A DNA stretch of 64,000 bases from Onthophagus taurus (taxonomy: Eukaryota > Arthropoda > Insecta > Coleoptera > Scarabaeidae), in contig NC_091966.1 in NCBI RefSeq assembly GCF_036711975.1, forward strand, positions 1,929,501 through 1,993,500, written 5' to 3'. Below, one piece after another: positions 1 to 64,000 of this stretch (its first letter is position 1; each line of letters begins with the position of its first letter). The translations under genes and the position numbers were made by a program. Below the pieces are notes generated by a model, which searched no databases, was not told where the DNA came from, and saw only the letters and a list, made by a program, of their open reading frames with translations.

Positions 1-1125
1 ATTCGATTGCACCCCGGGATTCCCGACCTCAAAGCGGATCTGTTCTGAGCTTTCACTTTCATTGCGTGCTTCACATTAAACTTATTTTTCGTTGCATAAC
101 CGTTAAAGTGTTACTTTGGAAAAACCTGTTAATAATAAGTTTTTTAGAAAATTGATAATCGATTAGGATGAAATTGGTTTTCTTTGAAAAGAAAAATTTT
201 AATAAATTTGGTGGCCCACCAAGACTTTCGGCTGATTCAACAGAAAGATCCGGGAGAAAGTAATAGGTTGGCGGGCGATGTGCTCATCTGAGCAGAATGA
301 AAAGAAATGCGAAAAGTTAACATCTTCTCTTAAATGAGTTGGGAATAATTAGGAGTTTTGTTAACAATGTTATTGTGGAATTAACTTTCTAATGAGACAC
401 AATATTCTCTTTTGTAACTTTGAAAAATATCATCATCAACAGTTATAGATTCAAATAAAGCTTGTTTCATCTCTTGTTTAGATCTAGTACTCAAACAATT
501 TTTAATCGACAAAATAGTTTTCTTTTTTAAAATCTACAACAAAATTTATTTAACTTAAAATAAATTCTTGGTTTGGCTTTTATTTCAGAGAGGGCACCTC
601 ATATTTCGAAGTGTTAACTTAGCTGCATCCTGTAAATCCCCTGTAGATAAATCAATTTATTATAATTCATTATTAATTAAGAAAAGGGTTTCTATTTTAT
701 TAATTAATTTTGTGATGAAAAGACGAAGTGATTAAATACTTCTTTTCAATGTTGTCTGCGACGTCAGTGTTCGCATAAAAAGACTGAACCAAATCGGTCG
801 CTTTTTGTGGTCACGGCCTTGTGACTCCACCCAAAGTCGCGTGTTCCTCGTGATCTTGATCTTTAAAAGTGTCCGGGCGAGGACTCTCAAGAATTAATAA
901 AAAAAATACGATGTGAAAAGAGGCTGTTCTAAATTATTAATAACTTAGTTATGAAAAAATTTGTTGTTTTTGTAAATTCTAGTACTTGAAGAAATTAAGG
1001 TTGTTTGAACGATGTGTTTAGGGTCTTAAATGTCACGATAATGAAAGGAAAAATTTTACCTTAAACTGGTATCGGACTGGATTTCGAATCGAGTTTAAGG
1101 TAACAAAGTGGGCGGATCCCATGAG
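1..1125. other. Noncoding upstream region
   Basis: I see no gene here. The stretch is AT-rich with a moderately GC-richer block around 745-890, about 240-380 bp before the first TATA box, which could be regulatory for the gene at 1203. No repeat or mobile element was recognised. Confidence 0.4.
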
Positions 1126-1133
1126 TATAAAAG
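1126..1133 (+). promoter_or_regulatory. TATA box of the 1203 gene
   Basis: TATAAAAG lies 70 bp before the ATG at 1203. The spacing leaves a 5' UTR of roughly 40-50 nt, typical of insect cuticle genes. Confidence 0.7.
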
Positions 1134-1202
1134 ATTGATAGCCGAAAATCTTAACCATAGTTCAAGTCGAATAACCAAACCGACACACAGACCTACAACA
1201 AA

Positions 1203-2003
1203 ATGTTCAAATTGGTGGTGTTGTCCGCATGTCTGGCTCTTGCCTGTGGTGCCCCTAGCTTGGTGCATCACGCCCCAGTAGCCGTTGCATATTCAACCCC
1301 AATTGTTAAATCAACCGTAATCGAATCAGTTCCATCTTCAATTAGCCACCACAGCAGTTCGGTTGTTCATGGTGCCGCTATCGCCACTCCAGTCATCACT
1401 CCAGTCGTCAAAGCTGTAGAAACTGTGGTACCAATCGCGAAAACTGAAGTAGTTGGCAGTGTGTCTTCAATCAGCCACCACAGCAGCTCTGTGATTCACG
1501 GAGCCGCCGTAGCAGCCCCAGTTGTTGCCGAAGTTAAAGCTGCTCCAGTTGTTGCCGAAGTCAAAGCCGCCCCAGTTGTTGCCGAAGTCAAAACTGCTTC
1601 ACTCGCTGAAGTCAAAGCTGCCCCAGTTGTAATCGACGTCAAATCTGGTTCCGAAGAAAAATCAGTTGAAGCTCATCCGGTAGTTGCAACCAAAACTGTT
1701 GTAGAATCTGCACCATCCTCAATCAGCCATCATTCTAGCTCTGTCGTACATGGTCACGCCATCGCTGCTCCAATTGTTAAAACTTACGTTCAACCAGCTC
1801 ATGTTGCTGTAGCTCATGCAGCTCCAATTGTAGCTCATCCAGCTCAAATTGTAGCTCATCCAGCTCAAATTGTAGCTCATCCAGCTCCAATTGTAGCTCA
1901 CCCAGCTCCAATTGTAGCTCATAGAGCTGCTGTTGTAGCACATGCAACTCCCGTTTTAGCACATACTGCTTATGCAGCTCCAGTAGTAGCCCACCCGTGG
2001 TAA
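1203..2003 (+). CDS. Retinin-type cuticular protein with three motif copies
   Basis: A 266-residue secreted, Ala/Val/Pro/His-rich protein, probably a structural cuticle component. Residues 1-16 form a signal peptide ending ALACG before APSL. The motif SSISHHSSSV(V/I)H, seen in retinin-like insect proteins, occurs three times (residues 45-56, 88-99, 172-183), whereas the paralogues at 2486 and 8206 have it once. Between copies 2 and 3 are VVAEVKAAP repeats (about 107-143). The C-terminus is a run of P-A-(P/Q)-I-V-A-H heptads (about 206-240) ending VVAHPW, and the 8206 paralogue also ends HPW. The gene is intronless. Its 5' UTR holds ACACAGACCT (about 1185-1194), shared with other genes of the cluster. 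AATAAA signals follow at 2045 and 2058. Retinin-type membership is by motif; the exact family is inferred. Confidence 0.88.
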   Translation: MFKLVVLSACLALACGAPSLVHHAPVAVAYSTPIVKSTVIESVPSSISHHSSSVVHGAAIATPVITPVVKAVETVVPIAKTEVVGSVSSISHHSSSVIHGAAVAAPVVAEVKAAPVVAEVKAAPVVAEVKTASLAEVKAAPVVIDVKSGSEEKSVEAHPVVATKTVVESAPSSISHHSSSVVHGHAIAAPIVKTYVQPAHVAVAHAAPIVAHPAQIVAHPAQIVAHPAPIVAHPAPIVAHRAAVVAHATPVLAHTAYAAPVVAHPW

Positions 2004-2411
2004 ATTTTTAAAATAATATAAATTCGATCTGTACTGATACAAAAAATAAAAAAAAACAATAAACATGATTTTTAATTTTAATTCTCCCAAACAAAATAAA
2101 ATAAATAAATCAATAACAATTTTTGCATTCCTGCATTGCAAATTTGATTACAAAGTAAGAATTGATTATGTAAAAATATCATTAATTAAAGAATGGATGT
2201 AAATAAGGTTTACTTGAATGCAGATTTCATTCATATATCCGGTTTGTTGGTTAGTTAGGTGATATTTCTATATTTCTCCTGATTACCTTGTGACATTTTT
2301 CTATGTAAATGGTCGGGTAAAAGTAACGCGGGTAAGTTGATATCAAGTGGTAATGTGATGCAAAAATGTGTCACGTTGCATGTTGACATTGAGGACCACT
2401 GGTGGTCGGTA

Positions 2412-2417
2412 TATAAG
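2412..2417 (+). promoter_or_regulatory. TATA box of the 2486 gene
   Basis: TATAAG lies about 70 bp before the ATG at 2486 (sequence context GTATATAAGGAG). Confidence 0.6.
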
Positions 2418-2485
2418 GAGAAAAGTCCCAAGTTCCTCTATTAGAGTTCTCTTTAACACTCGCACTCCGAAAACCGGGACATAAA

Positions 2486-2881
2486 ATGTTCAAACTTGCC
2501 GTATTCGCCGTTTTAGTGGCCGTGGTAGTAGCCAGGCCGAGTCTAGTTCACGGACCTGCCATCGCAGCAGCCCCCGCTGTTATTGCCACACCCACAGTTG
2601 TTGGACATTCAACTTCCGTTAGCCACCAAAGCAGTTCCGTAGTGCATAGTGCTGCCGTAGCTGCTCCAGCCGTAGTTGCAGCCCCAGCTGTTGTCGCCGC
2701 CCCTGTAGTTGCTGTTGCTCCAGCTCATGGTTTAGTAGCAGCCCCCGCTCAAGCTTCTGCCGTTGCTTCAGCGAGTGTCGTTGGATCCAGTGCTGTAGCT
2801 CATAGTGCTGTTGTGGGAGCACCTGTTGTTGCTGCAGCACCTGCAGTTGTCGCTGTAGGTCATGGACTTGGTCATTATTAG
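2486..2881 (+). CDS. Retinin-type cuticular protein, Ala/Val-rich
   Basis: A 131-residue secreted protein with signal peptide MFKLAVFAVLVAVVVA (1-16). A single retinin-type motif TSVSHQSSSVVH is at residues 43-54, followed by AAPAVVAAPVV-type repeats, a Ser/Ala stretch and a His/Gly end (GHGLGHY). It is probably structural in the cuticle. It is intronless, in tandem with the gene at 1203 about 480 bp upstream, and has AATAAA at 2970-2975. Unlike the other MFKLVVL-type genes it lacks the ACACAGACCT element before its ATG. Its Ala/Val-rich mature part looks like a diverged tandem duplicate of the same ancestor. Confidence 0.88.
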   Translation: MFKLAVFAVLVAVVVARPSLVHGPAIAAAPAVIATPTVVGHSTSVSHQSSSVVHSAAVAAPAVVAAPAVVAAPVVAVAPAHGLVAAPAQASAVASASVVGSSAVAHSAVVGAPVVAAAPAVVAVGHGLGHY

Positions 2882-3063
2882 ATTAATGAAAAAAATGTTG
2901 TAATTTTTAGAGTTTATTCGGATTTATTGCTCTAATTTTTTTGTTATAATTTTGATGTAAGTATGTGTAAATAAAAAATTGTAATAATAAATTGATGTTT
3001 AATTTAAATCCAATACCATATTTAAATAAATTTTAAATAAAGTTAAAAATAAACTCTTTTTTG

Positions 3064-3296
3064 GTGTCGACAAAATTAAATTTACAGTTTCCTGTAAATT
3101 ACGGTACTATAACTACAAATTAAAAAAAAACAAATTTCTCCAATCCAAAACAATGCAATCCATTAAATATTTCCGTATTAACAGTTAGTGTAATATACAT
3201 AATTATTTGTTTTTAAATATCAGAAAAATAATACCCCGTAATTTAAATAGTCCGGTAATTTACAGGAAACTGTAAATTTCATTTCTTCGACGACAC
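3064..3296. mobile_element. Candidate MITE with nested terminal inverted repeats
   Basis: About 233 bp bounded by imperfect inverted repeats. The left arm begins GTGTCG and runs through AAATTTACAGTTTCCTGTAA to about 3104. The right arm (about 3253-3296) is its reverse complement and ends CGACAC. Each arm itself contains the palindrome TTTACAG...CTGTAAA. No coding capacity and no clear target duplication were seen, so the superfamily is not assigned. Confidence 0.5.
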
Positions 3297-4689
3297 TAGA
3301 TTTCGGCGGCGTTTAAAAATTTTATAAAAAAAAGTTTATTTTTAGATTTATTCTAAAACAATAAGAAATAGACCTGTCGAACTCTATATTTTTGTAATCA
3401 GAAAAAAATAACAAATTTAATAAGCAAATAATCATTTAAAAAAACGAAAATTGTCATAATATCTCAAAATCTAAAGCCGAAAAAATTTTTTTGACTACGT
3501 CACTAAATTCTCTATAAAAAAGTGTCCATATAATGTCTTAGTTATAATACTCCACCTATAATAATAACCAAGATAATTGCACTTGCTGGTTTTACGATAT
3601 TTTCAATTTTGGCCTCTAGGGGAAACAAAAGACGATAGCGCTTTGAGGTTTTCGACATTGGAATTTATTTAAAAAAAGAGATCGAGACATGTAAGCTCCT
3701 TTTTTTCTAACTCTTATTGTTTCCGAAATAGCCTATTCAGACATCGAATTTGAACCATCCTGTACAATATAAGAAAAAATGGAGCTGTAAAGTCAGTAAT
3801 GAATTGAACGACAAAGAAACATAGATAATTTTGTCCAGATGATAGATTACAACAGGTTCTTTGCGCAAAGAAAGTGCAGAAAAAGTATTCATGTCAGTTT
3901 ATGCAAAAGCGGAACATAATCTTTGAAAATTTAGTTAAAAGGCTAAAATTTGAGGATATGAATAAAAGGCAAAATTGAACAGCATGTAGACAAAATATCA
4001 GTGTTGGGCAATTTTGGCATAATATTGCAAAGAGATGGAATATGAATTGGTGGAGAGATGAAGAGCAGTGATAATGAATGAGAGTAGCAACGGAGAATGC
4101 ATGTGGAGAAGAGTAAATGTATTTAAAATATTACATGAGTATACCAGTTGATGGAGAGGTAAAGGGGAATATGCTGTCGTCAGGAAATACTGCATGTTAT
4201 GTGCAGTAACATTCAATACAATTTTTTATGGGACAGGGCTGATTCACTTACCGACCATTGATTAACCATGCTGTTAATTGTTCTTTTCTTCACTAGCTAG
4301 ACTTTTGATTAATCGGTACAGCCTTTCTTCAAGTCGCACACTTTGTTTTCACTCGTTTCGGTTTTAAATACGGTTCTCATCTATCTTCACGACACACGAT
4401 ACCTTAAAATTCTCGTTCGAGGGTATGGTCTGGACCAAAGTTAAAATCACAATGTCACCAAAAATTTAGACCAACTTCCCCAAAAGAAAAGAACTGGTTC
4501 GCCCCCACCCTCAATCAATGGAACGAACCGAAACAAAATAATAACGTATAACGAAAATAAACAATAATAAGAAACTAATAATGTGATGCGTGAACACTGC
4601 ATTTAGTAGCAAAAATGAGGAACCGGATAAATAGTTGTTGAATAAAAGACACAAAGGGTGTAAGACTGTATTAAAATAGATGAGAGTCA
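3297..4689. other. Noncoding AT-rich spacer
   Basis: No gene or confidently identified element. 3770-4150 is mildly purine-rich. Short open frames on the minus strand have low-complexity, non-protein-like composition. Confidence 0.4.
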
Positions 4690-5160
4690 TTAGCACACTT
4701 TACTTTAGTACAGAACATTAACTTTAGTACAAAAAGTTGCTGGATATGGGGAAAAAGTGTTAAATTGTGTCAAAAACTGTAACAAGTCTCAAAAAGTATC
4801 AATAAATCTTAAAAAATGGCAATAAACAACAATAAGGTGAAATGGTAAAAACTGTCAAATAGTGTTACAATATATCAATAAACAACAATAAATGTGTCCA
4901 AGGGAGGAAAAAGTTGTCAAAAATATTGAAAGATATCAGATAGTTCCAAAGAGTAATAAAAATTGTTTTAAAAAATTATCAACAAGTTTATAAAACAAAA
5001 AGAAAAATGTGTCAAAGAGTGCTACAATGTGTAAAAATTGTGATAATGCATTTAAACAATATCGGATTAAACTAGAACGTGTCATAACGGTAAAAGATTG
5101 AAAGGAAAAAAAAGATGTCGAAAGAGTCACAACATGTTAAAACGTTTCAAAAAGTTTGCA
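4690..5160. repeat. Degenerate GTCAAAAAG low-complexity repeat
   Basis: Imperfect reiterations of GTCAAAAAGTGT-like words. The same type of sequence lies on the far side of the satellite (6641-7250) and after its second copy (10841-11280). Confidence 0.55.
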
Positions 5161-5259
5161 AACATGTTATAGTTTAATGCATCATTTTAATATGTCGGGT
5201 AACCACAACTTAATAAGTACAGTAAAACTGAATGTAACAAATTAAAATGGGGAAGGGAG

Positions 5260-6640
5260 GTTTCTTATAGACTACGAACTTGTTGACAGAGTGAGCTACT
5301 TTATATGGAAGCCTGTAACCTTTGTTATAGACTGCCAACTTGTTGGTAGCAGGAGCTATTGTATCACAGAACTTCTATTCTACATCGTAGAGCCTGCCAA
5401 GTTGTTGGCAGCGTGAGGTACTTTATCTGGAAGATTGTAGCATTGCTTATAGATTGCCAACTTGTTGACAGCATGAGCTATTATATCTCAGAAGTTCTGT
5501 TCCATATTGTAAAGCCTGCTAACTTGTTGGCAGCATGTGCTACTACATTTGGATGTTTGCAACGTGTTTCATAGGCTGCTAACTTGTTGACAGCATGAGC
5601 TATTGTATCACAGAACTTCTATTCTACATCGTAGAGCCTGCCAAGTTGTTGGCAGCGTGAGGTACTTTATCTGGAAGCTTCTAGCATTGCTTATAGACTA
5701 CCAACTTGTTTACAGCATGAGCTATTATATCTCAGAAGTTCTGTTCCATATTGTAAAGCCTGCCAACTTGTTGGCAGCATGAGTTACTACATCTGGATGT
5801 TTGTAACGTGTCTCACAGGCTGCCAACTTGTTGGCAGTATGAGTTATTGTATCACATAACTTCTATTTTATATCGTAGAGCCTGCCAACTTGTTGACAGT
5901 ATGAGCTATTGTAACACAGAACTTCTAGTCTACATCGTAGAGCCTGCCAAGTTGTTGGCAGCATGAGGTACTTTATTTAAAAGCTTGTAGCATTGCGTAT
6001 GGACTGCCAACTTGTTGAAAGCATGAGCTATTGCATCTCAGAACTTCTGTTCCATATCGTAAAGCTTGCCAACTTGTTGGCAGCGTGAGCTACTTCGTCT
6101 GGATGTTTGTAACGTGTCTCATAAGCTGCCAACTTGTTGGCAGCATGAGCTGTTGTATCACATAACTTCTATGTTATATCGTAGAGCCTGCCAACTTGTT
6201 GAAAGCATGAGCTATTGCATCTCAGAACTTCTGTTCCATATCGTAAAGCTTGCCAACTTGTTGGCAGCGTGAGCTACTTCGTCTGGATGTTTGTAACGTG
6301 TCTCATAAGCTGCCAACTTGTTGGCAGCATGAGCTGTTGTATCACATAACTTCTATGTTATATCGTAGAGCCTGCCAACTTGTTGAAAGCATGAGCTATT
6401 GTATCACAGAACTTCTATTCTACATCGTAGAGCTTGCCAAGTTGTTGGCAGCATGAGGTACTTTATCTGGAAGCTTGTAGCATTGCTTATAGACTGCCAA
6501 CTTGTTAGCAGCATGAGCTATTGTATCTCAGAACTTCTGGTCCATATCGTAAAGCCTGCTAACTTGTTGGCAGCATGAGCTACTACATCTGGATGTTTGT
6601 AACGTGCCTTATAGGTTGCTACCTTGTTGGCAGCATTAGT
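5260..6640. repeat. 62/60-bp satellite with 244-bp higher-order unit
   Basis: Tandem monomers alternate at 62 and 60 bp, each starting with the near-perfect palindrome TGCCAACTTGTTGGCA. Four monomer types follow in fixed order. They are marked by ATCACAGAACTTCTATTC (A), GTACTTTATCTGGAAGC (B), TCTCAGAACTTCTGTTCC (C) and CTACTACATCTGGATG (D). The A-B-C-D block recurs with a 244-bp period (5333, 5577, 5821). Open reading frames through it are by-products of the repeat length and not genes. Confidence 0.85.
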
Positions 6641-7250
6641 GAAAGTAAAAATTTACAGATGTAATAGATCTGTAAGTTTGTAACTTTCCTTATAGACTAC
6701 CTAATTAACTGTATGCTTTTTTTAATGGAAAAAAAGTTGTTAAATTTGTTGAAGGGTACCAAACGATGTCAAAAAGTATCAGATTTTGTTAAAAACTGTC
6801 AAAAAGTGTCCAAGAAAGTTTAAAAAAGTACTTGCTAATGGGAAAATATGTCAAAAAGTGTCAAAATTTGTCAATTAGGTTATAGAAAGTTGTTCAAAGG
6901 GGTTAAAAATATCAGAAAGAAAAAAATTATTTCAAGGTTGTCAACATATGTCTGATAATACCAAGAAAAGGTTACAAGCTGTTAAAACGTTGCAAAAACC
7001 ATGTCAAAATGTCATATTATGTAAACGAAAGGTATTAAATCGGTTAAAGAGTATTGAAAGATGACGAAAATTATTATTACAAAATGCCAAAAAGTGCCAA
7101 AAAAATTATCTGCTAATGGAAAAGTGTCAAAAAAATGACAATTCTTGTTAATAAGGTTGTTAAATATGATGTATGCCAAAATATGTCAAAAGTTCTCAAA
7201 TTTGTAACCAAAATAACCTTGTTTGTGATACGAAATAATTTTACGCAGGC
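6641..7250. repeat. Degenerate GTCAAA repeat right of the satellite
   Basis: Low-complexity words such as TGTCAAAAAGTGTC. Positions about 6641-7088 are copied nearly unchanged at 10832-11285. Confidence 0.6.
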
Positions 7251-8122
7251 TATTTTTGTATTTTTAGCAACACTTTGAACTTGTAGGTTGGTTTACCGAT
7301 ATTTGAACGATTCCTATGTGTTCTAAACCTTTTTGCATGCAATGTTACAATTGAATTGACTAAATTCAGTTCTTAGAATTACACTTTTCTCACGACAATT
7401 TCGAAAAAGCATAACAAAGCACTTGGAGCGTATGTATTCATTAAAGATGTGAAGTTAATAACACATCCACAACATAGTTAAGTGTTTTAACAATATTTTC
7501 GTCTTATTTGTAATTTTATAGAAAGTTTTCGTTTTGATTCCGTAAAAAGAAATCTTAGTAACGATCAAATTAAATATTCAGAGTGCGTAAAGTATCGATT
7601 ACCATCAACGAATTCGCCGGAATCATTCGTCCATTTCAATATCAATTGCATTGACTGTAACAAAGCCGGTTATGCAACTGGTTGCGTATCGAAAAAAATT
7701 TATGCTATAATATATTCATAATGAGGAAGTTGAAATGTCACGGAGCCGCGCCGGTTTATCCAACACTCTAGAAAGACAGTTATTGTTAGTGTTACATGTT
7801 GTGTTTCGCGCTTTATGGACGTTGCGAAACCGACATCGTTACCATTGTGTTAAGTGGTTTTTGTGAACTTGGATTAAACTATTAACGCGTTGTGCGTTGA
7901 AATGTAAAGTATCGTTCGTTTATTTATGAATTCGATTTAAATCGCAAATGTATCCGATTAAATTCGTTTTTTTTTTCTTTACGCGAATCATTAAGCTTTA
8001 GCCTCGTCGTACGCAGGAAGTCGGCAAAAACCATCAGCAAGGTTGACACGAAGCAGGTCCATATATTTTGTAACCACTTTGCCCACCTTTTTCCTGGTGT
8101 CGCCATCGTAATTCAATTCAAC
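7251..8122. other. Noncoding upstream region of the 8206 gene
   Basis: No gene recognised. It is AT-rich with a slightly GC-richer part at 7740-7900. A 60-codon minus-strand frame at 7924-8106 is not protein-like. Confidence 0.4.
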
Positions 8123-8130
8123 TATAAAAG
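8123..8130 (+). promoter_or_regulatory. TATA box of the 8206 gene
   Basis: TATAAAAG, 76 bp before the downstream ATG. ACACAGACC follows at about 8192-8200, just before the start codon. Confidence 0.7.
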
Positions 8131-8205
8131 ACCCGAACCTCGGTCGTAACGATACAGTTCAACGGACACATCCAGTACAAGAACAACAACAACACAGACC
8201 TCAAG

Positions 8206-8460
8206 ATGTACAAATTGGTGGTGTTGGCCCTTTTCTTCGTTGCCGTCTCCGCAGCTCCAAGTCTTTTACATGCACCTCTGGCTTATTCTACGGTCGTAGG
8301 AAGCATTCCTACTTCAATCAGCCATCAAAGCAGTTCTGTAGTTCATAGTGCTGCTATTGCTGCTCCAGTTGTTCATGCCGCTCCTGTTGTTGCTACTTAT
8401 GCTGCAGCACCTTTAATTAGTCATGCTCCTTTCGTTGCTGCTGGTGTACATCCGTGGTAA
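8206..8460 (+). CDS. Short retinin-type cuticular protein
   Basis: An 84-residue secreted protein. The signal peptide is MYKLVVLALFFVAVSA (1-16), and one retinin-type motif TSISHQSSSVVH is at residues 36-47. Ala/Pro/Val stretches and the terminal GVHPW follow. It is intronless with AATAAA at 8539-8544. It resembles the 1203 protein reduced to one motif copy, including the PSLLHAP mature N-terminus and the HPW end. The first codons are nearly identical at DNA level to those of 1203, 18404 and 22763. Probably a cuticle structural protein; the role is inferred from family resemblance. Confidence 0.88.
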   Translation: MYKLVVLALFFVAVSAAPSLLHAPLAYSTVVGSIPTSISHQSSSVVHSAAIAAPVVHAAPVVATYAAAPLISHAPFVAAGVHPW

Positions 8461-8544
8461 GGCGATGAAGAGGGAAAAAGAAAATTTATTGTTTTATAAT
8501 AAATTATAATCCTTTTTTGTATTTTTGTATGAATTAATAATAAA

Positions 8545-9166
8545 AAGGTGTCTAAATTAATTTTATTGTTTTCATTTTATTTAAAATTTAAATCGAAACA
8601 TATTAAACGGATTTTAATGTTACGATTAATCTTATTTATGGTATTAATTTAACATATTTAATTTATTAATTATGCAAGTTTAAAAGCCGCAATATTTTTT
8701 ATTACAAAGTATACCGTGGTATTCAAAGCTCATTAACTTAATAATTGATCTTTAACATAAAGAATGCATTGACCAACCTATTAGACAGTTTCTAGTAACT
8801 GTTATTTATTTGTCGGCAATTCCAGTAAGAATAAAAACGTATCCACGTGTACCAGATCCTTGTTCTGTTCGGGGTTAAAATTCTTTGTTCGTTTAAAATT
8901 AGATTTAAAAAAAAATTAGTTCAAATTTGTAATATTTGGTAATATCCTAAAAAAAAATTGGACGTTGTGATATTGGACGGAGTGTCCGTGACTTGGAGTG
9001 AGAGAACGGTGTGGCACTAAGGTAAAAGTAGGGGCGTTGTGTTGAGCAAGTTTATCACGAGATCCTCAAAGCGTGTTACGTATCAGCACCTGTCCTTTTC
9101 TTCGCCAATACGGCCGAGCGAGATGTTGGAAACCAATAATTTGCAGAGTGCCATTCGCCGGTGACG
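8545..9166. other. Noncoding spacer and promoter region
   Basis: AT-rich to about 8960, then a GC-richer, non-repetitive stretch to the TATA box at 9167. It is probably the promoter of the 9237 gene. No other feature was seen. Confidence 0.4.
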
Positions 9167-9174
9167 TATAAAAA
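9167..9174 (+). promoter_or_regulatory. TATA box of the 9237 gene
   Basis: TATAAAAA, 70 bp before the ATG. Confidence 0.65.
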
Positions 9175-9236
9175 GCGAAGTATTGGTGGCCAGTAGGTCA
9201 GTGTTTCTGTTGCCCACTTAAGAAGATCTTAGAAAA

Positions 9237-9575
9237 ATGTCGAACATTTTCGGAATCATTTTCGTTCTCGCTTCAATTCTTTCAACGCTGGTTTCAGCCC
9301 AATTCATCTATATGGGAAGAATTTACCCCCCAAGTTTTGGTAGATCCAGCGATAGGGAAGCAACTCCAATCATTGAAGAAGGTACAGAACCTCCGGTGAT
9401 GTTCCCAAGAGCTTTTAATAGCATCCAATTGGAACGTGTTAAAACAGTTCCAATGCCAGGGAGACAAATACCACAAAATCTACCTCAATTTCAACAAGAT
9501 TTTCAAAATTTTCCACAACCTACGAGATTTATAGGAAATAGTTTGGAATATCCGTATTTTAATGATCGATTTTAA
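9237..9575 (+). CDS. Secreted Gln/Pro/Phe-rich protein, unknown family
   Basis: A 112-residue protein that I do not recognise. Residues 1-21 (MSNIFGIIFVLASILSTLVSA) are a clear signal peptide. The mature part starts QFIYMGRIYPPSFG, has an acidic stretch IIEEGTEPP, a basic middle (ERVKTVPMPGRQ) and a Gln/Phe/Asn-rich end (NLPQFQQDFQNFPQP, FNDRF). It has no cysteines and no cuticle consensus. The gene is intronless. Its 3' two thirds and 3' flank (9366-9793) are duplicated with only a few differences at 11285-11712, on the other side of a satellite insertion. A matrix or silk-like role is possible but not shown. Confidence 0.8.
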   Translation: MSNIFGIIFVLASILSTLVSAQFIYMGRIYPPSFGRSSDREATPIIEEGTEPPVMFPRAFNSIQLERVKTVPMPGRQIPQNLPQFQQDFQNFPQPTRFIGNSLEYPYFNDRF

Positions 9576-9793
9576 TTAATATTATTATTTAGTATTATTT
9601 ATTATTAAAAAAAATTCAAAAACGATTTTTTGTTTCTATTTTACCCCAAATTTGTTTCTTATATTCTTAAAGTTTTCATAATTAAGCTGTTGAAATCGTA
9701 ACTCTTTCTTTGCTATTCTTTTAAACTCATTTATTAGGTAAGATTAGAATGTTGAAATACCCAAATTACATCTTTATTCCATTCATACCAAAA
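9366..9793. repeat. Left copy of 428-bp flank duplication
   Basis: The 3' part of the 9237 gene plus its 3' flank. It is repeated in direct orientation at 11285-11712 with only a few differences, bracketing the inserted satellite. Confidence 0.9.
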
Positions 9794-11284
9794 GCATGAT
9801 CTACTGTATATGGAAGCTTGTAACCTTTGTTATAGACTGCCCACTTGTTGGCAGCATGAGCTAGTGTATCACATAACTTCTATTCTATATCGTAGAGCCT
9901 GCCAACTTGTTGGCAGCATGAGCTATTGTAGCTCAGAACTTCTGTTCCATATCGTAAAGCATGTCAACTTGTTGGCAGCAAGAGCTACTACATCTGGATG
10001 TTTGTAACGTGCCTTATAGGTTTCTAACTTGTTGGCAGCATGAGCTATTGTATCTCAGAACTTCTGTTCTATATCGTAAAGCTTGCCAACTTGTTAGCAG
10101 TATGAGCTACTACATCTGGATGTTTGTAACGTGTCTTATAAGCTGCCAACTTGTTGGCAGCATGAGCTGTTGTATCACATAACTTCTATTTTATGCCGTA
10201 GAGCCTGCCAACTTGTTGATAGTATGAGCTATTCTACCACAGAACTTCTATTCTACATCGTAGAGCTTGCCAAGTTGTTGGCAGCATGAGGTACTTTATC
10301 TGGAAGCTTGTAGCATTGCTGATAGACTGCCAACTTGTTGGCAGCATGAGCTATTGTATCTCAGAACTTCTGTTCCATATCGTAAAGCCTGCCAATTTGT
10401 TGGCAGCATGAGCTACTACATCTGGATGTTTGTAACGTGCCTTATAGGTTTCTAACTTGTAGGCAGCATGAGCTACTACATCTCGATGTTTGTAACGTGT
10501 CTCATAAGCTGCCAACTTGTAGGCAGCATGAGCTGTTGTATCAGATAACTTCTATTTTATGTCGTAGAGCCTGCCAACTTATTGACAGTATGAGCTATTC
10601 TACCACAGAACTTCTATTCTACATAGTAGAGCTTGTCAAGTTGTTGGCAGCATGAGGTACTTTATCTGGCAGCTTGTAGCATAGCTTATAAACTGCCAAC
10701 TTGTTGGCAGCATGAGCTATTGTATCTCAGAACTTCTGGTCCATATCGTAAAGCCTGCCAACTTGTTGGCAGCATGAGCTACTACATCTGGATGTTTGTA
10801 ACGTGCCTTATAGGTTGCTACCTTGTTGGCAGCATTAGTGAAAGTAAAAATTTACAGATGTAATAGATCTGTAAGTTTGTAACTTTCCTTATAGACTGCC
10901 TAATTAATTGTGTTTTTTTTAATGGAAAAAAAGTTGTTAAATTTGTTGAAGGGTACCAAACGATGTCAAAAAGTATCAGATTTTGTTAAAAACTGTCAAA
11001 AACTGTCCAAAGAAGTTAAAAAAAGTACCTGCTAATGGGAGAATGTGTCAAAAAGTGTCAAAATTTGTCAATTAGATTATAGAAAGTTGTTCAAAGGGGT
11101 CAAAAATATCAGAAAGAACAAAAAATATATCAAGGTTGTCAAAATATGTCTTATAATACCAAGAAAAGGTTACAAGCTGTTAAAACGTTGCAAATACCAT
11201 GTCAAAATGTCATATTATGTAAACGAAAGTTTTTAAATCGGTTAAAGAGTATTGAAAGATGACGAAAATTATTATTACAAAATG
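9794..11284. repeat. Second copy of the 62/60-bp satellite and its flank
   Basis: Starts inside a monomer matching about 5290 and contains palindromic TGCCAACTTGTTGGCA-type monomers to about 10840. It then continues with the GTCAAA flank corresponding to about 6641-7088. It is shorter than the first copy by several monomers. The ATGTTTGTAACGTG and GGTACTTTATCTGG monomer types recur as in the first array. Confidence 0.88.
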
Positions 11285-11494
11285 CCAATCATTGAAGAAG
11301 GTACGGAACCTCCGGTGATGTTCCCAAGAGCTTTTAATAGCATCCAATTGGAACGTGTTAAAACAGTTCCAATGCCAGGGAGACAAATACCACAAAATCT
11401 ACCTCAATTTCAACAAGATTTTCAAAATTTTCCACAACCTACGAGTTTTATAGGAAATAGTTTGGAATATTCGTATTTTAATGATCGATTTTAA
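11252..11494 (+). pseudogene. Chimeric 3' duplicate of the 9237 gene
   Basis: The frame opens in the satellite-flank sequence (MKDDENYYYKMP) and then runs into residues 44-112 of the 9237 protein, starting at IIEEGTEPP. It has no signal peptide, no TATA box and no promoter of its own. Two residue changes relative to the parent are visible near the end (R to S in PTRFIG, P to S in EYPYF). The 3' flank to 11712 is also duplicated. It is most likely a non-functional duplication product, although an 80-codon chimeric frame is open. Confidence 0.8.
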
Positions 11495-11712
11495 TTAATA
11501 TTATTATTTAGTATTATTTATTATTAAAAAAAATTCAAAAACGATTTTTTGTTTCTATTTTACCCCAAATTTGTTTCTTATATTCTTAAAGTTTTCATAA
11601 TTAAGCTGTTGAAATCGTAACTCTTTCTTTGCTATTCTTTTAAACTCATTTATTAGGTAAGATTAGAATGTTGAAATACCCAAATTACATCTTTATTCCA
11701 TTCATACCAAAA
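11285..11712. repeat. Right copy of 428-bp flank duplication
   Basis: Direct repeat of 9366-9793. The left junction shows a CCAA overlap between the satellite flank (ATGCCAA) and the gene (CTCCAAT). Confidence 0.9.
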
Positions 11713-13199
11713 TCTACAATGCGTCATTTAAAGGTCGTCATATTTCAAAATACATCACAAAATTATTAATGGATTGTCTTTTCTAGACTGAAAGCTCGTC
11801 TAGAAAACCATTCTGGTTCGTGCAATATTTCGAATTACGTGTTTACTATTTTGTAAACTTTTAGATACGTGTGTTTTATTTTGAAACAGAAAACGATTTC
11901 GTTAAAAGTAAAAAAGAACTTTAATTCATTATGTATTCGTGACGCACAAACTTTTCCGAACAAACAATGATTTTTTTTAACTTTATTCGTTTTTAACATC
12001 CATAAATTATGTTAAAATTTATTTTTGATGCCGCGACATTATCTACGTGTACTTTGTCACGTACAAGAATTCTTGATCTCGTTCCGGAGGTGAGCCATTT
12101 TTGCAATGTCATAAATTCTTGGCTTTGGTAGCCGACCGCCACCAGATGGCATAACACCGCCACGCCTGGATTCTATTCGAAGTTATTCCGCGCATATAAT
12201 ACGCTATTACCTAAAATCAGCCAAGTGTATCAACGAGGCGATAGTAAACTGATCGCGTAGGCACCTCTACATGAATCACTTTCAATTTTTTAATGAAACT
12301 TTATATGTATTCGGAAATAATGGGGAATAATTTAAAATAATAAATAGTGTTTTAGAAAATTTCTCGATTATTACCCAATAAAATTATGAAAAAAAAAATT
12401 TGGCGATTTCGTTATTGTGACCATCATGGAAACGGTTTATAACAAGGTTGTTGCTTGTCCTCTTTGTGGAACGTGATTGTTGCAGTGAACTTGCACTTAA
12501 TACCGAGCGTAGAAAGTGGATCGAGCGTGTCTCGAATACGACATCAAACTAAACATGTACTGGCGCTTTGCCAGCACTCGATGATATAACAGCGTCCAGA
12601 CTGTTGGAATTTAATTAGGCAACATTAAAAAAACACAATAATTACAAAATTCCATATTACAAAGTAAAATAAAACTTCTTAATCTGTTAGACTTGCTTTC
12701 CATGCCAAAAATGTTATTGAGTTTCCTAATTGTTTTAAATTCGATAATAAAGATGTACCAACCTTCGAAACCGGCAAAGTACGGGTTGAAGTTGCAAAAA
12801 TACTAAATAAAAGGAGCGTAAAAAAGAAGATCGAGAAGAGTGTGCTACAAACTCGAAACATTCTTTTTGTTGATTGTATGAATCAAGTAGTGTAATATAA
12901 TCATATACATCATTTCTTCATCCAGCATGCATCGATATTCCGATCCGAATTTTTGAACTGTTTCTAGTTCTCTATCCCTGTTATATCCATTCTACAATTT
13001 TCTTCACTCCTCTATTTCAATTCATATTTTCTAGATTTCTCTGTTATGCTATTCCACGCGGATAAAACTAGCCTACGGGTGCTCTCGATTAGGCTATCAA
13101 ATCGCCCTCAATAGTACTGAGATTATTCAAACCACGAAAGAAAAGCATCGGCCAAAATTTAAAATTCCAAACCGTTTCTATATGCATATTTGGATATAT
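11713..13199. other. Noncoding spacer with a GC-richer island
   Basis: No convincing gene. 12040-12260 and 12420-12620 are clearly richer in G+C than their surroundings and include CATATAATACGC at about 12195, reminiscent of the promoter regions of the active genes. No signal peptide or open frame follows. It may be an abandoned promoter. Confidence 0.35.
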
Positions 13200-14700
13200 T
13201 TGAGCATCTTTATTTAGACACTTTAGGACTAATTTAGACTTATTTAGTAATATTTAGACTCATTTTTACAAAATTTGACGCATGTGGACTCATTTAGACA
13301 CATTTGGATATCTATGTATCTATGTATGGATACATTTGGATAACAATTTGGATAACTAGAAACTATTTCGCGATATCACGTCCAGAACCTTTCAACATCA
13401 TCTCGAACATCCCTTAATATTATCTCTAGCAGTCTTTAATAACCATCAGTAAGTTTCAGTACATCTCTCTATATCATTCTCATTATCCTGGCCTGCTTTC
13501 AATGTTAACACTCTACATATTCTTCACATTTAGACACATTTGGATAACAATTTGGTTAACCAGTAACTATTCCTCGATATCACATCCAGAACCTTTCAAC
13601 ATCATGTCAGACATCCCTCAATATTATCTCTAGCAGTCTTTAACAACCATCAGTTAGGTTCAGTACATCTCCCTATATCATTTTCATTATCCCGGCTTGT
13701 TTTCAATGTCAACCTCTACATATTCTTAACATCCTTCGATATTGGATGTTAAGACATCATCCCGAGCAGCACTCATTGCCAACTTTGATAATCATTGACA
13801 TCGTCCCGTACATTGTATCATGTAATTCATGGCATGCCTCAAAATCGTTTTAACTATTTCTAGACATATGTGTAGCATCTCGCAACATCGTCCTAACCAT
13901 ACCTCAATATCGTCCCTGGCACACCATCTCTGTAATATCAATAGTTCTGATATGTTTCAATGTCAATTCTTCTCAACCTGAACCAAACATCCTTCCATAT
14001 CATCCCCAACAACCCTTTACATATTTAAAACATTCTTCAAAATTGTTTCCGATATTCCTTAACATCAACATCACCGTGAACAGCACACAATGCCAAATAT
14101 AGGGTGAAATCCATTTCAAATATATTTTAAATAGGAATGTGTGCAAAACATAAAAAATTAAAATGTTCCGTTTCGATATATTCAGGCCAGCTCTTAATAT
14201 ACTGACTAATACTCTTCACCAACATCCTAATCATCCCTAAATATGATCATATTATATGACCATCTCTCAATAGCCTTTTTGTTACCCTCAATATAGTTTT
14301 AAAAATCTATCAAAATTGTTAGTAGCAAACATTAACATCATCTCTAGAATAGTTCAAAATCAAATCGGGGTTCCTCAACAATGTCCTGGTCATTTCTCAA
14401 TATTGTCTCTAGCACACCTCAGATCCCTTAATATTAATTCTTATATCTTTAAATATCTTCCCTGGTCATCCTTTTATGTAGTGTCTGTGTGTTTTATGCC
14501 TTGACATCATATCTGTTATCCAGCAATATAGTAAAACCGGGTCTTAGACATCCTTCTATATAGTTGCTGGTATAGTTCAAAATCGTCCCATTATTATAGA
14601 CATAATGTCTGGGATATTGTCACTGACATCCCTCAACTTCATTTTTAGTATCCTCATCATTGTCTCAGATAGCACTCTATGCTGTGACTGATATCCATCG
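13200..14700. repeat. Degenerate repeat with one 204-bp tandem duplication
   Basis: Pyrimidine-rich reiterations of words like CATCCCTCAATATTATCTCTAG. A clear tandem pair has units at about 13332-13535 and 13536-13735, both starting ACATTTGGATAACAATTTGG and carrying ATATCAC(G/A)TCCAGAACC. The rest to 14700 is an eroded array of about 50-bp phrases. Confidence 0.65.
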
Positions 14701-14814
14701 ATATCTTTCGCTATTACATTACATTACATTACATAGAATACATATCGGGTAGGCGGACCAACCAACCTTGCACCGCGACCCTAAGGATCTATTGTACCCC
14801 GATAGATATCGTTA

Positions 14815-15024
14815 TCAAATTTCACCGTGCAGTCCAATGCTCTTAACGAACATTAATACCTTGCTCGGCGAAAGGTCATTCAGATCTTTTGAGGAGATAA
14901 ACTGCGACCCAAAAATCGAGAATCTGATACGGTTAACGGCAGGGCAGTGGCATAAAACATGCTCAACCGTCTCTGCTTCCTCCGCACATAGTCGGCATTC
15001 AACATCGTCGGCTAAACCCAACAA
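14815..15024 (-). pseudogene. C-terminal tail of LINE ORF2
   Basis: Encodes GLADDVECRLCAEEAET...SPSKVLMFVKSIGL and ends HGEI. The Cys/His cluster is the terminal knuckle typical of RNase H-bearing LINEs. It is out of frame with the RT/RNase H frame at 15159. Confidence 0.75.
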
Positions 15025-15158
15025 GTTGAGGTGTGCTTTTAATCGCCAGTGCCCATTAGAACTTTTATGCTACTACGGGCAAGTCCTAAAATATTCCCGG
15101 GTTTGACAGTGGCGATGTTAATAAATACCTTAGCATGTCTCATTCCAGGAGAACTGGT

Positions 15159-16508
15159 CTACAGTAGGCGAAGTCTCTCTTCAGCCCACAGTCCAATCCT
15201 ATATTTGGCCATCGCAAATGATACACCAACTGCTGGTTCCGGTTCCACAAACGCTTCAGCGCTGCCATCTCGTGCTAGCTTATCTGCCGCTTCATTGCCA
15301 GCAACACCAGAGTGACCCGGGACCCAGATCAGAGAGACTCTGTTATCACAACTCAGTGTGTTTAATGTTCTCTTACAATCATTAACCAGAGCCGACACCG
15401 TTTTCACGGCTTGCAGCGCCTGGAGAGCGGCTTGACTGTCTGAGAAAATTCGTACTGTCATGTTCTTCACCCCTCTTTCAAGAAGGATTTTAGCACCCAT
15501 GTCAATAGCAAATACTTCCACCTGGAATACAGTACAGTACGTACCCAGGCTGTAGGCTTGCTTAATTCGAGGTGTCTGGCAGTATACTCCTGCTCCTACC
15601 CCTTCAGGCGTTTTTGATCCATCTGTGTACAAGCAAATGTCTGCCCGAATCAGAGAATTTTCATTTTCGATCCAGGACTGCCGCTCAGGCAGTACAATCT
15701 GGTATCGAGCATTAATCACTGATAGTGATACCGCCAAATCTGACGGCATTGATAGCACAGTATCAGTGCTTATAATGTCTTCCGCAGCCCATTGATAGGA
15801 CATGTCGGAACAGTTTTGTGCATATTGCTTAAATCTGTAAATGGTTGTTCTAGCCACTTTCTCTATATGCAAATGCAGAGGAGATAGGCCAAGCAGAACC
15901 TCCATTGCTAGAGTTGGCGTTGTGCCTATCGCACCAGAGATTGCCAATCCAGCTACTCGTTGAATTCGTGAAAGTTTACTGATAACTGAAGTCTGTCGGA
16001 CTTTCCTATACCAGGCTGCTGCTCCGTATGTGATCATAGGTCTAACCACAGTCACATAGAGCCAGTACAGTCTTTCAGGGGTAAGACCCCAATTTTTTCC
16101 ACAAAGACTGCAACAAGTCCACAAGGATAGTCTAGCTTTGTGCAAAACTCCCTGCAAATGTCCATTCCATGACAGAGTTTTGTCTAGGATTACTCCTAGA
16201 TATTTGACTTCCTTTGAGAAAGGAATTTCTTCACCTTGGATAGTTGGGCGGATTAGTCCATCCAACTTTCGCTTCCTGGTGAAGGGCACAACAATTATCT
16301 TTTGCGGGTTTATTGAGAGGTTCTCTCCCTTATACCAAGCGCAAATGGTATCTAGGGTCACCTGGAGGACTTTAGATATCCTCGGCAAACAGGTTCCTTT
16401 GACCATAACGATAATGTCATCAGCATAAGCTTGTATTTCCACACCAACGGCTTCGACTATCGCAATCAGATCGTCAACTAGGAGGGACCAAAGCAGGGGA
16501 GATAACAC
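15159..16508 (-). pseudogene. LINE reverse transcriptase and RNase H
   Basis: A 449-codon open stretch. It starts in RT motif 4-5 (LSPLLWSLLVDDLI, then QAYADDIIVMVKG with the catalytic YADD at about residues 28-31). It continues with the thumb (VKYLGVILDKTLSWNGHL) and then RNase H with its four acidic positions visible: LYTDGSK, FQVEVFA, FSDSQAAL and WVPGHSGVAGNEAADKLAR. The upstream RT fingers lie in a different frame at 16478-16921. It is part of the 14713-16925 element and not a host gene. Confidence 0.88.
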
Positions 16509-16921
16509 CCCTCCCTGCGGGCAGCCACCTCCCGGCCTGAAGCGTATCGTACACCGTGGAGTGAAGTAGAAACTATTCTACTATCTAGCATATTGCGGAT
16601 CCAACCCGCTATAGTTGCTTCCACTCCCCTGTCAAGAGCAGCTCTTTCAAGAGATTGTGGTATTGCGTTGTTGAACGCTCCCTCTATATCCAGAAACGCA
16701 CAAACCAAGATTTCTTTATCCTGCAGCGTCCTGGATACTCTACCAACTAAGTTGTGTAGAGCCAATTCTGCTGATTTTCCCGCTTGATAAGCATACTGGT
16801 GGCGACTCAGTGGACCAGATACCAATGGCACCGTACGGATATACCGTTCCAGACCTTTTTCAAGGGTTTTCAGCAGAAATCTTTCGCTATATCCTTCAAT
16901 ATCTGATTTAACATCTCTCAT
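16478..16921 (-). pseudogene. LINE reverse transcriptase, N-terminal part
   Basis: Encodes the RT fingers and palm start: FLLKTLEKGLERYIR, then HQYAYQAGKSAELALHNLV, and FLDIEGAFNNA with the first catalytic Asp. The frame then drifts after LHGVRY and the expected GCPQGG motif is read in the 15159 frame. The 5' truncation point of the element lies just beyond this piece. Confidence 0.8.
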
Positions 16922-16925
16922 TCTC

Positions 16926-18306
16926 CCTTACGTAGTATGCTAGGAATCGTTTAGGCATAGTGACTGGTTTCCCTCAATATTGTTCCCAAATACTCCAAAT
17001 ATTGACTTCTTCGCTAATACTACAAGAGTAGAAGGAATCATGCCTCGATTTGACATTATGTAAACTTGATATTATCTCGATATGTTGATAATTTCTTTGC
17101 AATGGCATAAACAGTTTGAGATTGTACCCACTGATAACTTTATTATTAATTGAAACGGCAAAGGATACGCGAAGCAATTGTTTTTTTGGATGAGGTGGTG
17201 AGCATCAAGTATTTATCATCTTATGTCCTCCTTAAAATTGTTTCAAAACTTTTTGAACCTAATAATTTTCACATAACTTTCGATACACACCAATATTATT
17301 CTTTTTAAACTATGTGTACCACGAATTTAACTCTCGCTTAACTGGCTCCTATATTATATTAAAATTTAGTCGTACTATTCATTTATTTCATTAAACGACT
17401 TCCTTTATTGCTTCATACTTAATCGATCCCGGATAAAGTCGCCGTGATTCGATCTCGTGTTACTGTTTTAACTTACCTAAACGCAAACGGCTTCGTTGGG
17501 CGTAGCCGTTTCGCAATTTGGTCATACCTTCGCATGAACTGCGACAAAGCGGTCTGTTTTGAAAAAAAAAAAAAACACAACCTACGTCCCTATCTATTCC
17601 CGGATAAAGATTATTGAAACGATACGACGACGTCGTGCGGTTTTATGGTTTCTTGTGGGCACCAGTAATGAGAACGACCTCTTTTGGAGATTATAAAGAG
17701 ACTAGTTTTTCAATCTCCTTGATTACTCCATAAAGTCTTTGTTCAAAGAAATTGAATTTTTAGTCATTTTGATCTGAAGCATGATAACAAAGTCATCTAA
17801 ATTATGTCTAAAATCTTATTATTTATTCGATATTATTAGATAAAGTTGTACAATTTCCTTTCAAGGGAATAACACACGTAACACCTTTACACATGTATAA
17901 AAAAAAATTTGAAAGTTTTATAAACCTTTAATTATAGAATACCGCATACGAAGGAATATGTAAATGACATGAACGTAGGTATAACTCGTGTATGAACGAC
18001 ACTTACTTCTTATTTTAACAAAATGACTCAGCAAATTAAATTTTAATAAAATAATCTAATTCAATTCATTTACGCCTTTTAAAAACAATCTAATATTTCT
18101 AAAAAATTGGGAGTGGCCGAGTTTAGATAGGCTTTTTTATCTCTTAAATTTTATCGGTTTACATCCGCCATCAAGCTAAATATCTTGTTACCAATTACAC
18201 TGCGTCATCTACTTCCAATCACCACAAATCCACAATAAAACCTAGGCTATGCGTAGCAAGGTCGTATACCTAAGTCGCGGTGGTTCAAGTTCCGCGGTCG
18301 CATTGG
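16926..18306. other. Noncoding spacer and promoter region of the 18404 gene
   Basis: No gene seen. 17400-17640 is GC-richer and holds a small hairpin (AAACGGCT...AGCCGTTT at about 17487-17513). This may be regulatory for the downstream cuticle gene, but that is speculation. Confidence 0.35.
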
Positions 18307-18314
18307 TATAAAAC
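18307..18314 (+). promoter_or_regulatory. TATA box of the 18404 gene
   Basis: TATAAAAC, 97 bp before the ATG. ACACAGACCT lies at about 18363-18372 within the 5' UTR. Confidence 0.65.
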
Positions 18315-18403
18315 CCGACGATTCCCATTCGAATTTATCAGTCAAACGACGCAAAGTGCCCAACACAGACCTACAAGAACACTAAATCTAAACAAAAATC
18401 AAA

Positions 18404-18874
18404 ATGTTCAAATTGGTGGTGTTGTCTGCTCTTTTGGCCGTAGCCGCAGCTAAACCCAGTTATCTTCACGGAGCTGCTCTCTCATACGCCGCACCAGCTA
18501 TTGCAGCTCCAGCTTATGCAGTTCCATCAGCAGTCAGTTATCAAGCTAGAACCGACGTTGTCAGCAAACCAATTGTAGCAACCGCTTATGCAGCTGCTCC
18601 AGTTGTTGCTCATGCGGCTCCCGTTGTTGCTGCAGCTCCAGTTGTTGCTGCCGCTCCAGCTGTCTCAATCCCAACCGCGGTTAGTTATCAAGCTAGAACC
18701 GACGTCGTTAGCAAACCAATTGTAGCTACCACTTATGCCGCTGCCGCCCCAGTTGTTGCTGCTTACGGAGGTTATGGTAGTTATGGAGGTTACGGAGCTT
18801 ACGCTGCCCCAGTTGTGAAGTCTTATGGTTATGCTGCCCCCGCACTTGTTAAATCATACGGCCATTATTGGTAG
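18404..18874 (+). CDS. Cuticular protein with two SYQARTD motifs
   Basis: A 156-residue secreted protein, Ala/Pro/Val-rich and then Gly/Tyr-rich. The signal peptide is MFKLVVLSALLAVAAA (1-16). The motif AVSYQARTDVVSKPIVAT occurs twice (about residues 43-60 and 92-109), separated by AAPVV repeats. The C-terminal third is YGGYGSYGGYGAY and ends SYGHYW. It is intronless, with AATAAA at 19024 and 19028. It is paralogous to 22763 and 28840, which have one motif copy. The consensus suggests a CPF/CPFL-like or related low-complexity cuticle family. Family naming is tentative; the cuticle role is inferred from composition and cluster. Confidence 0.88.
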   Translation: MFKLVVLSALLAVAAAKPSYLHGAALSYAAPAIAAPAYAVPSAVSYQARTDVVSKPIVATAYAAAPVVAHAAPVVAAAPVVAAAPAVSIPTAVSYQARTDVVSKPIVATTYAAAAPVVAAYGGYGSYGGYGAYAAPVVKSYGYAAPALVKSYGHYW

Positions 18875-19359
18875 AGAAGGCGGAGACTTTGCTGTTTGTT
18901 GACCTGATCGACTGAACGTGTTACCAGAAAATTCATTGCCTTTTGGAGAGTTTTTGTTCTAAATTCTCTTCTTATATATTTTTGTAGTTAGTTGTGTACA
19001 AAGTACATTGTTAAATTAATTTAAATAAATAAAATGTGATGATTCAACGAATCTTTATTTGTTTCCATTTCTGAATTAATAAAATTTACGCAAACAAAAT
19101 AAACGAAAGGTTCGCACTTATTTAATCCTTTTTGAAAAAAATCAAAACGAAATTGCATATCAAGGCAAAAAAAGAATTTATCGATGTGGTGAGAATATTT
19201 CAGTTACATATTACTTAACACCTTATATAGGATAGTTTGACGTATACAATGTCAGTTTCAAAGCTTTATTTCTATGAGAGGTTGTATATTTACTATGTAT
19301 GTTCTTTTTCTGAAGATTTGTGTAAAGCAAATTATATCCTCATCATTTTCGCAAAATTT

Positions 19360-21093
19360 TTATTCCACTTTCAGGTTTTTCAAAGAAGAATAGCACTTTC
19401 CAGACTGGGGAGACACTGGAAAAAGGAAGGAGTCTTAGTAGAGCGGAGGAAGACTTAAAAGTCACTGAAAAAACAAGAGCTATATTAAACAGGGAGAAAT
19501 TGGAATGAGGCTATAATAATAAGAAAAAAAATGCTACATAGGAATAAGACTGGGAGGGTGAAAGGGATAAGACTGCATACACAAGAAAGAGACTGAACAG
19601 AGGTTGGAAACATGAAAAGAAGACTTGTAATAGAAGACAGAGGGTAATAAGCGAAGGTAAATATAGGGCAGAATAGAGAAAGACTGAAAAAGGGCTATAA
19701 AAGCAAAAAAGGTATTGGATGGAGAGGAGGGAGACTGGAAAGAGACTGCTAATACAAGAAAGATACTGTACAGAGACTGCAAACCAAGAAAAGAGGCTGG
19801 GCAGAAATGAGGCAAGAATTAAAGGCAAGAAAGATGTTGGATATAGAGGAGGGAGACTGAAAACAGACTACTAATGGAAGAAAGAGACTGCAAACCAAGA
19901 AAAGAGGCTGGGCAGAAATGAGGCAAGAATTAAAGGCAAGAAAGATGTTGGATATAGAGGAGGGAGACTGAAAACAGACTACTAATGGAAGAAAGAGACT
20001 GTACAGAGACTGCAAACCAAGAAAAGAGGCTGGGCAGAAATGAGGCAAGAATTAAAGGCAAGAAAGATGTTGGATATAGAGAAGGGAGACTGAAAACAGA
20101 CTACTAATGGAAGAAAGAGACTGTACAGAGACTGCAAACCAAGAAAAGAGGCTGGGCCAAAAAGGGGCAAGAATTAAAGGCAAGAAAGATGTTGGATATA
20201 GAGGAGGGAGACTGAAAACAGACTACTAATGGAAGAAAGAGACTGTACAGAGACTGCAAACCAAGAAAAGAGGCTGGGCAGAAATGAGGCAAGAATTAAA
20301 GGCAAGAAAGATGTTGGATATAGAGAAGGGAGACTGAAAACAGACTACTAATGGAAGAAAGAGACTGTACAGAGACTGCAAACCAAGAAAAGAGGCTGGG
20401 CAAAAATGAGGCAAGAATTAAAGGCAAGAAAGATGTTGGATATAGAGGAGGGAGACTGAAAACAGACTACTAATGGAAGAGAGAGACTGTACAGAGACTG
20501 CAAACCAAGAAAAGAGGCTGGGCAGAAATGAGGCAAGAATTAAAGGCAAGAAAGATGTTGGATATAGAGGAGGGAGACTGAAAACAGGCTACTAATGGAA
20601 GAAAGAGAGTGCTAAGCGACGACAAATACTGGGCACAATGTATAGAGACTGAAAGGAGTCTGTAAAGGCAAGAAAGATGATGGATAGAGAAAAGGAAGAC
20701 TGGAAGAGACTGGTTATAAAAGAATGATACTGTGTAGAGACTGGAAACCGAGAAAAGAAACTACATAGAGAGGAGGGAAACTGGAAAGAAGTTGTAAAGA
20801 GAAGAAAGAGACTTTACACAGACTGGTAAGCGAAGACAAGCATTTAGCTGAAAGCATAGAGACTGGAAAATGTCTGTAAAGGCAATAAAGAAGCTTGGTA
20901 GAAAGGAGAGAGACCGGAAAGAGGCTGATTGTAGAAGAAAGATACTGAACAAACCCTGAAAACACAAATAGGAGACCGGTAAAAAAAGACAGAAAGTGGG
21001 AAGCGAAGACCAGTATTGGGCAGAAAAGAGATAGACTAGATGGACATAAAGGAGATTAGGCAGAAAGAAGGAATATTAGAAAATGATTAGAAA
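19360..21093. repeat. Purine-rich 122-bp tandem repeat
   Basis: The plus strand is very rich in A and G. From about 19740 to 20612 it is a clean array of 122-bp units containing CTGCAAACCAAGAAAAGAGG and AAGATGTTGGATATAGAG. Units are nearly identical from 19850 to 20600. Both sides grade into degenerate AGACTG-containing versions. Minus-strand open frames (LVVCFQSPSSISNIF and similar) arise from the repeat and are not genes. Confidence 0.85.
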
Positions 21094-21905
21094 GGTAAGA
21101 AAAAGAAAGTGCGGTGAAACTGGGTGCAGGAGCAAGAAAGGTATTGAAGGGAAAAGAGCAAGTCTGACGAGAAACTGATAATAGAAAGGCGGAGAATAGT
21201 GACACTTACATAAAAGGCAAATGTGAAACTAGACACCGAAAAAGAAGACTGACAAGAGACATGAAAGACCAGCAATAGAAAGGAGAGAGACTAGAAAGAA
21301 ACAGTGAATGCAAAAAACAGACTGCGCAGAGAAGAGGAAGTCTTGAAGCAGACGGGTAATAAAAGAAAAAGGCTGCATAGACTGCAGAGACAAGAAGAAA
21401 ACTAGACAGAGACGAGGGTAACTGAAAACTGAGATTTTGGATCTTTTTGTAACTTTGATGTTAATATTGAAAATTGATATTAGCCCAATTTTCTCTTTTT
21501 GGTAAGAAAAAGAAAGTTAAGACTGGGTGCAGGAGCAAGAAAGGTACTGAAGGGAAAAGAGCAAGTCTGACGAGAAACTGATAATAGAAAGGCGGAGAAT
21601 AGTGACACTTACATAAAAGGCAAATGTGAAACTAGACACCGAAAAAGAAGACTGACAAGAGACATGAAAGACCAGCAATAGAAAGGAGAGAGACTAGAAA
21701 GAAACAGTGAATGCAAAAAACATACTGCGCAGAGAAGAGGAAGTCTTGAAGCAGACGGGTAGTAAAAGAAAAAGGCTGCATAGACTGCAGAGACAAGAAG
21801 AAAACTGGACAGAGACGAGGGTGACTGAAAATTGAGATTGGATCTTTCTGTAACTTTGATATTAATATTGAAAATTGATATTAGCCCAATTTTCTCTTTT
21901 TGGTA
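21094..21905. repeat. Tandem duplication of about 407 bp
   Basis: Two direct copies (21094-21500 and 21501-21905) start GGTAAGAAAAAGAAAGT and end in the same TAGCCCAATTTTCTCTTTTT. The first four fifths of each is the purine-rich repeat type and the last part is ordinary AT-rich DNA. Only a few differences separate them. Confidence 0.85.
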
Positions 21906-22670
21906 AATTTTTAGTCGTAAAAAGATCTTTTTATCGGAATATATTAAGGTGTTTTGGGAATAAATGTGGGCATATATACTTGTTTCTTCAACTTAGAAGA
22001 TAAATATAGTTTATGATTTTGATCTTATGTTAAAATTAGATCGTGTTAGCTTTAATTTAAGATAAACTATTTCTGAACTATAAAAAATAACCTAATTATT
22101 TAAAATTTGATCAGCTTATTTAATCTTGTCTTCCAAATTTTATTAAGCTATAACATTGAGCCTTAAGAAACCCATAAACTCGTAAATTTAATTGATAAGA
22201 AGTTTTAACCATCAATTCCCTCTGCCGAGTCGTTATTTCACTTGTTAACTTTAACTAAAATAGTATTGTTAAGTGAAAATGGATGAAGATAATGCAAAAA
22301 AATGATAATACTCATCAGGAATTACTCATTGAAATGCTTCTTATAATTGAAAAATTAAAAATATAGCTTGTTTTTATTATAAAATTAAATTAGGTGATTA
22401 CTTTTAGGTTCAAATTAATTATGTGTTTATCATGTGACAAATTATACAAAATAAAATTGATCTAATTAATAAATTTTATGCGTATCATTCTGTATTTTTA
22501 CACCACATTCAACTTTCACAAGTAACACACGACACCCAATTATTATTCGGTAAGGCCAAGTGACTTACCTTGTGACCACCTCTTTGTCTCATGCCTCCCG
22601 AAAAAATCGCTTAAACCGCATCGCCCGTAAGGTCATCAAGCTAACCAAAGAGTTCCGCCAAGAAATCCCC
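21906..22670. other. Noncoding spacer
   Basis: AT-rich, no repeat or gene recognised. The last about 130 bp are GC-richer and probably form the promoter of the 22763 gene. Confidence 0.4.
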
Positions 22671-22678
22671 TATAAAAC
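22671..22678 (+). promoter_or_regulatory. TATA box of the 22763 gene
   Basis: TATAAAAC, 92 bp before the ATG. ACACAGACCT lies at about 22728-22737. Confidence 0.65.
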
Positions 22679-22762
22679 AGCACGAATTTCCACCATTCGG
22701 CATCAGTCCATCGACTCAACCTTTACAACACAGACCTACCCGAGCTAAATCTTCAATTCAAG

Positions 22763-23059
22763 ATGTTCAAATTGGTGGTGTTGTTCGCTCTCTTGGCCAT
22801 CGTTGCCGCCAAACCTGGTTATTACGGAGCCGCCGTCGCTTATACAGCCCCGGCAGTTGCCGTCCCTTCAGCAGTCAGTTATCAAGCTAGAACAGATGTC
22901 ATCAGCAAACCAGTTGTAGCCACCACTTATGCTGCTCACGCTCCAGTTGTCGCCGCTTATTCCGCTCCTTATACTTATGGATATGGATACGCTGCCGCTC
23001 CAGCTGTGTCGAAGTATTATGGGGGATATGGATACGCTGCACCACTTCACTACTATTAA
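22763..23059 (+). CDS. Cuticular protein with SYQARTD motif
   Basis: A 98-residue secreted protein. The signal peptide is MFKLVVLFALLAIVAA (1-16). The single conserved motif PSAVSYQARTDVISKPVVAT is at about residues 35-54. Then come Ala/Pro/Tyr and Tyr/Gly stretches (TYGYGYAAAP, YYGGYGYAAP) ending LHYY. It is intronless with AATAAA at 23151-23156. It is close to the minus-strand gene at 28840, from which it is separated by satellite A and inserted elements. Probably a structural cuticle protein. Confidence 0.88.
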   Translation: MFKLVVLFALLAIVAAKPGYYGAAVAYTAPAVAVPSAVSYQARTDVISKPVVATTYAAHAPVVAAYSAPYTYGYGYAAAPAVSKYYGGYGYAAPLHYY

Positions 23060-23334
23060 GAATGGTTAAGAGAGGGAAAATGATGATGATTTGGATTGAT
23101 CCAATTGGTCAAATTAAAATATGTAAAAAATGAAAATAGTAATTTATAAAAATAAAGACTGATTGGATATAAAAATTTGTTTATATCATACAAATCCTGC
23201 AATTTTGTTAAAAATTCCATTTCCTTTCATCTGAATTAGTTGTTCCTCAACAATACTTAACAACATCCAAATATGACAAAATTCTGCATAATTTATAAAA
23301 AATAAAAAGAATCTCCTTCTCTTCATTGGGTACC

Positions 23335-23660
23335 CTTTTTGGAAACTTCAGCCTTTATATTCAGACGAATTCCGAAAGGGTGTCTCATACATCTCGCTGT
23401 TAGTCTCAGCTATTCTATTCAAAATCTTTCTTTGGAAGATTTTATGACACAGTTGGATGCGAATTGGTCTAATGATTGATTTATATATTCTCATCTTTGT
23501 TTCTCGGTGTAAGTCCTGTGATTTGAATACATGGGCTAGGTTGAAGTGTGAATCATTAGCTAGTGTTGTCTTTTATTTATTTCTCTAGCATCCTGCATAA
23601 CAAGATCTCCAAATTTGAGAATTGTTTGATTGTTTCAATTGCTCCTCCTTGATGACTATC
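23335..23660 (-). mobile_element. RTE-type LINE scrap (RT thumb region)
   Basis: Reading the minus strand gives SHFNLAHVFKSQDLHRETKM followed by RIYKSIIRPI. This matches the conserved thumb region of RTE/BovB-like endonuclease-RTs (K-S-x-x-x-S-R-x-T-K-x-R-I-Y-K-x-x-I-R-P). What follows is deleted or scrambled. It is short and old, with no ORF. Confidence 0.5.
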
Positions 23661-23689
23661 CTTATTTGTATTAACACCTTTGAGATATT

Positions 23690-25468
23690 TTAAATAAAAT
23701 TTCAACGTTAGTTGCGCTTTAATAAATAATAGATGAAATTTAAAATATCACAGAGGTTATTTATGAAAATTAATAAATGACTTTGATGTTATATTGAAGA
23801 CAAATTCTACTTCTTCAAGAAATCGTAAAGAAATTAATATTTTTATTAAATGAAATTTTGAGATATTTTAAAAAATCCAAACATCTTCAATTGAAGTTAT
23901 GCTAAAAATAGAGGAATTTCAGATAAATCGCTGAGATTAATTATGAAAATTAATAAATGATTTTGATGTTATATTTAAGACAAATTCATCTTCTTCAAGA
24001 AATCGTCAAGAAATTAATATATTTATTAAATGAAATTTTAAAAAATCCAAATATCTTCTTTAATTGAGGTTATACTAAAAATAAAGAAATTTCAGAAAAA
24101 TCGCTGAGAGGTTATTTATGAAAATTAATAAATAATTTTGATGTTATATTGAAGACAAATTCTTCCTTTTCAAGAACTCATGAAGAAATTAATATATTTA
24201 GTAAATGAAATTTTGAGATATTTTAAAAAATACAAACATCTTCTTTAATTGAGGTTATATTAAAAATAGAGGAATATCAAAAAAATCGCTGAGAGGTTAT
24301 TTATGAAAATTAATAAATGATTTTGATGTTATATTGAAGACAAATTCTTCTTCTTCAAGAAATCGTGAAGAAATTAATATATTAATTAAATGAAATTTTG
24401 AGATATTTCAAAAAAATCCAAACATCTTCAATTGAAATTATGCTAAAAATAGAGGAATTTCAGATAAATCGCTGAGAGATGATTTATGAATATTAATAAA
24501 TGATTTTGATGTTATATTGAAGACAAATTCTTCCTCTTTAAGAACTCGCGAAGAAATTAATATATTTAGTAAATGAAATTTTGAGATATTTTAAAAAATA
24601 CAACCATCTTCAATTGATGTAATGTTAAATATAGAGGAATTTTAGAAAAATCGCTGAGATTAATTATGATAATTAATAAATGATTTTGATGTCATATTGA
24701 AGACAAATTCTTCTTCTTCAAGAAATCGTGAAGAAATTAATATATTTATTAAATGAAATTTTGAAATATTTTAAAAAATCCAAACGTCTTCTTCAATTGA
24801 AGTTATGCTAAAAATAGAAGAATTTCAGATAAATCGTTGAGAGATTATTTATGAAAATTAATAAATGATTTTGATGTTATATTGAAGATAAATTCGTCTT
24901 CTTCCACAAATCGCGAAGAAAGTATATTTAATAAATTAAATTTTGAGATATTTTAAAAAATCCAAACATCTTCAATTGAAGTTATGCTAAAAATAGAGAA
25001 ATTTCTGAAAAATCGCTGAGAGGTTATTTATGAAAATTAATAAATGATTTTGATGTTGTGTTGAAGATAAATTCTTCTTCTTTAAGAGCTCGCGAAGAAA
25101 TTAATATATTTATTAAATGAAATTTTGAGATATTTTAAAAAATACAACCATCTTCAATTGATGTAATGCTAAAAATAGAGGAATTTTAGAAAAATCCTGA
25201 GAGGTTATTTATGAAAATTAATAAATGATTTTGATGTTGTATTGAAGATAAATTCTTCTTCTTTAAGAGCTCGCGAAGAAATTAATATATTTATTAAATG
25301 GACTTTTGAAATATTTTAAAAAATACAACCATCTTCAATCGATGTAATGCTAAAAATAGAGGAATTTTAGAAAAATCCTGAGAGGTTATTTATGAAAATT
25401 AATAAATGATTTTCATGTTATATTGAAGACAAATTCTTCCTCTTTAAGAACTCGTGAAGAAATTAATA
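23690..25468. repeat. Satellite A, array 1 (about 184 bp), left part
   Basis: Head-to-tail units carry TTATTTATGAAAATTAATAA, GATTTTGATGTTATATTGAA, AGACAAATTCTTCTTCTT and AATCGCTGAGAGG. The divergence between neighbouring units is visible. The array is interrupted by a MITE at 25471. Confidence 0.88.
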
Positions 25469-25470
25469 TA

Positions 25471-26136
25471 CAGAGTGTTGGGAAATGACGTGTATTATGA
25501 TTTAACTCAACTTACCTGTATATAAAATTGCTTAGTTTAATCGGTAGAGGGCTTTAAAAATTCATGATGAATCAGAGATAAACGCAAAACGAAAATTACG
25601 AATACCGCTGCGCTGTCAAGTTTAAGTAACAAACTGTTTTTGTTTTTAAAATTAATTATACCTAGCTAAAACTATTAAAAAAAAGTTATTAGCTACCTTA
25701 CATCACTCATTCGCGCTTGTGGGGATTTAGAAAATATTTTTTTGTTGCTAAACCATTCACCCAAATGAAATTTTGTAAGAGAGAAAATAGTTTCTAAATT
25801 AAAGTAACTATTCAGAAAAGAAAAATGGTAGTGTTTGGACAGGGGGTTAAAAAGATATAGATGCATAAATTATTGTGGCAGTTTTTAAACACCCTATAAT
25901 TTTCGAAATTAGAGTTTATTCCACAAATAGGTGTAGTCTACTGATACAAACGTATGGCCAATAAATGAGTAAAATCCATCGAGGATTTTTCGACTTATTT
26001 AAAAAAATTTTAAAAAATATATTATTTTTAAAACCCTCTAGAGGCTAAACTAAGCAATTTTGTATATACATAGATAAATTGAGTTAAATCATCATATTTT
26101 TTGTCAAGGTACTTCCCGTCATTTCCAGACACCCTG
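25471..26136. mobile_element. Tc1/mariner-type MITE, 666 bp, in satellite A
   Basis: Begins CAGAGTGTTGGGAAATGACG, and its reverse-complemented right end reads CAGGGTGTCTGGAAATGACG. The terminal inverted repeats extend for about 100 bp with one internal deletion on the left (shared GATTTAACTCAA, AAAATTGCTTAGTTTA, AGAGGG). The insertion splits the satellite word AATTAATATATTTATT and leaves a TA duplication (25469-25470, 26137-26138), the hallmark of Tc1/mariner. No transposase frame is present. Confidence 0.8.
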
Positions 26137-26398
26137 TATTTATTAAATGATATTTTGAGATATGTTTAAAAATCCAAACATCTCCTTTAATTGAGTTATT
26201 ATTATTATTATTATTATTAGAATCCATGTTGCGAGATTAATAAATATAAGATATAATAAAACAATAATGTGTTTTAACTTCAGTTTCTCGCGTTTATTTT
26301 TAAATTTGGGGTGTAAATAGGGGTGTCAAATTCATAAATTGTAAATTCATTAACCTATACCCTTTAACTCTATTACAGCTGCAGCTAAAACAATATTT

Positions 26399-26806
26399 TT
26401 GAAATATAACATTAATCTAGCATTTTCCAATCACACTACTCTAAATAAATTACTATCTAATTACCATCTAAATAGTTATAACATAAATAATGAAAGTGGT
26501 GTTTATTTGATTAATTGTTTTAATTGCGATAACATTTACATAGGACAAACAGGCCGAAAGTTGGAATGTAGAATAACAGAACATAAAAATAAAAGTAATT
26601 CTAACATTTATAAACACAGAAACGAAACAGGTCACAATATAGAATATAGTAATGTTAAACTTCTACACAAATGCAGCAAAGGTTTTAAATTAGACCTTTT
26701 AGAGGCTTATGAAATTAACAAATATAAAAAGAAAAAATACACCCTCCTTAACGATCAAATAGATCTTAATTTTACACCCCTATTTAAATGTTTAAAAGAT
26801 TTCTGA
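26399..26806 (+). CDS. GIY-YIG endonuclease fragment of a Penelope-like element
   Basis: A 135-codon frame whose core is SGVYLINCFNCDNIYIGQTGRK, shown here in two parts: GVYLINCFNCD and NIYIGQTGR. It continues with LECRITEHKN and HRNETGHNI. This is the GIY...YIG...R...EH pattern of the nuclease with the Cys pair C-x2-C characteristic of Penelope-like element endonucleases. The frame is open back to 26354 but has no ATG (the listed start is TTG). In intact elements this domain follows the reverse transcriptase, which is missing here, so it is probably inactive. In a whole element it would nick target DNA to prime reverse transcription. Confidence 0.78.
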   Translation: MKYNINLAFSNHTTLNKLLSNYHLNSYNINNESGVYLINCFNCDNIYIGQTGRKLECRITEHKNKSNSNIYKHRNETGHNIEYSNVKLLHKCSKGFKLDLLEAYEINKYKKKKYTLLNDQIDLNFTPLFKCLKDF

Positions 26807-27140
26807 AACGGCGAATTGTTAAATTTAATCTTCCTTTTTTCTCAAACCCGTTTCTTAAAAAGTACATTCCACAACTTGTATTATTGTATTGAGTCCTTGA
26901 TTTATATTTCATGTCTCATGTCAAGTGTTGTCTTTTTCGCGAAAATAATTTTAAATTGTTAGTTACGTGTGAAATTTTATCTCTAATGACCAAACAGATG
27001 TTTCCAATTTTAATATAATTTTTATTTTTGACCGTAAGTTTGTAAAAAATTATATTTTATAATATTTTATAATATTTTATATATAGTTTTAATTATTCTC
27101 ATTCATACAGGATTTTTTGTAATTCAATTGTTTTGTAGAT

Positions 27141-27180
27141 TCGGCTGATGATGACCTAATATAGCGTCGAAACCGGTACC
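27141..27180 (+). ncRNA. Hammerhead-ribozyme-like motif of the Penelope-like element
   Basis: CTGATGA (27145-27151), a possible short stem II (GAC at 27153-27155 with GTC at 27166-27168), then GAAAC (27169-27173) and CGGTACCG. The order and spacing match the minimal hammerhead ribozymes described in Penelope-like elements, which have a very short stem III. Self-cleavage is not shown by sequence alone. Confidence 0.6.
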
Positions 27181-27220
27181 GAGGAAATTTAAAAATAAAC
27201 GCGAGAAACTGAAGTTAAAA

Positions 27221-28690
27221 CCTTTAATTGAGGGTATGCAGAAAGTAGAGGAATTTCAGAAAAATCGCTGAGAGGTTGTTTATGAAAATTAATAAATGAT
27301 TTTGATGTTATATTGTAGACAAATTCTTCTTCTTCAAGAAGTCGTGAAGAAATTAATATGTTTATTAAATGAGATTTTGAGATATTTTAAAAAATCCAAA
27401 CATCTTCTTTAATTGAGGTAACGCTAAAAATAGAGGAATTTCAGATAAATCGCTGTTAATAAATGATTTTGATGTTATATTACAGACAAATCCTTCTTCT
27501 TTAAAAACTCGTGAAGAAATTAAAATATTTATTACAAGAGATTTTGAGATATGTTCCAAATCCAAGCAACTCCTTTAATTGAGGTTATACAGAAAATAGA
27601 GCAAATTCAAAAAATCGCTGAGAGGTTATTTATGAAAATTAATAAATGATTTTGATGTTATATTGAAGACAAATTCTTCTTTTTTAAGAATTCGTGAAGA
27701 AATTAATATGTTTATTAAATGAGATTTTGAGATATGTTTAAAAATCCAAACATCTCCTTTAATTGAGGTTACGTAAAAAATAGAACAAATTCAAAAAATC
27801 GCTGAGAGGTTATTTATGAAAATTAATAAATGATTTTGATGTTATATTGAAGAGAAATTCTTCTTCTTCAAGAAGTCGTGAAGGAATTAATATATTTATT
27901 AATTGAGATTTTGAGATATGTTTAAAAATCCAAACATCTCCTTTAATTGAGGTTACGTAAAAAATAGAGCAAATTCAAAAAATCGCTGAGAGGTTATTTA
28001 TGAAAATTAATAAATGATTTTGATGTTATATTGAAGAGAAATTCTTCTTTTTTAAGAATTCGTGAAGAAATTGATATGTTTATTAAATGAGATTTTGAGA
28101 TATGTTTAAAAATCCAAACATCTCCTTTAATTGAGGTTACGTAAAAAATAGAGCAAATTCAAAAAATCGCTGAGAGGTTATTTATGAAGATTAATAAATG
28201 ATTTTGATGTTATATTGAAGACAAATTCTTCTTCTTCAAGAAATCGTGAGGAAATTAATATGTTTATTAAATGAGATTTTGAGACATGTTTAAAAATCCA
28301 AACATCTTCTTTAATTGAGGTTACGTAGAAAATAGAGCAAATTCAAAAAATCGCTGAGAGGTTATTTATGAAAATTAATGAATAATTTTGATGTTATATT
28401 GAAGAGAAATTCTTCTTCTTTAAGAACTCGTGAAAAAATTAATATATTTATTAAATGAAATTTTGAGATATTTTGAATAATCCAAACATTAATTGAGGTT
28501 AGATAAAAATAAATAAAATTACAGCTTATTTCTGAAGATTAAAAAAAAATTTTTGTGTTATATTAAAGCCAAATTCTTTTTCTTTGTGTAGCTGTAATCA
28601 AATTAATACATTTATAACCAGAAATTTGGTGATATTTTAAAAAATCTAAAACTATTTCAATTCTCAATTTCTGTTATAACTAAACATTGT
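27221..28690. repeat. Satellite A, array 1, right part
   Basis: Continuation of the 184-bp repeat. Successive AGAGGT landmarks at 27621 and 27805 give the period. Units decay after about 28500. Short minus-strand frames inside are repeat artefacts. Confidence 0.85.
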
Positions 28691-28839
28691 TATATTTCTA
28701 AGCTCATATTGAAATTAGATAAAGAGGTAAAATAAAATAAAATAGTGAACTGGATAATATCAAAACATTTTATTATTTACCATTTCATTTCACCAACAAG
28801 TTTTAATTAAATCAATCGATTAATCACATTTCTTCATTT

Positions 28840-29142
28840 TTAATAATAATGATATGCATCGCCATATCCATAAGACTTCAGATGTAACGGGTTGTGATAA
28901 CCATAAGCGTAAACGGGATCAGAATAAGTAATTACCGGGGCGTGACTAGCATAAGTTGTAATTATTGGTTTACTGAATACATCGGTTCTTTCTTGGTAAC
29001 TAACCGCAGATGGAATGGAAATTAATGGAGCATGCCCATAACCAGCTTCTAAATGCCCACCTCCTAAATATCCAGCTCCTAAATAACCAGGTTTAGCAGC
29101 TACCAAAGCTAAAATACCAAAAAGCACCACCAATTTAAACAT
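28840..29142 (-). CDS. Cuticular protein with SYQERTD motif
   Basis: A 100-residue secreted protein. The signal peptide is MFKLVVLFGILALVAA (1-16), then Gly/Leu/His repeats (GYLGAGYLGGGHLEAGYG). The conserved motif PSAVSYQERTDVFSKPIITT is at about 44-63, and the end is rich in Tyr/Gly/His (KSYGYGDAYHYY). It is intronless, with ACACAGATCT in its 5' UTR (minus strand, about 29168-29177) and a TATA box at 29220-29227. It is the minus-strand paralogue of 22763, so this part of the cluster is inverted. Structural cuticle role inferred. Confidence 0.87.
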   Translation of the reverse strand: MFKLVVLFGILALVAAKPGYLGAGYLGGGHLEAGYGHAPLISIPSAVSYQERTDVFSKPIITTYASHAPVITYSDPVYAYGYHNPLHLKSYGYGDAYHYY

Positions 29143-29219
29143 TTTTCAATTAAAAAGTATTTTCTGCAGATCTGTGTTATAGAATTTTAAGACTAACGTT
29201 AAATCGTGGCAAATATGCT

Positions 29220-29227
29220 CTTTTATA
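29220..29227 (-). promoter_or_regulatory. TATA box of the 28840 gene
   Basis: TATAAAAG on the minus strand, about 78 bp before the ATG at 29142. Confidence 0.65.
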
Positions 29228-30030
29228 CCATATACGAACGGATGTTTAAAACGAGGCGACCTTATGTGTTGAAATTTTTCGGACAAAAACTTGACTTTAT
29301 AGAATAGATGTGAGAAAGTTGGAAAGAATAGAGGAAAAGAGTGTTTATATGCATATGTGACCCGTATTCTTGAAAACGTGGAATAATAAGATTGGTCAAA
29401 GTTTCATAACTAAGTCGCGACGATTGCGAACTACCTGTTGCGTTAAACGAAACCATAAAAAAAATTAAAACAAACGACGCCGCGTTGTCTTTTTCTTATT
29501 GTGTCTTTAACAGGATGTCGTTTTAAAAAATACTCTTGAGTCTCCTATAAGTTTTACTCGACCTTCAGCTTTACGTATCGTTTTAATCTCATTTTTTATC
29601 TTCTAAAGGCTACGAGATTGGTTGTAATCAGTTTTTTTTATTATGCTTAAACGTTAAGGCTTATGTGGAGTAATTAATAATTTATGTACGTGGTAATGTC
29701 AATTAATAAAATGTTATTGAACTTTATGCAATCAACAATAATAAACACCGATAAACAAACGGTTTTAACTAAAAAACTGTTACTCATTAATAACAATCTT
29801 TTATTTTAATCTAACTGTTTAACCATACACTCATTATACATTCACTTATTCGTTTATAAAGGTCACACTCGTCTCGTTGTTCGCGTTTTAATAAAACAAA
29901 TATGTAGGTATATTTGAAATCGCTGTATTTAAAAAAAATTATTTAAAAAAGTATTTACAAAGCGCTATCTTTCGTTGAAAGTTCAAGTTTTCGTATCCAT
30001 ATTTATGTGGTTAAAATTTTTTTTAAATAA
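29228..30030. other. Noncoding spacer
   Basis: AT-rich unique sequence between two minus-strand genes. No gene or repeat recognised. Confidence 0.4.
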
Positions 30031-30055
30031 ATATGTTGGGGTTGATTTGGTTTTT

Positions 30056-30526
30056 TTACCAAGGATGTGCGGGGGCTGCGTAACTAGCATAAGCTGGCGC
30101 CGCCACCAAAGGGGCTGATACGTAAGATTTTACAATTGGGGCAACGGGATGGGCGTAAGCAACTGGAGCTGCAACAACAGGTGCTGCTTTCACCACAGGA
30201 GCAGCGTAAGCAACAGCTCCACTAGAAATCTATAAAAGAGAATTAGATTTAACGTTTGTACTCAACGATAGATGGAGCTATTTATTTAAAGTAATTACCT
30301 TATAAGTGTTTTGATACGAAGTAGCTACAGGAAGTGCAGCTTTAACAACGGGTGCAGCAACAACGGGGGCTGAAACAATCGGGGCTGAATAAGCAATTGG
30401 GGCAACATGACCGCCTAAATACCCTGCGCTAACGCAAGCGAAAAAGATTGGGAGAACAACCTAAAACAAAACAAAAATAAATCTTTTTACAAAGTTTTAA
30501 ACTTCTTTACTTACGTATTTGAACAT
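30056..30526 (-). CDS. Three-exon Ala/Pro/Val-rich cuticular protein
   Basis: Assembled from splice sites on the minus strand. Exon 1 is 30515-30526 (MFKY, donor GTAAGT), exon 2 is 30299-30460 (acceptor TTTTAG, donor GTAATT), and exon 3 is 30056-30229 (acceptor TTATAG, stop TAA). The frame is continuous over the 348 nt, giving 115 residues. The signal peptide is MFKYVVLPIFFACVSA, then GYLGGHVAPIAYSAPIV, AAP-VV repeats, TSYQNTYK at the exon 2/3 boundary, and a C-terminus PAYASYAAPAHPW. Composition and the HPW end match low-complexity A-A-P-V cuticle proteins. The third exon distinguishes it from its neighbours. Function inferred. Confidence 0.85.
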
Positions 30527-30585
30527 TTTGAATGGTTTTGGTTCGGCTGATAGAAACTGAATGGCTCCCCATTGAATCAGAACAC

Positions 30586-30593
30586 CTTTTATA
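30586..30593 (-). promoter_or_regulatory. TATA box of the 30056 gene
   Basis: TATAAAAG on the minus strand, about 60 bp before the ATG at 30526. Confidence 0.7.
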
Positions 30594-30834
30594 CTCAATC
30601 CCGATGCCCTCTATGGCCGTTCTTGCACCTCTTGTGTAGGTCAGGGTTCTGATGTAACACCTGACGAAGGAGCACGCCTCAAACTTCGCTTTCCATCGCC
30701 GGTATTGAAACACTTTTTCGTCCACCCAAGTGCACAAATTGTGCGTTAAAGAAAGATGAATGTTTATAACGTGACACCAAAACGAATGAAATGGATTTGG
30801 ATTAACGCATAATGTGAAGGAAAAAAAGAAAAAA

Positions 30835-30934
30835 AATTGTAACAGTTTTGAAGAATAAATCTGGGCCGAGTAGATTTATGAGTTAACACTCGTTGGATCT
30901 TACATGGATCTCGAATATGGTCAAGGATGGGAAT
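30835..30934. repeat. Left flank duplication around satellite A array 2
   Basis: Unique sequence from TTGTAACAGTTTT to GGTCAAGGATGGGAAT. It recurs in direct orientation at 35428-35499, with one indel of about 27 bp, on the far side of the satellite. Confidence 0.85.
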
Positions 30935-33900
30935 CTCCTTTAATTAAGGTTATGCAGAAAATAGAGCAAATTCAAAAAATCGCTGCGAGGTTATTTATGA
31001 AAATTAATAAATAATTTTGATGTTATATTAAAGATAAATTCCTCTTCTTCAAGAAATCGTAAAGAAATTAATATATTTATTAAATAAAATTTTGAGATAT
31101 TTTAAAAAATCCAAACATCTTCTTTAATTGAGGTTACGCTAAAAATAGAGGAATTTCAGATAAATCGCTGTTAATAAATGATTTTGATGTTATATTGAAG
31201 ACAAATTCTTCTTCTTTAAGAACTCGTGAAGAAATTAATATGTTTATTAAATGAGATTTTGAGATATGTTTAAAAATCCAAACATTTCCTTTAATTGAGG
31301 TTACGTAAAAAATAGAGCAAATTCAAAAAACCGCTGAGAGGTTATTTATGAAAATTAATAAATGATTTTGATGTTATGTTGAAGACAAATTCTTCTTCTT
31401 TAAGAACTCGTGAAGAAATTACTATGTTTATTAAATGAGATTTTGAGATATGTTTAAAAATCCAAACATTTCCTTTAATTGAGGTTGTGCAGAAAATAGA
31501 GCAAATTCAAAAAATCGCTGAGAGGTTATTTATGAAAATTAATAAATGATTTTGATGTTATATTGGAGACAAATTCTTCTTCTTTAAGAACTCGCGAAGA
31601 AATTAATATATTTATTACAGGTGATTTTGAGATATGTTTAAAAATCCAAACATCTCCATTAATTACGGTTACGTAAAAAATAGAGCAAATTCAAAAAATC
31701 GCTGAGAGGTTATTTTTGAAAATTAATAAATGATTTTGATGTTATATTGAAGACAAATTCTTCTTCTTTCAGAACTCGTGAAGAAATTAGTATATTTATT
31801 AAATGAGATTTTGAGATATGTTTAAAAATCCAAACATGTCCTTTAATTGAGGTTACGTAGAAAATAGAGCAAATTCAAAATCGCTGAGAGATTATTTATG
31901 AAGATTAATAAATAATTTTGATGCTATATTGAAGACAAATTCTTCTTCTTTAAGAACTCGTGATGAAATTAATATATTTATTAAATGAGATCTTGAGATA
32001 TGTTTAAAAATCCAAATATCTTCTTTAATTGAGGTTATGCAGAAAATAGAGTAAATTCAAAATATCGCTGAGAGGTTATTTATGAAAATTAATAAATGAT
32101 TTTGATGTTATATTGAAGATAAATTCCTCTTCTTCAAGAAATAGTGAAGAAATTTATATATTTATTAAATGAGATTTTAAGATATGTTTAAAAATCCAAA
32201 CATCTCTTTTAATTGAGGTTACGTAGAAAATAGAGCAAATTCAAAAAATCGCTTAGAGATTATTTATGAAAATTAATAAATGATTTTGATGTTATATTGA
32301 AGACATATTCTTCTTCTTTAAGAACTTGTGAAAAAATTAATATGTTTATTAAATGAGATTTTGAGATATGTTTAAAAATCCAAACATTTCCTTTAATTGA
32401 GGTTACGTGGAAAATAGAGCAAATTCAAAAAATCGCTGAGAGGTTATTTATGAAAATTAATAAATAATTTTGATGTTATATTGAAGAGAAATTCTTCTTC
32501 TTCAAGAAATAGTGAAGAAATTTATATATTTATTAAATGAGATTTTAAGATATGTTTAAAAATCCAAACATCTCCTTTAATTGAGGTTACGTAGAAATTA
32601 GAGCAAATTCAAAAAATCGCTGAGAAGTTTTTTATGAAAATAAATAACTAATTTTGATGTTATATTGAAGACAAACTGTTCTTCTTTAAGAACTTGTGAA
32701 GAAATTAATATGTTTATTAAATGAGATTTTGAGATACGTTTAAAAATCCAAACATCTCCTTTAATTGAGGTTATCCAGAAAATAGAGCAAATTCAAAAAA
32801 TCGCTGAGAGGTTATTTATGAAGATTAATAAATAATTTTGATGTTATATTGAAGACAAATTCTTCTTCTTTAAGAACTCGTGATGAAATTAATATATTTA
32901 TTAAATGAGATTTTGAGATATGTTTAAAAATCCAAACATCTTTAATTGAGGTTACGTAGAAAATAGAGGAAATTCAAAAAATCGCTGAGAGGTTATTTAT
33001 GAAGATTAATAAATAATTTTGATGTTATATTGAAGACAAATTCTTCTTCTTTAAGAACTCGTGATGAAATTAATATATTTATTAAATGAGATTTTGAGAT
33101 ATGTTTAAAAATCCAAACATCTTTAATTGAGGTTACGTAGAAAATAGAGGAAATTCAAAAAATCGCTGAGAGGTTATTTATGAAAATTAATAAATGATTT
33201 TGATGTTATATTGAAGACAAACTGTTCTTCTTTAAGAACTTGTGAAGAAATTAATATGTTTATTAAATGAGATTTTGAGATATGTTTAAAAATCCAAACA
33301 TCTCCTTTAATTGAGGTTACGTAGAAAATAGAAGAAATTAAAAAAATCGCTGAGAGGCTATTTATGAAAATTAATAAATGATTTTGATGTTATATTGAAG
33401 ACAAACTGTTCTTTTTTAAGAACTTGTGAAGAAATTAATATGTTTATTAAATGAGATTTTGAGATATGTTTAAAAATCCAAACATCTTCTTTAATTGAGG
33501 TTATACAGAAAATAGAGCAAATTCAAAAAATCGCTGAAAGGTTATTTATGAAAATTAATAAATGATTTTGATGTTATATTGAAGACAAATTCTTCTTCTT
33601 TAAGAACTCGTGAAGAAATTAATATGTTTATTAAATGAGATTTTGAGATATGTTTAAAAATCCAAACATTTCCTTTAATTGAGGTTACGTAAAAAATAGA
33701 GCAAATTCAAAAAACCGCTGAGAGGTTATTTATGAAAATTAATAAATGATTTTGATGTTATGTTGAAGACAAATTCTTCTTCTTTAAGAACTCGTGAAGA
33801 AATTAATACACTTATTAAATGAGATTTTGAGATATGTTTAATAATTCAAACATCCCCTTTAATTGAGGTTGTGCAGAAAATAGCGCAAATTCAAAAAATC

Positions 33901-34566
33901 GCTGAGAGGTTATTTATGAAAATTAATAAATAATTTTGATGTTATATCGAAGACAAATTCTTCTTCTTTAAGAACTTGTGAAGAAATTTATATATTTATT
34001 AAATGAGATTTTGAGATATATTTAAAAATCTAAACATCCCCTTTAATTGAGGTTGTGCAGAAAATAGAGCAAATTCAAAAAATCGCTGAGAGGTTATTTA
34101 TGAAAATTAATAAATAATTTTGATGTTATATTGAAGACAAATTCTTCTTCTTTAAGAACTTGTGAAGAAATTTATATATTTATTAAATGAGATTTTGAGA
34201 TATATTTAAAAATCCAAACATCCCCTTTAATTGAGGTTGTGCAGAAAATAGAGCAAATTCAAAAAATCGCTGAGAGGTTATTTATGAAGATTAATAAATA
34301 ATTTTGATGTTATATTGAAGACAAATTCTTCTTCTTTAAGAACTTGTGAAGAAATTTATATATTTATTAAATGAGATTTTGAGATATATTTAAAAATCCA
34401 AACATCCCCTTTAATTGAGGTTGTGCAGAAAATAGAGCAAATTCAAAAAATCGCTGAGAGGTTATTTATGAAGATTAATAAATAATTTTGATGTTATATT
34501 GAAGACAAATTCTTCTTCTTTAAGAACTCGTGAAAAAATTAATATGTTTATTAAATGAAATTTTGA
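30935..34566. repeat. Satellite A, array 2
   Basis: About 20 head-to-tail units of about 184 bp in the same orientation as array 1, with the consensus TTGAGGTTACGTAGAAAATA and GCAAATTCAAAAAATCGCTG. Variant-sharing blocks, such as the AAAACCGCTGAG variant at about 31328 and again at about 33713, show block-wise amplification inside the array. Confidence 0.88.
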
Positions 34567-34853
34567 GATGTAATTAGATGAATAAAATAACTTTGCTTTT
34601 GAGATGGATAAATTTTATTTCCGGCTCAACCGGTTTCTACTATTTTCAGTCATCTTCAGGAGCTTTAGCCACGTCAATTTTACTTTTAATTTTCAAAATC
34701 TGGATTCATCTTCTTATTTATAATCGTTTTCTTAAATTCTTTGTTGTTAATTATTGTCAAAAATGTCTCTAATTTTGTGTTTTATCTTCTTTTTATGTTA
34801 TTCACTACAACGGTTATTTTATTTTTATTTTTGTGAAACTAAAATAAAACAAG
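34567..34853 (-). mobile_element. Penelope-like terminal remnant in satellite A
   Basis: Non-satellite insert. Its minus strand reads CTGAAGATGACTGAAAATAG then TAGAAACCGGTT (34631-34659), the layout of a decayed hammerhead motif from Penelope-like elements. No coding remains. The flanking satellite is partly deleted, so boundaries are approximate. Confidence 0.5.
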
Positions 34854-35025
34854 AGGTTATTTATGAAAATTAATGAATAATTTTGATGTTATATTGAAGA
34901 CAAATTCTTCTTCTTTAAGAACTCGTAAAGAAATTAATACACTCATTCAATGAGATTTTGAAATATGTTTAAAAATCCAAACATCTCCTTTAATTGAGGT
35001 TGTGCAGAAAATAGAGCAAATTCAC
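34854..35025. repeat. Satellite A, array 2, last unit
   Basis: One further unit (GAGGTTATTTATGAAAATTA to GAAAATAGAGCAAATTCA) before the hairpin elements. Confidence 0.75.
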
Positions 35026-35230
35026 TATCACTAGAACTAACACAACACCTAGAACTAGAATCATTCATGTTTAGCTGTATTGAGAGACGTGCGGCTAAAT
35101 CCGAATGTTTCTAGTTCTTGGTATGGTGTTAGGTCAATTTTTTATCCCTAGAACTAACAGAAGACCTAGAACTAGAATCATTCGGGTTTAGCCGTCTTGA
35201 GAGTCTAGTGTTAGTTCCAGTAGCAGTGGT
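35026..35230. repeat. Two degenerate hairpin elements
   Basis: Imperfect fold-back copies of the CTAGAACTAACA...CATTCG(G/T)GTTTAGCCG motif, related to the clean hairpin at 35276. The arms are about 45-48 bp with several mismatches. Confidence 0.6.
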
Positions 35231-35275
35231 AAGTAGTGCTAGTTAACATAAGATATTACTATATTACATATTTTT

Positions 35276-35407
35276 ATTGCACTAAAACTAGAACTAACAC
35301 TAGACCAAGAACTAGAAACATTCGTGTTTAGCCGTCTTAAGACACGCACTGCTAAACACGAATGTTTCTAGTTCTTGATCTAGTGTTAGTTCTAGTTTTA
35401 GTGCAAT
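35276..35407. repeat. Near-perfect hairpin element (132 bp)
   Basis: 56-bp arms (35276-35331 and 35352-35407), starting ATTGCACTAAAACTAGAACT, are complementary with a single mismatch around a 20-bp loop (CCGTCTTAAGACACGCACTG). It is a fold-back MITE-like unit. The arms' similarity implies recent origin or gene conversion. Confidence 0.8.
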
Positions 35408-35427
35408 AAAATAATGCAACTCGAAAA

Positions 35428-35499
35428 AATTGTAACAGTTTTATGAGTTAAAACTCGCTGGATCTTACATAGATCTCGAGTATGGTCAAGGATGGGAAT
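35428..35499. repeat. Right flank duplication around satellite A array 2
   Basis: Direct repeat of 30835-30934 (shared GATCTTACAT, TATGGTCAAGGATGGGAAT). Confidence 0.85.
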
Positions 35500-36569
35500 T
35501 GTGGGTTGACCTCTATCATAATCTTATAATTATGCGAGTGATTAAGACGATTTGTACTGTTGCAAATCTATATCTAAATTACTTTCGATTTTATTGACAC
35601 TATTAAATGGAACGCAGCTGTACAATCCAATCACAAATCAAAAGTGATATCGAGACCTGCATAACACCGAAAATACGATAAATCACATTGAAACGAAAAA
35701 TTTTAACTTGATCAGAAAGGCAGGATACGAAACGTTAAAAGTCGGCGTTTATTAACGGCGTCGTTGGGTAACAGGAATGGCTTCGTTCACTTTTTCTCTT
35801 TCCAAATTGATACGGCGACTGCCCCACATTGCTACATAACCGGCTGAATTGCAGGACACTTCTGCATTAGTCAACTCCGACGGTCCTACGGCATACTAAG
35901 TCGCGATATTTTTGTGGAGAACTCGTTCTCTGAATCGATTGGTAATAAAGAACAACGTCAAAAAGTCGCCACTTCAACGGAAAAGATCTTTTTTTGCCAG
36001 TAAATTCTGACAAGTAGGTTGAGAGGACAAAAAATCGCAGAATTAAAACTAATCCAGTTTTTTTTTCTTGTAAGTGAAGGCCGATAAAAAAAATAAAAAA
36101 ATAATAATAGAATAATGGCTTATTTGCATATGTTCGCGTGCTGGTTCGCGGAATTAAATGAGCGTAACGCATCTTGCTTAATTGGTCGATAAATCGTTTG
36201 CAGAACGCCACGGTATCAGGAGGTCAGTATACACCCACTTTTTTTTATTACGTTACTATTCGTACGTTGCTCGATTTTTAATTACCCGATTTATTTTCTA
36301 GGTCTCATTGAAAGCAAGTTTGTTGTATAACAAATTCAATTACTAACTTTCAATTAGCTTTATAATGAATCAAAATTATAATTAAAACTTCATTTCAGAA
36401 CCTTTCCCATAATATTTGTCAACAAATATATTCAGATATATAAAATTAGGTGTTTAAATGTGGGAGAGAATTATGACCAAGGAAATCATATCACTCTAAC
36501 GTGATATTTCTGGAAATACAACGCAAAGATCCTGATTAAAGTTAAAAGTCAATCTGATGATCAATTTGT
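35500..36569. other. Noncoding spacer
   Basis: Unique AT-rich DNA. A 114-codon minus-strand frame (35867-36211) has no signal peptide or domain and is crossed by homopolymer runs. I do not call it a gene. Confidence 0.4.
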
Positions 36570-37440
36570 TAGCAGTACTACAACCTAACACCACAAAAAG
36601 ACAACATAACACATTGTAATTCGTATTTGAAACACAGGAAGCCAAGCGAATTCCAAGCCAATCCAGCAAGTCTCTTCAAGTTTAAAGAAATAAGCCAAAT
36701 CGTTTCTTTTGTTGGCATAAGGACGTACTATATTTGACATCACTCTGCATGGTCAGGAAAATTAACCTAACTACAAAGTGACTCATGTCTACTCCAAACA
36801 AACCCAACCTCAAGCAATCAACTCAACGCAATCGTAACCTAACCAAAGTGTAATTCAAATCCAAAATTACTTAAAGCTGAAGTATTGTAATACAGCTCTA
36901 GAGCAATTCAACTGCAAAGTAATTCAATGACAAAACTAATCAAAATATTACAAAAGCAATCCAAACTTACAACTCAACACTAAAATAACTCAACTCCTAA
37001 GTAAGTCAAGAAAGTAATCTAAATATCATCACCAAAGCACATTAACCTCAAAGTTAAAGCAGATAGCACCTACTAATAAGTCCAACCTCAAAGCATTTAA
37101 CTCAACGTTAAAGCAATTTAATCAAAGAGTTATTCAAACTCAAAGCGATTTAACGCTGCAGCAACATAACTACAAAGAGACTGTTTTTCAAACCAAGTCA
37201 ATTCAACCTCTTAACGAAATAAGCGTAAAATAAGCAAGCCTCAAAGGGATTCAACCCCAAAGAACTGTAAATGTCAGCAACTCATTCAATTAATGACTCC
37301 AAAACTAAGAACCTCAAAATACTTCAATAGCAAAGTAACCATTTCTAAGCAAGCCCGTTCAATCCATAAACAATCCAATCACGAAGTAATATAAAGAAAG
37401 TTATCTTAACAAAGAATCGTATGATTCTGACTTTTTCTAA
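36570..37440. repeat. Degenerate CAAAGCAATTCAAC minisatellite
   Basis: Pyrimidine-poor, C/A-rich phrases such as CTCAAAGCAATTCAACCTCA repeat imperfectly every about 15-25 bp. No coding potential. Confidence 0.55.
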
Positions 37441-37811
37441 ATGTTGTAACCCCGAAATTGATGAAATGTTTTGGGATTGGTTTAAATAATAATAGAGGTT
37501 TTAATGTTATGAAGAATTGAGTTTTCGTGAAACGAGATACCTAGACAAGATCCAGATTTTTGTATTGTATGACGGTAGCCTAGTTGCCTAAATACCTTAA
37601 GGTAGAGAAAAACTTTAGGAATGTTTTTGATTGCAGCATAATTACATTAATTACTATACTTCCACTTCCCGAAAGCCCTGTGTCTCATTTGAAGGTTTAA
37701 TTGTTCATTTACAATTTCGTTACCAATCTTTACACATATTTTTAATAATGTTATGTTATGAATGTTGAAAATGAATGTTATGCAATTTTATCATTTATAT
37801 AAATAGAAAAG

Positions 37812-38075
37812 AAATAGAAAACAGACAGCTGTGCTGGTATGGATACATTGGACACATAGTCAGAATGCCAGAAGAGTAATGGCCATTTTCATATATGTTG
37901 AATAGTTAGAAAATGAAGAAGAGCCAGGCCAAGAATAAAATGGTAGGATGGAGTGGAGAAGATAGTGCGCAAGAGAGGAGGAAGTGTGCAGGAAGTGAAG
38001 AATATGGTAAGGAACAGACGTAGGTTTAAAAGATGGATAGAGGATTTCAACAACACCATAACGCTGTAATGGTAT
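37812..38075 (+). mobile_element. RTE-type LINE scrap (ORF2 C-terminus)
   Basis: Translates, with in-frame stops, as ENRQLCWYGYIGHIVRMPEE, a gap, RRARPRIKW then DGVEKIVRKRGG and RRRFKRWIE. This is the W-Y-G-H-x-x-R-M-P-E-E ... G-R-P-R-x-x-W-x-D-G-V terminus common to RTE-like endonuclease-reverse transcriptases. It is an old decayed fragment of about 260 bp. Confidence 0.65.
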
Positions 38076-38256
38076 CTAGGGGAAATGATAAAGAAGAATA
38101 ATAATTTATAAGTTGTTATTATCGAAAGTCATTTCATGTTCATAATAAAGAAAATAAGTTTACAATTTTATAAAATATTTATTCAATATCATTCCTAGCT
38201 ATAACAGCTTTTTAATCCTTACTGATGTTATCTTAAGAAGATACTTCGCAATTTTC

Positions 38257-38845
38257 TTACCAGCTTTTTCTTCCCCATCTACGATTATCCCTGTCATTAC
38301 CGTTTCCACGTCGATCATCATCATCATCTACTCTATCACGACGATCATCTCTTCTCTCATCTCTTCCATTGCTTCTCCATTCATTCCTATTATCGTCTCT
38401 TCTTTCATCATTTCCTTCATCTCGTCTATCTTCTCTATTCCCCCAGCTACTACTTCTTCCTACATCATTATTTCGTCTTTCACCCCATCCACGACCACCA
38501 TCATTATCCCGTCTATTATCCCATCCACGACCACCATCATTATCGCGTCTATTCCATCCACGTTCCTTATCATCGTCTTGTTCATTATTCCGTTCATTTC
38601 CACCATTTCTTCGCCTATCATCGCCATCATCATCGTCATTTCGATTTCCTCCGCGATTTCCTTCACCCCGTCCCCATCCTTCTCTAACAACTTTTACAGG
38701 GTTATAAGCACGTAGATTGGTATTAATGGTAGACCTAGCTTCCCATGTTAATGCCGTGGCTACGCAAATACAAAGAACGAGCTGAAAAGATAAATTATTA
38801 ATTATTTTAGTTTTAATTTATAACTAAACTTACCAATTTCAACAT
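38257..38845 (-). CDS. Secreted Asp/Arg/Asn/Gly/Trp-rich low-complexity protein
   Basis: Assembled on the minus strand. Exon 1 is 38834-38845 (MLKL, donor GTAAGT) and exon 2 is 38781 down to 38257 (acceptor TTTTCAG, stop TAA). The 178-residue product has signal peptide MLKLLVLCICVATALTWEA. A short ordered stretch follows (RSTINTNLRAYNPVKVVREG), then about 135 residues of hydrophilic repeats such as RRDNDGGRGW(D/G) and NDERRDD, with a DDDDD run and terminal RRWGRKSW. It is highly charged with both signs, with regularly spaced Trp and no Cys. I know no matching family. Neighbouring genes and the exon structure suggest an extracellular, possibly matrix or antimicrobial-like role, unproven. The larger plus-strand frame here is its antisense shadow. 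Confidence 0.8.
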
Positions 38846-38930
38846 TTTGATGAATGTTTTTAGTTTTAGTTGGTGATGCGGAAGTTAATTTTGATTTGAT
38901 TTGGTGGTGGGTTAGGTTGTCTTATATACC

Positions 38931-38938
38931 AAACACCC
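38931..38938 (-). promoter_or_regulatory. TATA box of the 38257 gene
   Basis: TATATAAG on the minus strand, about 86 bp before the ATG at 38845. Confidence 0.6.
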
Positions 38939-39111
38939 CACTAAACGATGATAAGGTGATATCGTGTAGGCTTAATGTAAATTTATTTAGAAAGGATTTA
39001 ATATGGGATATTTGCAATGGTAATGTTTAGATTTGACCGTAATTACTTTGTTCCCGAATTAAACTTGACCGAGCAGACCCTGGTAATATTTAATATTATT
39101 GCGTCAACTAC

Positions 39112-39195
39112 CCGCTTGAGTAGGTTTAGGTGGCGAAAAATTATTTTATACTTTTTGAGTAATTGCTGATTAAGTTGACTCGATATTGCATCAAC
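39112..39195. repeat. Left flank duplication around satellite B
   Basis: CCGCTTGAGTAGGTTTAGGTGGC ... GATATTGCATCAA recurs at 43028-43083 (CCGCTTGAGTAGATTTAAG ... GATATTGCATCAA) with an internal deletion. Confidence 0.75.
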
Positions 39196-42100
39196 TATCA
39201 AAATGACGCTGCTTTTAGTGGTGAGTTCAAAAATTGATTTCTAAGCTATGAGTAAAATTGGATTAATGAAATTTGGGGTATTAATTTAGAATTCCTCAAT
39301 AATTTATATGGTGAAAACCGTCTTTTGATACCTCGATTCGTTTTTAAGAAATTAATTGTTAAAGATTATCTAAAAATTACCAATTTACATTGAGACCCTC
39401 GTTTAGTGTTGAGTTCAAATATTTATTTCTAAGCTATGAATAAAATTGGAAGAACGAAATTTGGGGTGTTAATTTAGAATTCGCCAATAATTTATATGGT
39501 GAAACCCATTTTTTGATATCTTGATTCGTTTCGTTGATATTAATTGTGAAAGATAACCTAAAATTATCAATCTACATTGACACCCTAGTTTAGTGTTGAG
39601 TTCAAAAATGTATTTGTAAGGTATGAGTAAAATTGGAAGAATGAAATTTGGGGTATTAATTTAGAATTCCTTAATAATTTATATGGTGAAAACCGTTTTT
39701 GATAACTCGATTCGTTTTTTAGACATTAATTGTTAAAGATAATCTAAAAATTACCAATTTACATTGACATCCTCGTTTAGTGTTGAGTTTAAAAATGTAT
39801 TTCTAAGGTATGAGTAAAATTGGAAGAATGAAATTTGGGGTATTAATTTAGAATTCCTTAATAATTTATATGGTGAAAACCGTTTTTGATAACTCGATTC
39901 GTTTTTTAGACATTAATTGTTAAAGATAATCTAAAAATTACCAATTTACATTGACATCCTCGTTTAGTGTTGAGTTTAAAAATGTATTTCTAAGGTATGA
40001 GTAAAATTGGAAGAATGAAATTTGGGGTATTAATTTAGAATTCCTTAATAATTTATATGGTGAAAACCGTTTTTGATAACTCGATTCGTTTTTTAGACAT
40101 TAATTGTTAAAGATAATCTAAAAATTACCAATTTACATTGACATCCTCGTTTAGTGTTGAGTTTAAAAATGTATTTCTAAGGTATGAGTAAAATTGGAAG
40201 AATGAAATTTGGGGTATTAATTTAGAATTCCTTAATAATTTATATGGTGAAAACCGTTTTTGATAACTCGATTCGTTTTTTAGACATTAATTGTTAAAGA
40301 TAATCTAAAAATTACCAATTTACATTGACATCCTCGTTTAGTGTTGAGTTTAAAAATGTATTTCTAAGGTATGAGTAAAATTGGAAGAATGAAATTTGGG
40401 GTATTAATTTAGAATTCCTTAATAATTTATATGGTGAAAACCGTTTTTTGATACCTCGATTCGTTTTTGAGATATTAATTGTTAAAGATAATCTAAAAAT
40501 TATCAATTTACATTGACACCCTCGTTTAGTGTTGAGTTCAAAAATTGATCTCTAAGCTATGAGTAAAATTGGAAGAATTAAATTTAGGGTGTTAATTTAG
40601 AATTCTCCATTAATTTATATGGTGAAAACCATTTTTTGATATCTCGATTCCTTTTTAAGATATTAATTGTTAAAGATAACCTAAAATTATCAATTTACAT
40701 TGACACCCTCGTTTAGTGTTGAGTTCAAAAATGTATATCTAAGGTAGGAGTAAAATTGGAAGAATGAAATTTGGGGTATTAATTTAGAATTTTTCAATAA
40801 TTTATATGGTGAAAACCGTCTTTTGATACCTCGATTCATTTTTAAGACATTAATTGTTAAAGATAATCTAAAAATTACCAATTTACATTGACATCCTCGT
40901 TTAGTGTTGAGTTCAAAAATTGATCTCTAAGCTATGAGTAAAATTGGAAGAATTAAATTTGGGGTGTCAATTTAGAATTCCCCATTAATTTATATAGTGA
41001 AAACCATTTTTTGATATCTCGATTCGTTTTTGAGATATTAATTGTTAAAGATAACCTAAAATTACCAATTTACACTGACACCCTCGTTTAGTGTTGAGTT
41101 CAAAAATGTATTTCTAAGGTATGAGTAAAATTGGAAGAATAAAATTTGGAGTATTAATCTAAAATTCCCCAATAATTTATATGGTAAAAACCATTTTTTG
41201 ATATCTCGATCCGTTTTTGAGAAATTAATTGTTAAATTGAACCTAAAAATATTCAAAATGACGCTCTTGTTAGTGGTTAGTTAAAAATTTTATTTCTAAA
41301 TTATGAGTAAAAGTAGAATAATGAAATTTGGGGTATTAATGTAGAATTCCCCAATAATTTATATGGTGAAAACCATTTTTTGATATCTCGATTCGTATTT
41401 GAGAAATTAATTGTTAAAGAGAACCTAAAAAAAATATCGATTTACATTGACACCTCTTTTAGTGTTGAGTTGAAAAATGTATTTCTAAGGTATGAATGAA
41501 ATTGGAAGAATATGGAAGAAAATATTGTTTAATCTCAATTAAACAATATTTTCTATTAAATTTTTCTTTTTATTTTTTACTTTTTTTAATAAGGTCTGTA
41601 TGCAAATTAACAAACGTTACTGACCAGTCATAGCTCGCACCGCATAATTGTGTAATCCACACCGCGCACAATTATGCGACCTACATTAACTACTTTAAAA
41701 GACTTGATTATTGTTATGTTAGCATATAAGAATTTGTATATAAACATTAATTGTTAAAGATAACCTAAAATTATCAATTTACATTGACACCCTCGTTTAG
41801 TGTTGAGTTCAAAAATGTATTTCTAAGGTATGAGTAAAATTGGAAGAATGAAATGTTGGGTATTGATTTAGAATTCCCCAATCATTTATGTGGTGAAAAC
41901 CGTTTTTTGATACCTCGATTCGTTTTTAAGACATTAATTGTTAAAGATAATCTAAAAATTACCAATTTACATTGACACCCTCGTTTACTGTTGAGTTCAA
42001 AAATATATTTCTAAGGTATGAGTAAAATTGGAAGAATGAAATGTTGGGTATTGATTTAGAATTCCCCAATAATTTATGTGGTGAAAACCGTTTTTCGATA

Positions 42101-43027
42101 CCTCGATTCGTTTTTAAGACAGTAATTGTTAAAGATAATCTAAAAATTACCAATTTACATTGACACCCTCGTTTACTGTTGAGTTCAAAAATATATTTCT
42201 AAGGTATTAGTAAAATTGGAAGAATGAAATGTTGGGTATTAATTTAGAATTCCCCAATAATTTATTCGGTGAAAACCGTTTTTTGATACCTCGATTCGTT
42301 TTTAAGACATTAATTGTTAAAGATAACCTAAAATTATCAATTTACATTGACACCCTCGTTTAGTGTTGAGTTCAAAAATGTATTTCTAAGGTATGAGTAA
42401 AATTGGAAGAATGAAATTTGGAGTATTAATCTAAAATTCCCCAATAATTTATATGGTAAAAACCATTTTTTGATATCTCGATTCGTTTTTGAGAAATTAA
42501 TTGTTAAAATTAACCTATAAAAATTACCGATTTACATTAACACCTCTTTTAGTGTTGAGTTCAAAAATTCATTTCTAAGGTATGAGTGAAATTGGAAGAA
42601 TGAAATTTGGACTATTAATTTAGTATTTTCACGTAACTTTAACGGTGTAAACCGTATCTTGATATTCCGATTCGTTTTTGAGAAATTAATTGTTAAAGTT
42701 AACCTAAAAATTTACCGATTCAAAATGACACTGTTGTTAGTGGTTAGTTAAAAAGTGTATTTCTACACTATGAGTAAAAGTAGAATAATGAAATTTGGGG
42801 TATTAATGTAGAATTCCCCAATAATTTATATGGTAAAAACCATTTTTTGATATCTCGATTCTTTTTTAAGATATTAATTGTTAAAGATAACCTAAAAATT
42901 ACCAATTTACATTCTCATCCTCGTTTAGTGTTGAGTTCAAAAATGTATTTCTAAACTATGAGTGAAATTGGAAGAATGAAATTTGGAGTATTAATTTAGC
43001 ATTCCCAAATGACTTTAATGGTGAAAA
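39196..43027. repeat. Satellite B (187 bp), main array
   Basis: About 20 units with landmarks TTAGTGTTGAGTTCAAAAAT, GAGTAAAATTGGAAGAATGA, TTATATGGTGAAAACC and ATTAATTGTTAAAGATAA. The starts TGTTGAG at 39781, 39968 and 40155 give exactly 187 bp, and four successive units there are almost identical. The array is interrupted at 41515-41745 by an unrelated AT-rich insert with two perfect palindromes. Minus-strand 60-64-codon frames are repeat artefacts. Confidence 0.9.
41515..41745. other. Palindrome-bearing insert in satellite B
   Basis: Non-satellite sequence with inverted repeats AGAAAATATTGTTTAAT (41517-41533, mate 41538-41554, 4-bp loop) and CGCATAATTGTG (41641-41652, mate 41667-41678, 14-bp loop). 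No coding frame. Its identity is unknown. Confidence 0.65.
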
Positions 43028-43083
43028 CCGCTTGAGTAGATTTAAGTGGCCTTCCTGATTAATTTGACTTGATATTGCATCAA
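43028..43083. repeat. Right flank duplication around satellite B
   Basis: Direct, partly deleted copy of 39112-39195. Confidence 0.75.
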
Positions 43084-43573
43084 TTTATTTAGTTGATAAA
43101 TTGAATGAATATTATTTCAGTACAGTTCATTTTTACTGTTTCAAATTTCCATTAATACTTTTCTATATAGTTTTGTATAGAGATAAATGTCCCCTCTATT
43201 GTCCCTCATACTCTACCCCAATGTTACATAATAATTGAAGAGGTGTTTGGACAATAAGCATTCGCCCGCAGCCGTACACAAGTGAACATAAAGGACATAC
43301 ACCCGTGTGAATAGTTCACAACGGGGGCAGTGGCATCTGTTACGCAACGTTGTCTTCATCGACTGGACGCACGGAACAATAGAGGACCTGAAAAACAATT
43401 GACGATGTCCATCGTATTGTTGTTTCTGTTTCGAACCGTTCCGTTTAAACTCGTTAAATAACGACACGAGTCTGCGTTGGAGGGAAATTACGAAACGAAG
43501 TTACGTTTTGCGCTTCAATTTATTTATTATTTACATATTTTAAAACATTGTGTTTATTATGATAATATTTTGT

Positions 43574-43863
43574 CTAATACGGATGTACGGAATAAGCTTG
43601 TAACGGTGCTGGAGGTGCTGCGTACGCAGCGTGAGCTACTAAAGGTGCAGCAGGAGCAACGTAAGAAGCCACAGGAGTTGCCACAGCGTGATTAACCACG
43701 TGAGCGTTGTAGGAACTTGCGTAGTTTGCGACGTATGCAGCTGGAATGACGGCTGAGGAACCTCCAGCAATCAGTACAACCATCAATAAAAATAACTGCA
43801 ATATAAATAAAATTAGAAAAAAATCACGCACAATCTCACAAAAGAACTTACAGATTTAGCCAT
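43574..43863 (-). CDS. Two-exon Ala/Val/Tyr-rich cuticular protein
   Basis: Exon 1 is 43852-43863 (MAKS, donor GTAAGT). Exon 2 is 43574-43795 (acceptor ATTGCAG, stop TAG). The 77-residue product has signal peptide MAKSLFLLMVVLIAGGSSA and then VIPAAYVANYASSYNAHVVN. It continues with HAVATPVASYVAPAAPLVAH and ends APLQAYSVHPY. The composition is that of A-A-P-V cuticle proteins, and the YxANYxSSYNAHVVNHAVA block may be its conserved core. A poly(A) signal is present on the minus strand at about 43520. The gene sits between satellite B and a transposon nest but looks intact. Cuticle role inferred. Confidence 0.83.
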
Positions 43864-43921
43864 TGTCTTTCTCGATTAAAACAGTTCGTTCGAATGATGA
43901 GCTCCTCACTGATACATTTAA

Positions 43922-43927
43922 TTTATA
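43922..43927 (-). promoter_or_regulatory. TATA box of the 43574 gene
   Basis: TATAAA on the minus strand, about 60 bp before the ATG at 43863. Confidence 0.6.
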
Positions 43928-44525
43928 GATAATCGTCATCTACTACGATTGTAACTAACCGTCCCCTACTACAATGAGTTGTATAATTCGGTGGCTTAAT
44001 TTTAGAAATTGAAACGGTTTCACTAACATAACGCAACCTGCATACAAAATAAACCATCAATCGATTTTTGTATGTCTTTCACGTCATTAATTTAAACAAC
44101 TTTAAAAAAAAAATTTTTTTTTAAAAAAAACAAATTATTTTGTCTGCACGCGGCTAAGTGTCGTCTACCCCTTTCACTAACTTTAACTTTTAGTTGAAGC
44201 TCGTGGACGTAGAATTCCGAAACGTCTCGGCAACGAGAGTTACACGTTTTGTTTCACCCTTATCGCCGTAGACATCTACCTGAGACATGTGCCCAGCACA
44301 AGGGCACGTTTAGGGGGATTTCGAACGAGAAAAATTCCTTTCCTTTTGACATTGACGAGTAGATGTTGCTGATGCGGAACTCGTGGAGATTGTTTGCCCG
44401 GGACAATCGTGGTAAAAAATGTGATGTAAATATGCACGAGTAACTTACCTATCATGTATGAGTAAAGACATGTAAAAGAAGTTCCTTTGGTAAAAAATGC
44501 TAATAAAATGAAGTATAAATATGAT
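43928..44525. other. Upstream region of the 43574 gene
   Basis: Unique DNA. 44150-44420 is GC-richer than the surroundings and probably regulatory. No gene seen. Confidence 0.4.
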
Positions 44526-44755
44526 TTACATTACATTACATAGACCTTTTTCATCTTGCGAACCCCTTATAAATCAAAAATAAATTGACGAACCCCTTGT
44601 GTAGTTGTTACTTACAGGTAAGAAAAAATAAAATCATACAAGACAATTGATACAACACTCTTAATTCATAACAAAAAATAAAAACACAAAATTGGCACAA
44701 CACTCTTAATGAGATACTTGCGACTGTTTGCTAGAACACAGAAATTCAAAGTTTT

Positions 44756-47131
44756 TTTATTTATTTATTTATCATTTATTGCCACAGACAAAAATACAAA
44801 ATTACATAAGATACACTTAACTTAAACAGTATCAGCAAATGGATCATTTTATCGCACAAGCGATCTCTGCCAAATGACCCAACAGAACAAACAAAAATAA
44901 AAATAGTATTTGCTGAATATGGCAAGTAGTGATAATTAGATATTATTAACATCACCAAATAAGATTAAGTAAGAAAAGAAAAACAAAGAGAAAAATAAAG
45001 AAAAGACACAAAAAGAGAGATAGAGAGCGACAAAAGAAACTAAAAGAATCTGCCGGATATCAGTTGCCAACAAGTGAGAGCAGTTGAAGAGAGGAAAAAA
45101 GAGAAAGACAAAGAAAGAAGGCTCTTTAAAACATGTCTAAAATTAGTAATTCTAGAAATATTACGAATTTCAGAAGGCAGTCCATTCCACAGCGCAATCG
45201 ACTGTACTGTAAATGATCTATGATAAATTTCAGTGCTATGAACGGGAAATGTAAGAATAGTATCAGAACGTGCACGAGTAGCAAGCTCATGAGTTGATAA
45301 TTGCTGGAACCTATCTGATAAGTACTTTGGGGTGCAGTTATGAAGGATTTTAAATAAAATGGTTAATAAACGAAAGGATCTACGTCTCTCACAGGTTAAC
45401 ATCTGAATGTAATTGCGATACGGCGTTACATGCTCAAATCTATTTAGGTCAAATATGAACCGGATACAATTATTTTGTAGCCGCTGCAATTTACTCAGAA
45501 GAGTCACCGAGAGATCGGGATAAACCGCGTCCGCATAGTCAAAGTGAGGAAATATAAGAGAGTAACAAAGATTACGACGCACCACAGGAGGAAGAGAGCA
45601 GCGAAGTCTTTTTAAAGAGTGGAAGCAAGCATAGACTTTTCTGCAAACATGTTGAATTTGCGGTTTCCAAGACAGTGCAGAATCCATAAGGACTCCAAGA
45701 TTTTTAACTGTGTTAGAAAACCGTATGACATTACCATCCAGCATCAGATCACTGCAGGCAGATGGATTAATCTTACCAAGTAATTGACGAGTTCCAAACA
45801 CAATAGCTTGCGTTTTAACTGAGTTCAACTTAAGTCCGTATCTCCGAGACCAGTTCAAGACGTTAGATAGATCGTTATTAAGTCGCACAATAGCTGCCGG
45901 AAATTCAGCAACAGTAGTAGTAGTATATATCTGCAGGTCGTCGGCATACAAATGATAATTACACGAGATATAATTAGTAACACTATTAACGAACAAAGAA
46001 AAAAGTAACGGACCCAATACACTGCCCTGAGGAACACCACATTTGATTGCACAAGCAGAAGAAATTGAAGAGTTAGCGCGTACGCACAAGGAGCGATGGG
46101 AAAGGTAGGATTGAAACCAAGAAACACAGAGGGGAGTGAATCCGTAGGCAGAAAGAGACGCTAAAAGAAGGCTGTGGTCGACAGAATCAAAAGCCTTGCT
46201 GAAATCGAGCAGTACCAACACAGTAACACATCTGTTGTCGCAGGCATACCTAATATCATCAGTAACTTTAATGAGAGCAGTAGTTGTACTATGCCCACTG
46301 CGAAAACCCGATTGCAACTCATTGTGTAAATTAAACCTCTCTAGAAATCCTTGGACTTGTAAATAAACTAAGCGTTCGAGAGCTTTTGATAGTACGGATA
46401 AAATTGAAATCGGACAGAAATCAGTGTTACATGAAGAGGACTTGGATTTGGGTATGGGAACGACATGAGCAACCTTCCAGATAGAGGGAAATAAAGACCG
46501 CTCAAAAGAAAAGTTGAAGATATGAGTTAAGGGAGGAAGCACTATATCCAGGATAGGAAGAAGAAGGTTGAGACCGATACCATCAGAACCCACGCAAGGG
46601 GATTTCGAATAAGTCAAAGCATCGCCTACTTCGATCGCGGTCACAAGCGTAAGAGAGAAGGAGCAAGATTTAAGAGAAGTAAGAATTTCATTAATTGTAG
46701 CCGCCTTAGTTACGTGATCGATGATCAGGGGAGGCTCTGCAAAAAAGTTTGCCATCGACTCACAATCAAGATCCATCTGGACAGACGGAGAATCAATCAC
46801 TCCGAGAGACCTCATAGTCCTCTAAAATGTTCTGGGCGCGACTCCAGACAGCCTCTGGTAGAAATAAGATCTCTTAGCATACTTGCATTTATGATTGCGT
46901 AAAATTCGATAATTTTCCCGATTAGCACTAGAGGGTGTACGTTTAACTACGGACTTTGCACGGTTACGCAGTCGCATAAGAGATCTTATCTCATCACTCA
47001 GCCAAGGTGCAGGCGGGTGCCTCATCCTGCGTTGCCTAAGTGGGGCATGTTTATCATAGAGATTAATGATTTTGGAATTAAAGTAGTCCACTTTAGCATC
47101 AGTATCTGTTAAACTATACAGTGGAAGCCAA

Positions 47132-47140
<9 letters not shown>
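44756..47140 (-). mobile_element. CR1/jockey-type LINE, 5'-truncated, inserted in hAT
   Basis: Minus-strand element. It opens in the endonuclease-RT linker (DWLPLYSLTDTDAKVDYFNS), contains a complete reverse transcriptase and C-terminal domain, and ends in a 3' UTR and the tail GATAAATAAATAAATAAA (coding strand, about 44756-44772). It lacks RNase H. It is well preserved apart from 5' truncation and one in-frame TAG, and is younger than the other LINEs of the window. Confidence 0.87.
45040..47139 (-). pseudogene. LINE ORF2 reverse transcriptase (CR1/jockey type)
   Basis: Two open stretches in one frame (46822-47139 and 45040-46815) are separated only by a TAG codon at about 46824, where a Trp codon would be expected (context VAPRTF-stop-RTMRSLG). 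RT motifs are VLLDFSKAFDSVDH, CGVPQGSVLGPLLF, HLYADDLQIY with the catalytic YADD, and VKNLGVLMDSALSW. The C-terminal domain includes HFDYADAVYPD and ALWNGLPSEIRNI. The endonuclease domain is missing through 5' truncation. It is a mobile-element protein, not a host gene. Confidence 0.88.
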
Positions 47141-48079
<939 letters not shown>

Positions 48080-48439
48080 TATTGCAGCTGGATCAAAAAA
48101 TAATGCAATTCAATTCTTTTTAAAAGCTCATTCTTCATATTACTTGCCATATCATAATTCTATACAAATAATACAGTATCTATTATTGTGATAAAGAAAC
48201 TAGGTCAATTTTTTCGATGCCTTTTCTCCAAGCTTACACTTTGCAAAATCTTTTACATATGGTCCAATTAAATTTTCTGCTTCTTTAGTGTTAACAGCAA
48301 AGAGCGACGATGAGGGTATAATGTACCAAGACTGGCATATGCTCTTTGCATAGGTAACGAAATCTGCTCTTCGTATCTAAATGAGTTATCCATGATACTA
48401 ATTGTAAACTGTGGGGTAAGCGATTTGATCACCAAAAAA

Positions 48440-48840
48440 CTACCGAATAAAATTGCTAGAGAGATTGATTACTTTAGGTAGCGGAATAACGATTGCTGTC
48501 TTCAATTGCGAAGGAAAAACACCCTTTTCTAGGCAAACTGTTATTGAACGTAATATTATTCCTATTTCATTAATTTCCACATTTATAAAGCGAAATTCAA
48601 TTTGATCTTTAATTTCAAAGGCATCTAAATCTGGACCATCTGTTGAATCGACTCGGGAGCTTAGACCAAGAAAAAATGCGTTTATTTCATCTGGATTATC
48701 CAAGCCCGGCGGAAGCGCCGCTGTTGATCGGTTATAAATACCCACCCTTCCTAGATCATTCCACAACTGCCTTGAGCTATTATAACCAATATCAACCATC
48801 AAATTACTAAAGTAAGCGTTTTTCTCGAATCTTATCGTAT
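48440..48840 (-). mobile_element. Second CR1/jockey-type LINE fragment
   Basis: Minus strand encodes SSRQLWNDLGRVGIYNRS, then LPPGLDNPDEINAFFLGL, a linker, and CLEKGVFPSQLKTAIVIPLPKV. This is the endonuclease-RT linker and RT start of a CR1/jockey-type LINE with the segment before CLEKGVFP deleted. It abuts the other LINE family at about 48841, so a continuous frame across that junction is a chimera of two elements. Confidence 0.7.
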
Positions 48841-48841
48841 C

Positions 48842-50705
48842 CGTAATCTTCCGCAGCCCATTGGTAGGCCATTTCGGAACAGTTTTGAGCATATTGCTTA
48901 AATCTGTAAATAGTAGTTCTAGCCACTTTCCCTATATGCAAATGCAAAGGAGATAGGCCAAGCAGAATGTCCATTGCTAGAGTTGGCGTTGTGCACCATA
49001 GATTGCCAATCCAGCTACTCGTTGAATGCATGAAAGTTTACTGATAACTGATGTCTATCAGACGTTCCTATACCATGTTGCTGCTCCCGTATGTTATCAT
49101 AGGTATAACCACACACACATAGAGTCAGTACAGTCTATCAGGGGTAAGATTTTTTCTCACAAAGGCTACGACAAGTCCACAAGGATAGTCTAGCTTTGTG
49201 CAAAACATCCTGCAAATGTCCATTTTATGAGAGGGTTTTGTCTAGGATTACTCCTAGATATTTGACTTCCTTTGAGAAAGGAATTTCTTCACCTTGGATA
49301 GCTGGGCGGATTAGTATATCCAACTTTCATCTCCTGGTGAAGGGCATAACGATTGTCTTTTGTGGGTTTATCGATCATGACAATGTGATCAGCATAAGCT
49401 TGTATTCTACACCAACTGCATCGACTATCGCAATCAGATCATCAACCAGAAGGGACCAAAGCAGAGGATATAACACCACTCCCTGCGGACAGCCACCTCC
49501 TGGCCTGAAGCGTATCGTGTCACCGTGGAGTGACCTAGAAACTATTCTACTACAAAGCATGTAAGTTTGTATTTTAAATCAAACTTCGATCTTAATTTGA
49601 TGTAGGGTTTTTAGGTTATGTCAAATAAACCAACATGTATTATGCAGTGTTTTACAACTGTAATTACAAGAAACAACAAAATAAAATATAAGTACTATTC
49701 AAAGTATGCAGGTGATTATAACACCTTGTGTAACTACCTGAATAAACACAACTTGTCGGTTTTAAACAATTTAACTAACCACGCTAACCACTAAAAGTTT
49801 CCAACAAAAATCCACGAACTGCCAGCCTCTCTCTCCGCGACTCCCTCTCGGTGTCACGAGACGAACCGAACCGACCAAACCGGTACACTGTCGATAACAG
49901 GGATCTTCTCCACCAACCGTCAACACTATTCGTATGGTGAATGTACAGACGGTCTAGTTTGAAAAGGCGTCAAACTTACAAGCATATTGCGGATCCAACC
50001 CGCTATAGTTGCTTCCAGAACTTTTTCAAGGGATTTCAACAGAAATGACGTCAAGCTGTTGGGTCGAGGAGTAGGGACCGAACGACCCGCTTTAGGTATA
50101 TAAGATACCCTTACCTTAGTCCATTCTGCCGCTACATATTTCCAGGCAACATTTGCTTTGAACATTTTTACCAAAATAGGCAACATTAGTGACCTTCCTT
50201 GTTGTTGTTTGAATCACCTGGTCGGCGGATGTGCAAGTGACGACTTTTCTAGCCACACTCCAATCCGTATTTGAGGGGCGCTTTGCCATATAGGAATAGC
50301 CCGTTCTGACATTATCAGCCCGCATCATCAAGCTTCCTGGGAAGTGAGTCTGCATGATAAGCTCTAACCAGGCTCTGCTGGAGTCCGTAAAACTACCATC
50401 AGTCCGCTTAAGTGAGGCCTGGATCTGTAGTGAGAATCTTGTGAATTCTTGTACTGCTGGGTATGTCTTTCACTCCTTTACAGAACCTTCTCCAAGACTC
50501 TCTTTTTGTCATACAAATATTTTTGCTGTAATTCGTTAGAGCTTGGTTATATTGCTCCCATTCGCCTAATGTCTTGGCCCGGTTAAAAAACCTCCGGACC
50601 TCTTGTCTTTCGAAACTAAGAGATTCGTTCCAGCAGGGTGTGCCCCGATTATTACTCTTCACCTTCAGTGGACTGCTACTGTGGAAGATTGAACGAAGTG
50701 CCACT
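48842..50705 (-). mobile_element. Second copy of the RNase H LINE family, rearranged
   Basis: Same family as 14713-16925, including LAMDILLGLSPLHLHIGKVA, YRFKQYAQNCSEMAYQWAAE, CLRPGGG-type RT text and ATIAGWIRNML. It reaches further 5' into the linker (RRFFNRAKTLGEWEQYNQAL; WKYVAAEWTKVRVSYIPKAG). It has internal deletions and frame breaks throughout, and a 419-bp TIR element is inserted at 49561. It ends at satellite B on the right. Confidence 0.82.
49561..49979. mobile_element. 419-bp TIR element nested in LINE
   Basis: Sequence absent from the other LINE copy. It starts GTAAGTTTG, ends CAAACTTAC (9-bp inverted ends, with weaker complementarity further in) and is flanked by AAGCAT (49555-49560 and 49980-49985). 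Non-autonomous, superfamily unclear. Confidence 0.65.
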
Positions 50706-51060
50706 AATGATTTACATTGACACATTTTTTAGCGTTGAATTCATAAATTTATTTCACAGTTGTGACCGAAATTGAAAAAATGAAATTTGGAGTGTTAATT
50801 TAGTATTCCTAAAAGACTTTAATGGTAAAAACCGTTTCTAAATATCTCGATTCGTTTTTGAGAAATTAATTGTTAAAATTAACCTAAAAAAATTATCGAT
50901 TGAAAATGACGCTATTCTTAGTGGTGAGTTAAAATATTTATTTCTAAGCTATGAGTAAAACTAGAATAATGAAGTTTGGGGCATTAATTTAGAATTCCCA
51001 ATACTTCATATGGTGAAAACCATTTTTTGATATCTCCTTATATATCCTTAAAGATAACCT
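50706..51060. repeat. Satellite B, detached part
   Basis: About two diverged units (GAAATTTGGAGTGTTAATTTAG, TGGTGAGTTAAAATA) beyond the transposon nest, 7.6 kb from the main array. Confidence 0.75.
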
Positions 51061-51258
51061 TATAAAAATACCGATTCACTTTGTCTCTTTTTCAAAGCAA
51101 TCAAATGTGTAAAATCAACGCAAAAATAATAATAAATTCAATTTGCTTTAAACCATTTATTTTTCTTAATATAAAAATATAAAACTATTACTAATATTAT
51201 TAATATTAACATTTAAAATCACAACATTTCTTCATCTATTCCAATTAATTTTTATGAC

Positions 51259-52065
51259 TTATTTTCCTATATATTGTGCTTGTGCTACAACAGGTGCTGC
51301 AGGATCTACAGGAACTCCATGAGCTACAGGAACACCATGAGCTACAGGAACACCATGAGTTACAGGAACACCATGAGTTACAGGAACGCCATGGGCTACA
51401 GGAACACCTTGAGCAACAGCAGCTGCAGGAGCAACGGCATGGATTGATCTACCAATTGCTGGATTGATTGGTGCAGGAACGAAACCGGGGTAATAAGGAT
51501 TAACAGCTCTTACAACTGGAGCTGGATAAGCATTAGCATAACCATTAACATAAGCTGGTGCAACACCTGCAGGAATAGGTGCTACACCTTGAGCAACTAC
51601 AGGTTGTACTGAATGAGCTACGGGAGCAACAGGTGCTGGAACAACACTTGGAGCTACAAATGGTGCCGGTAAAAAGGATGAAACTTTTGCAACTGGAGCT
51701 ACTGGCGCAACTGGTGCTATAGCAGGAGTAAATCCTGGATAAAATCCTGGTTGTCTAAATACGGCGGTGCGATATGCTGGATATACTGGTGACGCTAAAT
51801 TTCTTGTAAATACATTGACGCTGTTAGCAAAAGGAAGTACGTTGTATGGAATTGCTCTGTGATAGGCTACGTGATGGACAGCGGGCGCTGCTACTATACT
51901 AGCATTAACACTACAAGCCACTGCTAGTAAAATAACTGCCAAAATCTAAAATAAAAAGTAAATTATTACCAAAATAGAAATTGATTGATTAAAATGCAAC
52001 ATAAGTAGAGTATATTTGAGTGAAAGTTTTGAAGTGAAAGTTAAACTTACTTTTGAAGCGACCAT
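51259..52065 (-). CDS. Two-exon Ala/Val/Pro-rich cuticular protein with GVPVAH repeats
   Basis: Exon 1 is 52051-52065 (MVASK, donor GTAAGT). Exon 2 is 51259-51945 (acceptor TTTTAG, stop TAA). The 233-residue product has signal peptide MVASKILAVILLAVACSVNA, then SIVAAPAVHHVAYHRAIPYN and VNVFTRNLASPVYPAY. The middle has PVAPVAPVA stretches and ends in about six G-V-P-V-(A/T)-H hexads before DPAAPVVAQAQYIGK. It is probably a secreted structural cuticle protein of the AAP-type class. The hexad array is almost identical at DNA level, hinting at slippage-driven length change. The plus-strand frame over it is a shadow. Confidence 0.85.
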
Positions 52066-52153
52066 TTTGACTTGAAATTTCCTGTTGGAACACTTGAGGT
52101 GGTGGTGTGAATGAAGCGAAGATTTACAATGCTTTCAAGTGTCAAGGTTGGCG

Positions 52154-52161
52154 TTTTTATA
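52154..52161 (-). promoter_or_regulatory. TATA box of the 51259 gene
   Basis: TATAAAAA on the minus strand, about 89 bp before the ATG at 52065. Confidence 0.65.
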
Positions 52162-52883
52162 AGCGACCCGCCACCCTTCGCCGTCTTCAAAAGATGGAAG
52201 TAGGAGAAATCGATTTTCGATTTCCGGATTTGGTATCGAAAATCGTGTTTATATTGCAAATTTTTTGACAGTTCTATATTAAAATTATTTATTACAAATA
52301 TGTAGATTAGTTGTAATTTAAATTTTCCTGAATGATTTATTTTCCACTCCGTTATGTTAATAGAAGTAAGTCGTTAATATGTAAATTACTAATTTGTGCG
52401 GTAATCTTTCAAATTTTGGGAATTTGCAGTGATATTAAACAATAAATTATGTATTTTTAGAATCGTTAAAAAAGTATAGACAAACTAATATTATTTCTAA
52501 AGTTCTCGAAGCTACACTTTCACTGTTGAACTTGTATCATGACACTCTTAAGGCGTATTGTTATTCTAAGAGACTGAAAGTCGTACAACTTGCACTTGGA
52601 ATGAATTTTAATTTTTTGTGTGTGACGAGATTTTTAAGAAATATTAAATGTAATATAAACAATTATTAATTTTTCATCATCTAATACTCTATAAATAAAT
52701 TACAAAGTGCTAAGTTATATAAAATCTAAATCGATTTAAAATCTGTGTAAATGTACGCAAAATGAATATCAATGAAGGTTTTTGGACACAATCGTTTATA
52801 ATGCTAACATCGTCAAATGTGGCCGTTTCGTTACCAAACCTCATTGCAAAAGAAATTCGTTTCACTCACTATCTTTACATCAC
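52162..52883. other. Divergent intergenic region
   Basis: AT-rich unique DNA between head-to-head genes (51259 on minus, 52970 on plus). No repeat seen. The two may share regulatory sequence. Confidence 0.4.
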
Positions 52884-52891
52884 TATAAATA
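52884..52891 (+). promoter_or_regulatory. TATA box of the 52970 gene
   Basis: TATAAATA, 86 bp before the ATG at 52970. Confidence 0.65.
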
Positions 52892-52969
52892 GTGAACCGT
52901 TCGAAAAAAGAGTCAGAACATCACCTACAGTGGTAATATCAACACACCAACAGCAAAACCACCAACAAC

Positions 52970-53567
52970 ATGTACAAGTTTGTAAGTATCAAAAATTAAC
53001 GATTATAAAACGAGGATTTTAAAATTTTTCTTTGTGTAGATTTTGGTTACTTTGGCTTTAGTGGCTACTTCTCAAGCAGCCCCGGGGGTTGTTGCTCCAG
53101 TTGTTGCACCAGCTGTTGTTACAGCTCAAAGCTCCCAATACATCGCTAGGAATTACAACACTCTTGCAGCCCCGGTTGTAGCAGCAGCACCAGTTGTAGC
53201 CGCCCCCGTTGTAAAATCAGCACCGGTCGTAGCAGCTCCCGTTCTTAAAGCAGCACCATTAGCTGCTGCACCAATTGTTAAAGCGGTTGCTCCTGCAGCT
53301 CCACTTGTTGCTCCATCTCCCTACGTAGCCCCAGCACCATATGTAGCCCAAACACCTTACCTTGCTCCATCTCCTTATGTAGCCCCATCCCCTGTTGTTG
53401 CTTCTGCTCCTTATGTATCTCCATACAACTTACCCTACACCGTCCCAGCAGCATCTCCTTACGTTTCTCCTTATGCAGCTCGTTACGTTTCTCCATACGC
53501 AGCTCCTTATTCCCTTCCTGTAGCTCCTTACACAGCTGCAGGATACGTAGCACCAGCTTACCTTTAA
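52970..53567 (+). CDS. Two-exon Ala/Pro/Tyr-rich cuticular protein
   Basis: Exon 1 is 52970-52981 (MYKF, donor GTAAGT). Exon 2 is 53040-53567 (acceptor TGTGTAG). The 179-residue product has signal peptide MYKFILVTLALVATSQA, then APGVVAPVVAPAVV. A QSSQYIARNYNTLAAPVV block resembles conserved cores of beetle A-A-P-V cuticle proteins. AAPVV(A/K) repeats follow, then a Pro/Tyr-rich end of (A/S)PYV(A/S) repeats ending YVAPAYL. Exon 2 and 940 bp from there rightwards are duplicated at 56008-56957, where this gene's copy is broken. It is convergent with the small gene whose remnant is at 53811-54002. Structural cuticle role inferred. Confidence 0.88.
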
Positions 53568-54018
53568 GCCTTATAATGTAACTACGAGGAGTTTTGAAAT
53601 CGTTTCAAATTTAGATTGATTCAATAGCCTCGATTTTTATGTTGTTCTGACTTGTACAAAGTTTGTTTATATGGATTTGAATATTGTAAAAATATGTAAA
53701 TATATAAATAAATATTTCTAAATGATTTATTTCTTTTTAATTATAAGTGTTAAACAATATTAATAATAACTTTATATAACATGTTATATTATACACGTCT
53801 TTATCCTTATTTACCACCAACCAAATTTTACAATAGTAATTGGTGTGTAAATAAATTGAGGGGTATAAAGCGAAGGATCCAAAGTGATGGGTTCCGCGAT
53901 AGTTATGGGTACTGAGTAAATAATTGATGAACTGCTTAATCCAGGTTTTGGTTCTGGAACTGGGGTTGTTGCCACAAAGTTGAGAAGAATCGCAAAAAAT
54001 GTCTAAAATATCACTTTT
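53079..54018. repeat. Left copy of 940-bp segmental duplication
   Basis: Runs from GCCCCGGGGGTTGTTGCT in exon 2 of the 52970 gene to TATCACTTTT. It recurs at 56008-56957 in direct orientation, highly similar, with satellite C between the copies. Confidence 0.9.
53811..54002 (-). pseudogene. Exon 2-only duplicate of the 56750 gene
   Basis: The minus-strand frame is open and reads TFFAILLNFVATTPVPEPKP then GLSSSSIIYSVPITIAEP, ending VKFGWW. It matches exon 2 of the gene at 56750-57005 with few substitutions. The sequence is cut in the intron at 54018 where satellite C begins, so exon 1, start codon and promoter are absent. Presumably not expressed. Confidence 0.82.
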
Positions 54019-56007
54019 GCTCCATAACATTAATGAGATACATTTGTTTCAAACAAAACCTAACTATTGGGTATTAGTGATTGTATCTTTAAAAACGTCA
54101 AACTTTAAGAAATCACTCCTACTTTATTTATAGGAATTAGCAAACGATTTTTGTATTAAACTAAAGCTTAAAGTATTTGCTTCAAGACCATATAAAGGTT
54201 TATGGTTTGCTCCATAACATTAATGAGATACATTTGTTTTAAACAAAACCTAACTATTGGGCATTAGTGATTGTATCTTTAAAAACGTCAAACTTTAAGA
54301 AATCACTCCTACTTTATTTATAGGAATTAACAAACAATTTTTGTATTAAATTAAAGCTTAAAGTATCTGCTTCAAGATTATATAAAGGTTTATGGTTTGT
54401 TTCATAACATTAATGAGATACATTTGTTTTAAACAAAACCTAACTATTGGGTATTAGTGATTGTATCTTTAAAAACGTCAAACTTTAAGAAATCACTCCT
54501 ACTTTATTTATAGCAATTAACAAACGATTTTTGTATTAAATTAAAGCTTAAAGTATCTGCTTCACGATTATATAAAGGTTTATGGTTTGCTCCATAACCT
54601 TAATGAGATACATTTGTTTTAAACAAGACCTAACTATTGGGCATTAGTGATTGTATCTTTAAAAATGTCAAATTTAAGAAATCACTCCTACTTTATTTAT
54701 AGGAATTAACAAACGATTTTTGTATTAAATTAAAGCTTAAAGTATCTGCTTCAAGATTATGTAAAGGTTTATGGTTTGCTCCATAACATTAATGAGACAC
54801 ATTTGTTTTAAACAAAACCTAACTATTGGGTATTAGTGATTGTATCTTTAAAAACGTCAAACTTTAAGAAATCACTCCTACTTTATTTATAGGAATTAAC
54901 AAACGATTTTTGTATTAAATTAAAGCTTAAAGTATCTGCTTCAAGACCATGTAAAGGTTTATGGTTTCCTCCATAACTTTAATGAGATACATTTGTTTTA
55001 AACAAAACCTAACTATTGGGTATTAGTGATTGTATCTTTAAAAACGTCAAACTTTAAGAAATCACTCCTACTTTATTTATAGGAATTAACAAACGATTTC
55101 TGTATTAAATTAAAGCTTAAAGTATCTGCTTCAAAATTATATAAAGGTTTACGGTTGCCTCCATAACATTAATGCGATACATTTGTTTTCAACAAAACCT
55201 AAAAATTGGGCATTAGTGATTGTATCTTTAGAAACGTCAAACTTTAAGAAATCACTCCTACTTTATTTATAGGAATTAACAAACAATTTTTGTATTAAAT
55301 TAAAGCTTAAAGTATCTGCTTCAAGATTATGTAAAGGTTTATGGTTTGCTTCATAACATTAATGAGATACATTTGTTTTAAACAAAACCTAACTATTGGG
55401 TATTAGTGATTGTATCTTTAAAAACGTCAAACTTTAAGAAATCACTCCTACTTTATTTATAGGAATTAACAAATCATTTTTGTATTAAATTAAAGCTTAA
55501 AGTATCTGCTTCAAGATTATGTAAAGGTTTATGGTTTGCTCCATAACATTAATGAGATACATTTGTTTTAAACAAAACCTAACTATTGGGCATTAGTGAT
55601 TGTATCTTTAAAAACGTCAAACTTTAAGAAATCACTCCTACTTTATTTATAGGAATTAGCAAACGATTTTTGTATTAAATTAAAGCTTAAAGTATCTGCT
55701 TCAAGATTATATAACGGCTTATGGTTTGCTCCATAACATTAATGAGATACATTTGTTTTAAACAAAACCTAATTATTGGGCATTAGTGATTGTATCTTTA
55801 GAAACGTCAAACTTTAAGAAATCACTCCTACTTTATTTATAGGAATTAACAAACGATTTTTGTATTAAATTAAAGCTTAAAGTATCTGCTTCAAGACCAT
55901 GTAAAGGTTTATGGTTTGCTCCGTAACATTAATGAGGTACATCATCACTAATACTAATAATAGGTAATCACTTCTACTTTATTTATAGGAATTAACAAAC
56001 GATTTTT
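54019..56007. repeat. Satellite C (190 bp), array 1
   Basis: About 10.5 head-to-tail units, with TCCATAACATTAATGAGATA at 54021 and 54211 giving the 190-bp period. Other landmarks are AAACGTCAAACTTTAAGAAA and ATCACTCCTACTTTATTTAT. Units are very similar to one another. The array lies exactly at the junction of a segmental duplication. Confidence 0.9.
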
Positions 56008-56505
56008 GCCCCAGGGGTTGTTGCTCTAGTTGTTGCACCGGCTGTTGTTACAGCTCAAAGCTCCCAATACATCGCTAGGAATTACAACACTCTTGCAGCC
56101 CCGGTTGTAGCAGCAGCAGCACCAGTTGTAGCCGCTCCCGTTGTAAAATCAGCACCGGTCGTAGCAGCTCCCGTTCTTAAAGCAGCACCATTAGCTGCTG
56201 CACCAATTGTTTGCTCCTGCAGCTCCACTTGTTGCTCTCCCTACATAGCCCCAGCACCATATGTAGCCCAAACACCATATGTAGCCCAAACACCATACTT
56301 TGCTCCATCTCCTTATGTAGCCCCATCCCCTGTTGTTGCTTCTGCTCCTTATGTATCTCCATACAACTTACCTTACACCGTCCCAGCAGCATCTCCTTAC
56401 GTTTCGCCTTATGCACCTCGTTACGTTTCTCCATACGCAGCTCCTTATTCCCTTCCTGTAGCTCCTTACACTGCTGCAGGATACGTAGCACCAGCTTACC
56501 TTTAA
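56008..56505 (+). pseudogene. Broken duplicate of the 52970 cuticle gene
   Basis: Matches exon 2 of the 52970 gene from GCCCC onward, without exon 1, signal peptide or promoter. Relative to the parent, two small deletions lie near 56209 (about 8 nt) and 56235 (about 4 nt). Together they shift and then restore the frame, turning KAVAPAAPLVAP into Cys/Ser-rich text. A duplicated VAQTPY repeat follows, and the C-terminus YVAPAYL is kept. It has no start and is presumably dead. Confidence 0.85.
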
Positions 56506-56957
56506 GCCTTATAATGTAACTACGAGGAGTTTTGAAATCGTTTCAACTTTAGATTGCTTCCACAGCCTCGACTTTTATGTTGTTCTGACTTGTACAAAGT
56601 TTGTTTATATGGATTTGAATATTGTAAAAATATGTAAATATATAAATAAATATTTCTAAATGATTTATTTCTTTTTAATTATAAGTGTTAATCAATATTA
56701 ATAATAAGTTTATATAACATAATATATACACATCTCAATCAAATCTTATTTACCACCAACCAGATTTTACAAAAGTAATTGGTGTGTAAATGAATTGAGG
56801 GGCATAAAGCGAAGGATCCAAAGTGATGGGTTCCGCGATAGTTATGGGTACTGAGTAAATAATTGATGAGCTGATTAATCCAGGTTTTGGTTCTGGAATT
56901 GGGGTTGTTGCCACAAAGTTGAGAAGAATCGCAAAAAATGTCTAAAATATCACTTTT
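56008..56957. repeat. Right copy of segmental duplication
   Basis: Direct repeat of 53079-54018. Beyond 56957 the original intron of the 56750 gene continues, showing this side holds the ancestral right boundary. Confidence 0.9.
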
Positions 56958-57005
56958 AGAAAATTAATTATTTTTAGAAACTTTAAAACTCACCAATTTC
57001 AACAT
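56750..57005 (-). CDS. Small secreted PEPKP peptide
   Basis: Exon 1 is 56994-57005 (MLKL, donor GTGAGT). Exon 2 is 56750-56941 (acceptor ATTTTAG, stop TAA). The 67-residue product has signal peptide MLKLTFFAILLNFVATT. The mature peptide is PIPEPKPGLISSSIIYSVPI, then TIAEPITLDPSLYAPQFIYT and PITFVKSGWW, with no Cys. I know no family. It is similar in layout to the gene at 61822 (mature start APEPDPTPKP, many S/T-P-I/Y). It is the intact parent of the exon 2 duplicate at 53811 and is convergent with the cuticle genes. It is probably extracellular; function unknown. Confidence 0.8.
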
Positions 57006-57065
57006 TTTAGTTATTGTTCGTTGAATCTTCACTTCAAATTAATACTCCTTGGTGCGATCACATTG

Positions 57066-57073
57066 TATTTATA
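57066..57073 (-). promoter_or_regulatory. TATA box of the 56750 gene
   Basis: TATAAATA on the minus strand, about 61 bp before the ATG at 57005. Confidence 0.6.
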
Positions 57074-57398
57074 CTAGCTAAGATCAGATTCTGGGAGAAA
57101 ATACTGCTTATTTGGCCAGATCAAGGATAAATTACTTTTAATTTGTTGCAATATGTTTGAGATTTCTTTTTATGGTAATTCTTAATAACAAAGTTTTAAT
57201 GTTATTAATATATAAACGTTCAATTATATTTTTAATTAATAAATATTATCACGAATTTTCGAACTCTTCATTTGCAAAAACAAGGTTAATAGAAAATTGG
57301 GAAATTTGAATTGGAAAATTATTCTGATTTATATCACGTACCATTTATATACGATTGAACGTCCAAATACGTATTTTCATTAAGTGGAAAATACTCAT

Positions 57399-57500
57399 GC
57401 AATGTAGCAACGCGCATTCTAAACCAGAACTGGCACGTCCTTTTTAGAAATTCGATCTCGTGCCAAAGAATTCCTAAGAAAATCTCTTTTCACGTTTGGT
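57399..57500. repeat. Left flank duplication around satellite C array 2
   Basis: GCAATGTAGCAACG ... CTTTTTAGAAATTCG ... TAAGAAAATCT recurs, diverged, at 60611-60708. Confidence 0.65.
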
Positions 57501-57539
57501 TTAATTTAATATAACACCGTAAATGTTTATTTAAACTTT

Positions 57540-60500
57540 TTTATAACATTTATTTACTTCAAACTTTAAAAAATCATTTCTGCTTTATTTATGGGAATTA
57601 ACAAACGATTTTTATATTAAATTAAAACTTAAAATATCTATTTTAGGGCAACATAAAAATTTATGGATTGATCCATAAAATTAATGAGAAAAAGACAAAT
57701 TAAACTTCAAGAAATCATGTTTACTTTAATTGTAGGAATTAATAATTGCTTTTTATACTAAATTAAAACTTAAAGTATTTACTTCAAGACCATATAAAGT
57801 TTTATGGTTAGATCCACATAATTAAGGCGAAAAGAATTTTTTAAACGAAGCCTAACTCTTAGCTATTAATCATGACATCTTTAAAAATGCCAAACTTTAA
57901 AGAGTCATGACTACTTTAATTATAGGAATTAACAAATTATTTTTATATTAAATTAAAGCCTAAAGCATCTGCCTCAAGACCATATAAGCATTTGTTGGTT
58001 GATCTATATAATTAATGAAAAACGAATTTTTTAAATAAAACTTAACTCTATCATGATATCTTTAAAATGTTAAACTTTCAACCATCATTTCTACTTTATT
58101 TATATCAACTAACAAACGATTTTTATGTTAAATTAAAGCTTGAAGAATCTTCTTCAAAACCATGTAATGCTTTATGTTTTAGTCCATAAAATAAATGAGA
58201 TACAGTTTTTTTAAATAGAACCTAAGTATTGGTTATTCAAAATTACATCTTTAAAAACGTCAAATTTCAAGAAATCATTCTTACTTTATTTATAGGATTT
58301 AGCAACTGATTCTTGTGTTAAATTAAAGGTTAAAGTATCTGCTTCAAACTTATGTAAAGGTTTATGATTTGCTCCATAACATTAATGAGATATATTTGTT
58401 TTAAACAAAACCTAACTATTGGCGATTAGTGATTGTACCTTTAAAAACGGCAAACTTTAAAACATCACTTCTACTTTATTTATAAGAATTAGCATATAAT
58501 TTTTGTTTTAAATTAAAGTTTAAAGTATCTGCTTCAAGATTATGTACAGGTTTATGGCTTGCTCCATAACATTAATGAGATTTATTTTGAACAAAACCTA
58601 ACTATTGGATATTAGTGATTGTATCTTTAAAAACGTCAAACTTTAAGAAATCACTCCTACTTTATTTATAGGAATTAACAAACGATTTTTGTATTAATTT
58701 AAAGCTTAAAGTATCTGTTTCAAGATTATGTAAAGGTTTATGGTTTGCTCCATAACATTAATGAGACACATTTGTTTTAAACAAAACCTAACTATTGGGT
58801 ATTAGTGATTGTATCTTTAAAAACGTCAAACTTTAAAACATCACTTCTACTTTATTTATAAGAATTAGCATATAATTTTTGTATTAAATTAAAGCTTAAA
58901 GTATCTGCTTCAAGATTATGTAAAGGTTTATGGTTTGCTCCATAACATTAATGAGATACATTTGTTTTAAACAAAACCTAACTATTGGGTATTAGTGATT
59001 GTATCTTTAAAAACGTCAAACTTTAAAACATCACTTCTACTTTATTTATAAGAATTATCATATAATTTTTGTATTAAATTAAAGCTTAAAGTATCTGCTT
59101 CAAGATTATGTAAAGGTTTATGGTTTGCTCCATAACATTAATGAGACACATTTGTTTTAAACAAAACCTAACTATTGGGTATTAGTGATTGTATCTTTAA
59201 AAACGTCAAACTTTAAAACATCACTTCTACTTTATTTATAAGAATTAGCATATAATTTTTGTATTAAATTAAAGCTTAAAGTATCTGCTTCAAGATTATG
59301 TAAAGGTTTATGGTTTGCTCCATAACATTAAGGAGATACTGTTGTATTAAACAAAACCTAACTATTCGGCATTAATGATTATATCTTTAAAAATCTCAAA
59401 CTTTAAGAAATCACTCCTACTTTATTTATGGGAATTAACAAACGATTTTTGTATTAAATTAAAGCTTAAAGTATCTGCTTCAAGATTATGTAAAGGTTTA
59501 TGGTTTGCTCTATAACATTAATAAGATACATTTGTTTTAAACAAAACCTAATTATTGGGCATTAGTGATTGTATCTTTAAAAACGTCAAACTTTAAGAAA
59601 TCAGTTCTACTTTATTTATAGGAATTAGCAAACGATTTTTATATTAAATTAAAGCTTAAAGTATCTGCTTCAAGATCATGTAAAAGTTTATGGTTTGTTC
59701 CATAACGTTAAGGAGATACTGTTGTATTAAATAAAACCTAACTATTCGGCATTAATGATTGTATCTTTAAAAACGTCAAATTTTAAGAAATCACTTCTAC
59801 TTTATTTATAGGAATTAACAAACGATTTTTGTATTAAATTAAAGCTTAAAGTATCTGCTTCAAGATTATGTAAAGGTTTATGGTTTGCTCCATAACATTA
59901 AGGAGATACTTTTAAATTAAACAAACCCTAACTATTCGGCATCAGTGATTGTATCTTTAAAAACGTCAAACTTTAACAAATCAATTCTACTTTATTTAAA
60001 GGAATTAGCAAACGATTTTTGTATTAAATTAAAGCTAAAAGTATCTGCTTCAAGATCATTGAAAGGTTTATGGTTTGCTCCATAACATTAATGAGATACA
60101 TTTGTTTTAAACAAAACCTAATTATTGGGCATTAGTGATTGTATCTTTAAAAACGTCAAACTTTAAGAAATCACTCCTACTTTGTTTATAGGAATTAGCA
60201 TATAATTTTTGTATTAAATTAAAGCTTAAAGTATCAGCTTCAAGATTATGTAATGGTTTATGGTTTGCTCCATAACATTAATGAGATATATTTGTTTTAA
60301 ACAAAACCTAACTATTGGGCATTATATCTTTAAAAACGTCAAACTTTAAGAAATCACTCCTACTTTATTTATAGGAATTAACAAACGATTTTTATATTAA
60401 ATTAAAGCTAAAAGTATCTGCTTCAAGATCATGTAAAGGTTTATGGTTTGCTCCATAACATTAATGAGATACAGTTGTTTTAAACAAACCCTAATTATTT

Positions 60501-60540
60501 GTTATTAAATGCTAAACTTTAAGATCATACAAAAGTTTGT
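57540..60540. repeat. Satellite C, array 2
   Basis: About 15 units of the same 190-bp satellite as 54019-56007, same orientation. The left-most units (57540-58250) are strongly diverged and the centre is homogeneous. An AAACATCACTTCTACTTTA unit variant repeats at 58810, 59030 and 59220. Confidence 0.88.
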
Positions 60541-60983
60541 AAGTTGATTCATAAAATGTTATAAACAAAGTTTTTGTGTTATACAAGTGTTACGATCATA
60601 ACGGCACATTGCATTGCATCAACGTTCAATCTAAATCCTATCTGGACCGTTCTTTTTAGAAATTCGTTTCGCATCGTAGAATTCGTAAGAAAATCTGCTT
60701 CCACGTCTAGTAGCAGCATTAAGAATTTAACGACGTCCCAAATCTATATTTAAATTTTCTTTTAAGAACCTCTTTTAATTTCGTGCTTTTTTATATGCTT
60801 TTAAATCTACACGTGCGGAGATGAAAAAACTATAATCCAAAATGCCCATCTAAATCTCTCTTCCTTACCGCTTCCTGTTAATTTATTGACCACATGTGTC
60901 AAAAACAAACTGGAAAATTATCATGAACTCACCTTTGGAATATCAACCGGACTTTTACCGATTTTATAATTTTGTTAGGTTAG
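60541..60983. other. Noncoding spacer
   Basis: Includes the right flank duplication (60611-60708) and the upstream region of the 61057 gene. No other feature seen. Confidence 0.4.
60611..60708. repeat. Right flank duplication around satellite C array 2
   Basis: GCATTGCATCAACG ... CTTTTTAGAAATTCG ... TAAGAAAATCT, a diverged direct copy of 57399-57500. Confidence 0.65.
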
Positions 60984-60991
60984 TATAAAAG
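60984..60991 (+). promoter_or_regulatory. TATA box of the 61057 gene
   Basis: TATAAAAG, 73 bp before the ATG. Confidence 0.7.
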
Positions 60992-61056
60992 AGTAGTTTG
61001 GTCCCGTTAAAAATCATTCCATTCTCAACAGTTCTCTAATATTAAATATTAGAAAG

Positions 61057-61573
61057 ATGGTTAAATACGTAAGTATTTGTGTTTTTTTAATTACTTTTTA
61101 TTGATTTATAACTTTTTTAGTTTGTACTTCTTACCTTCTTCGTTGCTGTAATCACAGCTTCTCCTATTGCTAATCCGAAATCTGAAGCTAAACCATCTTA
61201 CTATGAAAACCAGGGACACAACTTTGGTTACTCTCAACCAATTGGGCATGGTTATATTGGAACTCAATTCCCTTCAGTTCCAATTTCACAACCCTTAAGT
61301 TACTCAGGAATTAGTGCCGCATCAGTCCCAGTTTCCCAAGTTCCTTATGTTTCTCCGCAAGTATCCAGTCAATTAAGTTATATCCCATCATCTTATACAG
61401 GAGGTGCTTCTTCTTATCTCCAGCATGGCAGTGTTCCTTATCCAGGAAATGTTGGAGGTCAATACGTACCATCATCAAATGGTTATCACTCAGGAGATAT
61501 TGACACAGTTCCAAATTTTGGAGGATATAATCACGCTGGATACAATCCAATTCAAACCATCGGTCATGTTTGA
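61057..61573 (+). CDS. Secreted Ser/Gly/Tyr/Pro-rich protein
   Basis: Exon 1 is 61057-61068 (MVKY, donor GTAAGT). Exon 2 is 61121-61573 (acceptor TTTTTAG, stop TGA). The 154-residue product has signal peptide MVKYFVLLTFFVAVITA. The mature part starts SPIANPKSEAKPSYYENQGH and is rich in Ser, Gly, Tyr, Pro and Gln, with S-x-V-P-x-S-Q-type phrases (SVPISQPLSYSG, SVPVSQVPYVS). It has a Gly-rich end (NFGGYNHAGYN) and finishes IGHV. No Cys and no known domain. It is probably an extracellular matrix or cuticle component. It has no in-frame ATG in exon 2, so the micro-exon is needed for its start. It is convergent with the gene at 61822. Confidence 0.82.
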
Positions 61574-61821
61574 ACACGTTGAGATTGGAATTATGTTTTT
61601 GTAATAAATCATTAAAAACAATTTATCTTTCATTTAATCACAATTAACTCAACAGTTTAAGGTTTCAACCATAAAATTTTCAAAAAGAAAACAAATATTT
61701 TACCTCAATTCTTGTACTTTTATTTGATCAGAACAAAAAAAGATACATTTCAAACGATAACTTGGGTAAAAAAGCCGAACAAAATCTTCAATATACTTTA
61801 TAATAATCTTATAAAAATCTT

Positions 61822-62135
61822 TTAGCTGTATGTATAATACGTAGATAAACCGTAGGGTTTGTAGGAATGGAAATACGATGGTCGAAAAAAATTTACGTAT
61901 GTGTATGGTGATAAGGATCTGAACACGTGTGGCGTAGAGATGTAACTTATAGGTGTTGAAACGTGAGATGTCACAAAAACGTTAGGTTTGGGTGTAGGAT
62001 CCGGTTCTGGTGCGGCGAAAACCACGGCAAAGATTAAAACGAACGCATAAATCTACGAAAAAGAAATGAATTATTTAATATATTAACAAGAAAGAACCGA
62101 AATATTATTTTAAAAAAACTTACTGATTTGAACAT
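61822..62135 (-). CDS. Small secreted PEPDP peptide
   Basis: Exon 1 is 62124-62135 (MFKS, donor GTAAGT). Exon 2 is 61822-62052 (acceptor TTCGTAG, stop TAA). The 80-residue product has signal peptide MFKSIYAFVLIFAVVFA. The mature peptide starts APEPDPTPKPNVFVTSHVST and continues PISYISTPHVFRSLSPYTYV. It ends Tyr-rich (SYKPYGLSTYYTYS). Layout and the P-E-P-x-P mature start resemble the 56750 peptide, suggesting one small family in this cluster. Function unknown. Confidence 0.8.
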
Positions 62136-62223
62136 TTTGAAATTTGATTTTTCTTCTTGATATTTGTAATCTTGTGGATTATAAAGTTGTTGGAATACTG
62201 ATCTATCATCGAAATAGGAGGAT

Positions 62224-62231
62224 CTTATATA
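62224..62231 (-). promoter_or_regulatory. TATA box of the 61822 gene
   Basis: TATATAAG on the minus strand, about 89 bp before the ATG at 62135. Confidence 0.6.
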
Positions 62232-62519
62232 GTAGTCGGAAAATTATCGGTAACAGTTCTACGATTGACCTCAAAATAAAATCGGTCAAAATTATTTATG
62301 TTTTTTTCCGTCGTTTATATTTTAATTGATATACTAAATTTTGAATTAAGAAGATTCGGGAAAAGTACCAATTCCGGCTATGTAATTTGATTCAGATTGT
62401 AAGCATTTATTTTTAAAATGTTAATCAAAATAAATTTAAATTAATTGAAGATTTGACAACAATGAAAAAAAATTGATTCTTAAACCTCAAAATGATTCAA
62501 GTTTATAATACATAAAATT

Positions 62520-64000
62520 AAGAATGTTACATTGAAAAATTGATATCTCAAAAACTAAAAGATATTTTTAAAAGCGACCTTTTTCATTGAAAAGCTCATA
62601 ATTTGTTTTATAAATGCTGATAATTTCATGACGATTAAAGAATTTGTTGATTTATTACGATTTTTTGAAAATGATTAAAGAAAATTAGTTACTCTTAAAA
62701 TGAGAAATTACAATGTTGAATTGAAATATTGATATCTCAAAAACTATAAGATATTTTGGTATGCCGCCTTTTTCATTGAAAAGCTTATAATTTGTTTTAT
62801 AACTGCTGATGATTTCATAATGATTAAAAAATAAGTCGACTTGTTATGATTTTTTGAATATGATTCAAGAAAATTGTTTATCCTTCAAAATGAGAAATAG
62901 CACCGTTAGAGTTAATAAAGGATATCTCAAAAACTAAAAGGTACTTTGGAAAGTTGTCAGTTTTATTGAAAAGCTTATAATTTGTTTTATAAATGCTGAT
63001 GATTTCATAATGATTAAAAAATAAAGAGATTTATTACGAATTTTTGAAAATGATCAGACAGTGTTAGATTCAAAAATTGATATCTCAAAAACTATAAGAT
63101 ATTTTGGAACGCCGCCTTTTTCATTGAAAAGCTCATAATTTGTTTTATAAATGCTGATAATTTCATAACGATTAAGGAATTAGTTGATTTATTATTCAAT
63201 GTAATCGAAGAAAATTGTTTACCTTTAAAAATGAGAAGTAGCAATGTTAGGTTTAAAAGTTAATATCTCAAGAACTAAAAGGTATTTTGAGGTGTGATCG
63301 CTTTCATTGAAAAGCTTGTAATTTGTTCTATAACTGCTGATGATTTCATAATGATTAAAAAATAAGTCGATTTGTTATGATTTTTTGAATATGATCCAAG
63401 AAAATTGTTTATCTTTTAAAATGAGATATAGCACCGTTAAAGTTAATAAAGGATATCTCAAAAACTAAAAGGTGTTTTGAGGTGTGGTCGCTTTCATTGA
63501 AAAGCTTATAATTTGTTTTATAAATGTTTATAATTTCATAACGATTAGAAAATAAGTTGATTTATTACGAATTTTTGAAAATGATCAGTCAATGTTAGAT
63601 TCAAAAATTGATATCTCAAAAACTAAAAGATATTTTTGAACACCGCCTTTTTCATTGAAAAGCTTATAATTTGTTTTATAACTGCTGATGATTTCGTAAC
63701 GATTAAATAATTAGTTGATTTATTACTGAATGTAATCGAAGAAAATTGTTTACCTTTAAAAATGAGAAGTAGCAATGTTAGGTTTAAAAGTTAATATTTT
63801 AAGAACTAAAAGATATTTTTGCGGTCTTTTTCTTTGAAAAGCTTACAATTGGTTTTATAACTGCTGATAATTTCATAATGATTAAAAAATAAGTCGATTT
63901 GTTATGATTTTTTGAATATGATACAAGAAAATTGTGTATCCTTAAAACAAGAAATTATAGTGTTAGATTCAAAAATTGATATCTCAAAGACTAAAAGATA
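62520..64000. repeat. Satellite D (about 189 bp), runs off the window
   Basis: Diverged units have landmarks GATATCTCAAAAACTAAAAG, TTTCATTGAAAAGCTTATAA and GCTGATGATTTCATAATGAT. GATATCT at 62542, 62731 and 62921 gives 189-190 bp, while later units include shortened ones (about 158 bp). The array continues past the end of the window. Confidence 0.82.

What the first reader, a model, noticed from the sequence alone, without database searches (positions are those of the whole stretch)
9366..60708. Five satellite arrays are each bracketed by a direct duplication of adjoining unique DNA
The same layout recurs five times with different satellites: unique segment U, array, U again. Pairs are 9366-9793/11285-11712, 30835-30934/35428-35499, 39112-39195/43028-43083, 53079-54018/56008-56957 and 57399-57500/60611-60708. 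This looks like insertion of satellite DNA with very long, variable target duplications. One simple model is replication that leaves U, copies satellite elsewhere, and re-enters upstream of its exit point (MMBIR/FoSTeS-like switching). Similarity ranges from nearly identical to strongly diverged, so the process seems to be ongoing. I know of no described system for satellite dispersal with this signature in cuticle clusters.
Basis: partly seen in the sequence, partly recalled or inferred. Interest (0 to 1): 0.82.

Follow-up and report, generated by a model that had tools for sequence, protein, structure and literature searches.

The report
Satellite arrays inserted with target duplication
Blocks of satellite DNA in this gene-rich stretch sit between two copies of the same local sequence, as if each block had been copied from a nearby block into a site that was duplicated during repair, which would leave a readable footprint of how satellite DNA spreads.

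Summary
All five flank pairs align. Four of the five flanks (U) have exactly two matches in the 290.8-Mb assembly, the two sides of their array; U3, two short blocks, gave one.

In 264 kb around the window I found two more cases. Flank duplication occurred at 6 of 38 array blocks against 7 of 780 size-matched random intervals. In 87 kb sampled elsewhere, 0 of 5 arrays tested showed it, so generality is unproven.

New evidence on mechanism: array ends fall at varied monomer phases; 8 readable junctions (of 14) carry 1-4 bp of microhomology (simulated p = 0.002); nearest relatives of five queried arrays lie within about 16 kb; 8 of 9 neighbour pairs are co-oriented and 8 of 9 share no flanking DNA (one further pair dropped, see report).

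Best reading: template switching copies a nearby array and re-enters upstream, duplicating the target. Staggered-break repair is not excluded. Similar footprints are described for rice insertions and horse telomeric-repeat insertions, so this is a new variant of a known kind. No reads or relatives were available.

The parts
9366..9793 (+). U1 left copy; contains the 3' part of the ORF 9237-9575
   Evidence: 425/428 identical to the right copy; two matches in the assembly
9794..11284 (+). Insert 1: 61-bp-type array plus a 446-bp non-array tail, relative of 5592-7090
   Evidence: the tail has two matches in the assembly
11285..11712 (+). U1 right copy (lacks the 5' part of the ORF)
5592..7090 (+). 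Nearest relative of insert 1 (mid-array into non-array DNA), 87% overall, 95% in the tail
30831..30934 (+). U2 left copy
30935..35423 (+). Insert 2: 184-bp satellite array (to about 35024, with an unrelated stretch at 34577-34839) followed by a fold-back segment
35424..35499 (+). U2 right copy
39112..39194 (+). U3 left copy (two alignable blocks)
39214..43030 (+). Insert 3: 187/375-bp satellite array, interrupted at about 41512-41731
43028..43083 (+). U3 right copy
53079..54018 (+). U4 left copy; contains most of the ORF 53043-53567 and DNA downstream of it
   Evidence: two matches in the assembly
54019..56007 (+). Insert 4: 190-bp satellite array
56008..56957 (+). U4 right copy, 93.0% identical
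57398..57546 (+). U5 left copy
   Evidence: 70.4% over 159 columns
57556..60508 (+). Insert 5: 190-bp satellite array, neighbour relative of insert 4
60610..60765 (+). U5 right copy

Best explanation
Each bracketed array is one insertion that duplicated its target. During repair or restart of a broken replication fork, the growing 3' end leaves the locus at the right edge of U, pairs by 1-4 bases with a satellite array a few kb away on the same strand, copies about 1.5-5 kb, then returns by another 1-4 bases to a point about 49-940 bp upstream of where it left, so that U is copied again: U-array-U. Shown: two copies of locus-specific U beside arrays, array edges at varied monomer phases, short junction overlaps, nearest relatives close by and mostly co-oriented, and no shared flanks in 8 of 9 neighbour pairs. 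Inferred: that U duplication and array insertion were one event, that a polymerase switched templates, and the direction of copying.
For: U copies specific to the locus; enrichment over random intervals and cross-pairings; overlaps of 1, 4, 3, 1, 1, 3, 2 and 3 bp at 8 of 14 junctions, sum 18, simulated p = 0.002; nearest relatives of five queried arrays within about 16 kb; 8 of 9 neighbour pairs co-oriented, p = 0.02; 8 of 9 share no flank within 600 bp.
Against: The tail of insert 1 differs from its only relative at about 22 of 451 columns while U1 differs at 3 of 428 (Fisher p = 1.4e-4), which a single event from that donor does not predict. U identity does not correlate significantly with array-neighbour identity over seven events (rho 0.5, p = 0.25; one of the seven array values is a rough estimate). 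Most blocks in the 264 kb lack a bracket, and 0 of 5 arrays sampled elsewhere have one. Overlaps were read by eye at a chosen 8 of 14 junctions. Neighbour pairs are not fully independent, and concerted evolution could also make neighbours alike.
Confidence: 0.5

Rival explanations
1. Staggered break repair: nicks on opposite strands about 49-940 bp apart open the site, the overhangs are filled in (which duplicates U), and a piece of satellite DNA, linear or circular, is joined in by end joining.
For: Same product; horse telomeric-repeat insertions with direct target duplication are explained this way (PMC7215372); rice insertions with tandem duplications likewise (review PMC7407515). Microhomology of 1-4 bp also suits end joining.
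Against: Captured fragments or circles should come in either orientation and from anywhere; 8 of 9 neighbour pairs are co-oriented and the nearest relatives are local. The difference rests on few pairs.
Confidence: 0.27
2. Two-step history: U was duplicated in tandem, or an array was already present, and the present layout arose by later array growth, gene conversion or unequal exchange among neighbours.
For: U1 is far less diverged than the tail of insert 1; tandem duplications without insert exist in the window (13329-13732, 21094-21906); neighbour arrays could be alike through exchange.
Against: U1 and U4 abut their inserts directly, with no satellite unit after the right copy that I could see; 8 of 9 neighbour pairs share no flanks.
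Confidence: 0.12
3. Assembly artefact: two haplotypes with and without the array were joined, so U appears twice.
For: Possible for U1 (99.3%) and U6 (48/49); no reads were available to check.
Against: U2, U4, U5 and U7 differ by 7-30%, too much for haplotypes of one locus in my judgement.
Confidence: 0.05
4. The arrays are parts of transposable elements and U are element ends.
For: Satellites inside Helitron-like elements are described in other animals (PMC12692304, passages).
Against: U1, U2, U4 and U5 have no copies elsewhere in the assembly; U differ from event to event; U1 and U4 contain ORF ends; array edges lie at varied phases.
Confidence: 0.03

Closest known systems
Insertions with tandem duplication in rice, 'patch-mediated' break repair (Vaughn and Bennetzen 2014; not held; seen as summarised in the review PMC7407515)
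   Same: Insertion accompanied by direct duplication of the target; break repair invoked
   Different: The review gives insertions of 10-1000 bp; here inserts are about 1.5-5 kb and mostly satellite array
Interstitial telomeric repeat insertions in horse (PMC7215372; passages and section 2.5 seen)
   Same: A tandem repeat appears in one step at a break; some loci have direct duplication of the target
   Different: There the repeat is thought to be made by telomerase or from its RNA, and empty orthologous sites were compared; here the repeat looks copied from a neighbouring array and no empty site was available
MMBIR / FoSTeS template switching (passage in PMC7407515; otherwise recalled)
   Same: Microhomology of a few bases at switches; re-entry upstream duplicates DNA
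   Different: Known mostly from disease and cancer rearrangements; a role in local satellite spread is my inference
Satellite array junctions in molluscs (PMC5139131, passages)
   Same: Abrupt array edges at scattered monomer positions for most satellites
   Different: In the passages seen, long direct duplications around arrays are not reported

Membership tests
Insertion with target duplication at a break | Direct repeats of locus-specific DNA on both sides of the insert | tested here: met
   seven events including two outside the window
Insertion with target duplication at a break | Empty site with a single U in a relative or another allele | not testable with these tools
   the genome has no relatives in the collection
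MMBIR / FoSTeS template switching | Microhomology of a few bases at both joins | tested here: met
   1-4 bp at the 8 of 14 junctions that could be read
MMBIR / FoSTeS template switching | Insert copied from an identifiable template elsewhere | tested here: inconclusive
   nearest relatives are neighbours, but the tail of insert 1 is more diverged from its relative than U1 copies are from each other
MMBIR / FoSTeS template switching | Dependence on replication and its helicase or polymerases | not testable with these tools
   needs an experiment
Transposable element carrying satellites | Flanks repeated at many loci with fixed ends | tested here: not met
   four of five U have two matches only, U3 one; varied array phases
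Segmental duplication of array plus flanks | Neighbour arrays share DNA beyond the array on matching sides | tested here: not met
   8 of 9 neighbour pairs share none within 600 bp; exception 5260/9793 on the right; one further pair was dropped (-64630/-61712 window-relative), whose flanks are duplicated

The most novel reading that the evidence does not exclude
In this genome, replication-linked template switching between nearby loci is a main route by which satellites multiply locally in gene-rich DNA: each jump copies a neighbouring array in the same orientation and leaves a duplicated stretch of host DNA that marks and could date it, so that satellite neighbourhoods are lineages of such jumps.
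Probability: 0.33. Interest if true: 0.8.

Novelty: new variant of a known kind. Interest (0 to 1): 0.62.

Why it matters
How satellite arrays reach gene-rich DNA is an open question, often answered with circles or transposons. A duplicated target gives each insertion a boundary, a possible age and a predicted empty site, so the route becomes testable genome-wide. The layout also suggests why such insertions are tolerated: at U1 and U4 the left copy keeps the ORF whole and only the right copy is truncated (my reading, no transcripts were seen).

Tried and rejected
Transposon ends and LTR-like flanks: rejected for four of five U by copy counts and because U1 and U4 contain ORF ends. Segmental duplication of array plus flanks: rejected for 8 of 9 neighbour pairs. 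A clock in which U identity follows array-neighbour identity: not significant (the values were entered by hand, and the array value for U5, 0.80, is a rough estimate). A fixed entry phase in the monomer: not seen. The pair at -91775/-85357 (window-relative; 578 columns, 70%) brackets an array at offsets 332 and 386 and is one of the 7 of 26, but it may be a diverged gene duplication and I do not count it among the seven events. Species identification through a telomerase domain found nothing, in this genome or in the 14 controls. Eight literature searches listed no paper that, by title, start of abstract or passages opened, describes long target duplications around satellite arrays; the library lacks most subscription papers, so this does not show absence in print.

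Details to weigh: one search tested 38 of 39 blocks of 300 bp or more. One search used 36 merged blocks. Junction overlaps were read by eye at 8 of 14 junctions: both of U1, U4 and U6, the left one of U2 and the right one of U3; the right one of U2, the left one of U3 and those of U5 and U7 were left out as degraded, with filler, or not scored. For the satellite inserts the neighbouring monomers of the same array stood in for the donor. In one search I dropped one neighbour pair before counting (-64630/-61712, window-relative, co-oriented, 92%) because its flanks are duplicated as well; with it the counts are 9 of 10 co-oriented and 8 of 10 without shared flanks. Two short arrays of under 300 bp in the C2 and C3 samples were not tested.
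Full report
SETTING. The window is C1:1929501-1993500 of a 290.8-Mb assembly in 33 contigs. Several ORFs are short and alanine/valine-rich with signal-like starts. Of seven ORFs scanned against Pfam, two match Retinin_C, one GIY-YIG, one reverse transcriptase plus RNase H, and three nothing, among them the ORFs touched by U1 and U4. 'Cuticle' and 'insect' are my reading of these ORFs; the species was not identified (one search failed). In the 264 kb formed by the window and 100 kb on each side, 40% is array or array-like.

OBSERVATION. All five pairs are real: U1 425/428, U4 93.0%, U2 92.1% over 63 bp plus 19 bp exact, U5 70.4% over 159 columns, U3 as blocks of 23 and 32 bp at about 91%. Searches of the assembly gave exactly two places for U1, U2, U4 and U5, the two flanks, and one for U3; the tool skips very common words.

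CHANCE. Of 38 testable blocks, 6 have a direct repeat with both copies within 150 bp of the edges, against 7 of 780 random intervals of the same sizes (p = 9e-6). Two of the six are weak or purine-rich, and U1, U2 and U3 are not in this strict class. In 36 merged blocks, left against right flank beat the 99th percentile of 1260 cross-pairings 7 times and the maximum 6 times. Of 26 low-copy direct-repeat pairs at 0.3-9 kb, 7 span mostly array, against 5.7% of random intervals; of 11 inverted pairs, 0.

MORE CASES. Window-relative: U6, 48/49 bp, 77125-77173 and 82287-82335, around a 5.1-kb array; U7, 63 bp at 78%, 113319-113381 and 117764-117826. With the five given, that makes seven events. In 80 kb from C2 and C3, 0 of 4 arrays tested had brackets, nor had the one array fetched at C1:2.78 Mb. 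Recurrent here; genome-wide frequency unknown.

JOINS. Insert 1 enters with one shared base and leaves with four; insert 4 with three and one; insert 6 with one and three; insert 2 enters with two; insert 3 leaves with three (read). The sum of 18 bp over eight junctions is reached by random joins in 0.2% of trials. Array edges take many monomer phases, so a fixed recognised end is unlikely.

SOURCE. Pieces of five arrays were searched in the assembly; only the best candidates are scored. By score, the best matches are the array itself and neighbours within about 16 kb. The next locus over most of the query stands at 81% (190-bp family, C1:2.78 Mb; neighbour 94%), 77% (184-bp, C5; neighbour 93%), 75% (U6 family; neighbour 95%), 76% (375-bp family; neighbour only 80%, so a small gap) and 81% (61-bp family; neighbour 95%); shorter pieces elsewhere reach 85%. 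Of nine neighbour pairs, eight are co-oriented (p = 0.02) and eight share nothing within 600 bp beyond the array. A tenth pair was dropped because its flanks are duplicated. The exception, 5260/9793, shares 450 bp on the right: insert 1 begins mid-array and runs on into non-array DNA, so what is copied there is a stretch of nearby DNA that is mostly satellite.

MECHANISM. One-step insertion with target duplication fits best. Template switching predicts local, same-strand sources and short overlaps, as seen. A widely staggered break with captured DNA predicts the same product without preference for orientation or distance. The preference rests on nine pairs that are not fully independent, and exchange between neighbours could add to it.

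AGAINST. The tail of insert 1 differs from its only relative at about 22 of 451 columns, U1 at 3 of 428, all three inside the ORF part. Either the direct donor is gone or was another allele, or the U1 copies were homogenised, or the array predates the U duplication. U identity and array-neighbour identity do not correlate significantly over seven events. Most blocks lack a bracket; age or another route may explain them.

KNOWN AND NEW. A review, read in passages, describes tandem duplications with insertions attributed to break repair in rice, and MMBIR switches at 2-5 bp of microhomology (PMC7407515). Horse telomeric-repeat insertions include direct target duplications attributed to staggered breaks (PMC7215372, passages and section 2.5). 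In two reviews of satellite dispersal the words 'flanking' and 'target site' do not occur in the main text (PMC12692304; PMC10048060; passages seen). I call this a new variant of a known kind: repair footprints as a route for local satellite spread.

VERDICT. Observation confirmed; interpretation partly supported; simultaneity, mechanism and generality unproven.

Noticed in passing
23663-28662: One 184-bp array seems to be split by two insertions: 25471-26136 with inverted ends (25493-25561/26024-26096), the array phase resuming where it stopped, and 26200-27220 with 37-bp inverted repeats, a GIY-YIG ORF and about 12 bp of array repeated at its edges.
   Followed up: partly
35023-35419: A fold-back segment (35264-35419 matches its own reverse complement at 86%) sits between the 184-bp array and the right copy of U2.
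   Followed up: no
13329-13732 and 21094-21906: Plain tandem duplications of about 200 bp (89%) and 406 bp (96%) without an insert.
   Followed up: no
L018-L020, window-relative 102380 to 121545: A repeated segment lies between successive arrays in alternating orientation (102380, 108514, 112128, 119219 and 121391).
   Followed up: no
9386, 9527 and 9552: The three differences between the U1 copies all lie in the ORF part; the non-coding part is identical.
   Followed up: partly
L003-L030: Array density differs sharply: 40% around the window on C1, 24% in the C2 sample and 3% in the C3 sample, with slightly different definitions.
   Followed up: no
G000 contigs C1 and C3: Contig lengths are round multiples of 40 kb (44,240,000 and 30,320,000), unlike C2.
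   Followed up: no
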